64,000 bases of DNA. Source: Nitrospirota bacterium. Its GTDB lineage: Bacteria > Nitrospirota > Thermodesulfovibrionia > Thermodesulfovibrionales > SM23-35. The stretch spans positions 1 through 64,000 of the forward strand of contig JBFMCL010000009.1 of NCBI GenBank assembly GCA_040754395.1. The letters are read 5' to 3'. Below are positions 1 through 64,000 of the stretch, piece after piece (position 1 is the stretch's first letter; every line of letters starts with the position of its first letter). The notes beneath the pieces are model-generated. The model did not search any database. It saw nothing but the letters and a program-made list of their open reading frames with translations, and was not told where the DNA came from. The translations under genes and the position numbers were made by a program.

Positions 1-2
1 AG

Positions 3-95
3 GCGGCCTGGCGTATTGCCGTCGAGGCCTGGCTGAATAAGAAAGGTTTTGTAACCGTGACCCTGAATGGAAAAGTGTTACCCAGTTTTTTCTGA
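3..95 (+). CDS. C-terminal 30 residues of an unidentified protein (partial)
   Basis: Frame 3 is open from the window edge to a TGA at 93-95 and encodes about 30 residues ending in VLPSFF. The fragment has a helical stretch (AAWRIAVEAWL) followed by a strand-like stretch. I do not recognise the family. It is plausible as the end of a gene that starts outside the window, but 30 residues could also be open by chance. It ends 23 bases before the GTG that opens the next reading frame. Confidence 0.3.
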   Translation, partial: AAWRIAVEAWLNKKGFVTVTLNGKVLPSFF

Positions 96-118
96 TTTCG
101 GTATCATTAACTCATGGC

Positions 119-1198
119 GTGCACAATTGTTATGAAAAAGCGATTCAGCTAATGCCGCATTCACCTGAAACACATTGGAATATGTCATCTGTACTTTTAA
201 CTTCTGGCAATTTTGTGCAAGGGTGGAAGGAGTTTGAGTGGCGTTTGCAAGAGGATGAACAATTTAAACATTTCAATAAGTTGCCTTACCCAATATGGGA
301 CGGTTCTCCTCTTAAAGGAAAAAATATATTGATACGTGATGAACAGGGTATAGGTGATAGAATAATGTTTGCATCTTGTCTTTCTGAAGTGATTTCTCAA
401 GCAGAGTTATGCATAGTCGAAACACACAAAAGACTTGTACCGCTTTTTGCTCGATCGTTTCCTCAATCGATAATAATAGAACGTATCGAACAAGCTACTT
501 ATCCAATGGAACTTCCGATACCAGATATGCAAATTGCTATAGGTAGTTTAGCCAAGTTTTTCTTGCCCGACCTTGCCAGTTTTTCAAAGATAAAAGCCTA
601 TTTAAGGCCAGATTCAGATAAGATGGAAGTTTGGCGCAATCGGTATGATTCACTCGGAAATAATTTGAAAGTAGGCATATCTTGGCGTGGCGGCAGTACC
701 CCTTATCAGACGCGAAAAAGGTCTATTGAACTTGAGCAATGGCGTATATTGTTGACAATATGTGATATAGACTTTATAAATTTACAGTATGGAGATTGTT
801 CAAAGGATATTGAGGATACGAAAGAAAAAATGAAAGTTATAATCCACAACTGGATAGATGCGGATCCCCTCAAAGACTTGGACAATTTTGCTGCGCAAAT
901 TGCTGCTCTTGATTTGGTTATCTCTATAGACAATTCAACAGTTCACATGGCTGGAGCACTTGGAGTGCCTGTTTGGACTCTTCTGCCGTTTGTGCCTGAC
1001 TGGCGCTGGATGCTGGAGCGGGAAGACAGTCCATGGTACCCCACTATGAGGTTATTTCGTCAGCCTTCACCAGGAGATTGGGAATCAGTGATAATCAAAG
1101 TGAGAGAAGAGTTGCTGAATTTATTGAAAAAAAGTAAAGGAGTCTTCCCACTTATTTGCCAAGGCAAAATGAAAATGTCCGGTCCGAATAAAAATTGA
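119..1198 (+). CDS. TPR/glycosyltransferase-9-like protein, probably missing its N-terminus
   Basis: The first ~36 residues look like the last TPR of a longer array (CYEKAIQLMPHSPETHWNMS is a typical TPR helix pair). The rest resembles the ADP-heptose/glycosyltransferase-9-like domain found at the end of bacterial TPR glycosyltransferase proteins: GIGD near residue 78, DNSTVHMAGALGVPVW near 272-287 and PFVPDWRWML shortly after. Such proteins usually have several TPRs and several hundred more residues upstream. Here an in-frame stop lies at 38-40 and no ribosome-binding site precedes the GTG, so the gene is probably decapitated. The codons are visibly more AT-rich than those of its neighbours, which fits transfer or a recombination edge. 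Family assignment is fairly secure; activity is doubtful. Confidence 0.65.
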   Translation: MHNCYEKAIQLMPHSPETHWNMSSVLLTSGNFVQGWKEFEWRLQEDEQFKHFNKLPYPIWDGSPLKGKNILIRDEQGIGDRIMFASCLSEVISQAELCIVETHKRLVPLFARSFPQSIIIERIEQATYPMELPIPDMQIAIGSLAKFFLPDLASFSKIKAYLRPDSDKMEVWRNRYDSLGNNLKVGISWRGGSTPYQTRKRSIELEQWRILLTICDIDFINLQYGDCSKDIEDTKEKMKVIIHNWIDADPLKDLDNFAAQIAALDLVISIDNSTVHMAGALGVPVWTLLPFVPDWRWMLEREDSPWYPTMRLFRQPSPGDWESVIIKVREELLNLLKKSKGVFPLICQGKMKMSGPNKN

Positions 1199-1296
1199 AA
1201 CTCGGAACCCCAGCTTATTTACAGTCAGCAGTTCTTGGTGAGAAATTCAAACAGTTACGATCTAATTGACAACAATGAACGCAATCAGTCGAACTG

Positions 1297-2163
1297 TTAT
1301 TGCGGCCAATCTGCTTTAACCCCTGCCAGAAATTCATTGATGTTTTTCCAGTAGTCCTCGTTTTCATGTATCGTGTTATGATCCTCGTCCTGTATCGAGA
1401 TAAAGATATGCGGCCCTCCCCATTTCTCCGCGAGTCTTTTTGAATATTTGACGGGTATTATCGTATCTTCAGAGGCTACCATCACCAGCAAGGGTGAAGT
1501 GATCAGCGGGGCTATCGCGAGAGAATCGAACCGGTGCCTGAGGAGAAGTCTGACGGGAAGAAACGGAAAATGTTCCTTTCCGATACTCACCAGGCTGTCA
1601 TAAGGAGATACAAGGATCACTGCCTTTATGTTTCTTGCCTTCGCGAGAAAGACCGCAACACCGGTTCCCAGGCTTCTTCCCATTGTCACTATCCTGTTTT
1701 TGTCAATATCAGGTCTTCCTGCAAAATAGTCATAGATGGCGGTTGCATCCGCACAGAAATTCTTCTCGCCCGGGTTCCCCTCACTCAGTCCGTACCCCCG
1801 ATAATTGATCAATGCCAGTGACCAGCCTTGAATTCTGTGGGAATAGTGAATGAGATATGACAATTCCTCGGCATTGCCGCCAAAATATATGATGAGAGGA
1901 GATTGTTGGAGGTTTGAGTTTTTTACCAACCAGCCTCTGAGGTGAATGTGTTTTTCAGTTTTGAGACTGATGTTCTCAATTTGAGAATTCTGAGAATGCA
2001 CGTGCACAATTCTTTCTGATTCTTCTGCGGTCAGGCGCTGCGGAAAAAAGATCATCTTATCCTGAAAAAAGTAGGGAAGGGCTAAGAGAAGAAAAAAACT
2101 GATTAACACGATTGTCATAGTTTTTCCGGTATCTTTCAGAAAAGTCTTGAGTCCTGACCGCAT
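1297..2163 (-). CDS. Membrane-anchored alpha/beta hydrolase (BEM46/YfhR type)
   Basis: 288 residues. Residues 15-33 form one hydrophobic segment that should anchor the protein in the inner membrane or act as an uncleaved signal. The rest is an alpha/beta-hydrolase fold: the nucleophile elbow GRSLG puts the catalytic Ser at 164, Asp233 lies in SEDTIIP and His262 in DEDHNTIH. All three triad positions are present. This group includes BEM46-like serine hydrolases whose substrates are mostly unknown. The gene stands alone and is divergent from scpA, sharing a ~120-bp upstream region with it. A lipase or peptidase role cannot be chosen from sequence alone. Confidence 0.8.
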   Translation of the reverse strand: MRSGLKTFLKDTGKTMTIVLISFFLLLALPYFFQDKMIFFPQRLTAEESERIVHVHSQNSQIENISLKTEKHIHLRGWLVKNSNLQQSPLIIYFGGNAEELSYLIHYSHRIQGWSLALINYRGYGLSEGNPGEKNFCADATAIYDYFAGRPDIDKNRIVTMGRSLGTGVAVFLAKARNIKAVILVSPYDSLVSIGKEHFPFLPVRLLLRHRFDSLAIAPLITSPLLVMVASEDTIIPVKYSKRLAEKWGGPHIFISIQDEDHNTIHENEDYWKNINEFLAGVKADWPQ

Positions 2164-2284
2164 GGGAAACGATTGCTCCTGCCCGGAAGGGCTTTCTAAA
2201 GACTATACAGGAAAAAAAGCCGGTAATACAAGCGTCTGCCGGTAAATTTTTTCGGTCTCTCTTGAGGTATAATACATACGCACC

Positions 2285-3031
2285 ATGGCTGATGGCATTA
2301 ACATAAAGATACCTGTCTTCGAAGGGCCCTTTGATCTGCTTTTGCACCTTATCAGGGAAAACAAGATAGACATCTATGATATCCCGATCTCGGTTATCAC
2401 GGGTCAGTACCTCCAGTACATCGAGATGATGAAGGAACTGAACCTCGAGATTGCAGGAGAGTTTCTTGTGATGGCTGCAACCCTGATCCAGATAAAATCG
2501 CGGATGCTCCTGCCTCCCGATGAGGAAGCCCCGCCGGAAGAGCAGGAAGATCCGAGACATGAGCTTGTCCAGAGGCTGCTGGAGTACCAGAAATACAAGG
2601 AAGCAGCCGCTGATTTCAGAATACGGGAAGATGAATGGCTGAAGATTTTTCACCGCGAACCATTTTCAGAGGAAGAAGAGGGCGAACTCTGTCTTTTCAA
2701 TGTCGGCATTTTTGATCTCATCGGTGCCTTCAAAAAAATCCTCGATAAGGCCCCTCCCGAGGTTGTTTCCATTACCATGGAAACACTTACGGTGAAGGAC
2801 AAGATGTCCACGATCATGGAGATAATCGAAGGACAGGATGCGGTCAGATTTGAGGAACTCTTCAAAGACGGCATCACAAGGGTTCAGATCATCGTGACCT
2901 TCATTGCACTCCTAGAGCTTATCAGGCTCGGCCTTATCAGGGCGTACCAGGAAAAGGCATTCGGAAACATATGGGTAATTAACCCTGCCCGGCAGTCCAC
3001 CGCAGTGAACCAGGCGTCCACTCAGGAATAA
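2285..3031 (+). CDS. scpA: Segregation and condensation protein A
   Basis: 248 residues, the usual ScpA length. The N-terminus (FEGPFDLLLHLIRENKIDIY, residues 13-32) is the classic ScpA start that binds the SMC neck, and the C-terminal winged-helix part follows the acidic, Glu-rich linker around residues 75-90. ScpA is the kleisin that bridges the two SMC heads in the bacterial condensin. A TATAAT lies at 2268-2273, only 12 bases before the ATG, so the transcript may have almost no leader. The usual partner scpB does not follow; the next gene is a cytochrome on the far side of a 196-bp AT-rich gap. Confidence 0.93.
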   Translation: MADGINIKIPVFEGPFDLLLHLIRENKIDIYDIPISVITGQYLQYIEMMKELNLEIAGEFLVMAATLIQIKSRMLLPPDEEAPPEEQEDPRHELVQRLLEYQKYKEAAADFRIREDEWLKIFHREPFSEEEEGELCLFNVGIFDLIGAFKKILDKAPPEVVSITMETLTVKDKMSTIMEIIEGQDAVRFEELFKDGITRVQIIVTFIALLELIRLGLIRAYQEKAFGNIWVINPARQSTAVNQASTQE

Positions 3032-3183
3032 ACCTCTACAAATTTTTTCACAGTCTGTGAAACGCTGATTGACTTCACTCTCCGGCAATTGCTACATTAA
3101 GCGAGAGCTTCATTGATGCGTTGAAGTCAGGCAAGTGACGAGAAATTATAAAATAATCATAATAATTATATATATTTAAAGTA

Positions 3184-3208
3184 TAACATAAAGTAAAAGA
3201 TTATGTTA
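3184..3208. promoter_or_regulatory. Inverted repeat upstream of the first cytochrome gene
   Basis: TAACATAA at 3184-3191 and TTATGTTA at 3201-3208 are perfect 8-base arms separated by 9 bases. They sit 20 bases before the first possible start of the cytochrome gene, in the AT-rich gap 3032-3227. The position fits an operator for the cytochrome locus. No clean -35/-10 pair could be chosen around it, so function is inferred only. Confidence 0.35.
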
Positions 3209-3227
3209 ACGAATTTATAATTTTTTT

Positions 3228-4298
3228 ATGCTGATACAAAAAAGTGGCATTAAATATGCAAATGCTATGAAATATAGACCTATGCAGAAAAAGATATTTT
3301 TAGTTATGGGTATCATTGTGCTGTGCATGGCGATGTTCACGTATGCGCCAGAGAGGGGTGAAGCGGTAGTAGGCGGGGATTGCGATGCATGCCATTCCCT
3401 GTATCCCGGGATGATGGAAAAAACCATGCGAGGAAAGCCATTTCAGTTTGTGCTCAGAGATATCTTCTGCATCAACTGCCATTCTCATAACACCAGCGAG
3501 ACTATTAAGCTGCTCGGTGGCAACAGGGTGCCTGTAGTTTTCAACAACGTGAAGCCGGTACACCCCCTTGCCGGAGGGAATTTCTACCCTGTCGCAAGGG
3601 ATTTTGGTGACAGGAAGGGACATAATGTAAAAAGCATTGCCTCAGTTGATGCGAAATTCAGGAATGTGCCTCCCGGGTACAGCAGGAAACTTGATCCCTC
3701 CCTCACAGGGTATGACATGGGGCAGCAGCTTTCCTGTGCGGGCACGAACGGTTGTCACGGGGACAGAAATATTGAAGACCCTTTTGAGGCTGTGTTCGGT
3801 GCCCACCATGCTGTGGGGTTGCCAATCGACGGAAGCACAACCGCGAAGAGTTACCGTTACTTGAGGAATGCCGGAAAAGTGAAGGGTGTCACGGGATATG
3901 AGGACAATGAATGGAACAGGCATGCTACAGCGGATAAGCATAATGAATATACTCCGTCGATTGATGAATTCTGTACCAGCTGTCACGGCGAGTTTCATAC
4001 AGGAAAACTATCCTCCGTGAAAAGCCCGTGGTTCAGGCACCCTACAGGAATTGTCCTGCCTTCAAATGGTGAATATGCCAATTACCGGACATACAATCCG
4101 GATGCGCCGGTTGCAAGGCCTGTGCTTCCTCAGTCTCCCAGTAATGTGGTTACCCCGGGAAAAGATGCAGTCAGTTGTCTGTCCTGCCACCTTGCCCATG
4201 CAGGACCTTACGAATCCCTGCTGAGATGGGATTATGACAATATCTTTACCGGGGAAGACGAAAAAGGCGGTTGCATTGTATGTCATACGGGAAAATAA
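3228..4298 (+). CDS. Secreted multiheme cytochrome c, CX5CH family (paralog 1)
   Basis: Five CxxCH motifs (residues 52, 81, 249, 317, 349) and one CX5CH motif, CAGTNGCH at 170-177 (bases 3735-3758). The N-terminus is a signal peptide; Met19 at base 3282 would give the most compact one, and no start has a clear ribosome-binding site. Between motifs it shares a family signature with the three other CX5CH proteins here: LAGGNF, KGHNV, SYR[YF]L, HNEY, GEYA.Y and VTPG.D.V.CLSCH.AH, ending in CHTGK. The His of KGHNV could be a distal heme ligand. Expected location is periplasm or cell surface. It opens the locus and precedes paralog 2 by 77 bases. The heme count is read directly from sequence; an electron-transfer role is inferred. 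Confidence 0.88.
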   Translation: MLIQKSGIKYANAMKYRPMQKKIFLVMGIIVLCMAMFTYAPERGEAVVGGDCDACHSLYPGMMEKTMRGKPFQFVLRDIFCINCHSHNTSETIKLLGGNRVPVVFNNVKPVHPLAGGNFYPVARDFGDRKGHNVKSIASVDAKFRNVPPGYSRKLDPSLTGYDMGQQLSCAGTNGCHGDRNIEDPFEAVFGAHHAVGLPIDGSTTAKSYRYLRNAGKVKGVTGYEDNEWNRHATADKHNEYTPSIDEFCTSCHGEFHTGKLSSVKSPWFRHPTGIVLPSNGEYANYRTYNPDAPVARPVLPQSPSNVVTPGKDAVSCLSCHLAHAGPYESLLRWDYDNIFTGEDEKGGCIVCHTGK

Positions 4299-4375
4299 AT
4301 ATGCGAAGAGTATGGAGTGAAAAGCATAGAGCACAGCACAAATTCCCAAAAGTACAGCAGAACAGGGAGGATGCA

Positions 4376-5485
4376 ATGAGAAGAGGGATGAATTTCGGAT
4401 TATTTGTGGTATTTTCTCTCTTTTCCATGTTGTTTGGCCTTTGTGTTTTTACAGTAACTGCTGATGCGAGGGTAAAGGGAAAATGCAAGGATTGCCACAC
4501 GATGCACTACAGTTATGAGGGGGAGGGAAGGGCGTACGGGAGCCAGACAGGCCCTTTTCCGATTCTTTCGAAAGGCGGATGTATCGGCTGTCATGCACAG
4601 GATCCAAATGGTGTCAAAAGTATCGTAACGGCAGGAAAAGCGCGGATCCCCCAGGTTCTTCATCATAATGAAAACGATGATCTCGCGGGAGGGAATTTCT
4701 ATTATGTGGCGGATGGGTTTAATCCTGACTATGCAAAAGGGCATAATGTGCGGGGAATCTCACGCCAGGAAAATCCGCCCATGGATATTCCCCCCGCCTT
4801 TGTCGGCAATATTGTTATTGCCGGAGGAACAGGTCCAGCACGCTGGCCGGGACGCCAGCAACTGACCTGTGCAGGTACATGGGGATGTCATGGCAACAGG
4901 ACAGAAGAAGATCCTTACCAGTCCGTTTACGGGGCACATCATGCCGATGATTCGGATATTGACGGTGCAACAGTAGGAACAAGCTACCGTTTTCTTTATG
5001 GAGTGAAAGGGAAGGAACACAATGAATGGGAGTATCAGGCTGCAATAACGGACCATAACGGCTACAAGGGCAGTGTTGACCATGATACCACGGATACCAT
5101 CAGTTACCTGTGCGGGCAGTGTCACGCCGGATTTCACCCGCATCCTAATCTCGGCGGCAGCAGGGAAGTAGGCCATTCATACAATGCGGCTTGGAAAAGA
5201 CATCCTGCCGACATCGCGTTCAACACTGTACATGGCGGTTATGCAAATTCCGAGTACAGTGGATATCTCTTGTACAGCCTGGAGGCTCCTGTAGCCTATG
5301 ATAAGCCTACAGGCAGTGAGGCTGTTGTTGATGCCGGCAGCATTCTCATGTGCCTTTCATGCCACAGATCCCACGCGAGCAAATACCCTGACCTTCTGAG
5401 ATGGGATTATGAAACCATGAAAGCGGAAAAAGGGAAAGGCGGGCAGGGTTGTTTAACGTGTCATACCGGTAAGGCAGGGCATTGA
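4376..5485 (+). CDS. Secreted multiheme cytochrome c, CX5CH family (paralog 2)
   Basis: 369 residues from the ATG at 4376, chosen because GGGAGG lies 8 bases upstream and the signal peptide (MRRGMNFGLFVVFSLF...ADA) begins there; the frame stays open further upstream. Motifs: CKDCH, CIGCH, CAGTWGCH (the CX5CH element, bases 4868-4891), CGQCH, CLSCH and CLTCH, ending CHTGKAGH. It is collinear with its neighbours: LAGGNFYYV, AKGHNV, SYRFL, a shortened HNGY and LLRWDY before the last motif. Secreted or periplasmic electron carrier by inference. A MITE-like repeat begins 8 bases after its stop codon. Confidence 0.88.
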   Translation: MRRGMNFGLFVVFSLFSMLFGLCVFTVTADARVKGKCKDCHTMHYSYEGEGRAYGSQTGPFPILSKGGCIGCHAQDPNGVKSIVTAGKARIPQVLHHNENDDLAGGNFYYVADGFNPDYAKGHNVRGISRQENPPMDIPPAFVGNIVIAGGTGPARWPGRQQLTCAGTWGCHGNRTEEDPYQSVYGAHHADDSDIDGATVGTSYRFLYGVKGKEHNEWEYQAAITDHNGYKGSVDHDTTDTISYLCGQCHAGFHPHPNLGGSREVGHSYNAAWKRHPADIAFNTVHGGYANSEYSGYLLYSLEAPVAYDKPTGSEAVVDAGSILMCLSCHRSHASKYPDLLRWDYETMKAEKGKGGQGCLTCHTGKAGH

Positions 5486-5492
5486 CTATCAG

Positions 5493-5631
5493 CCCAAATC
5501 CAGCGATAGGGATTGTCATTGCGAGTGTAACGAAGCAATCTTGCCTGCGCATAGGAGATTGCCGCGCACCCTTTAGGTGCTCGCAATGACACGCATGTTA
5601 AACTCTTAAGAAACTTATCGCTGGATCTGGG
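5493..5631. repeat. MITE-like palindromic repeat, copy 1
   Basis: 139 bp bounded by 16-base terminal inverted repeats, CCCAAATCCAGCGATA and TATCGCTGGATCTGGG, with one mismatch. An inner pair TCATTGCGAG / CTCGCAATGA makes the whole element foldable. Related copies lie at about 35779-35903 and 55214-55355. It encodes nothing. Repeats with the TCATTGCGAG core are, to my knowledge, common in deltaproteobacterial and Nitrospirota-like genomes. Confidence 0.85.
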
Positions 5632-5732
5632 TTGAAGGCGTTTCCCCGTTGTGTGAATGTGTATCTGTCTCATCTGTAATCAACCCCCGGAAGTCTGCAG
5701 CATCCTCTCAAAAAAGCAAAAGATAAAAAAAC

Positions 5733-5783
5733 TTGACAAAATTTGCTCTCTGTCTTTACATTAATTAGCAAAAGCTAATTAAT
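5733..5783 (+). promoter_or_regulatory. Sigma-70-like promoter overlapped by a perfect palindrome
   Basis: TTGACA at 5733-5738, an 18-base spacer and TACATT at 5757-5762 form a good promoter. A perfect 10-base inverted repeat, ATTAATTAGC (5760-5769), AAAA, GCTAATTAAT (5774-5783), overlaps the -10 box and the predicted start of transcription, as an operator for a repressor would. TTAGCAAA occurs within it and again at 5907-5914. The same half-site recurs before the 8-heme cytochrome gene at 27714. The rest of 5632-5995 is AT-rich and holds no gene. Confidence 0.6.
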
Positions 5784-5995
5784 CACGATTCAGCGATTAT
5801 TTTTTTCTTAAGGGTAAAATTGGCATGAAGCTTGCTCTAATATTATTGTAATGTCATTTTTTCCAAGATTCACAGAGAATATGTGGGAGAATGTCATACA
5901 TAGAATTTAGCAAATAATAATTATCAATAGATAAAATAATAATCATATAGACATGAAAAGCGCTGTGATCCTGAAAAGAAAGGAGGTGAATGAGA

Positions 5996-7117
5996 ATGCG
6001 AATGAAATCTGCAGTATGCTTCATAATGCTTCTCAGTCTGTTGCTCATATCCGGCAATGTGTATGCCATCACAGGAGTCTGTTCGAACTGCCATACCATG
6101 CACAACAGCCAGAACGGCACAAGAATGGCAGACAGGGATGCGCCCTATGAGTATCTGCTGAGGGCAAGCTGTATCGGATGTCATACCGGCTCGACAGGAC
6201 AGGTCAACAGCTACGGTGCGCCGGTTGTCTACCATACCACTGATCCGGCTGGTCAGGGTGCAGGCAAGACACTGGCTGGCGGTGATTTCTACTGGGTTGC
6301 CAGCGGTACTGCCGGCCGTGACGATGCGAAAGGCCACAATGTATACGGGATTGCCAGTGCTGATGTGGCTCTCGGGATGACGCCGCCCGGCTGGCATCCG
6401 GCTGCAACTCCCGGTGCGCTGAATGACGGACAGATCAATGCAGGGGGAGCTGCATGGTCAACACAGCTCAACTGCGCAGGACAGTTTGGATGTCATGGCA
6501 ATCACAGCAGTGCATCCAATGACGGTGGAATTTTCGGCTCACACCACGGAAACACAGGCGGAACTGCGACACAGGCAAACGCTCCAACGTCGGTAGGAGG
6601 CAGTTACCGGTTCCTTGGCGGCATCAACGGACTTGAGGAAGCCGGATGGAACTGGGCTGAAACGGCCAGTACCCACAATGAATATTTCGGCGTGAATGAT
6701 ACGGCAAACAGAAACCAGACCTACACCGCGTATAACAACAAGCGAACCATAAGCTATTCATGTGCACAATGCCACGGGTACTTCCACAGCAGGATTGACG
6801 ACACCGCAACCGGCTCCCCATGGCTAAGACACCCGACTGATGTTGATCTTCCGGCTTCCGGCGAATATGCAACGTACAACCCTGACAATTCCAATCTCTA
6901 CAGTGTTGAAGCGCCTGTCGGACGTGCCACGGTGCCCGCATCCAGCAGCAGCACGGTTACTCCGGGAACGGATATCGTTACCTGCATCTCGTGCCACAGG
7001 GCTCACGGCTCTTCAGAACCAGACATTCTGAGATGGACGTATGCAAATATTCAGGCCGGGACAGGGACTGCTGATACGGGATGTTTTACCTGTCATACAC
7101 AGAAAAATGCCGATTAA
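5996..7117 (+). CDS. Secreted multiheme cytochrome c, CX5CH family (paralog 3)
   Basis: 373 residues from the ATG at 5996, which sits 9 bases after GGAGG in AAAGGAGGTGA, a near-perfect ribosome-binding site; an ATG at 5990 is too close to it. The signal peptide ends near VYA. Motifs: CSNCHTMH, CIGCH, CAGQFGCH (CX5CH, bases 6473-6496), CAQCH, CISCH and CFTCH. It keeps the family signature LAGGDFYWV, AKGHNV, SYRFL, HNEYFG and GEYATYN. It has its own promoter and a strong terminator, so it is a one-gene transcript. With that ribosome-binding site it is probably the most highly made of the family, which would suit a structural subunit. Confidence 0.9.
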   Translation: MRMKSAVCFIMLLSLLLISGNVYAITGVCSNCHTMHNSQNGTRMADRDAPYEYLLRASCIGCHTGSTGQVNSYGAPVVYHTTDPAGQGAGKTLAGGDFYWVASGTAGRDDAKGHNVYGIASADVALGMTPPGWHPAATPGALNDGQINAGGAAWSTQLNCAGQFGCHGNHSSASNDGGIFGSHHGNTGGTATQANAPTSVGGSYRFLGGINGLEEAGWNWAETASTHNEYFGVNDTANRNQTYTAYNNKRTISYSCAQCHGYFHSRIDDTATGSPWLRHPTDVDLPASGEYATYNPDNSNLYSVEAPVGRATVPASSSSTVTPGTDIVTCISCHRAHGSSEPDILRWTYANIQAGTGTADTGCFTCHTQKNAD

Positions 7118-7130
7118 AAGGCAACACGAA

Positions 7131-7166
7131 AAGAGGGCAGGGCAATAACCCTCTGCCCTCTTTTTT
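7131..7166 (+). terminator. Rho-independent terminator after CX5CH cytochrome 3
   Basis: AAGAGGGCAG (7131-7140) pairs with CTGCCCTCTT, followed by a run of T to 7166. The stem is long and GC-rich with a short AT loop. It separates the cytochrome from the propeller genes. Confidence 0.88.
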
Positions 7167-7194
7167 ATGAACAGTAAGAAGACGGATCAGAGAA

Positions 7195-8175
7195 ATGGAA
7201 AAGGGAACAAGAGAATATCAGAGTGAAACAATATCTGTGGAAATAACAAAGGGAATTCTCTGTCTGATCACCATATTGTTACTCCTGATGCCCGGAGCAC
7301 TCATGGCGCAGACAGGTCCGGATTCTGTTACCTACATCGACAGCATACGCGAGGATGAGGAAGGAGGAAAGCTTTACTTTCCTTCATGTATCTTTGCAGA
7401 GCCGGAAAGAAATGAGATCTACATAATTGATGCCAAATCGAGAATCATTATCTATACTTCAGATTTGTTTCCTGTGTATACATTGTCCAAATGTCACGGA
7501 ATCGAGACACCCCAGGGGCTGACGGTGGATTCCGAAGGAAATCTTTATGTTGCGCAGAGCGCGTCGAAAGACAACCCGAGACACAGGATATCGGTGTATA
7601 ACGCGCGCCTGAAATGGGTGCGCGATATCTATATAGAAGGCTTCGAGAACGCTGAATTATTCATACCCTACCGTCTTGCGGTCGACAAAAAAGGGAATAT
7701 TTATGCGTCAGCAGCATATTATCCGGGCATTGTCATCCTGAGTAACCATGGACAGCTTCTGGAAGTTCTCACTGCAGAGGAGGACGACAGGAAAATAAAG
7801 TTGAGCAATGTCACGGTGGATGAAAACGGCAGAATCTATCTGGTCAGTGAAGAAGAAGGGCATATATACGTCTATGATGAAAAAAGAAAGTTTCTTTTTA
7901 AATTCGGGGTGAAAGGAGGCAGCAGCGGGAAATTGAGCAGGCCTCTTGCGGTTGCGGTTGATAACCAGAGGGGAAGGATGTACGTTGTAGACTACATGCG
8001 GCATACGGTGTCAGTCTACGACTATGAGGGCAGGACCCTCTTTGAATTCGGTGGTCTGGGGTGGGGAGAAGGGTGGTTCCAGCATCCGAAGGATATCGCT
8101 GTCGATACCGAGGGAAGGATCCTGGTAGCTGATACGTTTAACGACCGGATAGAGGTGTTTCAGGCGAATGAATAG
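7195..8175 (+). CDS. Secreted NHL-repeat six-bladed beta-propeller
   Basis: 326 residues with a signal peptide or anchor (hydrophobic residues ~21-38). Then come about six NHL-type blades, marked by strand motifs such as EIYIID, NLYVAQ, NIYASA, RIYLVS, RMYVVD and RILVAD, with DEAG-like turns between them. NHL propellers bind proteins or sugars and have no catalytic site here. It overlaps the next propeller gene by 8 bases, so the two are co-translated. In a cytochrome locus, a propeller scaffold that docks or positions cytochromes is a reasonable inference, not shown. Confidence 0.82.
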   Translation: MEKGTREYQSETISVEITKGILCLITILLLLMPGALMAQTGPDSVTYIDSIREDEEGGKLYFPSCIFAEPERNEIYIIDAKSRIIIYTSDLFPVYTLSKCHGIETPQGLTVDSEGNLYVAQSASKDNPRHRISVYNARLKWVRDIYIEGFENAELFIPYRLAVDKKGNIYASAAYYPGIVILSNHGQLLEVLTAEEDDRKIKLSNVTVDENGRIYLVSEEEGHIYVYDEKRKFLFKFGVKGGSSGKLSRPLAVAVDNQRGRMYVVDYMRHTVSVYDYEGRTLFEFGGLGWGEGWFQHPKDIAVDTEGRILVADTFNDRIEVFQANE

Positions 8176-9745
8176 ACTCGCTTATCTGAAAAGAAATGTG
8201 CTGTATGCTCTCCTCTGCGTGATTTTCAGTATGCTTATCGGGTGCGCGTCCGTCCGGGAGCACGCGGTATTTTCAGATGCAACGGAAGGACAGATCACCA
8301 TTTTCCTCAAGGTCCCCGAAATAACCGCAACAGATATCACCTTTGATCTTTCGGCTGTCAGTATTTTGTCTGATGACGGGACATACAGGGAGATCATGAA
8401 TATCCCTGTCTCAGTGAACTCTGTCGCAGTAACAGGCTCACAGATCAGGATATGTGAAAAAGCTCTGCAGGAAGGCAGATACCGCAAGCTTACGCTGCGT
8501 GTGACTCAGGCTTTCATACAGAGGAAAGATACCTCAGCACATCTGGCGCTGCCGCCGGAAGGCATAGAGATTGACATTGATGCTGCGGTAAGGCGGGGCC
8601 AGAATACCTCCCTGTTTTTGCACTGGAACGCTGACGGATCTGTTGTCGACGGATATCTGTTTCGTCCCTTGTTGACGGTTCGGGGCCAGACTCCCGAACT
8701 GAGTTCTCTTCTGATATATGTAACGAATGAGTACTCCAACAACATTTCTGTTCTCAACAGACAGACGGGTGAGACAGTAGCCACCATTATGGTCGGAAAA
8801 AACCCAAGGGGTATTGCAGCAAGCCCCGGCAGGGAGCGTCAGAGGATCTATGTGGCGAATACCGGATCAAACAGTGTTTCGGTCATAGATCCAACCACAA
8901 ACAAGGTCGAGACAGAAATCCCCGTGCGTTTTGGAAGACAACCGGAGGCGATCGCGGTTGTTGCCATATCTCCGGAAAGGGAACTCCTCTTCGTATCCAA
9001 TTTCGGCTCAAACAATGTATCGGTCATTGATGCGGCACTGTATCAGGAGATTGAAAGGATCAGCGTAGGGGAAGGCCCTGTGGCATTGTCGGCAGATCCC
9101 GCTGCTGAGAACCTTTCTGCCTCGAGATTCCTGGGTGGGGGTGAAGTTGCCTTGTTGAGAAGATACAGGGAAAAGTTTTTCAATGTCTATGTCGCAAACA
9201 AGAATTCCAGGAGTGTATCGGTAATCAGAATGGACATATCAAGGGGCAAAGCCGATGCAGTGATGCACGCGAACGTTGAATGGAACCCGGTTGCGCTCTC
9301 AGTCGACTATCCAAGGGGAAAAGTCTACGTAGCGAACTATAACCATGAAAACCTTTCGGTACTGGATATCCCACAGTTTGTGAGTGGTAATCATGCAGGC
9401 GCGGTCAGTTCCATTTCCAATATAGGAACTTCAGTGACAAGCATTATTGCAGACACTGAGATTGACAGACTGTATCTCCTGAAGGAAAGCACCGGAGAGA
9501 TCATGATTATCAGGCCGTTTTCAGAGGCATTCGGTAACCGGTTGACCACGATGTCCCCTGTGATTGGAACGATCCCGGTAGGGAGTCTGCCGAGGTCAAT
9601 GCTTCTTGATCCGGAAGGAAGGAAGATATATGTCGTCAACAGAGGATCGGATGATGTTTCTGTTGTCGATAAGACAACAAGGCGGGTTGAACAGGTTATT
9701 CCGGTCGGCAAGAGACCTTTCGGCATAGCCATGTTCCCATATTAG
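8168..9745 (+). CDS. YVTN seven-bladed beta-propeller lipoprotein
   Basis: 525 residues. The N-terminus ends in a lipobox (MLIGC, Cys27), so it should be a lipoprotein. Residues ~35-180 form a beta-rich domain resembling DUF4382-type extracellular domains (ITIFLKVPE, then ATDITFDLSAVSIL). From ~185 come seven 40-residue YVTN repeats: YVTNEYSNNISVL, YVANTGSNSVSVI, FVSNFGSNNVSVI, YVANKNSRSVSVI, YVANYNHENLSVL, a divergent sixth, and YVVNRGSDDVSVV. These form a closed surface propeller. The start overlaps the NHL gene, and the barrel gene follows 39 bases later, so the three are probably one operon. Confidence 0.85.
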   Translation: MNRLAYLKRNVLYALLCVIFSMLIGCASVREHAVFSDATEGQITIFLKVPEITATDITFDLSAVSILSDDGTYREIMNIPVSVNSVAVTGSQIRICEKALQEGRYRKLTLRVTQAFIQRKDTSAHLALPPEGIEIDIDAAVRRGQNTSLFLHWNADGSVVDGYLFRPLLTVRGQTPELSSLLIYVTNEYSNNISVLNRQTGETVATIMVGKNPRGIAASPGRERQRIYVANTGSNSVSVIDPTTNKVETEIPVRFGRQPEAIAVVAISPERELLFVSNFGSNNVSVIDAALYQEIERISVGEGPVALSADPAAENLSASRFLGGGEVALLRRYREKFFNVYVANKNSRSVSVIRMDISRGKADAVMHANVEWNPVALSVDYPRGKVYVANYNHENLSVLDIPQFVSGNHAGAVSSISNIGTSVTSIIADTEIDRLYLLKESTGEIMIIRPFSEAFGNRLTTMSPVIGTIPVGSLPRSMLLDPEGRKIYVVNRGSDDVSVVDKTTRRVEQVIPVGKRPFGIAMFPY

Positions 9746-9784
9746 CTGACGGCAGAAAATACAGGGGCGGAAGGGTAGCGCGCA

Positions 9785-12118
9785 ATGAGTAAAGGTCGGG
9801 GAGCGAAAGTGCTGAAACTCTTCGGTCTCTGCGCAATTTTGCATGCTTTTCTGTTTTCTTTTGCTTTTGCAGAAGGTCCGAATGCACTAATGAACATGAA
9901 CTATACAGAAACAACACAGTATGAAAACGGAGACAGAACACAGACGTCTGATAACCTGTATCAGAACTACTATTTCCGTTTTGATAAAGCCGTCACCCCG
10001 GTAATTTCCTATCAGCTCTACCTGAGGTCGACGTTAACGAATGCGCATACCAAAGATGCGGATGGTGACGTGACAAAATCGTACCTGAGAGCCCTGGAGC
10101 CGGCAGCGGACATCTTTTTCAGAACCCCTCTCTACGGGCTGGATGCGGGGTACCGGCGTCTTGATCAGTGGAACACTGCAAACCTTAACAACAATGGCAG
10201 GATAACGACGGATTTCTCCTATTCACGCTTTACTCTCACTCCCTACGAACTTCCTGCGTTTTCCCTGCAATTTGACGGGGAAAAGGAATACGATCACCTC
10301 AAGGTGAGGAAAACCGACACAGCGTATACAAAATATTCCGGAAGTTCATGGTATGACCTTGTCTACAAAGACATCAGGATGTCGTATAACATCAATTACA
10401 CACGGGATGAACACAAGACCCCGCTCGAGAAGGTAACCAAAACAATCAATAACAGTGTCAACGGGCTCTTTACCCTCGGGTACAGCAGGACCTTCTGGAG
10501 CAATAAGGCAAGTGTCTCGGCAGGATATCAGAGCAGTTATGTGCGGTACAAAAATGAACAGTTTGCTGCCGAGACAGGCAGCGTATCATTCAAGAGGACA
10601 CCGTCTCTTGGCATGTACGGCTCAGGAGTCCAGCTTCAACCCGATGTTGATACCCTTGCTTCAACGATTTCCCTGAGTGACAATATCCATACTGTACCGG
10701 CTGCTTCGACTTCAGGGGTGATCAATATCGGTCAGAACGGAAAAAGATATCACAATATCGGGGTGCAGCTGTTTTCATCGGAAAAACCTGTTGATACCAT
10801 CTGCGTGTATGTGAATAAGGATATTACAGGGGAGACAAACCTCACAGATGGTGCGAAATGGCGGGTGTATCGCAGCAGCTTTAACCTTCCTGGAACCTGG
10901 GCGGAGATTGCCATTCAGAGTGTTACCGTATCAGCATATGATTCGCTGCACAATATATACCGGTATGAGATACGGCTGATTTCTCCGCAGAACAGCCTCT
11001 ATTTCAGGGCGGTCAATATGGAGAATGCCTCGGTTATTGATCTGCTGGTAACAGAGATCGAGGTGTTCGGTACTGATGAGATACCGCAGTCGGGAAAGAC
11101 CACTGATGTAACCACATTTTTTACCCAGGGGATTAATTTCAATGCAAGTCTGAGACCCGTACAGAGGCTTACCTTTTCTCTGAATTACTTCCTGAACAGG
11201 TCGGATCAGAATCCGGCGTCAATAGCGAAGTCGATCGGCGGTGCCTTTGCAAATCTCCTCAGCGACTCCATTAAGGACAACGGGAAGAAGCTCAAAAGCA
11301 ATATCACGAGGGCCTACGGTTTGAACTCAGTATGGTTTGCCCACAGACTCCTGACTACTACTGTACGCTTCCTGAGAAATGAGGCATTCGATAATAACAG
11401 GGAGATGGATTTGCGGTCTGATACCTATTCTGTTTCGTTCAGTTCAGCACCCCTGCCGACACTCGATACAAACCTGTCGTATGTACGTACATATACCTAT
11501 AATTTCACCGAGAAGCAATCAATGAACAATTTGTATCTTTTGACCATTGGTGCAAGAATCTACCGTGATGTCAACATGATCACCGATGTCGGATACACGC
11601 AGTCGAAAACATATGCAGGGAGTATTCGGGAAAATATTGAAACTGCTTTCAGGGATACCTCCTCTTCAACGCGCTATATCAGGGGCACCCTCGATACACG
11701 CTTTACCCCGAATCTTTCAGGAAACCTTACCTACGGATTAAGCCGCACGTCAGGAAGCACCTCTTCACAATCGAATGATGCTTCCCTGATTGTCACTTAC
11801 CGGCCAGGCAGATTCATCAGCCTTTCGGGGAGCTTCAGAATTGCTGATACAGACGATGAAACCCGGATGTCAGAAGGCATTCTGCTCGACTGGCTCATTG
11901 TGCCGTCTGTCAGATTCAATCTCAGTTATGAGCACATCAATACAGAAAACGAGACAGAAGCAGAGACGGAAACGACGGACACCATCAGCGGGTATGTCAT
12001 CTGGTATATCACACGATTCCTGGATTTGCAGGTCAACTACAGTTACATACATAATGATCAGGAAACGAAACGGAAGACGTATAACCTCGTGGCAAACTTC
12101 ACAGGAAGATTCTGGTAG
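9785..12118 (+). CDS. Large outer-membrane beta-barrel (candidate conduit porin)
   Basis: 777 residues with a signal peptide ending near AFAEG. The sequence is full of alternating polar/aromatic strands and ends in GRFW, the C-terminal aromatic recognised by the BAM machinery. There are enough strands for a barrel of more than 20 strands. Residues ~280-430 are different: a soluble, discoidin-like beta domain (NIGQNGKRYHNIGVQLFS...) inserted between strand groups. No CxxC or CxxCH is present, unlike MtrB with its N-terminal cysteines. Placed between propellers and cytochromes, it is the natural candidate for the sheath of a porin-cytochrome conduit, but no direct MtrB or OmbB likeness is visible by eye. 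An alternative is a secretion channel for the cytochromes. Confidence 0.8.
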   Translation: MSKGRGAKVLKLFGLCAILHAFLFSFAFAEGPNALMNMNYTETTQYENGDRTQTSDNLYQNYYFRFDKAVTPVISYQLYLRSTLTNAHTKDADGDVTKSYLRALEPAADIFFRTPLYGLDAGYRRLDQWNTANLNNNGRITTDFSYSRFTLTPYELPAFSLQFDGEKEYDHLKVRKTDTAYTKYSGSSWYDLVYKDIRMSYNINYTRDEHKTPLEKVTKTINNSVNGLFTLGYSRTFWSNKASVSAGYQSSYVRYKNEQFAAETGSVSFKRTPSLGMYGSGVQLQPDVDTLASTISLSDNIHTVPAASTSGVINIGQNGKRYHNIGVQLFSSEKPVDTICVYVNKDITGETNLTDGAKWRVYRSSFNLPGTWAEIAIQSVTVSAYDSLHNIYRYEIRLISPQNSLYFRAVNMENASVIDLLVTEIEVFGTDEIPQSGKTTDVTTFFTQGINFNASLRPVQRLTFSLNYFLNRSDQNPASIAKSIGGAFANLLSDSIKDNGKKLKSNITRAYGLNSVWFAHRLLTTTVRFLRNEAFDNNREMDLRSDTYSVSFSSAPLPTLDTNLSYVRTYTYNFTEKQSMNNLYLLTIGARIYRDVNMITDVGYTQSKTYAGSIRENIETAFRDTSSSTRYIRGTLDTRFTPNLSGNLTYGLSRTSGSTSSQSNDASLIVTYRPGRFISLSGSFRIADTDDETRMSEGILLDWLIVPSVRFNLSYEHINTENETEAETETTDTISGYVIWYITRFLDLQVNYSYIHNDQETKRKTYNLVANFTGRFW

Positions 12119-12163
12119 TAATGAATAATGGCACATATCTTGCAAAATTGATTTTCATTAAAA

Positions 12164-12844
12164 ATGGTACAGCAAATACTCATGACGAAAGAAGAGTTTT
12201 TGTCAGCTGAGGGCCAGCAGCCGAAAGCCGCGGGCAAGGGGCGCAGACCAAACGGAAAAGACCGGGGACACGGTGCTCTGGTATCCGGAGGGTTATTCTC
12301 TGTGCTCCTTGTCCTCTGTGCTTCCGTTTTTTTTGCTTACAGCTGCGGCCCGAAATATTTTACCAGGGGAAATACCAATCCTGATGACCTCAAGAAGATC
12401 GCAGTATTCCCTCTGGAGAATTTTACGATCGATGAAAATGCCGACAATAGAGTCAGGATCATACTGATTTCAGAACTCCTTTCGAGGGGTGTTGATGTGG
12501 TGGAGCCTGGAGAAGTGACAAGGACATTCAGGGAAATGAAGGTCAGGTCTGCCGATGCCGTAAAAGTTGCGGAATTGCAGGAAATCGGAAGAGCGCTGAA
12601 GGCGGATGCGCTTATGCTGGGTTCTGTGGAATTTTTCGGAATATCACGGGGAGTCTCGGTTTCCTATCCGGAGGTTACCATCAACCTGAGACTTATTGGT
12701 ACGTCAACGGGAGACATTCTCTGGTCAGTCCGGAATACCTCGGGCGGAGCCGGGTTCTGGACCAGACATTTCGGCTCGGAGACAGTTTCTCTGAGCGAAA
12801 CTGCAGAGCGTGTGGTAAAAGATGCGCTTGACACACTGTTTTAG
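12164..12844 (+). CDS. CsgG/LpoB-like lipoprotein 1
   Basis: 226 residues. A ~35-residue charged N-terminal tail precedes a hydrophobic segment ending in a lipobox-like AYSC, so it may be a lipoprotein despite the long tail; Met7 at 12182 is another possible start. The domain begins with KIAVFPLENFTIDE, the [IV]AV[FL]P[FL].N.T signature of CsgG/FlgO/LpoB-type periplasmic domains, then runs through ISELLSRGVDVVEPGEV to the Gly-rich IIWSV-like stretch. These proteins help build outer-membrane export or envelope structures. It is the first of three related genes in a row after the barrel. Confidence 0.75.
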   Translation: MVQQILMTKEEFLSAEGQQPKAAGKGRRPNGKDRGHGALVSGGLFSVLLVLCASVFFAYSCGPKYFTRGNTNPDDLKKIAVFPLENFTIDENADNRVRIILISELLSRGVDVVEPGEVTRTFREMKVRSADAVKVAELQEIGRALKADALMLGSVEFFGISRGVSVSYPEVTINLRLIGTSTGDILWSVRNTSGGAGFWTRHFGSETVSLSETAERVVKDALDTLF

Positions 12845-12894
12845 ACCAGGAAGATGAATATCAAATATTTATTTAGTTACAAGAGGTGGAAGAG

Positions 12895-13476
12895 ATGAAA
12901 CTGTCACGAATACCCTTTTCTCTGTTGTTTATTGTCCTGTTCTCGGTTTCCATCAGTTGCGGCGGAAGGGGTGCTTCTTCATTCTATATCAGCCAGGATA
13001 CGGATTTCAGTTATGTCAAACGGGTAGCAGTGCTCCCTCTGGATAATCATACGAACGAGAGGTTTGCAGGTGATTCCGTTCGCCAGGTCGTCATCAGCGA
13101 ACTGCTGGCTTCAGGACTGGTGGATGTTGTCTGTCCCGGAGATGTATCTTCCGTATTCGATGCCCTGAAGCTGAGAACGGGACAGTCTCCAAATGCAGAG
13201 CAGATGAAGGCTATCGGAAAGTCCCTTAATGTTCAGGGAGTAATATTCGGCGCTGTCAACAAATACGGTGAAATCAGGGATGGAAATGTATCTGCTCCGG
13301 AAGTTGCATTGACCCTCATGATGTCTGATGCCAGTTCCGGGAGCATCATTTGGTCTGTGACAAAATCAGGCGGAGGAGCGAGCTTTGCATCGAAGCATTT
13401 CGGTGCAAGAGCCGATACCATGAGCGAGACCGTGCTGAAGGTAGTCAGAGAAGCAATCGGCACTTTGCATAAATAA
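12895..13476 (+). CDS. CsgG/LpoB-like lipoprotein 2
   Basis: 193 residues from the ATG at 12895, preferred over a GTG at 12886 because AGAGGTGG then serves as ribosome-binding site. The lipobox is SISCGG. The mature part carries VAVLPLDNHTNE and a long stretch parallel to the preceding protein (VVISELLASGLVDVVCPGDV; SIIWSVTKSGGGASFASKHFG versus ILWSVRNTSGGAGFWTRHFG). The two are clear tandem paralogs. The shared GG-G-[AG]-F-x5-HFG ending is a useful signature. Probably an outer-membrane-facing lipoprotein; function inferred from family only. Confidence 0.78.
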   Translation: MKLSRIPFSLLFIVLFSVSISCGGRGASSFYISQDTDFSYVKRVAVLPLDNHTNERFAGDSVRQVVISELLASGLVDVVCPGDVSSVFDALKLRTGQSPNAEQMKAIGKSLNVQGVIFGAVNKYGEIRDGNVSAPEVALTLMMSDASSGSIIWSVTKSGGGASFASKHFGARADTMSETVLKVVREAIGTLHK

Positions 13477-13481
13477 AAAGT

Positions 13482-14567
13482 ATGAAAAAACACGCAATGA
13501 ATACAGGAAAAAGAACAGAGAGTGAAGTGCAATTCCTGAGGAAAACAATGCTCCTGTTGCCATGCATCATGTTCTTTACACTCTGTTCATTTGGTTCTGC
13601 AAGCCCGGTGTATGCTGACCGGACAGGTCTCAGGGAGAGAATCGCCCTGTTCCCTTTTGAGAACCTGACAGAAGACAGGAATGCCCTGCAGATCGTCATG
13701 CCGGTCATAAGGGAGAAGCTTGAATCTCTGGGGTATGAGATACTGGATGATGACAGTCTGGACAAATTTTTGCTGAAAGAAAGGGTCAGATGCACAGGCT
13801 ACATATCAAGGGATACCGCACGTAAACTGCGCGATGAACTCCGGATAAACGCAGTCCTTGTCGGTGCCGTCAACACATTTTCGAACCGGGAGAACCCGAT
13901 GGCCGGTTTCTCTGCAAGGCTTGTGGATTTGTCAAGCGGCGCCATCCTCTGGGCTGACCACGCTGCTGCCACTGGTGAGGATTTTGCCACGGTTCTCGGA
14001 CTCGGCAGGATATCAGATATAGGAACACTAAGCGCAGCAGTTATTGATAAAATGCTCAGGGCATTCAGTACGGTGCAGCCGCTGAAGGAAAAAGAAGCAA
14101 CTTACAGGGTGGCAGTAATGCCATTTCAGAACAAGAGTAGGGTCAAGGATGCCGGAATGATCATCACTTATATGTTCATTGTTGAGTTGTTCAGGCATAC
14201 GCAATTTGAACCAATAGAATTCGGTGACGTCAGATGCCTGCTGATGAATCTCCGGGTCAGGGAAAAGGGAGAGCTTGATTTCAGAACGACCGACGCCATA
14301 TCAGAATCTTCAGGGGTTGACGGAGTCATTCTGGGCACGGTGGACATGTATGCTGAGGGGGAAGGAAGCACACCTCCTGAGGTTTCCATATGCGCACGAC
14401 TGCTTGATGCCCGCAGAGAAAAGATGCTGTGGTGCGACAGCAGCCAGGCAAGAGGCGATGATTCCATTTCGGTGTTCGGCTTGGGAAGGCTGAGAGCGGC
14501 AGAAAATGTGGCGTATAAAGTTGTATCGGAACTTGTACACGGCATGAGTGGGGCAAAATGGCAATAG
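13482..14567 (+). CDS. Secreted protein with two CsgG/LpoB-like domains
   Basis: 361 residues. A signal peptide ends near VYADR. Two copies of the same fold follow: domain 1 starts at IALFPFENLTED (~52-63) and domain 2 at VAVMPFQNKSRVKDAG (~208-223); each contains a glycine-rich segment near its end (FATVLGLGRI, ISVFGLGRL). So this gene is an internal duplication of the unit seen once in each of the two upstream genes, giving four such domains in 2.4 kb. Its stop overlaps the start of the isomerase gene by 10 bases, implying translational coupling with a folding factor. Confidence 0.75.
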   Translation: MKKHAMNTGKRTESEVQFLRKTMLLLPCIMFFTLCSFGSASPVYADRTGLRERIALFPFENLTEDRNALQIVMPVIREKLESLGYEILDDDSLDKFLLKERVRCTGYISRDTARKLRDELRINAVLVGAVNTFSNRENPMAGFSARLVDLSSGAILWADHAAATGEDFATVLGLGRISDIGTLSAAVIDKMLRAFSTVQPLKEKEATYRVAVMPFQNKSRVKDAGMIITYMFIVELFRHTQFEPIEFGDVRCLLMNLRVREKGELDFRTTDAISESSGVDGVILGTVDMYAEGEGSTPPEVSICARLLDARREKMLWCDSSQARGDDSISVFGLGRLRAAENVAYKVVSELVHGMSGAKWQ

Positions 14568-16273
14568 ACAGACAGAAAAGAGCAATGAGCACGAAAGTCA
14601 GGTACAGAAAACAGAAATCTGACGTGCACATCATGAATCAGACATCCATGAAGACTGGTATGTACTGTTTTGGCGTTATCCTTGTTATGTTCTGCTGGAT
14701 GATGGTTTTCAGCGGCTGTGCTTTATCCACCAAGCATGAGTTGGTGCTTGCTGTTGTTGACGGTGAACGTGTAACGGAAGGGGATCTCAAATACTCTCTG
14801 AACATTGCACACCGGAGAGAAGACCTTTCATCTGCAGGACTTCTGGATCTGGAAGAATTCATACAGAGACTGATCGACGACAGGTTGATCGTCCACGAAG
14901 CACGCAACGCCGGCGTGGACAGATATCCTGAGGTACGACAGGCTGTTGACGCATTTTTTCTGAGGGAGTCGGTCGTGAGGCTTCATAACCAGGAGATTGT
15001 GCAGAAGGTTACGGTATCAGAGCAAGAAATCATGGAGCATTTCAGAACTAATTATGAGAGGTTTACCCTTGAATTGATGGAACTGAAGTCGCGTGAGGAG
15101 GCGCAGGGAATTCTGGAGAAAATCCGGACAGGAGAAAATTTCAGAGATCTTGCCAGGGACCATTCTCCTCATTCCATGAAGGATGGTGATGCAGAATACA
15201 CTGTCACGAGGAATACTGTTTCAGGAGATATTGAAAACGCTCTCGTTTCCCTGAACCCCGGAGAAATCAGTGAGATTGTCAAAGTAAACGAGAGGTACTA
15301 CATCATACATTTACTCGGGAAAAGCAGTGCGCCTGCCGAGCAGTACCAGGATTTCAGGGGCAGGATTGAGCGGGAACTCAGGAAGCAGAAAGAAAAATTC
15401 CGCAGTGAGGAGTACCTGAAGGAACTCCGTGCAAAATCTGCGGTAAGGATTGACCGGGAAATTCTGTCCTCCATTGAATCAGAAAAAACAGGGGAAGAGA
15501 CCGGGATACGTGCAGATGATGCGAGGACTGTGGCCGAGGTGAATGGTGCAGTTCTGACTGTTGCAGATTTGGTCAGGATGAACCCGCCGTCTTCCGATAA
15601 GTCCAGTGAGGATATCGTCAACGCGTGGATTGACCGCAAAGTCGTTGATCAGGAAGCACTCAGACGTCATTATAAGGCCGATGCCGGCTTACAGGCTGTA
15701 ACTATCCGGTATGAGAACGAGATTCTCAAAAACACCTATATCAGGAAAATGATAGTTCCCCAGATAACCGTTCGTGAGGCAGACCTTCAGCAGTACTATG
15801 CAGCGCATCAGCAGGATTTCGCAAAACCGGTGCGTTACCGGCTGCTGCAGATTACGGTGAAGTCAAGGGAGGATGCTCAGGAAATCGCGAAAAGCATTGC
15901 GGAGGGGGCAGATTTTTCCTGGCTCGCAAAGAGAAAGTCAATTGATTCGGCAGCATCGCGGGGAGGCGATGCCGGATGGATTGCCGGGAAAGATTTACCA
16001 CGGCCCGTTGCAGAAGTGATAAAAACAATGGGCACCGGAGAAACAAGCCCGATAATTCCGTTAGATTCATCATACGGGATATTCAGGATACAGGAAATGA
16101 CAGAAAAAGAAACTGAAGCATATGCGCATATTAAGGACACGGTATCCAAAGCATATATAAAAGAGCAGATAAGAAACATTCAGGATAAGTACCTCAGGCA
16201 GTTGAGGGCGGCAGCAGAAATACGAGTGCATGAAGAAAACATCACGAAGCTGAAAGAAAAACTGAAGCAGTAA
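14558..16273 (+). CDS. Peptidyl-prolyl isomerase lipoprotein with two parvulin domains
   Basis: 571 residues. After a basic N-terminal tail, a hydrophobic stretch ends in a lipobox, VFSGC. Met31 at 14648 would give a normal-length signal, but the ATG at 14558 overlaps the upstream gene and has a GTGGGG box. Next is a SurA-like N-domain (VVDGERVTEGDLKYSL), then parvulin domain 1 (~165-260), a second SurA-type helical segment (VNGAVLTVADLVRM) and parvulin domain 2 (~415-515, with SIDSAASRGGDAGWI). The layout is a duplicated PpiC unit. It acts in the periplasm on folding client proteins; proline-containing cytochromes and the barrel encoded next door are the obvious clients. Confidence 0.85.
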   Translation: MAIDRQKRAMSTKVRYRKQKSDVHIMNQTSMKTGMYCFGVILVMFCWMMVFSGCALSTKHELVLAVVDGERVTEGDLKYSLNIAHRREDLSSAGLLDLEEFIQRLIDDRLIVHEARNAGVDRYPEVRQAVDAFFLRESVVRLHNQEIVQKVTVSEQEIMEHFRTNYERFTLELMELKSREEAQGILEKIRTGENFRDLARDHSPHSMKDGDAEYTVTRNTVSGDIENALVSLNPGEISEIVKVNERYYIIHLLGKSSAPAEQYQDFRGRIERELRKQKEKFRSEEYLKELRAKSAVRIDREILSSIESEKTGEETGIRADDARTVAEVNGAVLTVADLVRMNPPSSDKSSEDIVNAWIDRKVVDQEALRRHYKADAGLQAVTIRYENEILKNTYIRKMIVPQITVREADLQQYYAAHQQDFAKPVRYRLLQITVKSREDAQEIAKSIAEGADFSWLAKRKSIDSAASRGGDAGWIAGKDLPRPVAEVIKTMGTGETSPIIPLDSSYGIFRIQEMTEKETEAYAHIKDTVSKAYIKEQIRNIQDKYLRQLRAAAEIRVHEENITKLKEKLKQ

Positions 16274-16342
16274 GATATCACTGCGTGATCTGCTGCAAAA
16301 ACGAAAAATACGTTTGAATACACGCATGAAATGAGTGGATTT

Positions 16343-18295
16343 ATGAAAATGAAAAAAATTGTCAAAATGTTTCTGGTGTTGTGTATCCTGGGTGTTTTCT
16401 TCACGTGCGCACCGGACCAGACTGTCAGAAGGGGCTTTCAGGCCAAACCATGCCTTGATTGTCATAAACTTCAAATGAGTGCCTTTGGGAAGAAGCATGT
16501 CCATTCTCCTATGGCAAAGCATGACTGTGAGGCGTGTCATCTCCGTCACGGGAAAATAGCGGTGTTGAGCCTTAAGGAAAGGGAAGAGAAAAAACTCTGT
16601 TACCTCTGCCATACGCAGATGTCCCTTGAAATGGATAAGACGGCTCATGTCCATTCAGCGGTGAACCAGGGGAAATGCCTTCCCTGCCATAATCCCCATT
16701 CATCGGATACCAAGTCCCTCCTGAAAAAAACAGGTAATGAGCAGTGCCTCCAGTGCCATGATCAGACACCATTTATGCGTCCCCAGCGGCATAAACCATT
16801 ATCTGACGGATGCCTGACCTGTCATACCGCGCACGGGTCGAAGTATAAAAATAATCTTGTCAAAGATGTGACCGAACTATGCAATACCTGCCACTCTTAT
16901 ACAGAAGAAAAATTCAGGAAGGCTCACCGGGATTATCCTGTTCAAAAAGGAAGATGCACCGGTTGCCATACCCCCCACAGTTCATCAAATGCGGGATTGC
17001 TCAGGGAGTCAGTTCATTCGCCAATGAAGCTTGGGAAATGCTCATCATGCCACAAACCTTCCAGCGACGTTTCTCCTCTCAGAGTCGTTGCTTCGGACGG
17101 GCAACTCTGCTACACATGCCATCAGAAAGAGGAGAAAGGATTCAGAGAGCCGTTCAGGCATCAGCCGGTTGAGGAAGGAAAATGCATGCAATGCCATAGT
17201 CCGCACGCAGCGAATTTTCCAAAGGTATCGCTGCGGGATAAAAACAGCCTCTGCATCAATTGCCACACACAGAAGGCTGATATTCTTAAAAAGAGCAGCC
17301 TGCACCCGCCTATCAGGGATAAAGGCTGTACCGCCTGCCATAACCCTCACGCGTCTCAGAATCGGCTGTATCTTAAGGTGGCGGAGAAGAAACTCTGCCT
17401 AACCTGTCATGTGAAGACAGAAAAGGAACTCCTGGAAAAATATGCGCATATGCCATTTTCAAAAAACGAATGCGGGAAGTGTCATGATTCGCACGGCAGC
17501 AATAATCCCCGAATGATGAAGACACCTGTCTCAGTGTTATGTTACACCTGTCATAAAAAGCAGGAGAAGGATTTCTTTCAGACATATGTCCATACGCCGG
17601 TGAACAACAAAAAGTGCACCTCGTGCCACAAAGCCCATGCCTCTTCCTATACGAGATTGCTGAACAATACACCTGATCAGCTCTGCATGAACTGCCACGG
17701 CAATATGCACCTTGCACTCAAGGAAGAGGTAACGCACAAACCGTTCAGGGAAAAGACCTGCGGCGTCTGTCACAATCCTCATGCGAGCGAGTATGTTGCC
17801 AACACCAGGTCATCCATGCCCGGTCTGTGTTATGGGTGCCACAAGAAAATGGATATCGAGGCAAAAGTGAAAAACAACCAGCACCTCCCGTTTGAAGAGG
17901 GCAAATGCTCGGGATGTCACAGTCCTCACGGAACCAAAATATCGGGTCTTCTTCTCAACAGGCCAAAGGAGCTTTGCCTTTCATGCCACGAGAGAATTGT
18001 CACAACCACTGCAAGAAAGGGCCATATAGGGATGGAAAAGGGAGACTGCCTGAGCTGCCACACCTCTCATGTCGGAGATGCAAAATATCTTTTGAATAGC
18101 AAAGACCCGGATTTATGCGTGAAATGCCACGCGTCAGATTCAGAGAAGATGCTGAAGGCACATGCAAGACCTGTATCCGGAATCAAGCGTTGCCTGAGCT
18201 GCCATCAGCCACATGTGAGCGAAAAGCCGGGCATGATAAGGAAAGTGAAACATGATCCTTTTTCCAAAGGGGAATGCAGGGCGTGTCATGAATAA
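16343..18295 (+). CDS. 26-heme cytochrome c with paired CxxCH repeats
   Basis: About 650 residues with 26 CxxCH motifs, one per ~24 residues to the very end (CRACHE). Motifs alternate: one followed by [NST]PH[AS]S or similar, the next by a Lys-rich spacer, the Paired_CXXCH pattern. Conserved His in the spacers (H.P.....C) supply second heme ligands. The signal segment ends at FFTC, a possible but non-canonical lipobox. I start at Met 16343; an ATG at 16331 is also open. The linear repeat implies a wire-like protein, long enough to cross or extend from the outer membrane. It overlaps the next cytochrome gene by 8 bases. Confidence 0.92.
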   Translation: MKMKKIVKMFLVLCILGVFFTCAPDQTVRRGFQAKPCLDCHKLQMSAFGKKHVHSPMAKHDCEACHLRHGKIAVLSLKEREEKKLCYLCHTQMSLEMDKTAHVHSAVNQGKCLPCHNPHSSDTKSLLKKTGNEQCLQCHDQTPFMRPQRHKPLSDGCLTCHTAHGSKYKNNLVKDVTELCNTCHSYTEEKFRKAHRDYPVQKGRCTGCHTPHSSSNAGLLRESVHSPMKLGKCSSCHKPSSDVSPLRVVASDGQLCYTCHQKEEKGFREPFRHQPVEEGKCMQCHSPHAANFPKVSLRDKNSLCINCHTQKADILKKSSLHPPIRDKGCTACHNPHASQNRLYLKVAEKKLCLTCHVKTEKELLEKYAHMPFSKNECGKCHDSHGSNNPRMMKTPVSVLCYTCHKKQEKDFFQTYVHTPVNNKKCTSCHKAHASSYTRLLNNTPDQLCMNCHGNMHLALKEEVTHKPFREKTCGVCHNPHASEYVANTRSSMPGLCYGCHKKMDIEAKVKNNQHLPFEEGKCSGCHSPHGTKISGLLLNRPKELCLSCHERIVTTTARKGHIGMEKGDCLSCHTSHVGDAKYLLNSKDPDLCVKCHASDSEKMLKAHARPVSGIKRCLSCHQPHVSEKPGMIRKVKHDPFSKGECRACHE

Positions 18296-19595
18296 GCAAA
18301 CAACAAAGCGCCGGGAGCAAAGAATCGGGAAAAAAGATCCGGGACAGGGGAATCCCGCGAACATAATCGCGATATGTGTTTTTCTGACGGCCGTTTTCCT
18401 GAGCGGGAACGTGTTTGCCCAGGGAAAACCCGGAGAAAAAGTTCCTGATGTATGCTACAAGTGTCATGTGAAACTCAGGGAAAGACTGTCCGGCAGTCAG
18501 GTGCATTTCCCTTTCAGGGACGGCAGATGTCTCTCATGCCATAATGCGCATGCAGGCAACATGAAAGGACTTGTAAGAGAGGATATCAATACGCTCTGTT
18601 TGGGCTGTCATGATGCGGTCAGAAGAAATCTTGACCAGGGATATGTACATCGCGCGTTAAAGAAGGGGGTGTGCACGGATTGCCATCATGCACACAGCGG
18701 TGAATACACACATCTCCTGGTAAAAACGCAGAAGGACCTCTGCTGGAACTGTCACTCCTCTATACAGGATCAGGCAAAAAAGAAATTTGCCCACAAGCCT
18801 TTCAGAGAGGGGGAATGCTCGTCCTGTCATAATGCACATGCATCGTCCCAGGAAAACCTTATGCGGGACACCGCACAAAAACTGTGCAGAAAGTGCCACT
18901 CAGCCGGTTGCAGGGTGGGGGGTGTTTCAATAGCTTCTGCTGTTGCCCAATCAGACTGCACGTCATGCCACAGCGGGCACGCATCAGATTCCGGCGGCCA
19001 TCTCGGACCATATGGACATAGCGCCTTCCTCGGAAAACAATGCAACACGTGTCATGATCCGATCGTTTCAGACAGAAAAATCACTACCAGGATATCCGGA
19101 TCCGCGTTATGCCTCAGCTGTCATAAAAAGGATACCCTGAGAGTCAGGGAGAATGACGCGCATATCCGGGATGAAAAGGGAGGTTGTGTGCTCTGCCACA
19201 ATTACCACGCATCAAAGAGGCAGAACCTGACTGTAAAGGAATCGCAGATCTGCATGACGTGTCACAAGGAAACCGGGAAGAGGACAGAAATGATGGAAAA
19301 GGCATTGCGATCAATCAAATGTGTTCCGGTTAAGGACAGGAAATGCTTTGAATGTCATAATCCCCCGCATTCTTCTCATGAGCTCTACCTGCGGGCAGAA
19401 AGTATTCAGACATGTGCCAGGTGCCACATACAGCAGCACAAAGTTACCCATCCGCTCGGACAGGATGTGAAAGACCCGCGGAATGGTCAGCCGGTTTCCT
19501 GTATTACCTGTCACAGCATGCATTCGTCGAAGGCCGAGTTTATGCTTTACTTTGACAGGAAGAGACAACTCTGTATCCAGTGCCACAAGAGGTAG
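18288..19595 (+). CDS. 16-heme cytochrome c with paired CxxCH repeats
   Basis: 435 residues from the ATG at 18288, which overlaps the end of the 26-heme gene; that start gives a sensible basic n-region and signal peptide (NPANIIAICVFLTAVFLSGNVFAQ). Sixteen CxxCH motifs follow, beginning CYKCH and ending CIQCHKR, with the same alternating paired pattern and H.[PA]F spacers as the upstream protein. One spacer holds two extra cysteines (AGCRVGG after the seventh motif and IKCVPV before the thirteenth) that could form a disulfide. The two genes are evidently made together and may stack into one heme chain. Confidence 0.92.
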   Translation: MNKQTTKRREQRIGKKDPGQGNPANIIAICVFLTAVFLSGNVFAQGKPGEKVPDVCYKCHVKLRERLSGSQVHFPFRDGRCLSCHNAHAGNMKGLVREDINTLCLGCHDAVRRNLDQGYVHRALKKGVCTDCHHAHSGEYTHLLVKTQKDLCWNCHSSIQDQAKKKFAHKPFREGECSSCHNAHASSQENLMRDTAQKLCRKCHSAGCRVGGVSIASAVAQSDCTSCHSGHASDSGGHLGPYGHSAFLGKQCNTCHDPIVSDRKITTRISGSALCLSCHKKDTLRVRENDAHIRDEKGGCVLCHNYHASKRQNLTVKESQICMTCHKETGKRTEMMEKALRSIKCVPVKDRKCFECHNPPHSSHELYLRAESIQTCARCHIQQHKVTHPLGQDVKDPRNGQPVSCITCHSMHSSKAEFMLYFDRKRQLCIQCHKR

Positions 19596-19707
19596 TCGCA
19601 AGCTGAAGGATGAAAGCATGGATAAGGGAGTCACGGGCAGAAAGCTGCTAGCGGAGGGAAAGACGCATACACGCTTTTTCTTCCCGGAAAAGACAGGAGG
19701 AATGCTC

Positions 19708-20808
19708 ATGCATGTTCTGTGTAATCTGCTCGTGTATGCATGCATTCTGCTGCATAGTGTTCCTTCTGACGCAAAGATAACAGGAAACTGCAGCGACTGT
19801 CATACCATGCATAACAGTCAGAACGGAACTGCCATGGCTACATACGGTGCAGACGGCAAGCCATGGAAAGGATCAGGCCCTTTCAAGTTCCTGGTCCGGG
19901 GTGACTGTCTCGGATGCCATGGAATGGGCAGAACCAGCAAAATTGAGACGATGGGAGGTAATGCCATTCCCCAGGTGTATCATACAGACAACACCGGAGA
20001 CCTTGCGGGAGGGAATTTTGCATATATTCTTGGTGCAAAGGGTACCGGAGCCTCAGACAGAAAAGGACACAATGTGATTGACATCGGCAAAATCGACGAT
20101 ATCCTCACTGATGCACCGGGAAGATATCATGATCCCATGGCGAGGAATACCGAACTTACCTGTGCAGGGAATAATGGCTGCCATGGCTGGCGGGAATTCA
20201 ACAACAGCGGGAGCGGACTGGGGAGCCTGAAAGGCGCCCATCATCAGAATGTGGAAGGGAAGTGTGATGTTGCCGACAAGAATCAGAACAGCTACCGCTT
20301 CCTCAGGGGGGTAAAAGGACTTGAAAACACGGGTTCGTACAAATGGCAGAATTACAACAGCGAGCATCACAACGAGTACTACGGCACGTCAACGCCAATG
20401 GGAAGCACATGTACTGACTGCCACGCTGCTCCAAACATGTATTTGCGGCCGAGCAACAGCTCGATCAGCGGCTTCTGTGCGACATGTCACGGAAACTACC
20501 ATGTCTTAACGGGGATAGGCGGGGATACCTCTTCACCATTTACCCGCCATCCGACTGATGTCCTGTTGCCTGCAAGCGGAGAGTATGCAGGATATACCAC
20601 TTACAGCACAATCGCCCCGGTAGGAAGGAGGACAGTGCCCGATTCCATGAGCAGCTCGGTAACGCCGGGGAACGATGTAGTTACCTGTCTCTCCTGTCAC
20701 GCTGCCCATGCAACTGATTATGCGCATCTTCTGAAATGGGACTACAGAAACTGGCCGGGAAACGGCCTGCCGAACGGATGCAACGCATGTCATACGGGAA
20801 AGAATTAG
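19708..20808 (+). CDS. Secreted multiheme cytochrome c, CX5CH family (paralog 4)
   Basis: Start at 19708 is chosen because AGGAGG lies 7 bases upstream and a compact signal peptide (MHVLCNLLVYACILLH...SDA) begins there; ATGs at 19618 and 19702 are alternatives. Six CxxCH motifs (CSDCHTMH, CLGCH, CTDCH, CATCH, CLSCH, CNACH) and one CX5CH, CAGNNGCH at bases 20161-20184. It has one heme motif more than the other three family members (CTDCHAAP). Family signature present: LAGGNF, RKGHNV, SYRFL, HHNEYYG, GEYAGY, VTPGNDVVTCLSCHAAH and CHTGKN. It is separated from paralogs 1-3 by 12.6 kb of partner genes. Confidence 0.88.
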   Translation: MHVLCNLLVYACILLHSVPSDAKITGNCSDCHTMHNSQNGTAMATYGADGKPWKGSGPFKFLVRGDCLGCHGMGRTSKIETMGGNAIPQVYHTDNTGDLAGGNFAYILGAKGTGASDRKGHNVIDIGKIDDILTDAPGRYHDPMARNTELTCAGNNGCHGWREFNNSGSGLGSLKGAHHQNVEGKCDVADKNQNSYRFLRGVKGLENTGSYKWQNYNSEHHNEYYGTSTPMGSTCTDCHAAPNMYLRPSNSSISGFCATCHGNYHVLTGIGGDTSSPFTRHPTDVLLPASGEYAGYTTYSTIAPVGRRTVPDSMSSSVTPGNDVVTCLSCHAAHATDYAHLLKWDYRNWPGNGLPNGCNACHTGKN

Positions 20809-20874
20809 CGGGCAGTAAAATGTGCAGGGCACTATGCAGAGAGCGGACTGTCATGAGAACGAAGGAGAAAGGCA

Positions 20875-22479
20875 ATGAACAAACAGCAGAACAGTAAGGA
20901 CAGCATTATCTGCAATGTTGTTCTAATTGGTATTTGCGCAATATTGATTGCTTTCTGCTTCCTGCTTTATCCTCAAAAAGTATCGAGCGGTCCCTATGTT
21001 GATTCACAGCACGGAGACAGCTCAAGAGGTGTCAACCGTTCGAGCATCGATCCCAAATACAATACCTTTGCCACAGGAAACTGCGGACATTGTCATGAGG
21101 TACATGCAAGCCTTGAAGGATCCGAACCCCTGCCAAACAGCGGAGTGTCATCAGGGCCTGATCCTGCTGCGCTTTTTTCCTACGAAGAGGTTTTCTGCGA
21201 GACCTGTCATGACGGAAGTCTTGTACTGCGGGATATCAGAATGCAGCGCCAGAAGACATACCATCATCCCTTTTCGGAATACAGCGGGCGGCATACCTTA
21301 AGCAAGCTTGAATCAGGCCAGAACGGTGCACCGTTCCGTGGAAGCATGCGCCATGCGGAATGCGCTGACTGCCATGAGCCGCATTATATCGGCGACCCCG
21401 GCACCTCCTACCATACCTACAATGCAGGCAATCCAGCCAATAATAATCTTGTATCCAACCTGCTCAAGGGAGTGTGGGGGGTTGAGCCCGCAACATCTCC
21501 TCTCTGGAGCCCGCCGACAGTATTCAATGAATTGAAGACAGTCGGAGTGGGAAGTGCTAAGGAATACCAGATATGCTATAAATGCCACTCCTATTACGCC
21601 CTTCAGGATGCTGACGGTGTGACAACGATTGTCGGACCTTCGAGCGATTCTATTACCGACCAGGCCATGGAGTTCAGCCCGGGAAACAAATCCGCCCATC
21701 CGGTACAGGTGACTCTCAACAATCAGATCGGTTCTTATGCGCCTAGGTCTTTGACAAATTCACAGAACGGGGCGCGTATGAGAAGCCCATGGACGAATAT
21801 CGGAACTCAGACGATGTGGTGCTCCGATTGTCACGGGAATGATGCAACAAGTCCCGTAGGACCTCACGGCTCGAACAAAAAGTTCATGCTGAAGGCAAGC
21901 ACTGCCAGGCCAAATGCCTACTACTGGCCTCGCAACAATACGAACGGACTGCTCTGGACTTTGTCCGATATAAAAAACAATCAGAATAACTGGAGCAGCG
22001 ATCTCTTCTGTGTGAATTGCCATGTATTGTATAGTGGAAGCAAATTCCTGAATAATGTCCACGATGACAGTCATCATAGCAATAATGACAGATGGCCTAA
22101 AATAGACAAATACCCCAACGGTTCGAATATTCCGGATACAGATAAATATATCGGCGTTCCTTGCGTTATGTGCCATGTTACTGTACCGCACGGATATAAA
22201 AGGAGCCGACTGATTGTATATGGCCGTCCGGCAGGGGATACACAAAGTCCCCATCAGTACAAAAACACTGTAACGACCGGGAGAGATAAGGCATTTTCAT
22301 CCTCATATCACAGTGGCATGATGGGCGTGATGACAGGGTATAAAAAGCATACCAATCCTGATAATTATGATAAAAAATATTGTTATGTTCCGAACAATGA
22401 AACCTATTACGACAAGACAAATCAACCGAGATGGGGCTGCTCCGATCATGAAACTAATGATGGAGGCTACGATCCGTAG
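20875..22479 (+). CDS. Heptaheme cytochrome c, type A
   Basis: 534 residues; AAGGAG lies 9 bases before the ATG. One hydrophobic segment (residues ~13-30) is a signal or anchor. Seven CxxCH motifs: CGHCH, CETCH, CADCH, CYKCH, CSDCH, CVNCH, CVMCH. From CYKCHSYYA onwards it matches the gene at 32017 almost block for block, including TDQAMEF, NKSAHPV, YWPRN, NGLLWTL, NVHDD, PCVMCHVT[VI]PHG, FHSGMMGVMTGYKK-like and a C-terminal pair of cysteines in YCY[VI]P.NETY and PRWGC.DHE that carry no heme. Periplasmic or surface electron carrier by inference. It is followed 10 bases later by ResB. Confidence 0.88.
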   Translation: MNKQQNSKDSIICNVVLIGICAILIAFCFLLYPQKVSSGPYVDSQHGDSSRGVNRSSIDPKYNTFATGNCGHCHEVHASLEGSEPLPNSGVSSGPDPAALFSYEEVFCETCHDGSLVLRDIRMQRQKTYHHPFSEYSGRHTLSKLESGQNGAPFRGSMRHAECADCHEPHYIGDPGTSYHTYNAGNPANNNLVSNLLKGVWGVEPATSPLWSPPTVFNELKTVGVGSAKEYQICYKCHSYYALQDADGVTTIVGPSSDSITDQAMEFSPGNKSAHPVQVTLNNQIGSYAPRSLTNSQNGARMRSPWTNIGTQTMWCSDCHGNDATSPVGPHGSNKKFMLKASTARPNAYYWPRNNTNGLLWTLSDIKNNQNNWSSDLFCVNCHVLYSGSKFLNNVHDDSHHSNNDRWPKIDKYPNGSNIPDTDKYIGVPCVMCHVTVPHGYKRSRLIVYGRPAGDTQSPHQYKNTVTTGRDKAFSSSYHSGMMGVMTGYKKHTNPDNYDKKYCYVPNNETYYDKTNQPRWGCSDHETNDGGYDP

Positions 22480-22488
22480 CATATTTTC

Positions 22489-23946
22489 ATGAATGGTATT
22501 CAGTCCGTCAGGAAATTTCTTCTCTCCCCGAAAGCAGTTGTAGTGATGCTCCTGCTTGTGGGAATTTCCTGCCTCTTTGGTGTGAGCATTCCGCAGACAA
22601 CCCAGAAAAGCCCGCAATTTTTCGAAAACTGGAAACTTGAGAGTCCGGTGGTCTATCATGTGATCGACCTTCTGCAGTTGAACAGGGTCTATACGTCTGT
22701 CTGGTTTCTGATAATCGTAGCCGTAATGACACTGAGCCTCCTGTGGTTCAGTATTGAACAGCTTCGTTTTCTTCTCAGATCACGCAGAATTGCCGGGTCA
22801 GGGGATATCCGGGAAAAATTCGATAATTATTCAGAAATGCAGGTCTCTGAATCCCTACAGGAGGATAGCCTTTCGGGGATAAGGGATATATTGAAAAAAA
22901 GGGGGTACAGGATTTCACGGGACAATGAAGAAGAATATTCTCAATTATTTTCAAAAAACAGGGTGGGAAGATGGGGAACTTTTCTTTTTCATCTGGGACT
23001 TCTCTGCATCATAGTTGCAGCCCTCTATGCCCTTGCTTTACAGAAAAGAGGTTTTGTCAGCCTCATACATACGGAAACATTTTCAGGGAAAAAGGAAGAC
23101 TGGCAGACGGGAAGCAAAGGAGTATTTGCCGATGATTTCACTCTGGATTTCCAGGTGCATCTCAGGGATTTCAGTCCTGCCTACTGGCATAAAGGTGCGG
23201 TCAAAAGCCTGGAAAGTGTTCTCATCCTGATTGATAAAGACGGGCGCAGGGAGGAAAAGGTGCTGAGCGTCGACAGTCCGGTAACTCACAACGGAGTAAG
23301 AATCTATCAGTCACTTGAGTATGGGTATGCACTGACATTTCTTCTCGAAAGGCCGTTCGCACCGCCGTTCGTCACACATTTTCTGCTGGATTCACCGTCC
23401 CGCAGAACGCATCCCTTTACAGGAAAGACGGACTTCCCTGCAACCGGGTATATATTTGATATGAAATTCTATCCCGATGTCAAAGAGCCATCGTATTACT
23501 TGAAAAATCCGGTTGTGGATCTGGTGGTCAGGGAGAAAGATGCTGTGAAATTCAACCGGAGGGTTCATTTTAATGAAAAGATATACATCGGAGAAAATGC
23601 CTTTACTCTGGCACAGATCCATTACTGGAGCGGGCTGTTTTTTGTGAAAAGTCACGGCATGACAATTGTCTACTCAGGATTTTTCCTGAGCGCCCTCGGT
23701 GCATTCCTTATCTATTGTATGCCCTACAGCGAGATCAGGATAACACACGGGGAAAAAAACGGGAAAGGCGTAGCGATCATTGGCGGACGCAGCCGGAAGT
23801 ATCAGGCGCTCTTTGCCGATGAATTCGGGAAAATCATTGCGGATATGGAGAAGGTGTTCTCAATGAATACGGGGAGAACGGATCGTGCGGAGAGGGTCTG
23901 CAAGTGCGAATGGGACAGGGCAAATTTGCAGTCCAGCGTGAGATAG
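22489..23946 (+). CDS. resB: ResB-type cytochrome c maturation protein (locus-embedded copy)
   Basis: 485 residues with membrane segments at about 16-34, 63-85, 155-175 and 393-414 and a large periplasmic domain between the third and fourth, the ResB/Ccs1 layout. The text NGVRIYQSLEYGY matches the conserved GI.FYQ.SYG block of ResB. ResB with CcsA forms the System II heme channel and synthetase that attaches heme to CxxCH in the periplasm. This copy lies inside the cytochrome cluster and is distinct from the one at 42351, with only loose likeness between the two. A dedicated role for local cytochromes is inferred. Confidence 0.87.
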   Translation: MNGIQSVRKFLLSPKAVVVMLLLVGISCLFGVSIPQTTQKSPQFFENWKLESPVVYHVIDLLQLNRVYTSVWFLIIVAVMTLSLLWFSIEQLRFLLRSRRIAGSGDIREKFDNYSEMQVSESLQEDSLSGIRDILKKRGYRISRDNEEEYSQLFSKNRVGRWGTFLFHLGLLCIIVAALYALALQKRGFVSLIHTETFSGKKEDWQTGSKGVFADDFTLDFQVHLRDFSPAYWHKGAVKSLESVLILIDKDGRREEKVLSVDSPVTHNGVRIYQSLEYGYALTFLLERPFAPPFVTHFLLDSPSRRTHPFTGKTDFPATGYIFDMKFYPDVKEPSYYLKNPVVDLVVREKDAVKFNRRVHFNEKIYIGENAFTLAQIHYWSGLFFVKSHGMTIVYSGFFLSALGAFLIYCMPYSEIRITHGEKNGKGVAIIGGRSRKYQALFADEFGKIIADMEKVFSMNTGRTDRAERVCKCEWDRANLQSSVR

Positions 23947-24076
23947 AATCATTAATGCTTACTCTGGGAACAAACCTGCAAATGATTACTGTTATCCTGT
24001 CATTTCGGATCGTATTCTGTCGGCGCGGCAGTAACATGATGTTTTCATCCTGAAATCAGACCACGGGGATACAAAA

Positions 24077-24904
24077 ATGCAGCTTTTACAGTATGAAGCA
24101 ATATTCCACTGGACAGCAGTTTTCTTTTATGCGGTTGCAACGGTCGTTCTTGTGTATGGTATATTCTTTCAGAAAGATCAAAGGCTGAATACCGGGATCA
24201 GGATTGCCATCGCAGGGCTGCTCCCCCATACGGCAGCCCTTGGTGTAAGATGGTATGCTGCCGGACACGGCCCGTATCTTTCGCGACTTGAAGGGTTTTC
24301 CTCAATTGCGTGGGTGGTGATTATCATGTTTGCAATCTTTGCTTTTCGTGTTCCTAAATTAAAGGCACTTGGCATAATCATATTTCCTGCCTCATTCATC
24401 ATCATGACTGTTGGGCTGTTTTCAGCCCATGAAATAAAGAACCTGCCGCCGACCTTTCACAGCATCTGGCTCTGGGTTCACATCGGGTTTACAAAACTCG
24501 CTGCGGGATCGTTATTGATTGCGCTGGGTTCAGCGGTTTTTTTTCTTCTGAAAAAGACAATGGGCGAGGAGGGGTTCTTCCGGAAAATATCTTCCCTCGA
24601 AGTTCTTGATACCTACAGTTACAAATTTGCAGGCCTCGGATTTGTCGCCTGGAGCATCTCGGTTGCGTCAGGCGCCATTTGGGCGAATGAAAGCTGGGGA
24701 AGATACTGGGGGTGGGACCCTATCGAAACATGGTCACTGATCACGTGGCTCCTCTTTGGTATGTATCTGCATCTCAGGAGGTTCTTCAGGTGGAAAGGAG
24801 AAAAGGCTGCAGTATTGATGATCGTCTGTTTCGTGTTTTCAATGGTGACATTGTTTGTAATCCCGTTTGTCGTCGACACCATTCATACCGAGTTCTTTTT
24901 GTAG
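24077..24904 (+). CDS. ccsA: CcsA/ResC-type heme channel protein (locus-embedded copy)
   Basis: 275 residues, polytopic, with the tryptophan-rich WWD signature WGRYWGWDPIETW near residue 215 and the conserved flanking His residues (AAGHGP near 65, HIGF near 135, DTIHTEF at the end). CcsA/ResC is the partner of ResB and carries heme across the membrane. It lies 130 bases after resB; the gap holds no gene. Together with resB it forms the first of two System II sets in this window. Confidence 0.9.
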   Translation: MQLLQYEAIFHWTAVFFYAVATVVLVYGIFFQKDQRLNTGIRIAIAGLLPHTAALGVRWYAAGHGPYLSRLEGFSSIAWVVIIMFAIFAFRVPKLKALGIIIFPASFIIMTVGLFSAHEIKNLPPTFHSIWLWVHIGFTKLAAGSLLIALGSAVFFLLKKTMGEEGFFRKISSLEVLDTYSYKFAGLGFVAWSISVASGAIWANESWGRYWGWDPIETWSLITWLLFGMYLHLRRFFRWKGEKAAVLMIVCFVFSMVTLFVIPFVVDTIHTEFFL

Positions 24905-24908
24905 TGCC

Positions 24909-25265
24909 ATGACGAGGGGAATGAAGTACTGGCTGATTATTATAAACAGTTTCCTCCATGACCTGGTTACGGGTTTCTGGGCAAGCACTCTCATTGTTAT
25001 CTATCTGCTCAGAAACAAGGTTCCTCTGGTGCACAGGATTCCTGCTGAGACATTGGGAGAGATAACGAAGGTATTTTTCTGGCTAGGGGTATTCTCGTTG
25101 ATAATCATCATTATCACAGGCTTCTTCAGAACATGGTATTACCGGAATATGTACGACACGGGGCTGGAATCAGTCAGAAAGAAGATACTCGTTCTCAAGC
25201 ATATTCTGCTCGGAATTATTTTTACTGCGGGTACCTACTGGGCTTACAGTAATGCATATTACTGA
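24909..25265 (+). CDS. Small three-helix membrane protein linked to ResB/CcsA
   Basis: 118 residues from the ATG at 24909; an ATG at 24921 after GAGGGG is also possible. There are three hydrophobic helices (KYWLIIINSFLHDLVTGFW..., VFFWLGVFSLIIIIITGFF, and one after VLKH). His in FLHDL and in LKHIL are placed where they could face heme or copper. The size and His pattern recall CopD-like or small heme-membrane proteins, but I cannot name it. It starts 5 bases after ccsA, so it is probably part of the maturation unit. Confidence 0.6.
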   Translation: MTRGMKYWLIIINSFLHDLVTGFWASTLIVIYLLRNKVPLVHRIPAETLGEITKVFFWLGVFSLIIIIITGFFRTWYYRNMYDTGLESVRKKILVLKHILLGIIFTAGTYWAYSNAYY

Positions 25266-25364
25266 AGAATTCGGGGACATAAGGAAATTGCAGCCATCTG
25301 CGGTTTTTTTAGCGGGAGCAAATGCAGATGCAGGCATTGACCTTCCGCTGAGGAAGGAAAGAAA

Positions 25365-26573
25365 ATGATTGATTACTCACTTGATGCAAAGTTTGTAAAA
25401 CAGCTTGACAAAGACATCCTTGAGTTTGTTCAGCAAGGGATTGAGAACCAGGATGACAACGGGTTCAATGAGCTGGCAGTAAGGACATTTGAGCTGCAGT
25501 ACAATACCATCGCACCTTACCGTGAGTATTGCATAAGCAAAAAAATATCTCCCCGGAAAATATCCCACTGGAAAGAGATACCGGCGGTGCCATCGTTAGC
25601 CTTTAAAAAATTCGTCCTGATGTCGTTCCCGGTCGAAAGGGCGGAACATGCATATTTTACCAGCGGCACTACAGACCCTGCGAAAAAGGGAAGTATTTAT
25701 CGTGATAAGGGAGCGGTATCTCTTATCAATGCGGCCAACGGACTGCTGACAAGGGAATATGTCTTTCCTGATGCGGACAAGATGAAGATCCTTCTGATGA
25801 CCCCTTCTCCGCGGATGGCGCCCGGAATGGGAATGGCAGTCGGGCTCGAGCAGGTCCGAACCGAATTCGGAACCCGGGACAGTGCATATCTGATCACCAT
25901 GCGCGGTCTGAATCTTGAAATGCTGCTGAAATCACTGATGGACGCAGAGGATACGGGAGAGCCGGTCGCCTTAATAGGGTCTACGTCGGGATTTGTCTAT
26001 TTTCTGAATGCGTGTGAAAGTGACGGCATCAGATTTCAGCTTCCACCCCAAAGCAGGGTATGTGATGGCGGAGGGTATATGGGGCAGTTCGGAGAGTGTT
26101 CCAGAGAGGAATATTTCGAAAAGTGCGCATGGATTCTGGGAGTGGCAGAGCATTACTGCATCAACGTCCTTGGGATGGGAGAGATAAGCACCAATTTTTT
26201 TGACAATTGCCTGAAAGACAAACTGAATGGAAACAAAGGGAAGCGGTATAAAATCATACCTCCGTGGGTCAGAACAGAGGTAGTGGACATCAACGGGTTT
26301 CAGGAACTTCCTCCGGGTGAAACAGGTCTTCTCAGGCATTATGATTTAATCAACCGCGCAATGGTAATGGCGGTGCAGACTGACAACCTCGGGTTAAGAA
26401 CCGGCGAAGGCTTTGAAGTAATCGGAAGATGGAAGAAAAATCCGGGAAGGTTCGATGCTGAAGAGATACAAATTTCTCATGGAGGAAAGGTCATGACGCA
26501 GATGGTAAAATTCCTGCTTAAAAGGAATCTGAACAGGACCGGATCTGTTTACAGAAAGATACGGAGAGGCTGA
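25365..26573 (+). CDS. LuxE-type acyl-protein synthetase
   Basis: 402 residues; ribosome-binding site GGAAGG 10 bases before the ATG. The N-terminal part (FELQYNTIAPYREYC) and the phosphate loop SGTTDPAKKG near residue 105 are typical of the LuxE/PaaK adenylate-forming family. In luminous bacteria LuxE activates a fatty acid and holds it as a thioester on Cys near the C-terminus. No luxC (acyl reductase), luxD or luxAB is here, so the product is not luciferase aldehyde. In other genomes LuxE-like proteins act with polysaccharide or lipid-modification genes. Substrate unknown. It is translationally coupled to the 61-residue ORF that follows. Confidence 0.82.
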   Translation: MIDYSLDAKFVKQLDKDILEFVQQGIENQDDNGFNELAVRTFELQYNTIAPYREYCISKKISPRKISHWKEIPAVPSLAFKKFVLMSFPVERAEHAYFTSGTTDPAKKGSIYRDKGAVSLINAANGLLTREYVFPDADKMKILLMTPSPRMAPGMGMAVGLEQVRTEFGTRDSAYLITMRGLNLEMLLKSLMDAEDTGEPVALIGSTSGFVYFLNACESDGIRFQLPPQSRVCDGGGYMGQFGECSREEYFEKCAWILGVAEHYCINVLGMGEISTNFFDNCLKDKLNGNKGKRYKIIPPWVRTEVVDINGFQELPPGETGLLRHYDLINRAMVMAVQTDNLGLRTGEGFEVIGRWKKNPGRFDAEEIQISHGGKVMTQMVKFLLKRNLNRTGSVYRKIRRG

Positions 26574-26758
26574 TGACATGGGGGCGTAAGAAAAAAAAGG
26601 CTATAACGGATCAAATGATCGGCATGGATGACAAGCTGTGCAGTTGTTCTTCCCTTGTAGGAGAAATGCTGCGGGACGGGAATAAGGAAGGCAAAAAAAG
26701 ACCTTCACTCAAGGAAATTGTGGATTCAATGAAAACAGAGAAGAACAGAAAGTTATAA
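26573..26758 (+). CDS. Small Lys-rich protein overlapping the LuxE gene
   Basis: 61 residues. The ATG shares one base with the LuxE stop (TGATG), the usual sign of coupled translation. The sequence is basic and has one CSC motif (KLCSCSSLVGEML). I know no family. The coupling and clean reading frame favour a real gene; the small size leaves doubt. Confidence 0.5.
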   Translation: MTWGRKKKKAITDQMIGMDDKLCSCSSLVGEMLRDGNKEGKKRPSLKEIVDSMKTEKNRKL

Positions 26759-26813
26759 GAGCTACAATGGAGCATTTATGTTGTACAGGCGTATAACATG
26801 TGAGTACAGTAAT

Positions 26814-26832
26814 CCCCCTTTGGTAAAGGGGG
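26814..26832. repeat. Perfect short hairpin in the leader of the lipoprotein gene
   Basis: CCCCCTTT (26814-26821), GGT, AAAGGGGG (26825-26832). This is an 8-bp stem with a 3-base loop, 17 bases before the start codon at 26850. It could be a spread repeat of the common AATCCCCCTTT type, or an RNA element near the ribosome-binding site. Confidence 0.6.
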
Positions 26833-26849
26833 AATGAGGGAATTCTCTA

Positions 26850-27335
26850 ATGCAATGTAAATTCCAAAGCGTTATACTGGTCTCCCTTGCCTTTCTGCTC
26901 TTATTACTCTCTTCCTGCACGCAGATTGAAAGGGCAAAGGACACTTCTGCAGTGAAGAGTGTTATCATGCACTATCACAAAGGGCTCATCCATGCCTCAA
27001 AGATGGGGGAAATGACCCCCCTCAATAATATTGCATCGGATGAGGTTTTGCGGAAGCTCTATTTCTGGATAGCAGCATGGGATGATGCTGACATGTACAT
27101 GGATGCGGAGTTGAAAGAGATACAGTTCAGGAGCGTCGTGTTTTCGGGGAATACTGCAAAAGTCACTACGGCCGAGGACTGGCTATATAATTACCGCAGT
27201 CTGAAAACCAAACAGGTAGTACTGCCTACCGAAAGAATATCCTATGAAATGGAATACACGCTGAATAAAAATAGCGCGTGGACAATAACACTGATCAGCA
27301 TAAAGAAAGAGGAAAAAAAACACAGCAAAGAGTAA
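26850..27335 (+). CDS. Small lipoprotein of unknown function
   Basis: 161 residues. The lipobox LLSSC puts the lipid-attached Cys at about residue 24. The mature part is one small alpha+beta domain (helix DTSAVKSVIMHYHKGLIHAS, then strands FRSVVFSGNTAKVTTAEDWLYNY), which resembles SnoaL/DUF4440 or IMS-like cone folds, but no catalytic residue stands out. It lies between the LuxE unit and the 8-heme cytochrome. Confidence 0.65.
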   Translation: MQCKFQSVILVSLAFLLLLLSSCTQIERAKDTSAVKSVIMHYHKGLIHASKMGEMTPLNNIASDEVLRKLYFWIAAWDDADMYMDAELKEIQFRSVVFSGNTAKVTTAEDWLYNYRSLKTKQVVLPTERISYEMEYTLNKNSAWTITLISIKKEEKKHSKE

Positions 27336-27570
27336 AATGCGCTTTGCGCGCATCGCCCAAATAAATCCCGCATGTAGTCCGCATCATTTTCAACACATGA
27401 ATCCCGGCTAGATTCTCCCTCCTGTCTTCAGGCAGCGCTCATTAAGGTTTCTGTTGGCTTTAATGAAGACATTTTTAAACTGTCAGCAATCTCATCGTAT
27501 TAAGCAAAAAATAATTTCAGCTACAACGCAAAAACATAATAAAACAATAAATAACAATAATATATCGTCA

Positions 27571-27659
27571 ATTAGCAAAACAAATGGGCATATTAAAAAA
27601 AAGCATTTGCTAATATTTTATATGACAATTAAATTATAGCTGCTTTGACAGTGTGTCAA
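27571..27659 (+). promoter_or_regulatory. Candidate regulatory region of the 8-heme cytochrome gene
   Basis: The 378-base gap 27336-27713 is AT-rich and holds no credible gene. Within it, ATTAGCAAA (27571-27579) and TTTGCTAAT (27606-27614) are perfect 9-base inverted arms about 35 bases apart, centre to centre. The same TTAGCAAA lies at the promoter of the cytochrome at 5996. Downstream, TTGACA-GTG-TGTCAA (27645-27659) is a second perfect palindrome, possibly a -35 box, an FNR/CRP-family type operator, or both. Confidence 0.45.
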
Positions 27660-27713
27660 GGCACGTTGTATCCGAAGGGCAAGAGTAACTTTAAAAGAAA
27701 GGAGGTGAAAGAA

Positions 27714-29174
27714 ATGAAAAGAAAAATGCCCGTAATTCTTTTTCTGGCTACAGTAATGCTTTTCTCGACAGCCCTGACGATTCTGGCGACAGTACCTCCA
27801 CCGCCCGTAAATCAGCTTCTCGGTATTCCTGACAGTGTTTTTAACAACCTTATAGAACCTGACTGCAGGTTATGCCATGAAGACCCGACGATCGTCAATC
27901 CGGGGACTCTTCCCGACCGTCATCATCTGCTTGTCGGCCAGCCGGTGCAGTGTCCTTCTGCCGCGCCGAACGACATCTGCCCAACTGCCGACACTTACGC
28001 ATGCTTGACCTGCCACAGTGTTGTATGGGACCCGAAATCCATGTCATTTGTGCTCCAGACTTTCAGGGACTGCCTGCTCTGCCATGTACAGGTTGCCGGT
28101 CAGGCATCTGTGCATCACCTGACAGCAAAAGCCCAGTCTCAGGACTGCAAGGCATGCCATGGCCCAATTGACAACCCCGGTGACGGCCATTATATCCCCA
28201 CGTACCCCAAGAGCATGGTAACGCCGTACACAGGCCTTGGGACAGGAACAAACGGTCAGGGAGGATGTGCCTTCTGTCACAGGCCCGGCACCGATAGCTC
28301 AACGGGTATCCCGATACCTGTGTACAGAAATGCGGATACCCATCACAGCACCGGCTTGGGGCTTGCGGGACAGACAGTGACGTGCCTCCTGTGCCATTCT
28401 CCCAATGGACCAACAGTTGGGCTTGATATCAGGTACTGCGAGAAATGTCATGGTGTTGCTTCGCTGCACAATATTCAGGTCGACTCACCTAACAGTGCGA
28501 ATATCGGGAGCATTGTCCCGGGTAAGGAAAATGCATATTGGGGCCATATCGGGGCAAATGCTGACTGCAACGGATGTCATCTGAATGCCCCGATTACGAC
28601 TGCTTCAGCCGCTCCTTACTCAGGCGCAGTGATCCCTGATATCAGCGGGATGAGCAGATACAGTGTGCCTGCAGGCGCAAATACTACGCTCACGATTACT
28701 GGTTCTGCATTTACCAACGCCGTTCAGGGACCGACAGGGCCGATCGAACTTGCTTCCAATGTTCTTCTGACTGCAGACAACGGTTTCTCGCTTACCCTGA
28801 CCCCCGGGCTGATCAGCGAATCCTCGATGAATGTGACAATTCCTGGAACTCTTCCTGAAGGCAATTATTCTCTCCGTGCCGTAAAGGGCAGCAAATCCAG
28901 TAATGTCATGGCACTGGTTGTCGTAACCCCTGTGAAGGTAGCATCCGCAAAACTGAACAGGAAAGGCACCGTAACCATTAGTGGTTCCGGGTTTGGGGCT
29001 GCTCCGTCACGGAGTTATGACTCTGGCCTTGGCGTCACCATTAATGGCACCAGGTGCACGATCAGCTCATGGAGCAATACCAGGATAGTTGCTACCAGTC
29101 CGTATGCGAAACTCAATGCGGTAGTGACTGTGAAAGCCTTATTCGGCTCGGCATCATCGAAGATTACGAGATAG
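27714..29174 (+). CDS. Octaheme cytochrome c with C-terminal IPT/TIG domains
   Basis: 486 residues from the ATG at 27714, placed 8 bases after AAAGGAGGTGA; the same strong site precedes the gene at 5996. A signal peptide ends near ILATVP. Eight CxxCH motifs (CRLCH, CLTCH, CLLCH, CKACH, CAFCH, CLLCH, CEKCH, CNGCH) fill residues ~45-295. The last ~180 residues are two immunoglobulin-like IPT/TIG domains (VTISGSGFG in the second). The first half shares DRHHLL and WDP...RDC..CH with the 12-heme protein at 30321. The Ig-like tail suggests a surface adhesion or docking function beside electron transfer. Confidence 0.88.
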   Translation: MKRKMPVILFLATVMLFSTALTILATVPPPPVNQLLGIPDSVFNNLIEPDCRLCHEDPTIVNPGTLPDRHHLLVGQPVQCPSAAPNDICPTADTYACLTCHSVVWDPKSMSFVLQTFRDCLLCHVQVAGQASVHHLTAKAQSQDCKACHGPIDNPGDGHYIPTYPKSMVTPYTGLGTGTNGQGGCAFCHRPGTDSSTGIPIPVYRNADTHHSTGLGLAGQTVTCLLCHSPNGPTVGLDIRYCEKCHGVASLHNIQVDSPNSANIGSIVPGKENAYWGHIGANADCNGCHLNAPITTASAAPYSGAVIPDISGMSRYSVPAGANTTLTITGSAFTNAVQGPTGPIELASNVLLTADNGFSLTLTPGLISESSMNVTIPGTLPEGNYSLRAVKGSKSSNVMALVVVTPVKVASAKLNRKGTVTISGSGFGAAPSRSYDSGLGVTINGTRCTISSWSNTRIVATSPYAKLNAVVTVKALFGSASSKITR

Positions 29175-29190
29175 CAGAAACAATCGCAGG

Positions 29191-29217
29191 GCAGGGGATG
29201 AGTGCATCCCCTGCTTT
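29191..29217 (+). terminator. Hairpin after the octaheme cytochrome gene
   Basis: GCAGGGGATG (29191-29200), AGTG, CATCCCCTGC (29205-29214) form a perfect 10-bp stem followed by only TTT. It may end or attenuate transcription before the isomerase gene 35 bases on. Confidence 0.65.
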
Positions 29218-29251
29218 GCGAATAGAAGGAAGATTAGAGGAACACATACAG

Positions 29252-30310
29252 ATGAAAAAGAAGAATCTGTTTATTCAGAGCGCATTATATATGCCATATG
29301 GACGGATTCTCATCGCAGAAAAAATAAGATGCCTTCCTGCTGTTTGGGGGCTGATGGCAGTTTTCCTGTGCATGATCCCGTTCTCCTTCTCACTGGCATC
29401 AGAAGGTGGCGATAGTGTTGTGGCAAAAGTCAATGCACAGAATATTTATAGAAGCCAGCTCGACCCTGAGGTAGACAAGCTCCTTTCAAAATATAAAAAA
29501 CACGGCTTGCAAAAGACTTCACCTGAACTGTTGAGGCGTCTCCAGAAGGAGCCGCTCGAACGACTGATTACACAGGAGCTTTTGTTCCAGGCAAGCAGGG
29601 ATATGGTTGTTCAGGGAATAGAGGACAGGATTGATGAACAGATGCAAATGCTGCGGAAAAGAGCTGTTTCGGGAGAGCAATTAGTGGAATCGATAAAGAA
29701 TATGAAGATGACGGCAAAAGAAACAAGAGATTCCATAAGAAAAAACCTTCTGATTGAAGCATACCTCGAAAGGCAGGGGATTTTGAACCCAGAAATACGG
29801 GAGGAAGACATTCGGCAATATTACGAAAAAAACAGGAACAGCTTTATGCGACCATATTCCGCAAGGGTAAGTCATATCTTGATCAAGGCTCCAAACGACG
29901 GAGACCCAGAAGCAATCAGGCGAGCACGTGAAAAGATCGAAGAAATCCACCATCTCATTGCAGACGGAGAGAAGTTCCCGGAGATGGCACAGCAGTATTC
30001 GGAATGTGACAGTGCATCAAAGGGTGGTGATTTGGGACACATCTCCAGAGGGTATATGCCTTCAGAGTTCGATAAGGTCGCATTTTCATTGCAGGAGGGA
30101 GAACTGAGTGATATTGTCCGCACGAGATTCGGGTTTCACATCATTACCGTACTCGGGAAAAAGACGGAGGAACTCATACCGTTGGATGAGGTGAAAGAAT
30201 TCATCAGGAGATATCTTGCAAGAGAGCTTACCCGGAAGAGGATTGGTGAGCACATCAGCGATTTGAGGGCGAAGGCAAAAATAGAAGAGTTTCCTCAATT
30301 AATTCAATAA
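29252..30310 (+). CDS. Periplasmic parvulin-type peptidyl-prolyl isomerase
   Basis: 352 residues from the ATG at 29252 (MKKKNLFIQ), where a positively charged start and a hydrophobic signal (~30-52) make sense. A SurA/PrsA N-domain (residues ~58-190) precedes one PpiC rotamase domain: ARVSHILIKAPN, then MAQQYSECDSASKGGDLG, then FGFHIITVLGKK. Parvulin active-site His and Asp/Cys-region residues are present. It sits between the octaheme and 12-heme cytochromes, so it is probably a folding catalyst for those exported proteins. It is the second of two isomerases in the cytochrome locus. Confidence 0.87.
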   Translation: MKKKNLFIQSALYMPYGRILIAEKIRCLPAVWGLMAVFLCMIPFSFSLASEGGDSVVAKVNAQNIYRSQLDPEVDKLLSKYKKHGLQKTSPELLRRLQKEPLERLITQELLFQASRDMVVQGIEDRIDEQMQMLRKRAVSGEQLVESIKNMKMTAKETRDSIRKNLLIEAYLERQGILNPEIREEDIRQYYEKNRNSFMRPYSARVSHILIKAPNDGDPEAIRRAREKIEEIHHLIADGEKFPEMAQQYSECDSASKGGDLGHISRGYMPSEFDKVAFSLQEGELSDIVRTRFGFHIITVLGKKTEELIPLDEVKEFIRRYLARELTRKRIGEHISDLRAKAKIEEFPQLIQ

Positions 30311-30320
30311 GGGGGTTGCC

Positions 30321-31958
30321 GTGGGACAGGATATGTTGATACGCAGAAGGACCCTGAAGATGTATGCAGCGCTTGTAATATGCTTCCTAAGCTGGACCAT
30401 GCAGGACATCTCTGCCCTTGCCCTCACAGAAACTGACTGCAGGGCCTGTCATTCAGGTAATATGGTCGACAGGCATCACCTCCTGATTCAGGCGGAGGGG
30501 TTTGCGTGTACGTATTGCCATGCGATCAGATGGGACCCGGCAAAGAACAGTTATTACCCTGAAGTGATACGGGACTGTGTGATATGTCACGGAAGCACAG
30601 GGCATGAAGCTGCGCATGATATGGCCTTCATAGATTCTCCGGATTGTCTCCAATGTCATAACGGCAATGTGGTAACTGAACATTCAAATCGCGGGATCGG
30701 CTGTAACGCATGCCATGACAGCGCCAATCAGACCATGCAACAGGCTATTGAAAGGGGCATGAACGGCCAGCCTGTCTACTGTCGTGACTGTCATGGAGTT
30801 GCGTCCCATGAGGCTGCCCATGAAAAGGCCGTTGTCCCGTATCAGGACTGCGGGAACTGTCATGCGACCAATGTGGTCACCGAACATGCGTACAGGTATC
30901 TGGATTGTGCGGTCTGTCATTCAAGCAGTGATCCGGCTGTCATCAATGCAATAGCAGCAGGCAAAAACGGGCAGGAGGTTTACTGTGCGGACTGCCACGT
31001 CTCCTTTGGAAACCACACGAGTCAGCATGACCGGACATCCCTGCCGTCACCAGGATGCGCAAACTGTCATGTTTCGAATGTGGTTACCGAGCATGAAAAC
31101 AATACTGTACCGAACTACTGTTTCAGCTGTCATGCCAGTGCTGACCCCGTGGTAAAGGTTTCAATCGATAATGGCATGGCAGGCGGCAACATTGCATGCA
31201 GCGCCTGTCACCCGGCCCACCATGGCAAAACCAACCAGCCTCCCCATGCCAATGCGGGAGCTGATCAAAAAGCCCAGATTGGCAAAACCGTGAATTTTTC
31301 CGGTTCAGGATCCTATGACCCGGATGGAACCATCGTGCAGTACACGTGGAAATTCGGAGATGGAAACACAGAGAACGGAGTTTCAGTATCACATGTGTAC
31401 AAGGTTGCCGGTATCTATGCAGTCACCTTAGCAGTGACCGATAATGGCGGAGCAACTGCTTCGGATACTGCGGTCATAACGGTTGAGGCATTGCCGGAGC
31501 CGGTTGCGGTCTATGCTGATCAGGTACTGTGGATACAGAAACTGAAATCAGTCTCCTATTCGGATAACGCCGGGTCAAAGTCGGATATCACCGCAAAATT
31601 CAGGGACAATTACCTCGGAGAAACATTCACCATAGAAAATAAACCGGATGAGAACAAGGTAATCGCGATGAGACTGAATAAGGACAGCGTATCCTATGCG
31701 GGAATATCACTCTCGCTGTATGTGAAGTCCTTAAACGATGGCAAGCCCCAGACCGTGAAAATTTACCCTTACAAATCTGACGGTATCAGCATAGATTCTG
31801 CTTCATCCGTATCCTTTACGATCAACTCTCCCGGATGGACGGAGATTGATGTGACCCCGATAGCGCCGAAATTGAAGGGATTTGGCTGGATGAAATTCCG
31901 TATCACCTGCACAACCAGCAGGCTGCATGTCTCTGAAGGAAAATTCAGCGTGTTGTAA
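30321..31958 (+). CDS. Dodecaheme cytochrome c with PKD and C-terminal beta domain
   Basis: About 545 residues. GTG at 30321 follows AAGGGGG; ATG at 30333 is the alternative. A signal peptide (YAALVICFLSW...) leads to 12 CxxCH motifs in residues ~40-300. Most fall into repeated three-heme units of the form CxxCH..N.VTEH, CxxCH, [GA]xxGQ.VYC.DCH. Then comes a PKD domain (~310-395, GSGSYDPDGTIVQYTW, WKFGDGN) and a ~150-residue beta-sandwich of unknown family (TENKP-like, VKIYPYKSDG, WTEIDVTPIAPKLKGF). PKD domains are extracellular, so this cytochrome is most likely on the surface. The ATG of the next gene is 58 bases on. Confidence 0.88.
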   Translation: MGQDMLIRRRTLKMYAALVICFLSWTMQDISALALTETDCRACHSGNMVDRHHLLIQAEGFACTYCHAIRWDPAKNSYYPEVIRDCVICHGSTGHEAAHDMAFIDSPDCLQCHNGNVVTEHSNRGIGCNACHDSANQTMQQAIERGMNGQPVYCRDCHGVASHEAAHEKAVVPYQDCGNCHATNVVTEHAYRYLDCAVCHSSSDPAVINAIAAGKNGQEVYCADCHVSFGNHTSQHDRTSLPSPGCANCHVSNVVTEHENNTVPNYCFSCHASADPVVKVSIDNGMAGGNIACSACHPAHHGKTNQPPHANAGADQKAQIGKTVNFSGSGSYDPDGTIVQYTWKFGDGNTENGVSVSHVYKVAGIYAVTLAVTDNGGATASDTAVITVEALPEPVAVYADQVLWIQKLKSVSYSDNAGSKSDITAKFRDNYLGETFTIENKPDENKVIAMRLNKDSVSYAGISLSLYVKSLNDGKPQTVKIYPYKSDGISIDSASSVSFTINSPGWTEIDVTPIAPKLKGFGWMKFRITCTTSRLHVSEGKFSVL

Positions 31959-32016
31959 CATGCGGAAACGGATGTCCGGAATTCTGTATGACAATATGAA
32001 CTGCGGGAGGTAGCAG

Positions 32017-33258
32017 ATGAAAAGGTATATGATTTTTTTGCTCCTCATAGTGGCAAGTTCTGCAGCATTCGCAGGACATCAGGGCATTCCTCTTACGGAA
32101 TGTACCGTGTGCCATACTCCGAACCTGGTAAATGAACACGGAGGGTTTTCGAGTACCGCCTGCTGGAAGTGCCACGCGAGCATGGAACAGATCGTCATGG
32201 ATACGATTGACAGAGGGACTTCAGGACAACCCGTGTACTGTGCGGACTGTCACGGAACAGAGACCCACACAGCAAAACATGTTTCATACATAACGGAATG
32301 GATGATTTACTCCGGAGTGGAACCGGCCGGAGCTCCCCTCTGGACACAGATTACGAGTTTCTCGGCTGCGGACCCGGCCCAGAAACAGTACCAGGTGTGC
32401 CTTGCATGCCATTCCTATTATGCATTCGGCGCAGTTCCCCACGGAGTGACCGGCATGGTCGGCCCATCCGGATACAATCTCACGGATCAGGCAATGGAAT
32501 TCAATCCGGCCAATAAATCAGCCCATCCGGTACGGGCTACGCTGGACAGCATGACAGGTTCGTATGCTCCGAGAGCGCTGGCGGCTGCTCAGATGTCATC
32601 TTCATGGAAAAATGTCGGGAATCAGCTCATCAATTGCTCGGACTGTCATGAGGTTTCAAGCACAACGGGCCCCCATGGCTCAGCGTATCAATTCGCACTG
32701 AAAGGAACCAGGAAATACTGGCCTCGAAACAAGACGAACGGGCTCCTGTGGACATTGTATGACCTGAAAAATAACCGGAACAACTGGAACAGCGATCTCT
32801 TTTGCGCCAACTGTCATACACTGTTCAGTGGCGGAAAATTTATGAATAAGGTACATGATGACGGCAATCATACCGGAAATGACAAATGGCCCAAAATAAG
32901 CAAATATCCAAATGGTGCAAGCATTCAGGAATCAGAGAAATACACAGGCGTGCCATGCGTGATGTGTCATGTCACCATCCCGCACGGAGCAAAGAGAAGC
33001 CGCTTTATTGTATACAAGGATGAACCGTTTCCGTACAACTACAGGAATGTGAAAACCACCGGTCCTGATAAATCCTTTTCCTCTTTCCATGGAGGGATGA
33101 TGGGTGTTATGACAGGGTACAAGAAATCCTCCAATCCGAGCAATTATGACGAAATATACTGCTATATTCCCAAAAATGAGACATATCCGGGTCAGTCAGG
33201 ACAACCACGATGGGGGTGTGATGATCATGAAGACAACAGAATGGCCTATGACCCGTGA
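32017..33258 (+). CDS. Heptaheme cytochrome c, type B
   Basis: 413 residues; GGGAGG lies 9 bases before the ATG; signal peptide MKRYMIFLLLIVASSAAFA. Seven CxxCH: CTVCH, CWKCH, CADCH, CLACH, CSDCH, CANCH, CVMCH. It looks like a recombinant of two neighbours. Its first three hemes (CTVCH..NLVNEH, CWKCH, GQPVYCADCH) repeat one unit of the 12-heme protein; the rest, from TQITSFSAADPAQK on, follows the C-terminal module of the heptaheme protein at 20875, down to YCYIPKNETY and PRWGCDDHE. It closes the cytochrome locus. Confidence 0.88.
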   Translation: MKRYMIFLLLIVASSAAFAGHQGIPLTECTVCHTPNLVNEHGGFSSTACWKCHASMEQIVMDTIDRGTSGQPVYCADCHGTETHTAKHVSYITEWMIYSGVEPAGAPLWTQITSFSAADPAQKQYQVCLACHSYYAFGAVPHGVTGMVGPSGYNLTDQAMEFNPANKSAHPVRATLDSMTGSYAPRALAAAQMSSSWKNVGNQLINCSDCHEVSSTTGPHGSAYQFALKGTRKYWPRNKTNGLLWTLYDLKNNRNNWNSDLFCANCHTLFSGGKFMNKVHDDGNHTGNDKWPKISKYPNGASIQESEKYTGVPCVMCHVTIPHGAKRSRFIVYKDEPFPYNYRNVKTTGPDKSFSSFHGGMMGVMTGYKKSSNPSNYDEIYCYIPKNETYPGQSGQPRWGCDDHEDNRMAYDP

Positions 33259-33370
33259 CCTGCCCCTGTCTGGCTGCATGGAGTACGATTTTTAAGGAGT
33301 CTGTATTCAAGATGGTATATTTTTTGCAATAATTTTCATAATAAATTCAAAAAAGGAAGAAATTCCGGAA

Positions 33371-34825
33371 GTGCACAGAAAAAAAATAATGCTGATAACC
33401 CCGCCTTATCATTCCGGTGTCGTGGAGTCGGCGGGGGTGTGGATGAATGTCGGATTCGTTTACATAGCCGGAAGCCTGAGGGCCGCCGGGTATGATCCCT
33501 ACATCTATGACACCATGAGCCTTTGGCACGGTTATGAAGAGATCGGGAAACGAATAACCGATTACAGGCCTGATGTGGTTGCGACGACCTCGTTTACTGC
33601 TGAAATAGTGGACGGCCTGAAGGTGCTGAAGCTTGCCAAGGCATTAAACTCCGAGACGGTTACGGTGATTGGGAATGTCCATCCGACATTTTGTTATGAA
33701 GAGATTCTCAGGGATCATTCTCATTATGTCGATTTTATTGTGCGGGGAGAGGGTGAGAGGACGATGGTCGAACTGATGCATACCCTCTCGGCAAGTGATG
33801 ATTTGAGGAAAGTCAGAGGGATAGCATACAGCAAAGACGGGGAGATTATCGTTACCCCTTCCCGTGAATACATAAGAGATCTGGATGCCCTTCCTCTTGC
33901 ATGGGATCTGATAGAGTGGCCGATGTACAAGTATAAGCCGATGCGGGATTCCGTGCTCGCGATTGTGAGTTCCTCCCGGGGATGCAACCAGCAGTGCAGT
34001 TTCTGCTCCCAGCAGCTTTTCTGGCAGCGTCAGTGGAGGGCGAGGAGCGCGGAGAATTTTGTTGAAGAGCTTGAATATCTGAGGGATGTGTACGGCGTAA
34101 ATGTGGTGATGATCGCTGATGAGACACCAACGCTGTCACGGGAAAGGTGGGAACGGATCCTGGACCTGAAGATCGAAAGGGGGATCGGGACAAAACTCCT
34201 GCTCGAGACGCGGGTGGATGATATAGTGCGGGATGAACGCATCATGTGGAAATACAGGGAAGCCGGAGTGGACCACATCTATGTGGGGGTAGAATCGACC
34301 TCGCAGGATACCCTGGACATGTTCAGAAAAAATATAAGGGTTGGGGAATCGAAGAAGGCCCTTGAGATCATCAATGCATATGATATTGTTTCAGAAACCT
34401 CCTTTGTGCTGGGCATGCCGGATGATACCCGGGAGTCCATCCGGAAATCTGTGGAACTGGCAAAGTACTATAACCCAGACCTTGCATTCTTTCTGGCAAT
34501 AGCACCATGGCCGTATTCGGATATTTATCCCTCTCTGGCTCCGTATATAGAAGTGCAGGATTACAGCAGATATAATCTTGTCGAGCCGGTTGTGAGGCCG
34601 AAATCCTTGACGCTCCCTGAAGTAAGGGACGAACTCGGGAGGGCATCAAGGGAATTCTACATGCACAAGTTGCTTTCACTTGACAGCATGAGCGAACGCA
34701 AAAGGGAATTCATGCTGAAGGTGATCGATCTGATCGCCAACGACTCATATCTGGCGAAAGATATGAAGGGAGCCATCCCCGAAGAGATAAAAAAACTGTT
34801 AACGAAGGCCGGAGTAGGAACCTGA
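33371..34825 (+). CDS. B12-binding-type radical SAM protein (BchE/HpnJ-like layout)
   Basis: 484 residues. Residues ~1-150 form a cobalamin-binding Rossmann-like domain of the P-methylase/BchE group (LITPPYHSG, AGSLRAAGYDPYIYDTMS), though the DxHxxG B12 ligand motif is not evident. Residue ~197 starts SSRGCNQQCSFCSQQ, the CxxxCxxC cluster that binds the SAM [4Fe-4S], followed by DETPTLS and GVESTSQDTL. A C-terminal tail of ~100 residues is family-specific. Start may be the GTG at 33371 or an ATG at 33389 or later. Substrate unknown. It lies 112 bases after the cytochrome locus, before a pair of hairpins. Confidence 0.82.
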   Translation: MHRKKIMLITPPYHSGVVESAGVWMNVGFVYIAGSLRAAGYDPYIYDTMSLWHGYEEIGKRITDYRPDVVATTSFTAEIVDGLKVLKLAKALNSETVTVIGNVHPTFCYEEILRDHSHYVDFIVRGEGERTMVELMHTLSASDDLRKVRGIAYSKDGEIIVTPSREYIRDLDALPLAWDLIEWPMYKYKPMRDSVLAIVSSSRGCNQQCSFCSQQLFWQRQWRARSAENFVEELEYLRDVYGVNVVMIADETPTLSRERWERILDLKIERGIGTKLLLETRVDDIVRDERIMWKYREAGVDHIYVGVESTSQDTLDMFRKNIRVGESKKALEIINAYDIVSETSFVLGMPDDTRESIRKSVELAKYYNPDLAFFLAIAPWPYSDIYPSLAPYIEVQDYSRYNLVEPVVRPKSLTLPEVRDELGRASREFYMHKLLSLDSMSERKREFMLKVIDLIANDSYLAKDMKGAIPEEIKKLLTKAGVGT

Positions 34826-34875
34826 TGCGGGAAGTCTTCCCGCATAATCATATCCAAAATGCGGATATTTTTTTT
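34825..34875 (+). terminator. Two hairpins ending the radical SAM transcript
   Basis: ATGCGGGAAG / CTTCCCGCAT (34825-34845) is a perfect stem. Directly after it ATATCC / GGATAT (34850-34868) is followed by a long T run to 34875. The second has the form of a rho-independent terminator. The gap 34826-35194 otherwise holds only this and the next hairpin; open frames in it have no start signal or family. Confidence 0.75.
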
Positions 34876-35091
34876 CGAGCAGATCATCCAGAAAATCTCC
34901 TGAGTACCCTGCCTTGAGGTCTGCGTCATGCATTTTTCTGACAGTCTCGAGCTGCTTCAACCGTTCTGTTTCACATATGCCTATAATGTTTCCAGGCGAC
35001 TTTAATGGATGTATCAGTGAATACAGAAGCAATAAGAATAGAAAACGATTCAAGAAGGGCTCAAAGAGGTTCCTGCATCAAAGAAAGAAAG

Positions 35092-35130
35092 AAGGTGCCT
35101 GCAGTGAAATTACCGACTCAGGCACCTTTT
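35092..35130. terminator. Hairpin between convergent genes
   Basis: AAGGTGCCTG (35092-35101) and CAGGCACCTT (35119-35128) are perfect 10-base arms, followed by a short T run on the + strand and T-rich sequence on the - strand. It could terminate the - strand barrel gene that stops at 35195, the + strand transcript, or both. Confidence 0.6.
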
Positions 35131-35194
35131 TCGAAAATTACTGGCGTAACCTTGTTTTTTTATTCTATGACAGCAATATGATTAATTTCTTCAC

Positions 35195-35734
35195 CTACCA
35201 CACAAATCCCAATCCTAATGTGACCGCATGATTGCCATGGCTGGTGTCAGTGACATCACCAAGGTCCATGTCGTCAAAGAACCATTCATAGCGGTAGCGG
35301 GTAATTACGAAGGTTTTTTCATTCAAGTATGCTTTGAAGCCTATACTTGGACCAGCTGTTCCGGTTGCATCATCATCGTTGTAGATTGCTCCAATAAATG
35401 CCCCCAGGAAGGGCTGGAACGTGTCATTCATGGACAAGCCGAGAAAATGGTAGTTCACAAAGGGGATAGTAGAGGCGGTCCAGGTATCATCTGCATCATC
35501 GATAATATTGTAGTTCAACGTTTGTGCTATCCCGATTTGCCAGGCCCTTGAGAGATAGTACCCATATCCCACATCCAGGGTTGCTGTGCCGACATCGGCA
35601 CCCTGTGATTTGAAGAAACCACCTGAAATCTGAACCTCATTGTCTCCGGCAGATTGGGCACTCAAACTGTTACCTGCAAAGCAGAAGATCAGCAGACATA
35701 TGCCAATGATTATCGACAGCCTTTTTGATATCAT
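35195..35734 (-). CDS. Small outer-membrane beta-barrel protein
   Basis: 179 residues with a signal peptide ending LSAQS. About eight amphipathic strands follow (NEVQISGGFFKS, TATLDVGYGYY, WQIGIAQTLNY, ..., HAVTLGLGFVW), ending in the aromatic FVW seen in BAM substrates. The size and pattern fit the 8-strand OmpX/OmpA-like barrel family. AAAGAAAGGAGAAAAAAGG just upstream gives a good ribosome-binding site. Function unknown. Confidence 0.75.
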   Translation of the reverse strand: MISKRLSIIIGICLLIFCFAGNSLSAQSAGDNEVQISGGFFKSQGADVGTATLDVGYGYYLSRAWQIGIAQTLNYNIIDDADDTWTASTIPFVNYHFLGLSMNDTFQPFLGAFIGAIYNDDDATGTAGPSIGFKAYLNEKTFVITRYRYEWFFDDMDLGDVTDTSHGNHAVTLGLGFVW

Positions 35735-35778
35735 CCTTTTTTCTCCTTTCTTTTTTTATACACATTCTATAAGTATTT

Positions 35779-35903
35779 CCAGATCCAGCGATAAATAACT
35801 CAAACGTTTGGGAAACAGGTCATTGCGAGTCCCGAAAGCATTCGCGACGTGGCAATCTCAGATGATACGACGAGATTGCTTCGCTACACTCGCAATGACT
35901 ATG
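35779..35903. repeat. MITE-like palindromic repeat, copy 2 (right end decayed)
   Basis: Begins CCAGATCCAGCGATAA, as in copies 1 and 3, and contains the inner pair TCATTGCGAG (35820-35829) / CTCGCAATGA. The matching right terminal repeat is not recognisable before the stop codon of the SYLF gene at 35914, so this copy has lost or changed that end. Confidence 0.75.
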
Positions 35904-35913
35904 CGTTGGGGTA

Positions 35914-36633
35914 TTATTTCTCAGGCTTTGATGCATATTTTGTCAATGTATCATGAAATACCTTCATGTCATTCGGTGTTGTTTTTGTGTCGAACAGTAT
36001 TTTACGGGCATCAGCTTCTTTGCCATACATTTTTGCATTCGCCTCACTGGTATAGTTGATGGTTGATCCTTCAATGTCTAATCCGGCAAATACCCCCTTG
36101 CTGCGGGCATAGCTTATCATTGGGGATTTCAGGAGAATATCGGTTCCAACAGCGGCATCACGACCCACTGGACCGGCGGTAACTCCGATATCACCACCTA
36201 ATGCAATTTTTGACTTCAACAGCGCGTCAATCCCTTTCTGGTTCATAACGAGCAGAATTACATCAGCTGACTTCGCACCAATTTGTAACCCCCAGCTTAC
36301 TCCGGTAATCCTGAAGAATGCTGGCGCTCCCCACTCACCGGTTTCTTTGTCACGGCAGCTTACCAGACCGTCGCCACGCTTTGCACCTACAACAAATCCT
36401 GCTTTCAGGACCGATGGAAATACCGCAACACATTCAGATTTCTGCAATAGTCTGTTTGGAATTCGTTTGTCAAAATCCTGGGTCATTTGGGTTTCCAGCA
36501 CTTGTGCAGCTTTTGCAGCCCATTCTGCCTCTCCTGCAGGTTCAGATGTCGCCTGTTTTCCCGTACCAGCACAGCCAACAGTGAGCACAAATAGAAGACA
36601 TAGTAAAATAACGGGAATTTTCTTTGTGTTCAT
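35914..36633 (-). CDS. SYLF/YSC84-domain lipoprotein
   Basis: 239 residues. Lipobox LTVGCAG at the N-terminus. The mature part is a SYLF (Ysc84) domain: FKAGFVVGAKRGDGLV-type sequence (here LKAGFVVGAKRGDG near ~95), GVSWGLQIGAKSADVILLVMN, IALGGDIGVTAGPVGRDAA and YARSKGVFAGLDIEGS, all hallmark blocks. In bacteria this domain binds lipid and is often secreted or in the outer membrane; the function there is unclear. GGAGGC lies 8 bases before the start. Confidence 0.88.
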   Translation of the reverse strand: MNTKKIPVILLCLLFVLTVGCAGTGKQATSEPAGEAEWAAKAAQVLETQMTQDFDKRIPNRLLQKSECVAVFPSVLKAGFVVGAKRGDGLVSCRDKETGEWGAPAFFRITGVSWGLQIGAKSADVILLVMNQKGIDALLKSKIALGGDIGVTAGPVGRDAAVGTDILLKSPMISYARSKGVFAGLDIEGSTINYTSEANAKMYGKEADARKILFDTKTTPNDMKVFHDTLTKYASKPEK

Positions 36634-37103
36634 GGTTGCCTCCTTTTTTGACTGGTTTATACGTGACCCCTAAAACAGTTTGTGAGAATCCATGACTGAA
36701 ACAAGTTGATAAGACGACTATTTCTGCGAGGTAGCGAGCGTGAATTATTGTCAGAATTATAACATAAAATTCAGACGCTTTACATAATTATTTTCATTTA
36801 CGGGCATTCCCCAATGGCAAATCAGGCGGATTAAGGACGAAATGAGACAGGATGACTTAATGAAACGCCTGGTTGTACAGGCAATGAAAGTTTTGACAGT
36901 ATCGCTACTGCTGTGAGTTATTCCATTGTGGTGAAAGACTCCTTGTGAATACGCAATCATTCTGTTCAGGGCATACCGCAGGAAGGAGCAAATTTTCTGT
37001 CTGTTTACGGCATGTTATATCTTCCTAATTTTCTTGAAAAAATTGTAAAATAGCCTTAAAACATTCTCTTCGTGAAGAGTCGCAAGTGTTGAAAGAGCAA
37101 AAT
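36634..37103. other. 470-base gap with no credible gene
   Basis: A divergent intergenic region between the SYLF gene (- strand) and the glycine-zipper lipoprotein gene (+ strand). It is AT-rich, with one small - strand frame (36757-36960) that has no ribosome-binding site or recognisable content. It must hold both promoters, but I could not place a -35/-10 pair with confidence. Confidence 0.6.
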
Positions 37104-37904
37104 ATGAAAAAAAATATCTCTTATTTGCTATTCCTGTGTCTTTTTTTTATCTCCCTTACCGGATGTGCCGGGAGGTACGGCACCTATGATCCTGAGAGCA
37201 AACAAGCATTGCGCACGCTTGCCGGGGGCGCGGTAGGTGCGCTTGTTGCCGGAAATACAGGGGGAGCCATTGTGGGAGCCTTTGTAACTGATATCTATAA
37301 CATCTCCACGGTGAAATATATCGATAAACAGATTGAAAACGGAGAAGAAGCTGCGAGGAAGTACAAAGATCTGAGGGAGGCTGAAAGGCCGAAGGAGGAG
37401 AAGAAAGCTGAAGAGCCCCGCCAGGAACAGAAGAAGGTGGGAGAGATAGAGGAGGACAAGAAGAAGGTTGAAACACCTTCGGAAGAACAGAAGAAGGTGG
37501 GAGAGATAGAGGAGGACAAGAAGAAGGCTGAAACACCTTCGGAAGAACAGAAGAAGGTTGAAACGAAGAAGGAGGAAAAGAGCGCCAAATTTTTTATCGA
37601 GAAATCATTCGTTGCAACCCAGACGGTGAGGCCCGGCGCAACTGTGGAGGCGAATGTGCAATATACGCTGCTTTCCGATGAGGATACGCATGAAATCCGG
37701 GTAACCGAAACAAGAATACTCTCAACGATAGAGAAAACCATCGAAATCGCAAAAAGGGAGATAATCAGAACCCGGGGAACTTATATATCGACAATCCAGT
37801 TCAAAATGCCTGATGATATGCCGAGAGGCTATTGCGTGCTGTTCACGACGATATCTGTCGAAAGGCGTGCAAGGTCGGCAAAGGCGGTCATCAATGTGAT
37901 ATGA
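37104..37904 (+). CDS. Glycine-zipper lipoprotein with charged 20-residue repeats
   Basis: 266 residues from the ATG at 37104; a GTG at 37086 is open but gives an odd start. Lipobox SLTGCAG. A short glycine zipper follows (LAGGAVGALVAGNTGGAIVGA), then a Lys/Glu-rich linker, likely coiled coil, in which a 20-residue unit starting QKKVGEIEEDKKK repeats almost exactly; the DNA repeat period is 60 bases at 37429-37548. A C-terminal beta domain (VRPGATVEANVQYTLL...) ends the protein. It is probably an outer-membrane lipoprotein whose linker spans the periplasm. Function not known. Confidence 0.7.
   Translation: MKKNISYLLFLCLFFISLTGCAGRYGTYDPESKQALRTLAGGAVGALVAGNTGGAIVGAFVTDIYNISTVKYIDKQIENGEEAARKYKDLREAERPKEEKKAEEPRQEQKKVGEIEEDKKKVETPSEEQKKVGEIEEDKKKAETPSEEQKKVETKKEEKSAKFFIEKSFVATQTVRPGATVEANVQYTLLSDEDTHEIRVTETRILSTIEKTIEIAKREIIRTRGTYISTIQFKMPDDMPRGYCVLFTTISVERRARSAKAVINVI
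37429..37548 (+). repeat. Two tandem 60-base repeats inside the lipoprotein gene
   Basis: Bases 37429-37488 and 37489-37548 differ at very few positions (for example AAGGTTG against AAGGCTG). The period is a multiple of 3, so the frame is kept and linker length can change by slippage or recombination. Confidence 0.85.
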
Positions 37905-37907
37905 TCT

Positions 37908-39014
37908 CTACAGCGTTTTTTCATATATCCTGTATTTTTTATAGAGCCTGCCTCCTATCATCTCCACAAGCCTCTGAGTAGGGATATTGTCTTCAAGTAT
38001 CCAGGAAAATTCGACCCGTTTATACCCTCCGTTTTTGACACCCCTGAAGCCTTCACGGAAGAGGACTGCATCGACACCCTTATTTCTGTATTCGGCCTTG
38101 ATGCCCAGCAGGAGCAGTCTAAGGTCGGTAATTTTTTTTGCGTAGTAGAGTGCCTTTACTATGCCGACGGGTCCCAGTTTGCCGTTCAAATGTTTGAGAA
38201 CGAAGTTGAAATCCGGCAATAGACCCATAAAGCCTATGGGCTCATCATCTTTTTCCGCGATGAGGGTGATGTCGGGAACAACGACAGGCTTAAGGTTATC
38301 TCCCAGATACGCAAGTTCTTCATCAGTCAGAGGAATGAATCCCCAGTTTTTTGCCCATGCTGAATTGTATACCTCTTTGAAAATGAGCATCTCTTTACCG
38401 AAACGTTTTTTGTCTATCGGCCTGACACGCACCCCGGCCTTCATCGCAAGATCAGCCACCCTGTGGATTTTTCGCGGAAGCTCATCCGGTATGTCAAGGA
38501 TATAGGCGTACAGGTCTTTTGCTTTCGTCATGCCGAACATCTCCAAGAGGTCATTGTAGTATGGAGGGTTATAGGGAGTCATAAGCATGGGATGGCTGTC
38601 AAATCCCTCTATCAGCATGCCGCATTCGTCGTTTGTCGAAAAGCTCATCGGGCCTCTCATGATATCCATGCCTTCCTTTCGGAGGATATCTGCGACTCTG
38701 CCAAGGAGACTTGAGGAAATTTTCGTGTTTTCCATGGATTCAAAAAAGCCAAAAAAACCCGCTTTTTCGTCGTGATAATTGATATGTCTCTGGTTGATGA
38801 TAGAGACGACCCGGCCTGCTGTCCTTCCGTTCTGTTTTGCGAGGAAAAAACGGACAGATGCGTGAAGGAAAAAAGGGTTCTTCTCAGAAAAGAGCTTTTT
38901 CACTTCCCTGACCAGGGGAGGGACATATGAAGGGTATGCTGAATAGAGTGTGAAAGGAAGTTGTATAAAGTCACTGAGGTCTCTTGGGGATTTGACCTCA
39001 ATAACCTCTATCAT
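37908..39014 (-). CDS. GNAT-fold N-acyltransferase, probable bacterial ceramide synthase
   Basis: 368 residues of the GNAT-like family. The N-terminal text (PFTLYSAYPSYVPPLVREVK) and MRGPMSFSTNDECGMLIEGF, LMTPYNPPYY, then LLLGIKAEYRNKGVDAVLF are features of the conserved bacterial family that includes bCerS of Caulobacter, as I remember it. That enzyme adds the second acyl chain to 3-oxosphinganine. The call rests mainly on context: it overlaps by one base (TAATG) a serine palmitoyltransferase-like gene, which overlaps a CerR-like reductase gene. Without that context I would say only GNAT-like protein. Confidence 0.72.
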   Translation of the reverse strand: MIEVIEVKSPRDLSDFIQLPFTLYSAYPSYVPPLVREVKKLFSEKNPFFLHASVRFFLAKQNGRTAGRVVSIINQRHINYHDEKAGFFGFFESMENTKISSSLLGRVADILRKEGMDIMRGPMSFSTNDECGMLIEGFDSHPMLMTPYNPPYYNDLLEMFGMTKAKDLYAYILDIPDELPRKIHRVADLAMKAGVRVRPIDKKRFGKEMLIFKEVYNSAWAKNWGFIPLTDEELAYLGDNLKPVVVPDITLIAEKDDEPIGFMGLLPDFNFVLKHLNGKLGPVGIVKALYYAKKITDLRLLLLGIKAEYRNKGVDAVLFREGFRGVKNGGYKRVEFSWILEDNIPTQRLVEMIGGRLYKKYRIYEKTL

Positions 39015-40210
39015 TATATGATGCCTAGCTTTCTGCCAACCTTTCCAAATGCATTCAGTACGATATCGAGTTGCTCGTCCGTATGGGTTGCCATGTAGCT
39101 TGTCCGTATGAGCGCCATGCCCGAGGGAACAGCGGGGGTAACGGCCACATTTGCGAATACGCCTTCATCCTGAAGCATCATTCCCATAAGAAACGCTTTT
39201 TCGTCTTCACCTACAATGACCGGGACTATGGGCGTCTCGCTATGGCCTGTTTTGAAGCCGAGGTCACTGAACCCGTTCAGCATCCTGAAGGTGTTTTTCC
39301 ACAGCTGTTCTCTTCTTTCCGGTTCGCTTTCAATGATATCAATCGCAGCGCTGACTGACGCGACAGATGCAGGCGGGGGACTGGCACTGAAAATCAGGGA
39401 CCTTGCAAGATGCTTAATATAATGGATTACATCAGACGATCCTGAAATGAAACCTCCTATGGAAGCGAGTGACTTGCTGTAGGTTCCCATGATGAGGTCA
39501 ACCTCGTCTTCAAGGCCGAAATGCTCTGCAGTACCCCTGCCGGTTTTTCCCAGCACGCCGATTCCGTGTGCGTCATCTACCATCAGCCGGGCGCCGTGCT
39601 TCCTCGAGAGCGCAACCACATCAGGCAGAGGGGCGATATCTCCTTCCATGCTGAATACCCCGTCGACAACCACAAGCTTGTCCCTGTCCTCATACTCGGT
39701 GAGGACCCTTTCCAGGTCTTTCATGTCATTATGTTTGAATTTCCTGATCTCGCCGAAAGACAGTCTGCATCCGTCAATGATGCTTGCGTGATCCATCTTA
39801 TCAATAAGCACGACGTCATCTTTGCCTGCAAGGGCTGATATTACCCCTAAATTGACCTGAAAACCGGTAGAAAAGATCAGGGCGGCGTCTTTCCGCATGA
39901 AACGCGCGAGTTTCTCTTCAAGCTGGACATGTATATCCAGAGTTCCGTTCAAAAACCGTGAACCCGCGCATCCGGTGCCGTATTTCCTGATCGCCTCGAT
40001 TGCAGCTTCTTTGACTTTCGGATGGTTTGTCAGGCCGAGATAATTATTGGACCCGACCATGATCATCTTCCGCCCGTTCATGGTAATCTCTGGATCCTGG
40101 GCACTCTCGATTGTCCGGAAATACGGATATATACCGTGAGATATGAGTTTTTTCGCTTTGTCGAATTTATAGCACTTCTCAAATATGTCAGCTGATTTTT
40201 TTACAGCCAT
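39014..40210 (-). CDS. spt: Serine palmitoyltransferase-like PLP enzyme (alpha-oxoamine synthase)
   Basis: 398 residues from the ATG at 40210, which overlaps the reductase stop by 10 bases; longer starts would overlap much more. A class-II PLP enzyme of the alpha-oxoamine synthase family: [41 protein letters not shown] (cofactor Asp) and [13 protein letters not shown], with the PLP-binding Lys in TYSKS. The SKS.AS.GGF wording and the YFRTIES start favour serine palmitoyltransferase over BioF or 2-amino-3-ketobutyrate ligase, which read G[TS]..KA.G..GG. It would condense serine with a fatty acyl thioester to give 3-oxosphinganine in the cytosol. Neighbours on both sides agree. Confidence 0.82.
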
Positions 40211-41163
40211 TTGTGGATCCTGTACCAATCCGCCGTCCATTTTATCCCTTCCTTTATTCCGACCTTTGGAAGATACCCCATTTGTTCTCTTGCCTTTTTC
40301 GGACTGCATATCCAGTGCGAATGTCTGAAATCCTTTATTCTGTCCCTGTTGATAATCCCCTGCTTGTTTATCCTCTCTCCAAGGAATGCAAAGAACAGCA
40401 TGGCAGCCTGAGGAACTTTCAGCGGCCTTGCCCTCACATCAAGTGCAGTGGATATTTCTTTTGCTATCTGTTCACCTGAATAGCAGTTATTATCACAGAT
40501 GAAATATACATTGCCTTCTGCCCGTTCGCTCTCTGCAGATAATATTATACCCTGAACAAGATCATCTACATAGAGTAATGAATAATAACATTTTCCAAGG
40601 TCAAAGAAGAAACCTTTTTTAATCATTCTGAAAAGGACAAGCATATCCCTGTCTCTTGGTCCGTATACCGCCGGCGGCCTTAAAATTGTCACCGGGATGA
40701 CATCCTTAAATTTCAGGACTGCCATTTCGCCTTCAAGCTTGCTTTTCCCGTAATCGGACACGGGTGAAGGGGCAGCGTCTTCCGGAACCGGAGCCCCGTT
40801 TTTGCTTGGACCCGCTGCTGCAAGACTGCTCAGGTAGATGAACCTTCTGATTCCCGGATTACGCTGAGCGATAGCATTTATCAGGTTTTCAGTCCCCTTT
40901 GCATTGATGTGGAAAAATTCGCCAGGAGTACAGGATTTTGTAATGCCGGCAAGATGAAAAATATAGTCAAATCCGCCGATTACGGGGAGAAGGGAATTCT
41001 TGTCTGTACAGTCACCCTTCACGATACGGATATTCAGATTTTCGATCCACCTGAGGCTGGAGGTTTCCCGTGAAAGGCAGGAAAGATCGAACCCTCTCCT
41101 GATGAGTTCTGCACATAAATGGCTTCCAATGAAGCCGGTAGCTCCTGTGACAAGAGCCTTCAT
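40201..41163 (-). CDS. NAD(P)-dependent SDR epimerase/reductase, probable CerR
   Basis: 320 residues, extended short-chain dehydrogenase. [10 protein letters not shown] (residues 7-16) binds NAD(P); SSLAAAG holds the catalytic Ser region and YGKSK the Tyr and Lys; [10 protein letters not shown] follows. Many epimerases look like this. Its place as first gene of a tight trio with Spt-like and N-acyltransferase genes fits CerR, which reduces 3-oxoceramide in Caulobacter. It overlaps spt by 10 bases. Confidence 0.75.
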
Positions 41164-41267
41164 AAGGTGTCAATATTTTGGGCAATGAAGCAGGGAAGAG
41201 TCAAGTCCCTTTTACCGTTTGCGAGTATCCTGACATACCTATGAAATCGGCTACTGATTGCAGGGCA

Positions 41268-42350
41268 CTACGCCGAACCGTATGCATGCAGTCCTGAGAG
41301 CAGCAGATTCACACCGAGATACGTGAATATTACGGCCATAAAGCCTATGACAGCCACGACTGCAACCTTTTTTCCTTTCCATCCCCGAATCATCCTTCCA
41401 TGGAGATAGAAGGCATAAATAAACCATGTGATTAACGACCAAGTTTCTTTCGGATCCCAGCTCCAGTATACTCCCCAGGCCTGATCAGCCCAAATGGCGC
41501 CAAAAATCAGTCCGCCAAGGGTAAAGATCGGAAACCCGACAGCGATGCTCTTGTAGGTGATTTCATCCAGCATCTCAGCAGTTACATGGAATTTGGTGAT
41601 GATTGTCCTGAGCACCGAACCGAACCTCCATATGAGAAAAAGCGCAGCAAGGGAGAGAATCCAGCTCAGGGTTTTCACGAACATGGAGGGGTTGAGAAAT
41701 GTTGTTTTGAAAAGATAGCTCTTGACAAAGACATCGGGTCTTACTTTGACTTTAAAGGCGAGAAAATCGATACTCATCAAAACCAGGATAACTGAAAAAA
41801 TACCAAAGGTAAGGGTCCAGAATATGTAGGAAGACTCGGTTCTTTTTTCTGTGGTCATAATGAGGTACATGAGTCCGGTACTGAAGGAAATGGAAAACGC
41901 GGCATATGCGATGAAACTCATGGTGACGTGTGCAAGAAGCCAGTTGCTTTTCAGCGCCGGTACCAGAGGCTGAATTTCCTTTGAAACACCGGATAGATCT
42001 ATGAAGGCCAATGCAAGACCGGCAATCGGTGTGACAAAGGCGCCGAATGAACGGTTCTTGAATTTGAATTCGATTATCAGGTATCCCAAGATCAGGCACC
42101 ATACGAAAAATATGAGCGACTCGTAAAGGTTTGTAAGAGGCGCTGACTTCCAGATTCCCAGACCGCTCAGGCCGGCAAATTCATTCCACCGCAGAATAAT
42201 TGCGGAAGTCTGGGCAAGGAACCCTGTAATTGTTATTGCTGTTGCGGTGATGCCGATCTGCTGTTTCCTGAACGCAACAAAGGTTATATAGACAATCATG
42301 GCCAGTATGTATGCCATTGTGGATATGCCAAAGAAAAGGGAACTGTCCAT
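41268..42350 (-). CDS. ccsA: CcsA/ResC-type heme channel protein (second copy)
   Basis: 360 residues, polytopic (about eight membrane segments). The WWD motif reads WGVYWSWDPKETWSLITW near residue 297, with conserved His in LLAHVTM and YLHGRM. It is longer than the copy at 24077 (275 residues) by an N-terminal set of helices. It starts one base after the resB stop, so the pair is one unit. This is the general System II set by its typical size. Confidence 0.92.
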   Translation of the reverse strand: MDSSLFFGISTMAYILAMIVYITFVAFRKQQIGITATAITITGFLAQTSAIILRWNEFAGLSGLGIWKSAPLTNLYESLIFFVWCLILGYLIIEFKFKNRSFGAFVTPIAGLALAFIDLSGVSKEIQPLVPALKSNWLLAHVTMSFIAYAAFSISFSTGLMYLIMTTEKRTESSYIFWTLTFGIFSVILVLMSIDFLAFKVKVRPDVFVKSYLFKTTFLNPSMFVKTLSWILSLAALFLIWRFGSVLRTIITKFHVTAEMLDEITYKSIAVGFPIFTLGGLIFGAIWADQAWGVYWSWDPKETWSLITWFIYAFYLHGRMIRGWKGKKVAVVAVIGFMAVIFTYLGVNLLLSGLHAYGSA

Positions 42351-43805
42351 CTATTTCCCTCCTTCCGGTTTTTTATTCAGTGACGCGATGACTGTATCGA
42401 TCTTCCTTTCAAAGGCGGCCCTGTTCTTGTTGGAAGTAGCTCCAATAAGAACCCTGGTGGTGTTTTTGTCTTCGACCAGCTTCACCCATATTTTCCTGTG
42501 GCTCATGAAAAAGGCGACAAAAAGGCCAACGCTCATGGCAATGCATCCGAAATACACTACCCACACACCCGGGTCTTTTCTTACCTGTAGGCCGGTAAAC
42601 TCAACCCCCCAGTAATCAAGAAATTCTACCCGGTGTCCACCCGGCAAATGCCATGTCTCCGGATACCTTTTGAGTATCCACCCGGTAAGTTTGTTTTTCC
42701 CCCCTTCGGTGAAATCGATAAGCACAGAGGGATTGTTCATCTGATTTGCATAGGTGAAAGTATGTCCATGCTCGTCAATCCTTAACGCAGGGCTGAAGTC
42801 AATGATCCTGCCTGTTATGTCGGTGCCGGGAATCTGGAACGTTTCTCCAAACCTCAGGTTAAGTGCAGAGGCCTTCCCGTCCGATGAAACAGCGTTTAAT
42901 ATGAATATCCCCTTGCCGCCACTGTTGGGAACAAGACCGTAGCTTGACTGATAGAACGTGATTCCGCCGAATGTCAGAGGATCGTTGACAGTAATAGATT
43001 TTTTCAGTACCTCCTTGCCGTCTTTTATTACGGTGAGCCAGCTTTTATATTCTTTGGGCATGTCTGATTTGCCGTAGAAAGTGACTTCAAAATTATCGCA
43101 ACGGATTTCAAAATCCAGCGGTATTTCCCTGTCCTTGCCTGAGAAGGCAACACCGGATACCGCACCCTCGGGAAGATTGAGAAACCCGCTGAATCCGAAA
43201 CGAAGCCCTATGATTGCCCCAATGAGGATTATGAGGATACTGAAATGCGTGATATACACGCCGAGCCTGCTGTAATTTCCTTTCTGGGAGTAAAACTGAT
43301 AGCCATTTTCTTCCCGGGTTTCCATAAAACGGAAACGAATATTCTTGATCGCTGCCGAAACAGTATCCCTGACTTTTTCAGGGTTGCCCTTTAGCACGAT
43401 CTCCCTGTTGATCTGAAACTTTTTCAGCTTTTCTTCAGATACCGGCGCTATGGGCTCACGTACAAGTTTCCATATTCCGGGAAGTCTGTCGAGAGAGCAG
43501 ATGCTTATATTAATGGAAAACATGATTAACAAACCTATAAACCACCATGCGTGGTACATGTCCATGAACCCGAGTGTGAAAAAGATGCTGTACAGGGATG
43601 GAGCCAGAGATTGCCCGAAAAGCTTTGCCAGTATCTCCATGTTCTGGGCCGGATCACCCTTTTGTTCCAGAACTGTTCCAACAATAGATGTAAGGGAAAT
43701 AAGCGCGAAGATGATGATCGCAAGTTTGACTGACGCAAGAAAATCCCAAATGCGGTCAACGATTGTCTTATTCTTTTCCTGTTCCAAGGTACGATTTCCT
43801 CTCAA
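42351..43805 (-). CDS. resB: ResB-type cytochrome c maturation protein (second copy)
   Basis: 484 residues. The start is classic ResB (RIWDFLASVKLAIIIFALISLTSIVGT, membrane segment 1), then MYHAWWF and the second helix, ITHFSILIILIGAIIG, and near the end the WTGLQVRKDPGVWVVY block with the last helix. GGITFYQSSYG is the conserved periplasmic motif. With ccsA it attaches heme to cytochromes c outside the cytoplasm. It matches the standard family much more closely than the copy at 22489. Confidence 0.93.
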   Translation of the reverse strand: MRGNRTLEQEKNKTIVDRIWDFLASVKLAIIIFALISLTSIVGTVLEQKGDPAQNMEILAKLFGQSLAPSLYSIFFTLGFMDMYHAWWFIGLLIMFSINISICSLDRLPGIWKLVREPIAPVSEEKLKKFQINREIVLKGNPEKVRDTVSAAIKNIRFRFMETREENGYQFYSQKGNYSRLGVYITHFSILIILIGAIIGLRFGFSGFLNLPEGAVSGVAFSGKDREIPLDFEIRCDNFEVTFYGKSDMPKEYKSWLTVIKDGKEVLKKSITVNDPLTFGGITFYQSSYGLVPNSGGKGIFILNAVSSDGKASALNLRFGETFQIPGTDITGRIIDFSPALRIDEHGHTFTYANQMNNPSVLIDFTEGGKNKLTGWILKRYPETWHLPGGHRVEFLDYWGVEFTGLQVRKDPGVWVVYFGCIAMSVGLFVAFFMSHRKIWVKLVEDKNTTRVLIGATSNKNRAAFERKIDTVIASLNKKPEGGK

Positions 43806-43938
43806 GTTTTATATTCTAAAATTTTTACCTGGACAATAACAAGAAAATTTCAATAGCAGGATGCCGAAAATTCCTTAAGGGAGAATACTTATATATGCCC
43901 GGAAGGAGAATCGCATATTCACCCAGTCAAAATCTCTT

Positions 43939-45507
43939 TCAGGGCTGGGAAGTTTTTGTCATATCTTTATAGAACTGCTTATTTTCAGAAAAAAGGAGCC
44001 CGTCCTCAAACTTAATCACACCGGAGAGAAAAAGGTTTGCAAGGGATGCCTCTAGCGAACTGTAGTCATCAGTGCCGGTGAGCATCTGAGACTTTATCTG
44101 GTGTGTTTTGCTTTCTCTGATGAGGTTCTTGACGCCGAAGCTGTTGATTATTTTTTCATGGGCGAGAATCCTTCCTTCTCCTTTCTTGAGAGGGACAAGC
44201 CTTTGGGAAAGGACAAAAAGAAGATTGTCTGCAAGCCGGTTTCTGATAAGGGTTTGCTGATGGGGAGGGAATATGTTGATAATTCTTTCTATTGTGGATG
44301 CAGCGGTGCTTGCATGGACCGTTGCAATTACGAGATGCCCCGTATCTGCTGCCTGCAGCGCAATAGCGAAGCTGTCAGCATCCCTCATCTCGCCGACGAC
44401 TATCACGTCGGGGTCCTGTCTGAATACGTGCTTCAGGCCTTCATAGAACGATTCGGTATCCAGTCCGATTTCCCGCTGATTGACATTGCTTTTTTTGTGC
44501 TTGTGGAGATATTCAATCGGATCCTCAAGTGTCACGATATTGCATCTTCTGTTGTTGTTGATGATGTCTACCATTGCGGCAAGGGTTGTTGTTTTCCCGT
44601 GACCGGCAGGCCCTGATATCAGGATCAGGCCCTGTGGGAGAAGGACAAATTCCTTTAACCAGGGAGGCAGGTGCAGTTCCTCGGGAGAAGAGAGTATATC
44701 AGTAATGTGACGCAGGGTGATTGAAATGGAATTTCTCTGTTTGTACAGATTGACTCTGAAGCGGCCGATCTCGGGATAGGTTACCGCGAGATCATGATCG
44801 CCCTTCTGCGTGAATGTTTCCCAGTCTTTCCCTGACATCAGTTCCTTTGCATACCGTTCACAATCGGAAGGGGACAAAGGGTCCATGGAGGCCCTTTTTA
44901 TGTCGTTGCTGAGTTTGATGCAGGGAGGAACCCCGGCGGTCAGAAGCATGTCAGTGGCAGGAGACCCCGCAAGATATTTCAGGAGAGACATCAATGGCGC
45001 GGCTTTTTTCAGCTCAGCCCTCTGAATCTGTTTTTCGAGAGTCTCCCCGGTGAGACCGGCTCCCGGGTTTGTCAGGAGGCTCTCTACTGCGACCTCCATC
45101 TGTGAAGAAGGCACTACGACAGGGATGACCTTTTTCCCGAGAGAAAACTCTATGTCCCGTATGGATATCATATCCCTTGGATTCACCATCGCAAGGGTTA
45201 TGGAAGTCTCATCATAGCTGATCGGCATGACTTTCATCGATTTTATTTTTTCGAGGGGCATGATTTTCAAGACTTCCGGGGAAATTTCGATTTTGTAAAG
45301 ATTTGCAGAAGGGATGCCCATCTGCTTGCTCAGGAAGTTCAGAAGGTTATCGTTTGTGATATAGCCCATTTCCACCAGGATAGATCCCAGCTGTCCACCG
45401 GCCTGAGCCTGTCTTCTTAAGGCATCTTTCAGCTGATTGCTGTTGATTAATCCCTGTTCGACAAGAAGTTCACCAAGGCGCTGTTTCTTTCTTGCGGGGA
45501 ATGGCAT
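43939..45507 (-). CDS. PilT-like ATPase with N-terminal c-di-GMP-binding MshEN domain
   Basis: 522 residues from the ATG at 45507; a TTG at 45528 is also open. Two 24-residue MshEN motifs lie at residues 10-33 (RLGELLVEQG...RRQ) and 39-62 (QLGSILVEMG...SKQ), exactly five residues apart, as known for c-di-GMP binding. A GspE-N-like domain follows. The ATPase part is PilT-like: Walker A GPAGHGKT, Asp box LEDPIEYLH, Walker B VIVVGEMRD, His box ATVHAST, and VKNLIRE matching PilT's AIRNLIRE. PilT pulls pili back; MshEN normally sits on extension ATPases. The fusion implies retraction or a related motor under c-di-GMP control. No pilus genes adjoin. Confidence 0.85.
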   Translation of the reverse strand: MPFPARKKQRLGELLVEQGLINSNQLKDALRRQAQAGGQLGSILVEMGYITNDNLLNFLSKQMGIPSANLYKIEISPEVLKIMPLEKIKSMKVMPISYDETSITLAMVNPRDMISIRDIEFSLGKKVIPVVVPSSQMEVAVESLLTNPGAGLTGETLEKQIQRAELKKAAPLMSLLKYLAGSPATDMLLTAGVPPCIKLSNDIKRASMDPLSPSDCERYAKELMSGKDWETFTQKGDHDLAVTYPEIGRFRVNLYKQRNSISITLRHITDILSSPEELHLPPWLKEFVLLPQGLILISGPAGHGKTTTLAAMVDIINNNRRCNIVTLEDPIEYLHKHKKSNVNQREIGLDTESFYEGLKHVFRQDPDVIVVGEMRDADSFAIALQAADTGHLVIATVHASTAASTIERIINIFPPHQQTLIRNRLADNLLFVLSQRLVPLKKGEGRILAHEKIINSFGVKNLIRESKTHQIKSQMLTGTDDYSSLEASLANLFLSGVIKFEDGLLFSENKQFYKDMTKTSQP

Positions 45508-45737
45508 AAAGTTTTGTACCACTTTCAACTCTTGTTTGTCAATTTGTTTTTGTTGAGTATTGAGAGGGAAAAATCGTCAATTCAAGGGAAAAAATCGGTC
45601 CTGTACATGGTATGTTTTATACGCAGCGATGCTATAATGAATTCAACTCAGTTGCTGTCATGATCGCAGAAATGCACGGATGAACCGCAGGGAAATTGTT
45701 TCGCTACCATGAACGGTACGGGAAAGGGGAGGCATGA

Positions 45738-47327
45738 ATGAGGATTGTTACGGCTGAAGAGATGCGGGACATAGACGCAAAAACCATTCGTGGGTTCGGG
45801 CTCTCCGGCCTGATACTGATGGAGAGGGCAGGGCTTTCGGTTGCCTCCAGAATCAACGAACTGTTCGGCAAAAAGAAGTGTATCGTGATAGCCGGAGGCG
45901 GCAACAATGGCGGCGACGGGCTGGTGGTTGCAAGGGATCTGTACAACCAGGGAAGAGATGTGAAGGTTTTTCTTTGCACGCCTCCCGAATCCCTGCAGGG
46001 AGATGCACTGGCGCAGTATCAGGCTGCGTTGAACTTTGGGGTGCCTGTACGACCTGTGCAGGAACTTCTGGCCGGACACGCACCGGTAATCGGCCGTCAT
46101 TCACTCATTGTGGATGCGGTATTTGGTACAGGATTGCGCAGGAAAGTTTCCGGGTTGCTCCTGGAAGTGATCGCATTCATCAATAAGTCTGGATTGCCTG
46201 TGATAAGCGTGGATATCCCGTCAGGGATATCTTCAGATAACGGACAGGTTATGGGTGATGCGGTGAGGGCGGATTGCACGGTTACATTTGGTCTCCCCAA
46301 ACGAGGCCACCTGTTATACCCCGGAGCAGAATATACCGGCAAACTGTTTGTTTCGGATATCGGCTTTCCCCGGCAACTGCTCCTTGCCGGAAAATCCGAT
46401 CCCGAATTGCTCGAAAAAACATTTGTCTCCGGACTTATGCCTCTCAGAAGCGAATATTCGCACAAGGGAACCTACGGTCATGTGCTTATTGTTGCAGGGT
46501 CAAAAGGGAAGACAGGGGCAGCGCTCATGGCGGCAAGGGCATGCCTGAGGACAGGAGCCGGCCTTGTAACGATCGGGGTTCCTGAATCGCTTGAGGGAAT
46601 TTTTCAGTCGGTCGTCAGGGAAGAAATGGTGCTTGGCCTGCCTGACAGCAGCAGCGGTTTGATTTCAGCAAGGGCATATGAGACAATCCTCGGGTTTCTC
46701 CGCAATTCTGCGGACATCCTCGCCATAGGACCGGGCATGGGTGTTTCTGGGGATACAAGGAAACTTGTAAAGAGGCTTGTGGAATATGCGGACTGTCCGA
46801 TAGTTATTGACGCAGATGGCATCAATTCTCTTGAACACCATCAGGATGTATTGCCCAGGGCAAAAAAAGGTGTAATTCTTACACCGCATCCCGGTGAAAT
46901 GGCCAGGCTGATACACCGGGGGCAGCACAAGGGGAGACAAACAGTGCTTGACATCCGTGATGAAATAGAGAGGGACAGGATTGCCGTGGCGATATCCTTT
47001 GCAGGGGAAACCGGGACGGTTCTTGTCCTTAAGGGGGTTCCGACCATCATTGCTTCTCCTGACGGAAAAGCTTATATAAATTCGACCGGAAATGCAGGGA
47101 TGGCTACCGGTGGCACCGGAGATGTGCTGACCGGAATGGTGTCCGGATTTCTCGGACAGAACGTCAGCCTGAGTCAGGCCGGGGTTCTCGGGTCGTACCT
47201 GCACGGCCTTGCCGGAGATATCGCAGCTGAAAAGAAAGGCCAGCACTCGCTTGTCGCGACTGACATAATCGATGCATTGCCGGCGGCTTTCCGTTCAATG
47301 AAACAGGATAATTCTTGCATCATCTGA
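45738..47327 (+). CDS. nnr: Bifunctional NAD(P)HX epimerase/dehydratase
   Basis: 529 residues; GGAGG precedes the ATG at a good distance. Residues ~1-215 are the epimerase (YjeF N domain: GLILMERAG, IAGGGNNGGDGLVVARDL, VDAVFGTGL, SVDIPSGI). Residues ~230-520 are the dehydratase (TYGHVLIVAGSKGKTGAALMAARA, LAIGPGMG, VIDADGINSL, LTPHPGEMARL, NAGMATGGTGDVLTGM). Together they repair hydrated NADH and NADPH with ADP or ATP. First gene of a + strand housekeeping operon. Confidence 0.95.
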   Translation: MRIVTAEEMRDIDAKTIRGFGLSGLILMERAGLSVASRINELFGKKKCIVIAGGGNNGGDGLVVARDLYNQGRDVKVFLCTPPESLQGDALAQYQAALNFGVPVRPVQELLAGHAPVIGRHSLIVDAVFGTGLRRKVSGLLLEVIAFINKSGLPVISVDIPSGISSDNGQVMGDAVRADCTVTFGLPKRGHLLYPGAEYTGKLFVSDIGFPRQLLLAGKSDPELLEKTFVSGLMPLRSEYSHKGTYGHVLIVAGSKGKTGAALMAARACLRTGAGLVTIGVPESLEGIFQSVVREEMVLGLPDSSSGLISARAYETILGFLRNSADILAIGPGMGVSGDTRKLVKRLVEYADCPIVIDADGINSLEHHQDVLPRAKKGVILTPHPGEMARLIHRGQHKGRQTVLDIRDEIERDRIAVAISFAGETGTVLVLKGVPTIIASPDGKAYINSTGNAGMATGGTGDVLTGMVSGFLGQNVSLSQAGVLGSYLHGLAGDIAAEKKGQHSLVATDIIDALPAAFRSMKQDNSCII

Positions 47328-47466
47328 TCTTTATTTTGGATGACCAAGTCGTGTATGTAATTCTGCCGGCAATGCAGATCGTTTTAACTCATGTTGGCAT
47401 TCAGTACCAATACACGACAACACCGTGTCTGCATGCAGCTGCTGAGTTGTTTTATAATCAATAGGC

Positions 47467-48156
47467 ATGTTCACTGCTATGGATACATTGATTTTTCCCG
47501 GGATATTCGGGGCAGCGGTTAGGGCATTTTTTACGCGGAAAGAAGTAGGGGTTGATGCGGAGAAGATCAGCAGGCTGCTTTCTGTCAGGAAGGGTTCTCT
47601 TTATCTGCCGCAGCAGAAACATACTGACAGGGTTTACCTTCTTGATGGTGATTTCAGTCCTGTAGTGGCTGATGCCGTGGTGACCCGGCAACGCGGGGTG
47701 TTGATAGGCGTGCAGGTGGCTGACTGTGTTCCGGTTCTTCTCCATGACACAAAACACACAGTCATCGGTGTGGTGCATGCGGGCTGGAGGGGCACTGCAG
47801 CGCAGATTGTGCAAAAGACTATTGCTGTCATGGTCACGCAGTGCGGGTCCCTTCAGGAGAATGTTGTCATGGCCCTGGGCCCGAGCATCAGGGGCAGTTG
47901 CTACGAGGTCGGTGCTGAAGTCAAGGAGGCCGTATACAGGGCAACCGGCGAAGGAGAATACTACGTCCGCAGAGGGGAAAAATACTTCATTGACCTCGCT
48001 TCCGTGAACATGCTTCAGGCGATGTCCGCCGGCATCCCGGCGAAAAATATCTGGATATCAGGCGACTGTACCCACTGCAATCCTGAACATTACTACTCTT
48101 TCAGGTTCAGCGGAGAGTGCAACGGGAGTCAGGGCGGATTTATTGGGATATTCTGA
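47467..48156 (+). CDS. pgeF: PgeF/YfiH-type copper-zinc phosphorylase-oxidase
   Basis: 229 residues. Family blocks: QQKHTDRVYLLD, ADCVPVLLHDT, VHAGWRGT (metal-binding His) and GPSIRGSCYEVG, with CTHCNPEHYYSFRFSG near the end. YfiH/PgeF (LACC1) proteins cleave purine nucleosides and edit mis-joined peptidoglycan precursors. A TATAAT at 47453-47458 lies just 8 bases before the ATG, so the transcript may be nearly leaderless. The preceding 139-base gap also has TCGTGTAT / ATACACGA arms at 47349 and 47410. Confidence 0.9.
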   Translation: MFTAMDTLIFPGIFGAAVRAFFTRKEVGVDAEKISRLLSVRKGSLYLPQQKHTDRVYLLDGDFSPVVADAVVTRQRGVLIGVQVADCVPVLLHDTKHTVIGVVHAGWRGTAAQIVQKTIAVMVTQCGSLQENVVMALGPSIRGSCYEVGAEVKEAVYRATGEGEYYVRRGEKYFIDLASVNMLQAMSAGIPAKNIWISGDCTHCNPEHYYSFRFSGECNGSQGGFIGIF

Positions 48157-48166
48157 GACTTCCGGG

Positions 48167-48613
48167 ATGAGAAAGCACTTTATCAGTCACGGTCCCGATG
48201 AAACAAAAAAGATCGGGGCAGAAATCGGGAGATTATTGAGGCCGGGTGATGTCGTAGGTCTCTATGGCGAGCTGGGCGCCGGAAAGACTACACTTATTAA
48301 AGGTATCGCCAGTGTACTGGGTTTAAATGAGAGGGAAATTGCCAGTGCCAGCTTTACGATCATCGCTGAATACGAAACTGTACCTCCTCTGGCACATATT
48401 GATCTGTACAGGGTCGAAAATCAGACTGAGCTGGATGAACTGGGGTTATGGGAATATCTCGGAGGCGACTGCATTACGGTCGTAGAATGGGCGGAGAGGG
48501 CTGCTGCATTGCTGCCGGAGGATTTGATTAAGATAACCTTGGAATACTCTGGTGAAAATTCACGGGAGATAGTGATTGAGGGAAATTATGAAAAACATAG
48601 GGATAATCTCTAA
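48167..48613 (+). CDS. tsaE: tRNA t6A-modification ATPase TsaE
   Basis: 148 residues from the ATG at 48167, just after the pgeF stop; a start at 48143 would overlap pgeF. Walker A is GELGAGKTT and the SFTIIAEYE and HIDLYR blocks are TsaE hallmarks. TsaE works with TsaB, TsaC and TsaD to make N6-threonylcarbamoyladenosine in tRNA. The end overlaps the start of nadK by 26 bases. Confidence 0.93.
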   Translation: MRKHFISHGPDETKKIGAEIGRLLRPGDVVGLYGELGAGKTTLIKGIASVLGLNEREIASASFTIIAEYETVPPLAHIDLYRVENQTELDELGLWEYLGGDCITVVEWAERAAALLPEDLIKITLEYSGENSREIVIEGNYEKHRDNL

Positions 48614-49439
48614 GACAGGACAACCCGATCCAGTCGAAATACTCCAGAAACTCTTGCCCTGGCTCAAACAAAAGGGGTGCGTGTCATATGTGGACAGTGA
48701 GACCGCGGCAGTCCTGAACATAGAAGGGACGCCCCGCACGCAGATACCTTTACTCTCGGATATTATCGTTGTTCTAGGCGGAGACGGCACCATGCTGAGC
48801 GCAGCACGGCTTGTTGGTGAAAAAGGGGTCCCTATACTTGGAGTAAATATTGGAGGTCTCGGCTTCCTGACCGCTGTGCACAGGGATGACATATATCAGG
48901 TTCTCGATCAGGTTCTTACCGGCGAGTGTTCCGTTGAGGAACGTATTATGCTCAAGGCCTGTGTTATCAGGCACAGTGAATGCATTGCAGATTATATTGT
49001 TGTCAACGACGTGGTGGTGAACAAAGGAGCCCTGGCACGGATAATAGATCTCGAAACCTATATCAATCATAATTTTGTCGCGACTTTCAAGGCAGACGGC
49101 CTGATAATTTCTACACCGACAGGGTCAACGGCATATGCACTTTCTGCCGGGGGACCTATCTTGTACCCCACTCTGCGGAGCATTATTCTTGCACCGATAT
49201 GTCCCCATACTCTTACCAACAGGCCGATTGTTCTTCCGGATGAGGTATTGGTCGAAATAGTACTCAAATCCCGGAATGAAGACGTCTTTCTTACCATAGA
49301 CGGCCAGGTGGGATTCTCTTTGCGACAGGGTGATACTGTTGAGGTACGAAAGTCCGAGTTCAAGGCCAGGTTTTTTGTCCCCTGTGAACGGGATTATTAT
49401 CATATTCTGAGAACAAAACTGAAGTGGGGAGAAAGATGA
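48588..49439 (+). CDS. nadK: NAD kinase
   Basis: 283 residues from the ATG at 48588 (MKNIGIISK), preceded by GAGGG. The GGDGT motif (LGGDGTMLSAAR, near residue 63) binds NAD and ATP phosphates; GINIGGLGFLT-like text (GVNIGGLGFL) and PTGSTAYALSAGGPI follow. It makes NADP from NAD in the cytoplasm. With the NAD(P)HX repair enzyme three genes upstream, the operon leans to nicotinamide cofactor upkeep. Confidence 0.95.
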   Translation: MKNIGIISKTGQPDPVEILQKLLPWLKQKGCVSYVDSETAAVLNIEGTPRTQIPLLSDIIVVLGGDGTMLSAARLVGEKGVPILGVNIGGLGFLTAVHRDDIYQVLDQVLTGECSVEERIMLKACVIRHSECIADYIVVNDVVVNKGALARIIDLETYINHNFVATFKADGLIISTPTGSTAYALSAGGPILYPTLRSIILAPICPHTLTNRPIVLPDEVLVEIVLKSRNEDVFLTIDGQVGFSLRQGDTVEVRKSEFKARFFVPCERDYYHILRTKLKWGER

Positions 49440-49465
49440 GTGCCACCCGTGGCATTTAGCACAGC

Positions 49466-50176
49466 ATGAAGGACGCAAAGGTGCAGGAAAAAGATTTGAT
49501 CGAGAACCTGAAAAAAAGTATTGCGTTTTTTCAGGCACTGGGTGTTGAAACCCTCCCGATCAGAGTTCAAGAAATGGGCAGAGAGCCAGTCACCATGAGA
49601 ATGCCGGCCGGAAACCCCAGGGATGCCCTCAAAACCTTACAGGAGGAGATCGGTGACTGCAGGAGATGCAAACTTAGCCAGAAAAGGACGACCATCGTGT
49701 TTGGCGAGGGAAATCCGGAGGCCGAACTCATGTTCATCGGGGAAGCGCCCGGAAGGGAGGAGGATTTGCAGGCAAGACCCTTTGTGGGAGATGCGGGGAA
49801 ATTGCTTACACGTTTGATCGAAAAGATGGGATACAGGCGGCAGGATGTCTACATTGCCAATATTGTGAAATGCAGGCCGCCGATGAACCGCGACCCTGAA
49901 CCTGACGAGATCGAATGTTGCAGAGGATTTCTGGAAAGTCAGATAACAATCATCAGACCCAAGGTTATTGTGGCACTTGGGAGAGTATCTGCACTCACCC
50001 TCATCGGAAATGACAAATTGAAGATAACCGCAATACGGGGTAAGTTTTTTGACTATAAGGGAATACCTTTTATGCCTACCTTCCATCCTGCCTACCTCAT
50101 CAGAAACCCGAAGGACAAATGGCTGACATGGAGCGATATGCAGGAAGTGCTCGAACGACTGGGAAAGAAAGGATAA
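49466..50176 (+). CDS. Type-4 uracil-DNA glycosylase
   Basis: 236 residues. Four cysteines placed for a [4Fe-4S] cluster: Cys65 and Cys68 (DCRRCKL), Cys136 (VKCRPP) and Cys151 or 152. GEAPGREED (92-100) is catalytic motif A and HPAYLIR (207-213) the second motif. It removes uracil from DNA, which arises by cytosine deamination. The first ~50 residues are an extension before the conserved domain. The surA-like gene starts 6 bases after its stop. Confidence 0.92.
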   Translation: MKDAKVQEKDLIENLKKSIAFFQALGVETLPIRVQEMGREPVTMRMPAGNPRDALKTLQEEIGDCRRCKLSQKRTTIVFGEGNPEAELMFIGEAPGREEDLQARPFVGDAGKLLTRLIEKMGYRRQDVYIANIVKCRPPMNRDPEPDEIECCRGFLESQITIIRPKVIVALGRVSALTLIGNDKLKITAIRGKFFDYKGIPFMPTFHPAYLIRNPKDKWLTWSDMQEVLERLGKKG

Positions 50177-50182
50177 TGCAGG

Positions 50183-51115
50183 ATGAAGACAACGCTTCTG
50201 GGAATTGTTATCCTTGCTGTCCTTCAGTTTCCGCATGTTGCACGTGGAGCAACAGTCGATCGTGTACTTGCGACTGTGGGCGAAGAAGTGATTACCATCG
50301 CGGACTACCGGCAATTTGTAAAAGGGATCGGGGAAATACCTCTTGCTGACGAGATTGATGAGGATATTTTGAAAAGGTTTATAGAGGAAAAAATCATCAT
50401 CCATGAGGCCAGGAAGAAGGGGATAGAGGCAGATGAAGCTGATATTGACCTGGCCATCGAAGAGTTCAAAGCAATGAATAGCCTTTCTGATGAGGATCTG
50501 ACAGTTTTTTTGCAGGAGGAAAATATCAGCATGAAGGAGTACCGGAATATGCTGAAAGACAGACTGGTAATATCCCGTCTTGTAAGCCTTGAGGTGGACT
50601 CAAAGGTTATCATAGAGGAAAAAGAAATGGAAGATTTCTATCAGACACATAAGAAGGATTTTCTGAGTACCCCGGAAACTCTCAGAATACATGCCATCTT
50701 TCTCAGGCTGAACAATGATGCAACGGTTACCGAGATTACTGACCTGAAGAGAAAGGCGTTGAAAATAGCTTCTCTCCTGGATGAGGGGTACAGCTTTGAC
50801 ATGCTTGTGGAAGAGTATTCAGATGAACCACTCAAGAGTCAGGATGGGCTGCTCGGCACTTTCGTCAGAGGATCGCTGGTTGCCCCCCTGGATGGAACAG
50901 CGTTTGCCTTGAAGGAGGGGGAAGTGAGCGAACCTGTGTGGGTCAGTGAAGGCGCATATATCCTGAAACTCAAAGAAAGGACCCCGGAGAAATTCAGACA
51001 GTATAAGGAAGTCAGAGGTGAACTGCGCAATGCCCTGTATGAACAAAAAAGGGAGCAGATGTTCAATTTTTGGCTTAAAACGCTATGGGAAAAGTCTTCT
51101 GTCTCAGTAAAATAA
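50183..51115 (+). CDS. SurA-like periplasmic peptidyl-prolyl isomerase
   Basis: 310 residues; signal peptide ends near VARGA. A SurA N-domain (ATVDRVLATVGEEVITIADY, then FIEEKIIIHEARKKGI) is followed by one parvulin domain (~165-262: EEYSDEP, GLLGTFVRGSLVAPLDGTAF, GAYILKLKER) and a short C-terminal helix. SurA guides outer-membrane proteins across the periplasm. The conserved GG(DE)LG of active parvulins is changed to GLLGTF, so isomerase activity is uncertain. Its end overlaps the next gene by 31 bases. Confidence 0.87.
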   Translation: MKTTLLGIVILAVLQFPHVARGATVDRVLATVGEEVITIADYRQFVKGIGEIPLADEIDEDILKRFIEEKIIIHEARKKGIEADEADIDLAIEEFKAMNSLSDEDLTVFLQEENISMKEYRNMLKDRLVISRLVSLEVDSKVIIEEKEMEDFYQTHKKDFLSTPETLRIHAIFLRLNNDATVTEITDLKRKALKIASLLDEGYSFDMLVEEYSDEPLKSQDGLLGTFVRGSLVAPLDGTAFALKEGEVSEPVWVSEGAYILKLKERTPEKFRQYKEVRGELRNALYEQKREQMFNFWLKTLWEKSSVSVK

Positions 51116-52302
51116 ATCAGAAATTATTTCCGTTCATGGTGTTCATGATGCTTGCTGCTGCAGATGCGCAGGCGGCAATGAATGAATATGCACTTTTCGA
51201 CAAGGGATATAATGCATACCTGTCCTATATGCCGGAAAAGGCAGTTGAAGAATTCAGGACTTTCCTGAAGGAGTTTCCGAAAAGTTCAGCGGCAGATGCT
51301 GCCATGTACTGGCTCGGCAAATCCCTCCTCCGGCTCAATTCCGCTGATGAGGCAAAAAACGTTTTTTCTGCCCTGCAGCAGCAGTTCCCGAAGAGTCCTT
51401 TTATTGCATATGCGGCACGGGAAATCGCACAGATCGGCAGACCGAAAGATCCCGGAACGCACGGCGTTGTATCAGCCGATGATATGAAGAAGGAGAAGGA
51501 TATTGCGGATGAAAAGCTGCTGGAAACAGAAAGACAGATCAAGCTCATGGAGGAAGAGATTCTGAACGCAGCAGAGGAGCGGGAAAATCTCAGGGCGCTT
51601 CTGGAAGGAGAGAAAAAGCAGTCGGAAGAGTTGCGGTCTGAGATAACCGGGTATGAAACAATTATCTCGTACATGGTAAATTCCTCTTTTGTCCTCACCA
51701 AACTGGGAGTCAGGGAGGTGCTCTGGCGGACTGGAAATATCCTCGATGATTATATCAATGAGAACATACTCTATGAAACGGCAAGAACTCTCGGGATATC
51801 TGAAGATGCAAAGTATCAGCAGGATATGATCGATACGCACAAGTTCACCCGGCAACAGGCTGAATATCTTGCAAGATTCCTCGCTATCTCCAGCCTCATA
51901 AACACGAAGCTCAGGGAAATGCCGGAAGACATTACGGAAGACAGAGTCATTGAGATGCTGGATGTGAGATACGAACAGACTGACAAATATACAAAGATCA
52001 TGCTCTCGGAGAGACTGATAAAAATGGCAAAAAGCGGAACATCTTTTCAGGACGTTCATCAGTCATATCCTGATGTTGCAAAATTCAGCTTCCGCAGGTT
52101 CCATGAGCTTGAGAAAACCATCAGGGACAGAATCCAGAATTTAGGTATCGGGGATATAGAAATTATCTGGTCGGAGGACGGGTATGTGATTGCAAAGCCT
52201 ATTGTGCGCACACCTGACTTTCATCCGGACAGTGAAGTTCTCCCCGAGACGAAAAAAAGGATAAAAGCCCTTATCGGAGAATTGCTTCGAGAAAAGAAAT
52301 GA
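51085..52302 (+). CDS. Periplasmic TPR/coiled-coil protein
   Basis: 405 residues. Signal peptide ends at ADAQA. Residues ~35-115 are two TPR-like repeats of the YbgF/BamD style (FDKGYNAYLSYMPEKAVEEFRTFLKEFPKSSAADAAMYWLG). Residues ~140-195 are a heptad-rich coiled coil (LETERQIKLMEEEI...EERENLRALLEGEK). The C-terminal 200 residues resemble SurA/PpiC helical parts without a rotamase core. The overlap with the upstream surA-like gene implies the two products work together in envelope assembly. Confidence 0.75.
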   Translation: MGKVFCLSKINQKLFPFMVFMMLAAADAQAAMNEYALFDKGYNAYLSYMPEKAVEEFRTFLKEFPKSSAADAAMYWLGKSLLRLNSADEAKNVFSALQQQFPKSPFIAYAAREIAQIGRPKDPGTHGVVSADDMKKEKDIADEKLLETERQIKLMEEEILNAAEERENLRALLEGEKKQSEELRSEITGYETIISYMVNSSFVLTKLGVREVLWRTGNILDDYINENILYETARTLGISEDAKYQQDMIDTHKFTRQQAEYLARFLAISSLINTKLREMPEDITEDRVIEMLDVRYEQTDKYTKIMLSERLIKMAKSGTSFQDVHQSYPDVAKFSFRRFHELEKTIRDRIQNLGIGDIEIIWSEDGYVIAKPIVRTPDFHPDSEVLPETKKRIKALIGELLREKK

Positions 52303-52370
52303 AGCATCGGTCTTGCTATGCAGAGAGACGGCGGGTTCATTATCCCTGCACAACGAGGAGCGGCTACCCC

Positions 52371-54275
52371 TCACATCTTTCTGACCGTTTCTGTCCGAAC
52401 AGAAATAAATCTGTAGAATCTGTATGACATATCTGTCAGGACGATTATCGCAAGCGCAGCCATCAGCAGCACAAGGAACGCATCTATCTGGAATGTGAGT
52501 GCCTCGGCCTTCGAGGCAGCCTTCAACGCCTTACCTCTGAATATCCAGAGCAGTTCCCACGATGCGGTAAGGGTGGTGGTAAACATGAAGACCATGGGAA
52601 GGAAAGTCACCCATGCATACCGGACCTTCCCTGATTTGACGAGAAACATTGTCCCAACCCCAAAGGCAATTGCGGCAAGGAGTTGATTCGCAACGCCGAA
52701 CATCGGCCAGATGGAGGAAACATTCCCGGAATGAATGAGATACCCCCAGGCACAGACAACCAGAAAGCTCGCACCAAGATTGCCGGGTAACCAGCCGGTC
52801 TTTGCAAGTGGCGTGTATATCTTTCCTCCGAGTTCCTGCAGCAGAAACCGTGCGACCCGTGTGCCAGCATCAACCGTTGTGAGGATGAACAGCGCTTCGA
52901 ACATCAGAGCGAAATTATACCAGTAAGGCATGAGTCCCTTCATGCCCGGAATGCCCGAAAGGATTGAAGCCATGCCAACTGCAAGAGAAACCGCACCGCC
53001 CGGTCTCCCTGCCACATCAGTTCCTATCATCGACGAATATTCGCTGATTCTTTCAGCAGGGAAGCCAAAATCCGCTATTGCCTCCAGAGACAGGTTGGTA
53101 TTGATGGCAAAATAATCACCCGGTATCAGGATAGTTGCAGCGATAAGCGCCATTACAGCCACAAAGCCCTCAACCAGCATTGCACCATATCCGATAAACG
53201 GAATATCTTTCTCGTTCATGAGCATTTTGGGGGTTGTCCCTGAAGATATAAGGGAATGAAATCCTGAAATGGCGCCGCAGGCAATGGTGATGAACATAAA
53301 GGGGAATAAGGTGCCGGGGATAATGGGACCTCCTCCCTGAGCGAACCTCGTAACAGAAGGCATCTGTATATCTGGCGCAATAAGCATTACCCCGATGGCA
53401 AGCAGGAGCATTGTGCCTATCTTCATGTAGGTCGAAAGATAATCCCGTGGGACGAGCAGAAGCCAGACAGGCAGCGCAGACGCGATGAACCCGTATGCGG
53501 CAAGCGAAAATACCATTGTGTTTCTTGAGAGGTTGAACAGGGGATCGAGGAATGAACCGGGGATATAATGGCCGGAGAAGACCGCAAAGAGCAGGAGTAT
53601 GACCCCGATCACACTCACCTCGCCGACTTTCCCGGGTCTGATACGATAGAGGTAGATTCCCATAAACAACGCTATGGGAATAGTAAGTGCAATGGTAAAT
53701 GTGCCCCAAGGGCTCTTCACAAGGGCATTTACCACTGCCAGGCCGAGACCGGCAAGGGCGACGATAAGAATGAAAAGAATCGCCAGTGCTGCGGCAATCC
53801 CGCCCACGGGACCTATTTCATCCCTTGCGATCTGCGCAAGAGATTTCCCTCCCCTTCTTACTGAAGCAAACAGGATTACCATGTCATGCACAGCTCCGCC
53901 GACTGTTGCACCTATCAGTATCCAGAGGAATCCCGGGAGGAAACCAAACTGGGCCGCAAGCATGGGACCTATTAGGGGGCCTGCACCTGCAATCGCGGCA
54001 AAGTGGTGACCGAAGAGCACCCAGCGGTTTGTGGGCTGATAATCAATTCCGTCGAACAGTTTCTTTGCAGGGGTAGTACGGTTTCGATCAAGGGTGAGGA
54101 CCTTTGCGGCAAGAAAGGAAGCGTAAAATCTGTATGATATGGCATAGAAACATCCGGCAGCAACAAGCAGCCAGAGGGCGTTCACCTTTTCCGAAGGGTG
54201 AATAACCTCTGTTATGACCGCGAGAGACAATGCGACCGCAAAGGAAATGAGAATCCAGATGACCTTTTGCAGCAT
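52371..54275 (-). CDS. cstA: CstA-family transporter
   Basis: 634 residues with many membrane helices. Family marks: NRWVLFGHHFAAIAGAGPLIGPMLAAQFG near residue 82, SGFHSLISSGTTPK near 333, and AGTRVARFLLQE near 471. CstA brings peptides or pyruvate into the cell, mostly under carbon starvation. The partner small protein YbdD is not adjacent. Last gene of a - strand run with the 96-residue protein and the NTPase. Confidence 0.94.
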   Translation of the reverse strand: MLQKVIWILISFAVALSLAVITEVIHPSEKVNALWLLVAAGCFYAISYRFYASFLAAKVLTLDRNRTTPAKKLFDGIDYQPTNRWVLFGHHFAAIAGAGPLIGPMLAAQFGFLPGFLWILIGATVGGAVHDMVILFASVRRGGKSLAQIARDEIGPVGGIAAALAILFILIVALAGLGLAVVNALVKSPWGTFTIALTIPIALFMGIYLYRIRPGKVGEVSVIGVILLLFAVFSGHYIPGSFLDPLFNLSRNTMVFSLAAYGFIASALPVWLLLVPRDYLSTYMKIGTMLLLAIGVMLIAPDIQMPSVTRFAQGGGPIIPGTLFPFMFITIACGAISGFHSLISSGTTPKMLMNEKDIPFIGYGAMLVEGFVAVMALIAATILIPGDYFAINTNLSLEAIADFGFPAERISEYSSMIGTDVAGRPGGAVSLAVGMASILSGIPGMKGLMPYWYNFALMFEALFILTTVDAGTRVARFLLQELGGKIYTPLAKTGWLPGNLGASFLVVCAWGYLIHSGNVSSIWPMFGVANQLLAAIAFGVGTMFLVKSGKVRYAWVTFLPMVFMFTTTLTASWELLWIFRGKALKAASKAEALTFQIDAFLVLLMAALAIIVLTDMSYRFYRFISVRTETVRKM

Positions 54276-54283
54276 ATGATATC

Positions 54284-54574
54284 TTATGAATTCCTGTAGA
54301 AGCCTCTATCAGGCATCTGATAGACGAAATATTCCGAGTCAACATCATAAAGGGGACTCATGAGGAAATTTACCTCACCCTCATACTTCTGGGCAATCGT
54401 CAGCAAGTTCTGATGTATGACATTCCATTCATTCTGGGAATCTGCCTCGAGTATATAAAATGACGGGAGGAGACGAAGCCAGGAATACCCGCGGAACACC
54501 TCGATCAATGTATTATTGATTTCTTCGTATTGAGTAACTGTTGGAGTAATCTCCCATGACACGACGAAATGCAT
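54284..54574 (-). CDS. Conserved-looking 96-residue protein upstream of cstA
   Basis: A single small alpha+beta domain with no signal peptide (MHFVVSWEITPTVTQYEEIN, then strand WLRLLPSFYILEA). No family recognised. It ends 8 bases before the cstA start, so the two are cotranscribed. The balanced composition and position favour a real gene. Confidence 0.6.
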   Translation of the reverse strand: MHFVVSWEITPTVTQYEEINNTLIEVFRGYSWLRLLPSFYILEADSQNEWNVIHQNLLTIAQKYEGEVNFLMSPLYDVDSEYFVYQMPDRGFYRNS

Positions 54575-54624
54575 TCACTATTGTATCCTCTTTTGTGAGG
54601 AAAAAGCTCCCCGGAATCCATCGG

Positions 54625-55188
54625 TCACTGGTTGCATGAGCCTCTTTGCCATGTGTCCCGGCGTTTGGGTTCTATAACCCGCAAGATATCCGGTATCAGC
54701 GTATCCCTGTTAGCAATTGAAATTTCAAAGAGTGTGACATCCGCCCGATTTTTTACCTCGGCAATCAGACCACCGCCTTTCATGGAAATAGTCGCGATGC
54801 ACATAAGGTCCGAATCAAGAATATCCCTTATCAGTCTCCTGAATACCCCGGACAAGCATTCCATTTTTCCTATTTCGTCGATAATGATCAGAGCAGTATG
54901 TTCTGAAAGGAACGGGATAGCAGTGAGGAAGTCCTCAAAACCCTTAACATCTACTCCATACTTGCCTACTCTGTGCGGGCTTTTGATATCTGTGTGGGAG
55001 AGTATGCCTCGTGGTCCGGCAAGGCTGATAAGTTCGAATCCCGTTCTGACTCTATCCTGACGTATTTCCGCAGTGTAGAAACCGACCGGATTGAGCACCA
55101 TCAGATGCCCGGCAAGTTTTCTGATGAGTGTTGTCTTGCCGACGCCCGGTTGTCCGGTAATGAGGATATGCTGTGCAGATACATGCAT
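54625..55188 (-). CDS. THEP1-type nucleoside-triphosphatase
   Basis: 187 residues. Walker A ITGQPGVGKTTL (residues 10-21) and Walker B ALIIIDEIGKME near 100 mark the THEP1/NTPase family, with GFYTAEIR after the P loop also typical. These enzymes hydrolyse NTPs slowly and their role is unclear. Separated by 50 bases from the 96-residue protein gene. Confidence 0.88.
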   Translation of the reverse strand: MHVSAQHILITGQPGVGKTTLIRKLAGHLMVLNPVGFYTAEIRQDRVRTGFELISLAGPRGILSHTDIKSPHRVGKYGVDVKGFEDFLTAIPFLSEHTALIIIDEIGKMECLSGVFRRLIRDILDSDLMCIATISMKGGGLIAEVKNRADVTLFEISIANRDTLIPDILRVIEPKRRDTWQRGSCNQ

Positions 55189-55213
55189 AAGGATACTCTG
55201 CGTATATATACTA

Positions 55214-55355
55214 CCCAGATCCAGTTATAAATAAACTCAAACATCTGATAACCAAGGCATTGCGAGTCCCGAAAGCATTCGGGACGTGGCAATCTCACAT
55301 GAAAAAACGAGATTGCTTCGTTACACTCGCAATGATTATTATCGCTGGATTTGGG
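55214..55355. repeat. MITE-like palindromic repeat, copy 3
   Basis: 142 bp bounded by CCCAGATCCAGTTATAA and TTATCGCTGGATTTGGG. The inner TGCGAG / CTCGCA arms and the stretch CGAAAGCATTCGGGACGTGG are shared with copy 2. It sits in the 291-base gap between the NTPase and the transporter gene; the remainder of the gap shows no gene. Confidence 0.85.
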
Positions 55356-55479
55356 TACTATTCCATTGCTCAGTGCACACTTGTCTGCATGCCACAGGAA
55401 CGGCTTAGCCTCCTGATCATAGAGCATTTCACAGTCCGGTCTGCACCGCCAGTTTCAGAAAAAAAACCCTATCAGATCA

Positions 55480-56778
55480 TCACTTGACCCTGAAGGCCTC
55501 TGTGCCGATCAGTATGACCACTATTGCAGAGAGCACCGCTTTAATCGTGGCAGCAAGGAAGCCGATCAGAAAAGCCTTGCCCCCGGCTTTTTTCAGGTCA
55601 TCAAAGGATATGTTGAGACCAACCCCTGCAAATCCGATGGCAAAGAATATCTGGAGGAACTGCTTGCCGAAAATGGTTCTGTGCTCCTCGGTGAAAACAC
55701 CGAGCTCATTCAGTGTAACCATCGCGAAGAACCCAAGAATGAAGAGAGGAAATTTTTCTTTTATTACCTGCCAGGTATTGATCTTTTCCTTCTTCTCTCC
55801 GGAGGTCGCCTGCCTGATAACGTAGTACCAGATACAGAAGATAACGACCAGAGGGATGAACCCGACCCGGACAATATTTATGATGTTTGCGGTAAGCAGT
55901 GAATCATGCCCATACCATGTTGCAGCAGCCACGAGCTGGGCGGTGTTCAGAATGGCAGTTCCTACCCATGCGCCGAAGACCGGCTCTGACATGCCGAGTG
56001 CCTTACCGATATATGGAAATGTAAAGAGGGCTACCGTTCCAAAAAGGAGAATTGTACCGACTGCGTAAAAAAAGTCCCTCGGTTTGGCATTCACGACCGG
56101 TGCAACCGCGACCGCAGCGGAAACGCCGCAGATGCCGGTTCCGGCAGCCATGACCCCCATCAATCCATTGTCCTGCTTCATCTTTCTTCCAAGGACTGCT
56201 ACCATGACTGTGGTGCCAAAAATAAACACCAGTACTAAAAGGAGGGCGAACACCCCGACTTTCAGGAGATTCGACCAGAGATAATAGCCGCCGAGCAGGA
56301 TAATTCCGGGCTTGATAACAGGCCGTGCGATGACTGCCCCTGGCTGAAAGATCTTCGGGAGCCCGATTGTATTCCGTATGAGCATTCCTCCCAGCAGAAG
56401 GATTGCAACATAGGTAAGCTGGAACTGTATCATCCTTTCACCAAACCGGAACCTGGACTGAATTTTTTGTGTTGCCGCGAGAGCCTCGTAATCCTTTTCT
56501 TTGAGGAAATACGGTTTCTTTGGTTTTTCCTTTATCTCGCCACGCTCGAATGCAGCGACTTTATCCTGATACTTTGCCTCGCCCGCAGCCTTATATTCAG
56601 AATACGGCAAAAAGACCCCGCCTTCTTTCTCAGACGCCTTCAGGATCTTTTCCGACTCCTGAAAATTCTTCTGCCATTTATGTATTGACTGGTCCCACTG
56701 GAGGGCCAGCCATCCCAGAATGATACAAAGAATAAAACCCGGTACATACTTTATGATACCGCCATTCGTATCTTGCAT
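55480..56778 (-). CDS. YeiH/PSE-family membrane transporter
   Basis: 432 residues with about ten membrane segments. RNTIGLPKIFQPG, GTGICGVSAAVAVAPVVNAK, FPYIGKALGMSEPVFGAWVGTAILNTAQLVAA and the C-terminal FAIGFAGVGLNISFDDLKKAG...GFLAATIKAVLS match the UPF0324 (YeiH, putative sulfate exporter) family. An unusual loop of ~90 residues (Lys/Glu-rich, ~30-95) follows the first helix. The start follows a 51-residue membrane peptide by 14 bases. Substrate is a family guess. Confidence 0.85.
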   Translation of the reverse strand: MQDTNGGIIKYVPGFILCIILGWLALQWDQSIHKWQKNFQESEKILKASEKEGGVFLPYSEYKAAGEAKYQDKVAAFERGEIKEKPKKPYFLKEKDYEALAATQKIQSRFRFGERMIQFQLTYVAILLLGGMLIRNTIGLPKIFQPGAVIARPVIKPGIILLGGYYLWSNLLKVGVFALLLVLVFIFGTTVMVAVLGRKMKQDNGLMGVMAAGTGICGVSAAVAVAPVVNAKPRDFFYAVGTILLFGTVALFTFPYIGKALGMSEPVFGAWVGTAILNTAQLVAAATWYGHDSLLTANIINIVRVGFIPLVVIFCIWYYVIRQATSGEKKEKINTWQVIKEKFPLFILGFFAMVTLNELGVFTEEHRTIFGKQFLQIFFAIGFAGVGLNISFDDLKKAGGKAFLIGFLAATIKAVLSAIVVILIGTEAFRVK

Positions 56779-56792
56779 TTATCGCCCCCCGT

Positions 56793-56948
56793 TTAAAAGA
56801 ACAACGATGTAAATGTTTTGGATGTGATGACCCCGGTCAGCCCCAGAATGACTGTTATTGCGGCCAGGATAAGCACCCAGATGTCCTCTTTTCGTTCAGC
56901 GGAAAAAACTTTTTTTGCTTTCTCTTCAAATTCTCTGGTTTCTGCCAT
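56793..56948 (-). CDS. 51-residue single-helix membrane protein
   Basis: Too short for usual ORF cut-offs. The start ATG at 56948 follows GGAGGAAAGAA, a strong ribosome-binding site. A charged N-terminus (MAETREFEEKAKKVFSAERK) leads into one membrane helix (WVLILAAITVILGLTGVI). It ends 14 bases before the YeiH-type transporter start. Its place and signals make it a probable transporter subunit or regulator. No family known to me. Confidence 0.75.
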   Translation of the reverse strand: MAETREFEEKAKKVFSAERKEDIWVLILAAITVILGLTGVITSKTFTSLFF

Positions 56949-57001
56949 TTCTTTCCTCCATGAAAAATTTCAGAGAAGTGTTCTCACTGGAGAATAAAGG
57001 T

Positions 57002-57421
57002 TCACTTCATCACCAGGACCGGTACCGGTGAATGCTCAATAAGGCGTGCGGTGACGCTCCCGAGGGCGAACTTTTTTGCCCCGTGCTTGCCGTGAGATGC
57101 GGCAATGATCATGTCGGCGCCTTCCTTTTTTGCGACGGCAATGATTGATTCTGCAGGACTGCCGGTCTCTGAGATGACTCTTGCATTGACTCCTTCTTTC
57201 TTGAACCTCTCCATGGCCTTTGCAGTAATGGTGGTTGACTCTTTTACCTGGAGTTCTCTCACCACGTTGCAGTCGATTTCAGTGAGACCTATAGGACAGA
57301 AATCTTCCATAATATTTACACAGATGATCTCGGTTTCTTCCTTTTTTGCATACTCAATGGCCTTTTCGATCGCCTTCTGGGCGAAAACTGACCCGTCATC
57401 TGCCACAACAATCTTCTGCAC
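57002..57421 (-). CDS. Universal stress protein A family, copy 1
   Basis: 139 residues, one Usp domain: KIVVADDGS at the start, then GADMIIAASHGKHGAKKFALGSVTARLIEHSPVPVLVMK-type ending with the ATP-binding GxxG-9x-GS pattern. Cytoplasmic stress or ATP-sensing protein. It lies 53 bases before the 51-residue membrane protein gene. Confidence 0.92.
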   Translation of the reverse strand: MQKIVVADDGSVFAQKAIEKAIEYAKKEETEIICVNIMEDFCPIGLTEIDCNVVRELQVKESTTITAKAMERFKKEGVNARVISETGSPAESIIAVAKKEGADMIIAASHGKHGAKKFALGSVTARLIEHSPVPVLVMK

Positions 57422-57457
57422 TGTTCACCCTCCTCTCATGGTTGAAGTTGGTATTTA

Positions 57458-57967
57458 CTACTTCATGAGCCGCAGGACGATTACCACTGCAATAAACGCT
57501 GCAAGCCCGATCCCTTCTGCGATGAGGACGATGAGCGCAATCCTTCTCTGGGACGGGGTCATCCTGAGCCAGAACCTGTCGAGAAACCACTTCATGAACC
57601 TTCCGCGGCCTGTTTCCATGGCCATGTAGTTCTGCAGGCCTCTCAGCCAGTAAGGCACATCCTCATTGCGGAGGATATCGCCGTAAACTTCTACCCTTGT
57701 CATCGCCGGCTCAAGTTCATTTATGGAAAATTCTATCACATCTGAGTCAAATATGTAATTGATCGTCTTTTCCCTGAGGACCACTTCCAGTTTCATCTGG
57801 CGGGAATCATTTGTACGGTCATCATAAAGCGTAATATCGTAGATGCCTTTATCAGAACATTTGAGATCCGTTATGTACCATGCGGGATGCAGCCTCAGAA
57901 CCTTTTCAGGTACCAGGAAAAAAGCCTTTGCGGTTTCGAAAGGAGCCCTGATATCCACGGCATTCAT
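57458..57967 (-). CDS. SRPBCC-like domain protein with C-terminal membrane helix
   Basis: 169 residues. The first ~110 (IRAPFETAKAFFLVPEKVLRLHPAWY...VVLREKTINYIFDS...) have the strand-helix pattern of START/SRPBCC lipid- or ligand-binding folds. Residues ~145-167 are one membrane helix at the very end. Its start shares four bases with the stop of the upstream Usp gene. Function unknown; domain call is by pattern only. Confidence 0.6.
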   Translation of the reverse strand: MNAVDIRAPFETAKAFFLVPEKVLRLHPAWYITDLKCSDKGIYDITLYDDRTNDSRQMKLEVVLREKTINYIFDSDVIEFSINELEPAMTRVEVYGDILRNEDVPYWLRGLQNYMAMETGRGRFMKWFLDRFWLRMTPSQRRIALIVLIAEGIGLAAFIAVVIVLRLMK

Positions 57968-58416
57968 GGAACAAAAAGCGTAGGTACTCTGAGATTCCGG
58001 AATATCTTCTCCGGAAGACGAAAGGAACGTATCTTTGCAGAAAAAGTCTTTTTGGGGTTTACGCCGAGGATCAGCAGGTCATAGTCATGTGCAGAAACCT
58101 CCTTCGCAATTTCTTCCTCAGGAGGCCCGCAGCGAAGGACTATTTTATACGTCAGCCCCGCGGAGTCTGCCGCCTGCGTGAATTTGTGAATGATCTCTTC
58201 TGCCTCTTTTCGCAGTTCCCTGTCTATATGTTCTTTGTATTCAATCCTCCCCACTGCATAGATCTCGTCCGCAAATTTCTTCAGGTAAGGGTCAATCACG
58301 TGGAGGGCGGTCAGGCAGGCATTGCATGCCCTTGTTATCTCTATGGCATACCCGATAGCGTTCGCTGTTGCCTGTTCACCGTCTATGCAGAGAATAATGT
58401 TTTTCAATGGAGCCAT
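57964..58416 (-). CDS. Universal stress protein A family, copy 2
   Basis: 150 residues from the ATG at 58416 (MAPLKNIILCIDGEQATANAIGYAIEI); a longer frame extends to 58470. It has the Usp fold, with HDYDLLILGVNPKK as the ATP-loop strand, but the usual GxxG...GS phosphate loop is changed, so ATP binding is doubtful. It overlaps the SRPBCC-like gene by 4 bases; the two are coupled. Confidence 0.82.
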   Translation of the reverse strand: MAPLKNIILCIDGEQATANAIGYAIEITRACNACLTALHVIDPYLKKFADEIYAVGRIEYKEHIDRELRKEAEEIIHKFTQAADSAGLTYKIVLRCGPPEEEIAKEVSAHDYDLLILGVNPKKTFSAKIRSFRLPEKIFRNLRVPTLFVP

Positions 58417-58574
58417 CCCCCGAGTGTTGTATTGATCTTTATATATTTTATTTCTTATCGTACTCAGCACAATTATATCAGGTTTCGAGGGAGTGGACTG
58501 TATTCTCCTTATGGGTACTGAACAAGGAATGTTCTGACTGACAAAAAGTCTTTTTTTGAGGTAAAATCATTCCA

Positions 58575-59156
58575 ATGAAGACATTTGATGAAGTTGTAGA
58601 CTTCCACGGGCATGCATGCCCCGGCCTTGCGCTGGGATACCGTGTTGCACTGGCCGCGCTGAAGGAATTTGGACATCGTTCAGAAGATGAAGAACTGGTT
58701 GCGATTGTCGAGAACAGCTCATGTGCGGTTGATGCGGTTCAGGTCGTTACCGGATGCACATTCGGCAAGGGGAATCTGATCTTCAGGGATTTCGGGAAAC
58801 AGGTGTATACTTTCATCAGAAGACCTTCGGGAAGGGGGATCAGGATTACGGTAAACTGGACCCCTCCGAGAGAAACGGGCAAAGAAAAGGAAATGTGGGA
58901 CCGCTATATGAAAGGTGATAATTCCGAGGAAGTCCTGCATACCGTGCATAACAGGAAAGCAAAAAAGATCAGGCATGTCCTGAGCGCCGGGGATAGTGAT
59001 CTTCTGAAGATATCGAAAGGGAAAATGTCCCTCCCGGAAGAAGCGGGAATCTATCCGAGCCTTACCTGCGCGCTCTGCGGGGAAAAGGTGATGGAACCAA
59101 GGGCAAGGGTGAAGGAAGGAAAGTGTATCTGCATTCCGTGTTTCCAGAAGAAATGA
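58575..59156 (+). CDS. FmdE-like protein with zinc-finger tail
   Basis: 193 residues. FHGHACPGLALGYR (residues 10-23) is the FmdE domain signature with its metal-binding His and Cys, and CAVDAVQVVTGCTFGKGNL continues it. The C-terminus has a four-Cys zinc ribbon (CALCGEKV...CICIPCF). FmdE is a subunit of formylmethanofuran dehydrogenase in methanogens, but free-standing FmdE-like proteins are common in anaerobes and probably bind molybdopterin or metal. No other formylmethanofuran genes are here. Confidence 0.85.
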   Translation: MKTFDEVVDFHGHACPGLALGYRVALAALKEFGHRSEDEELVAIVENSSCAVDAVQVVTGCTFGKGNLIFRDFGKQVYTFIRRPSGRGIRITVNWTPPRETGKEKEMWDRYMKGDNSEEVLHTVHNRKAKKIRHVLSAGDSDLLKISKGKMSLPEEAGIYPSLTCALCGEKVMEPRARVKEGKCICIPCFQKK

Positions 59157-59207
59157 ATCATGGTATGAAGCTGGAGGGTATAGTAATATTGAAATCCGGA
59201 GATGAAC

Positions 59208-60086
59208 ATGAAAGATATCATCACAAAAGCTGAGATTCTGATTGAGGCCCTGCCGTATATCAGGAATTTTTTCGGAAAGACATTTGTTATTAAATACGGT
59301 GGAGCTGCACAGGTAAAGGACGACCTGAAGGAATATTTCGCCAAAGATATCGCCATGCTGAATTTTATCGGTATCAGGACAGCAGTCGTGCATGGCGGAG
59401 GGCCCAAGATAACCGCCTATATGGAAAAAATGGGCAAGACACCTACCTTTGTCCATGGACAGCGCGTTACAGACAAGGAGACCATGGATATCGTGGAAAT
59501 GGTCCTTGGTGGTCTGGTAAACAAGGAGATCGTTTCCCTGATCGCGAGTCATGGCGGCAAGGCGGTCGGGCTGAGCGGGAAGGACGGTGGTCTTATTAAG
59601 GCAAAAAAGAAGCTGATACCGAAATCATCAGGAACTGGAACTGATGAGCTTATTGATATCGGTCTCGTGGGAGAGGTGACTGATGTTGATCCGCAGATCA
59701 TCATCAGCCTTCAGAAGGAAGGTTTCATCCCTGTCATATCTCCTGTCGGAGTGGGACCAAAGGGAGAGACCCTCAACATCAATGCCGATTATGTGGCAGC
59801 TTCGGTTGCCTCGGCATTGACCGCTGAAAAACTGATTCTTCTGACTGATGTGCCCGGACTCATTGATGCACACGGGGCAATCCTTTCGACCCTCAGGAAG
59901 CAGCAGATTAAGAAGCTTGTCGACAACGGTACGATCAGCGGGGGGATGCTGCCGAAGGTGCAGGCCTGTCTGAGGGCAATCGAAGGAGGTGTCCGCAAGA
60001 CCCATATAATCGATGGCAGGGTTCCCCATTGCCTGCTGCTCGAGATTTTCACCAAAGAAGGCATTGGCACGGAAATCCAGAAATAA
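59208..60086 (+). CDS. argB: Acetylglutamate kinase
   Basis: 292 residues from the ATG at 59208, which is 7 bases after GGAG; the ATG at 59202 is too close. KYGGAAQ, VVHGGGPKI, TDVPGLID and NGTISGGMLPKVQ are the amino-acid-kinase marks. An N-terminal helix before the core and the ending HIIDGRVPHCLLLEIFT..GIGT are the signature of arginine-inhibited forms, so feedback control is likely. It makes N-acetylglutamyl phosphate in arginine synthesis. Confidence 0.94.
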   Translation: MKDIITKAEILIEALPYIRNFFGKTFVIKYGGAAQVKDDLKEYFAKDIAMLNFIGIRTAVVHGGGPKITAYMEKMGKTPTFVHGQRVTDKETMDIVEMVLGGLVNKEIVSLIASHGGKAVGLSGKDGGLIKAKKKLIPKSSGTGTDELIDIGLVGEVTDVDPQIIISLQKEGFIPVISPVGVGPKGETLNINADYVAASVASALTAEKLILLTDVPGLIDAHGAILSTLRKQQIKKLVDNGTISGGMLPKVQACLRAIEGGVRKTHIIDGRVPHCLLLEIFTKEGIGTEIQK

Positions 60087-60897
60087 GAAGCGGCTTTTCC
60101 TTTTTGTCTCTCTCTCCCTTGGTGTTCTGGCCCTCTATCTGTTGCTGGTCCCAAATGTCTCGCGTTTGAAGAAAGAGAACCCCCAAAAGACTTCCTTTAT
60201 GGAATATCGGGAGAACGAGTGGAAACGGGAGGGGAAAAAATACCGGATTCAGCAGAAATGGGTTCCCTTATCGCGCATATCCCCGTATCTCATAAAAGCA
60301 GTGCTTATTGCGGAAGACGACAAGTTCTGGAGCCATGAAGGGTTTGATTACGCTGCGATGCAGAAGGCTCTCGAAAAAGATATCAGGGCAAAGAAGTTCA
60401 AGTTGGGGGGGAGTACGATAAGCCAGCAACTAGCAAAGAATCTCTATCTTTCTCCCGCAAAAAATCCTGTCAGAAAAATCAGGGAGGCGATTATTACCTG
60501 GAGAATGGAAAGGATGCTATCCAAAAAACGTATTCTCGAACTCTATCTGAACGTGGCCGAATGGGGAGACCGGGGCATATTTGGCATCGAAACCGCCGCA
60601 TTGCATTACTTCGGCAAACCGGCATCTGATCTGAATCCGGAAGAAGCGGCACGACTTGCTGCGGTTCTGCCTAACCCGAGAAAATTTAATCCTCTCGGAG
60701 AAAGCAGATATGTCCTGAACAGGTCGAATCTGATATACAGCATAATGGTAAGACGGGGGATTGTTGTGCCGGAATATCAAGAAATTGTTGAGGAAACCGC
60801 CGGACAGGCGGAGGAGGAGCCGACGCAGGAAATAATGCCTCCTCTCAAGGAATCTCCTGTAGAAACAGCGGAACCTCACATGCCTCCGGCCAGATAA
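60064..60897 (+). CDS. mtgA: Monofunctional peptidoglycan transglycosylase
   Basis: About 277 residues. The frame runs back to an ATG at 60013 deep inside argB; a TTG at 60064 after AGAAGG gives a better start (basic, then one membrane helix LFLFVSLSLGVLALYLLLV). The GT51 domain has EDDKFWSHEGFDYAAM, GGSTISQQLAKNLYL and KRILELYLNVAEWG, the conserved transglycosylase motifs with both catalytic Glu. It polymerises lipid II in the periplasm. The last ~40 residues are a Pro/Glu-rich tail of low complexity, unusual for MtgA. Confidence 0.9.
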   Translation: MARKSRNKKRLFLFVSLSLGVLALYLLLVPNVSRLKKENPQKTSFMEYRENEWKREGKKYRIQQKWVPLSRISPYLIKAVLIAEDDKFWSHEGFDYAAMQKALEKDIRAKKFKLGGSTISQQLAKNLYLSPAKNPVRKIREAIITWRMERMLSKKRILELYLNVAEWGDRGIFGIETAALHYFGKPASDLNPEEAARLAAVLPNPRKFNPLGESRYVLNRSNLIYSIMVRRGIVVPEYQEIVEETAGQAEEEPTQEIMPPLKESPVETAEPHMPPAR

Positions 60898-60904
60898 CCG
60901 GATA

Positions 60905-61276
60905 TTACTGCTCCAATACTACACATGCGATTCCGTAGTCATGCTCATGACTCATGCTCAGGTGGGCTTTTGTTATCTGTTTTTTTCTGAAAAAATCCTC
61001 AAGTCTTCCGCTGATTTTCAGAAAAGGTTTTCCGTTTTCGGAGTTCCTTACTTCTATCTCGTTCATGGAGACGAACACATCTGATGAAATGGCTTTTATG
61101 AATGCCTCTTTTGCGGCAAAACGGACAGCAAGCGAGAGGTAGGGGGATTTTTTCTGATAACAGTAGGCAATCTCTTCTTCAGTGAAGACCCTCTGAAGAA
61201 ACCTCGTGCCCCATTTCTCGGTGACTTCCCTTATCCGTTCAATCCTGACGATATCAATGCCGATGCCGAAAATCAT
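60905..61276 (-). CDS. acpS: Holo-acyl-carrier-protein synthase
   Basis: 123 residues from the ATG at 61276 (MIFGIGIDIVRIERI); the longer frame to 61318 lacks support. FTEEEIAYC, RFAAKEAFIKAI and SMSHEHDYGIACVV are AcpS signatures with the metal-binding Asp and Glu. It moves phosphopantetheine from CoA to ACP. Convergent with mtgA, 7 bases apart. Confidence 0.94.
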   Translation of the reverse strand: MIFGIGIDIVRIERIREVTEKWGTRFLQRVFTEEEIAYCYQKKSPYLSLAVRFAAKEAFIKAISSDVFVSMNEIEVRNSENGKPFLKISGRLEDFFRKKQITKAHLSMSHEHDYGIACVVLEQ

Positions 61277-61448
61277 AAAAAAATTGTGCGAAAGCTCCTC
61301 CGGATGTTCATAAATCATAATCTGAATTTTTTCAAGAAAGCAAGTTTTTTTATATAAATAGCATACTTGTACGTTTTTGTTGACAGGAATATGCCAACAT
61401 AGAATATAATTGACAGGCCAGAATATTTACTATTAAACTAAATTATCC

Positions 61449-61477
61449 TTGACAACTATGTATGTCCTTAATATAAT
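61449..61477 (+). promoter_or_regulatory. Consensus sigma-70 promoter of ihfA-merR
   Basis: TTGACA at 61449-61454, exactly 17 bases, TATAAT at 61472-61477. Both boxes are perfect. The start codon at 61503 is 25 bases on. A second TTGACA ... TATAAT pair upstream (61380-61410, 19-base spacer) may be a weaker promoter. Confidence 0.88.
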
Positions 61478-61502
61478 TAAGAAAAATCGAGGCAGGTAAT
61501 TT

Positions 61503-61787
61503 ATGACAAAGGCAGATTTAGTTGAGAGAATATTTGAGAAGATCGGACTCTCCAAAAAGGAGGCTCAGGAGATTATCGAAATACTGTTTGATACAATGAA
61601 ACAGACATTTATTGAGGGCGAATCAGTAAAGATATCAGGCTTCGGCACATTCAATGTTAGACAAAAAAACGCACGAAGAGGACGCAATCCTAAAACAGGG
61701 AGCGACCTTGAGATTACCCCGAGAAGGGTGATTACATTCAGGGCCAGCAACCAGCTGAAATCGGAAATGGTAAAACAGAATGTATAA
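61503..61787 (+). CDS. ihfA: HU/IHF-family DNA-binding protein, IHF alpha-like
   Basis: 94 residues, the usual size. [26 protein letters not shown] and [22 protein letters not shown] are HU/IHF hallmarks; the intercalating Pro lies in RNPKTG. The family bends DNA and helps build many promoter complexes. IHF alpha rather than HU is suggested by the N-terminus and by its merR neighbour, a common pairing. The end overlaps merR by 8 bases. Confidence 0.92.
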
Positions 61788-62172
61788 GTCTGCTCCGGAA
61801 AGAGTCAAGCCTCACATACATTTCCCGGATAAACTTTTCTATAAAATCGGAGAGGTGAGTAAAATTTTGGGGGTTGAACCATATGTGCTCAGATACTGGG
61901 AGACAGAATTCCCTTTTCTTAAACCCAGAAAAAACAAATCAGGGCAGAGGGTGTATGTAAAGAAGGATGTTGAGCTTCTTCTGGCAATAAAAAATCTGCT
62001 GTATCAGGAGCGGTATACGATAGAGGGTGTCAGGAAGAGGCTTGGACTCGGTCCTGCAGAAACTGAAAATAAACCTGAACAGGAGTTGCAGAAAAAGGAA
62101 GTTCGTCAGCCTGCCAGAGTAGTCGAACATATCAAAAAAAGGCTCAGGGATATACTGAGTCAGCTTCAGTAA
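61780..62172 (+). CDS. MerR-family transcriptional regulator
   Basis: 130 residues. The winged helix begins [32 protein letters not shown], a MerR DNA-binding domain; [11 protein letters not shown] is its second wing. The last ~35 residues are a charged helix without Cys or obvious ligand site. This subtype follows ihfA in many genomes. No target is visible in the window. Confidence 0.92.
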
Positions 62173-62185
62173 AATCATTACAAAT

Positions 62186-62262
62186 CGGGGCGTAGCGCAG
62201 CCTGGTAGCGCACTCGCTTGGGGTGTGAGTGGTCGGCAGTTCAAATCTGCTCGCCCCGACCA
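62186..62262 (+). tRNA. tRNA-Pro (anticodon GGG)
   Basis: A full cloverleaf: acceptor arms CGGGGCG and CGCCCCG, D arm with AGCGCAG..CTGGTAGCGC, anticodon stem CTCGC / GTGAG around TTGGGGT, TpsiC loop GTTCAAATC, discriminator A and encoded CCA at 62260-62262. It closely follows the standard Pro-GGG tRNA. The stretch 62263-62458 that follows shows no gene. Confidence 0.96.
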
Positions 62263-62458
62263 TTTTACAAAAAAAGATCGCATGCCAAAGACATTGCGAA
62301 GGGATTCACATATCCTCATGAAGGCATGCAGTCGATCTTTTTCAACAGTTGCAGAAGTCATTTTCAGGTTGCCTCAACGGCATGGATACGTCTGCTCTTC
62401 AGATCAGGTGTATTTATAGCCCGGACAGGCTGTAAGATGGCAGAGGGAAGAACAACAT

Positions 62459-63061
62459 ATGCACGCGTTTCTTAACTGGTTAGTTGATACGATCAGCACT
62501 TTGGGATATCCGGGAATAGTGTTCCTGATGTTCATTGAGAGCACGTTTATTCCTCTTCCTTCGGAACTCGTCATACCGCCCGCAGGGTATCTCATATCAA
62601 AGAATCAGATGAGCTGGACAGGCGTAATTCTGTCGGGTACAGTCGGAAGTGTTCTGGGCGCCCTGTTCAATTATGCTATTGCGGTATATCTCGGAAGGCC
62701 CTTCATACTCAAATACGGAAAGTACTTTGGGGTTTCAAAGGCGCATTTTGAAAAAGGAGAGAGTTTTTTTCTCAGACACGGACATATCAGCACATTTATC
62801 GGGAGACTTATTCTGGGTGTCAGACATTATATTTCTTTTCCTGCCGGACTCTGCAAAATGAATATCCTGCAGTTCTGCTTCTATACCGCGTTTGGTGCAG
62901 GCATTTGGGTATGGATTCTCGCGTATATCGGGTATTTTGTGGGGAACAACAGTGAAAAGATCATGGAAGCAAGCAGGCAGTGGACTGTATATATCGTCAT
63001 CGCATGTGTGTTCCTGATTGCGTTCTATATATATTGGCATAAGAAAAAACGGAAACATTAG
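62459..63061 (+). CDS. DedA-family membrane protein
   Basis: 200 residues. FIESTFIPLPSELVIPPAGYL (near 25) and FIGRLILGVRHYISFPAGLCKM (near 110) are the two re-entrant loop signatures of the DedA family, with the conserved Glu and Arg. DedA proteins move or flip lipid carriers or phospholipids and support membrane potential. Stands alone between the tRNA and the nuclease gene. Confidence 0.93.
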   Translation: MHAFLNWLVDTISTLGYPGIVFLMFIESTFIPLPSELVIPPAGYLISKNQMSWTGVILSGTVGSVLGALFNYAIAVYLGRPFILKYGKYFGVSKAHFEKGESFFLRHGHISTFIGRLILGVRHYISFPAGLCKMNILQFCFYTAFGAGIWVWILAYIGYFVGNNSEKIMEASRQWTVYIVIACVFLIAFYIYWHKKKRKH

Positions 63062-63069
63062 ACTCTGCC

Positions 63070-64000
63070 ATGCGTTTTTTTGCTGACCTTCATATCCATT
63101 CCAGATATTCACGTGCGACAAGCAGAGACATGTCAGTTGAAGGGCTCTGGAAATGGGCACAGATAAAAGGGATCACGGTTCTGGGAACCGGTGATTTTAC
63201 CCATCCGAAATGGCATCAGGAACTGAAAGAAAAACTTGAATATTGCGAAAATAATATTTTGAAATTAAAAGATAATAGCAGTGTCATTGATGTTCCACAG
63301 TCCTGTAAGGGAGAGGTTCGGTTTGTGCTGACGGCAGAAATCAGCTGCATCTATTCCAAACACCGAAAAACAAGAAAAATCCATTGCCTCATACTTGCTC
63401 CGGATTTTTCCATAACTGCAAAAATCAACAACGCACTGTCCGGGATCGGGAATCTCTCCTCTGATGGAAGGCCGATACTCGGGCTGGATGCAAAAACACT
63501 GCTTCAGATTGTGCGGGATATCTCTGACGAAGCCATGCTCATACCTGCCCATGCCTGGACGCCGCATTTCTCGGTTTTTGGTGCCAGTTCAGGATTTGAC
63601 TCACTGGAAGAATGTTTTGATGAACTGGCGCCGCATATCCACGCAATAGAAACAGGGTTGTCTTCAGACCCGGCAATGAACTGGAGGGTATCCTCACTTG
63701 ACAGGATAACGCTGGTCTCAAATTCGGATGCGCATTCGCCCGCAAAACTCGGACGCGAAGCAAACATCTTTGAAACGGACCTGTCTTTCAAGGGATTAAC
63801 GGATGCGATCAGGCACAGAAAGGGATTTAGTGGAACAATAGAATTTTTCCCTCAGGAAGGAAAATATCATTATGACGGGCACAGGTCATGCGGAGTGAAT
63901 CTCTCCCCTCAGGAAACCATTGAAAACAATTATCTCTGTCCGGTATGCGGGAAAAAAGTGACTGTAGGAGTGATGAACAGGGTGGAGAAACTGGCAGACA
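63070..64000 (+). CDS. EndoQ-type PHP-domain endonuclease (3' end outside window)
   Basis: 310 codons open to the window edge. PHP motifs: DLHIHSRYS (residues 6-14), GTGDFTHP near 40, AEIS near 89, PAHAW near 160 and SNSDAHS near 219, all metal ligands of the PHP active site. A CPVC zinc-binding pair appears at ~295 (a four-Cys zinc ribbon likely continues). This is the EndoQ layout: a nuclease that cuts 5' of deaminated bases (inosine, uracil) in DNA. It starts 8 bases after the DedA stop. Confidence 0.88.
   Translation, partial: MRFFADLHIHSRYSRATSRDMSVEGLWKWAQIKGITVLGTGDFTHPKWHQELKEKLEYCENNILKLKDNSSVIDVPQSCKGEVRFVLTAEISCIYSKHRKTRKIHCLILAPDFSITAKINNALSGIGNLSSDGRPILGLDAKTLLQIVRDISDEAMLIPAHAWTPHFSVFGASSGFDSLEECFDELAPHIHAIETGLSSDPAMNWRVSSLDRITLVSNSDAHSPAKLGREANIFETDLSFKGLTDAIRHRKGFSGTIEFFPQEGKYHYDGHRSCGVNLSPQETIENNYLCPVCGKKVTVGVMNRVEKLAD

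Follow-up and report, generated by a model that had tools for sequence, protein, structure and literature searches.

A conserved CX5CH motif at the probable heme 3 site of OmcS-superfamily cytochromes in an oet-type operon

In the OmcS nanowire of Geobacter sulfurreducens, the hemes form a continuous stack with six distal His ligands, one of which, on heme 505, is provided by the neighbouring subunit (PMC6584659). In the OmcS homolog DA_402 of Desulfurivibrio alkaliphilus, seven CX2-5CH motifs were counted, six of them aligned with OmcS (PMC12545173, Nature 2025), and heme 1 of OmcZ was solved with heme present at a Cys pair enclosing a 14-residue loop, CX14CH (PMC9473688). An operon known from syntrophic sulfate reducers, whose gene set includes a six-bladed beta-propeller, has been proposed to act with OmcS-like filaments via an OetABI conduit (PMC5539420; PMC10553843).

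The 64,000-nucleotide stretch of DNA analysed here (the window) encodes four paralogous cytochromes, all on the forward strand, as are all other features of the window given below. Motif counts by script and alignment assigned five CxxCH and one CX5CH motif each to paralogs 1 (3228-4298), 2 (4376-5485) and 3 (5996-7117), and six CxxCH and one CX5CH, hence seven candidate heme sites, to paralog 4 (19708-20808). The CX5CH blocks lie in frame at the very bases named by the first-pass annotation, namely 3735-3758 (CAGTNGCH, paralog 1), 4868-4891 (CAGTWGCH, paralog 2), 6473-6496 (CAGQFGCH, paralog 3) and 20161-20184 (CAGNNGCH, paralog 4), each directly followed by Gly (CAGxxGCHG); its statement that the remaining heme motifs are CxxCH only was also borne out (5, 5, 5 and 6). 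The sequence blocks that it described as shared are common in general but not each in all four proteins, since paralog 1 has SYRYL, and paralog 2 has HNGY and lacks VTPGxD. The four paralogs can be aligned end to end with a mean column identity of 53%, and a fifth, 73% identical to paralog 4, is encoded elsewhere in the 2.98 Mb genome, on a separate contig (G000:C2:115129-116208). The DNA pattern of the motif occurs 15 times in the window for 5.2 expected, a number reached in 0 of 100 shuffles, and a check of six further multiheme cytochromes found no CX3-7CH. What really speaks against chance is the conservation of the motif and not its count in the window: conservation across many genomes rules out both chance and a lone local duplication as its source.

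Above cut-off, Pfam and NCBIfam returned generic multiheme matches only. A profile of the four paralogs searched against the PDB matched OmcS (6ef8/6nef) over nearly the whole length with an E-value of 2e-11, the next chain scoring 0.016. Paralog 3 was modelled with AlphaFold2 from a 91-row alignment (mean pLDDT 83, pTM 0.83); in Foldseek this model had OmcS 6ef8 as its sole PDB match (probability 1.00, E-value 1.8e-5), with a TM-score of only 0.39, so that the two folds are equivalent only in part. In paralogs 1-3, the six motifs pair one to one, and in order, with the six CxxCH motifs of OmcS when CX5CH is counted as site 3; CX5CH itself aligns with CSSCH of OmcS heme 3. These comparisons place the four paralogs in the OmcS nanowire superfamily as diverged members. 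Because their site 3 is CX5CH and not CxxCH, they do not count as OmcS itself and are treated here as a variant clade. Their nearest relatives in the contig scan described below are mostly Nitrospirota MAGs, which makes Nitrospirota the probable affiliation of the host. The first-pass annotation had not recognised the homology to OmcS.

We then compared the His residues outside the heme motifs. His16, 110, 147, 257 and 335 are conserved in 11/11 sequences of the OmcS clade and His247 in 8/11, giving six positions, the same number as the distal ligands of OmcS; His16 is presumably the inter-subunit ligand of heme 505. Five of these six positions are kept in the CX5CH clade. At the sixth position, that of CxxCHDPHG, the His is replaced; three added His (HH, HNEY) are conserved at 97% or more. 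The five kept and three added His would be enough for six hemes.

The genes around the paralogs place them in an oet-type context. Paralog 3 is followed by an NHL beta-propeller protein (7195-8175) and a lactonase/YNCE-type beta-propeller protein (8168-9745), both assigned by Pfam, and by a putative outer-membrane beta-barrel of 777 aa (9785-12118) without Pfam family, which is conserved in the cluster and may be an OetI-like porin. Three GNA1162/CsgG-like genes come next (12164-12844, 12886-13476 and 13482-14567; Pfam matches for the first and third, those scanned), then a PpiC-type peptidyl-prolyl isomerase (14558-16273; Pfam). By motif count, two cytochromes with 26 CxxCH (16331-18295) and 16 CxxCH (18252-19595) match the 26- and 16-heme proteins of the published operon (PMC5539420). 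The locus thus carries the oet / SEEP-SRB1 set of 16- and 26-heme cytochromes, beta-propeller (here NHL) and peptidyl-prolyl isomerase (here PpiC), and homologs of many of these genes recur near the family in other genomes.

To what extent is CX5CH conserved as a unit? A contig scan with motif-containing baits yielded 79 loci and is biased towards CX5CH; against this bias, whole-protein profile searches were run, mainly on genomes of two phyla, that of the window (198) and that of Thermodesulfatator (247). The pooled set held 230 non-identical sequences, OmcS and the OmcS clade included. All 230 keep C-Xn-CH at site 3; the spacer has five residues in 171 of them, two in 35, three in 15 and four in 9, and the profile-searched members above 150 bits likewise keep it. 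Homologs with a Cys or His of the motif replaced, the sequence-level evidence against a heme site, were looked for, and no loss of either Cys or of the His at site 3 was found among the 230. All 171 CX5CH sequences have both Cys and the His; the Gly at +2 and +5 from the first Cys are near-invariant, and the two positions between these Gly are free. The five standard sites are intact as C..CH in 226-230 of the 230. In a further clade, either nested or sister and often encoded by an adjacent gene of the same cluster, the proteins carry CATNSCH, CTNSCH or CATCH together with an extra CxxCH before HH; which of the two motifs of this clade is the CX5CH counterpart was judged from the spacing to PG and HH. 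These three forms look like a shortening series. When the site columns were left out of the tree, a minimum of 8 changes was required to account for the four spacer lengths (mean of 27 after shuffling), and 2 for CX5CH versus the rest. Deep branches of this tree are weakly supported, and any direction of spacer change read from it is tentative.

The first-pass annotation had proposed a real noncanonical heme site, kept because its longer loop shapes a special heme. The comparison strongly supports the first half of this proposal, with Cys-Cys-His in 171/171 and spacers of 2-4 at the same place in relatives. The family thus conserves the three residues but not the spacer length (n = 2-5 at site 3), and the special-heme half is not supported, relatives in the same clusters having spacers of 2-4 there: loop length at site 3 looks tolerated and clade-specific rather than needed for special heme chemistry. 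Because Cys-Cys-His is kept while the spacer changes repeatedly, and because the OmcS site is proven, the most plausible reading of site 3 is a heme site in all these homologs. That CX5CH is a real heme site whose spacer length drifted in evolution is well supported.

A second site of variable length was detected in paralog-4-type proteins, between HNEY and the fourth OmcS-type site. This extra seventh motif is CTDCH in paralog 4 (20410-20424), and homolog comparison identified equivalents with spacers of 2 to 7: among 47 members, n = 2 in 17, 3 in 5, 4 in 9, 5 in 1, 6 in 10 and 7 in 5, with CSTTSCH, CSTGNTSCH and CGGAGELSCH as examples. The seventh motif of DA_402 lacks a paired His and was omitted from its authors' model (PMC12545173). 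DA_402 is probably a paralog-4-type member and, if its motif is the same one, heme occupancy of the seventh motif would be less certain than that of site 3.

Taken together, these data lead us to propose, with a probability of about 0.85, that the four proteins are extracellular hexaheme cytochromes (probably heptaheme for paralog 4) of the OmcS superfamily, belonging to an oet-type operon for extracellular electron transfer in a Nitrospirota-like bacterium, with CX5CH as the heme 3 site. We infer heme occupancy from the conservation described above: as at CxxCH, heme 3 would be attached covalently through both Cys of CX5CH, with the His next to the second Cys as proximal ligand. The two thioether Cys would be separated by a longer loop, the five-residue spacer, which would be tolerated at site 3 and have become fixed in a single radiation within the superfamily. 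In paralogs 2-4, the His three residues past the first CxxCH would ligate heme 5 of the next subunit, and electrons would pass along the stacked hemes, the direction of flow being presumed.

Polymerisation is a prediction, and the proteins could bind heme at CX5CH and yet act as monomeric cell-surface electron carriers. We consider this unlikely. The polymer is known only outside the CX5CH clade and the TM-score to OmcS is low; moreover, the residue equivalent to OmcS His16 is Tyr, Phe or Val in a group made up of paralog 1 and the 15 relatives closest to it (CHxLYPGM and variants), with Tyr59 in paralog 1 itself (CHSLY, codon at 3402-3404 by alignment). However, the inter-subunit His is present in paralogs 2-4 and kept at the OmcS position in almost all other full-length homologs, and the OmcS-like DA_402 was predicted to polymerise (PMC12545173). 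Lacking the donor His, paralog 1 is a candidate cap or adaptor and might be located at the end of a filament or serve as an adaptor subunit.

An elongated motif might instead depend on a lyase of its own. A ResB and CcsA pair (System II cytochrome c synthase; Pfam, genome searches) is encoded directly behind the cytochromes (22489-24904); it is a second, diverged pair, the two ResB being 21% identical, and a dedicated lyase has a precedent in MccA, whose CX15CH needs CcsA1 in Wolinella (PMC6976685). We nevertheless consider it very unlikely that CX5CH requires this pair. Among the fetched neighbourhoods, many of which end before the expected place, a ResB1/CcsA1-like pair was found in a single one (L063). 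In 11 other CX5CH genomes, no ResB is more than 28% identical to ResB1, and in several of them only one ResB gene, or none, was found. In one genome, G164, the search gave no ResB match at all, so maturation there must rely on System I or on a gene that was missed. An MccA-type dedicated CcsBA was thus rejected, neighbourhood and genome searches giving no support for a cluster-linked lyase that co-occurs with the motif.

Nearly all Cys of the mature proteins of the family lie within motifs, which favours heme binding at site 3. A very unlikely reading, that the CX5CH Cys form a structural disulfide and paralogs 1-3 carry five hemes, draws on the AlphaFold2 model of paralog 3, where site 3 is a beta-hairpin (strands 158-161 and 165-168) that could in principle hold a cross-strand disulfide between Cys160 and Cys166 on its facing strands, a pair whose counterparts are the sole non-CxxCH Cys of mature paralogs 1-3, but it is at odds with the His after the second Cys (His167 in paralog 3) in 171/171 and with CxxCH, CX3CH or CX4CH at the same site in 59 relatives, would break a continuous stack as in OmcS for want of heme 3, and would leave three extra conserved His without evident role.

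With CX5CH taken as the heme 3 site, its origin can be considered. From the first Cys to HG, CxxCHDPHG of OmcS and CxxxxxCHG of the family are equally long, so CX5CH may have arisen without insertion, the second Cys moving from +3 to +6 and the His at +7 then becoming the proximal ligand. MAFFT returned a Cys shift or an insertion at site 3, depending on the sequences included. A broader scheme, which we put forward tentatively and hold to be possible rather than likely, combines two elastic sites with five others locked as CX2CH, a mixed polymer with paralog 1 as end or membrane-adaptor subunit, and perhaps an insertion-free CX5CH. Equally tentative is the part of it according to which some positions leave the length of the loop free, as the two elastic and five locked sites would suggest.

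With respect to prior work, an exact-term search of the open-licence literature returned no paper naming CX5CH and one with CX2-5CH, and an earlier description elsewhere is possible; neither the paralog 1 substitution nor the second elastic site was found described in open-licence papers, and the same holds for the spacer statistics and for a clade with fixed CX5CH. The prior CX2-5CH count in an OmcS homolog and the OmcZ CX14CH heme weaken the novelty. What is new here are the spacer statistics, the absence of a conserved dedicated CcsBA and a paralog 1 without inter-subunit His. Annotation by CxxCH only would undercount the hemes of this family by one or two per protein and leave apparent gaps in modelled wires. 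The natural series of spacers (2, 3, 4 and 5 at one site, 2-7 at the other) offers a test of the loop tolerance of synthases and of heme geometry, and paralog 1 makes the start or end of the nanowire, and its joining to an outer-membrane conduit, testable.

Compared with known systems, the family resembles the MccA/SirA sulfite reductase CX15CH (PMC6976685) in having, beside CxxCH, a noncanonical spacer that carries heme there and probably does so here; however, MccA/SirA is an enzyme of another protein family, with a dedicated lyase. OmcZ heme 1 (PMC9473688) is likewise an elongated spacer demonstrably carrying heme in a nanowire cytochrome, but the fold is unrelated and the OmcZ loop is far longer and located at the subunit interface. 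DA_402 (PMC12545173) is closer, being OmcS-like with seven CX2-5CH motifs, six of them OmcS-aligned, and a predicted polymer; the text of that paper singles out neither a CX5CH nor its conservation. With the oetABI / SEEP-SRB1 operon (PMC10553843, PMC5539420), the locus has in common the beta-propeller, the 16- and 26-heme cytochromes, the peptidyl-prolyl isomerase, a porin candidate and OmcS-like genes alongside, and differs by its four CX5CH paralogs, its GNA1162/CsgG-like genes and its Nitrospirota-like genome. Finally, OmcS (PDB 6ef8, 6nef; PMC6584659), 22% identical in the fold alignment, is also secreted and shares six heme sites in the same order, the GHN, RHP and CHxxH His and the N-terminal CHTMH with the inter-subunit His; by contrast, its heme 3 site is CSSCHDPH (CX2CH), where the family has CX5CH together with the extra His of HH and HNEY.

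Heme motifs of unusual spacing also occurred outside the CX5CH site. The seventh motif of the paralog-4-type cytochromes (window 20410-20424) varied in spacer length from two up to seven residues, including CX6CH and CX7CH, while its Cys and CH were retained despite this variation (L015, L033, L041, L048, L081 and other homologs). At the fourth OmcS-type site, two homologs, L034 and L084, carried CGCH, with a spacer of a single residue (SDSGCGCHGDLH, SDAGCGCHGDFH). L046, on a 3.3 kb contig of a Methanosarcinales MAG, is a 703-aa open frame in which a CX5CH-containing OmcS-like part is joined to further CxxCH motifs, for a CxxCH total of 12; this contig may be bacterial and misbinned.

The cytochrome cluster is immediately followed by a ResB/CcsA pair (22489-24904), and the 64 kb window holds a second pair (41268-43805), the two having diverged from each other. 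A second multiheme cluster (27645-33258) encodes cytochromes with 8, 12 and 7 CxxCH motifs and another PpiC-like isomerase; its 413-aa cytochrome is similar to the C-terminal portion of another cytochrome, the 534-aa protein encoded at 20875.

Paralog-1-type proteins are candidate terminal or adaptor subunits of a filament. In paralog 1 (window 3402-3404) and 15 relatives, such as L007, L009 and L014, the position equivalent to His16, the inter-subunit heme ligand of the Geobacter nanowire cytochrome OmcS, is occupied by Tyr, Phe or Val (CHxLYPGM).
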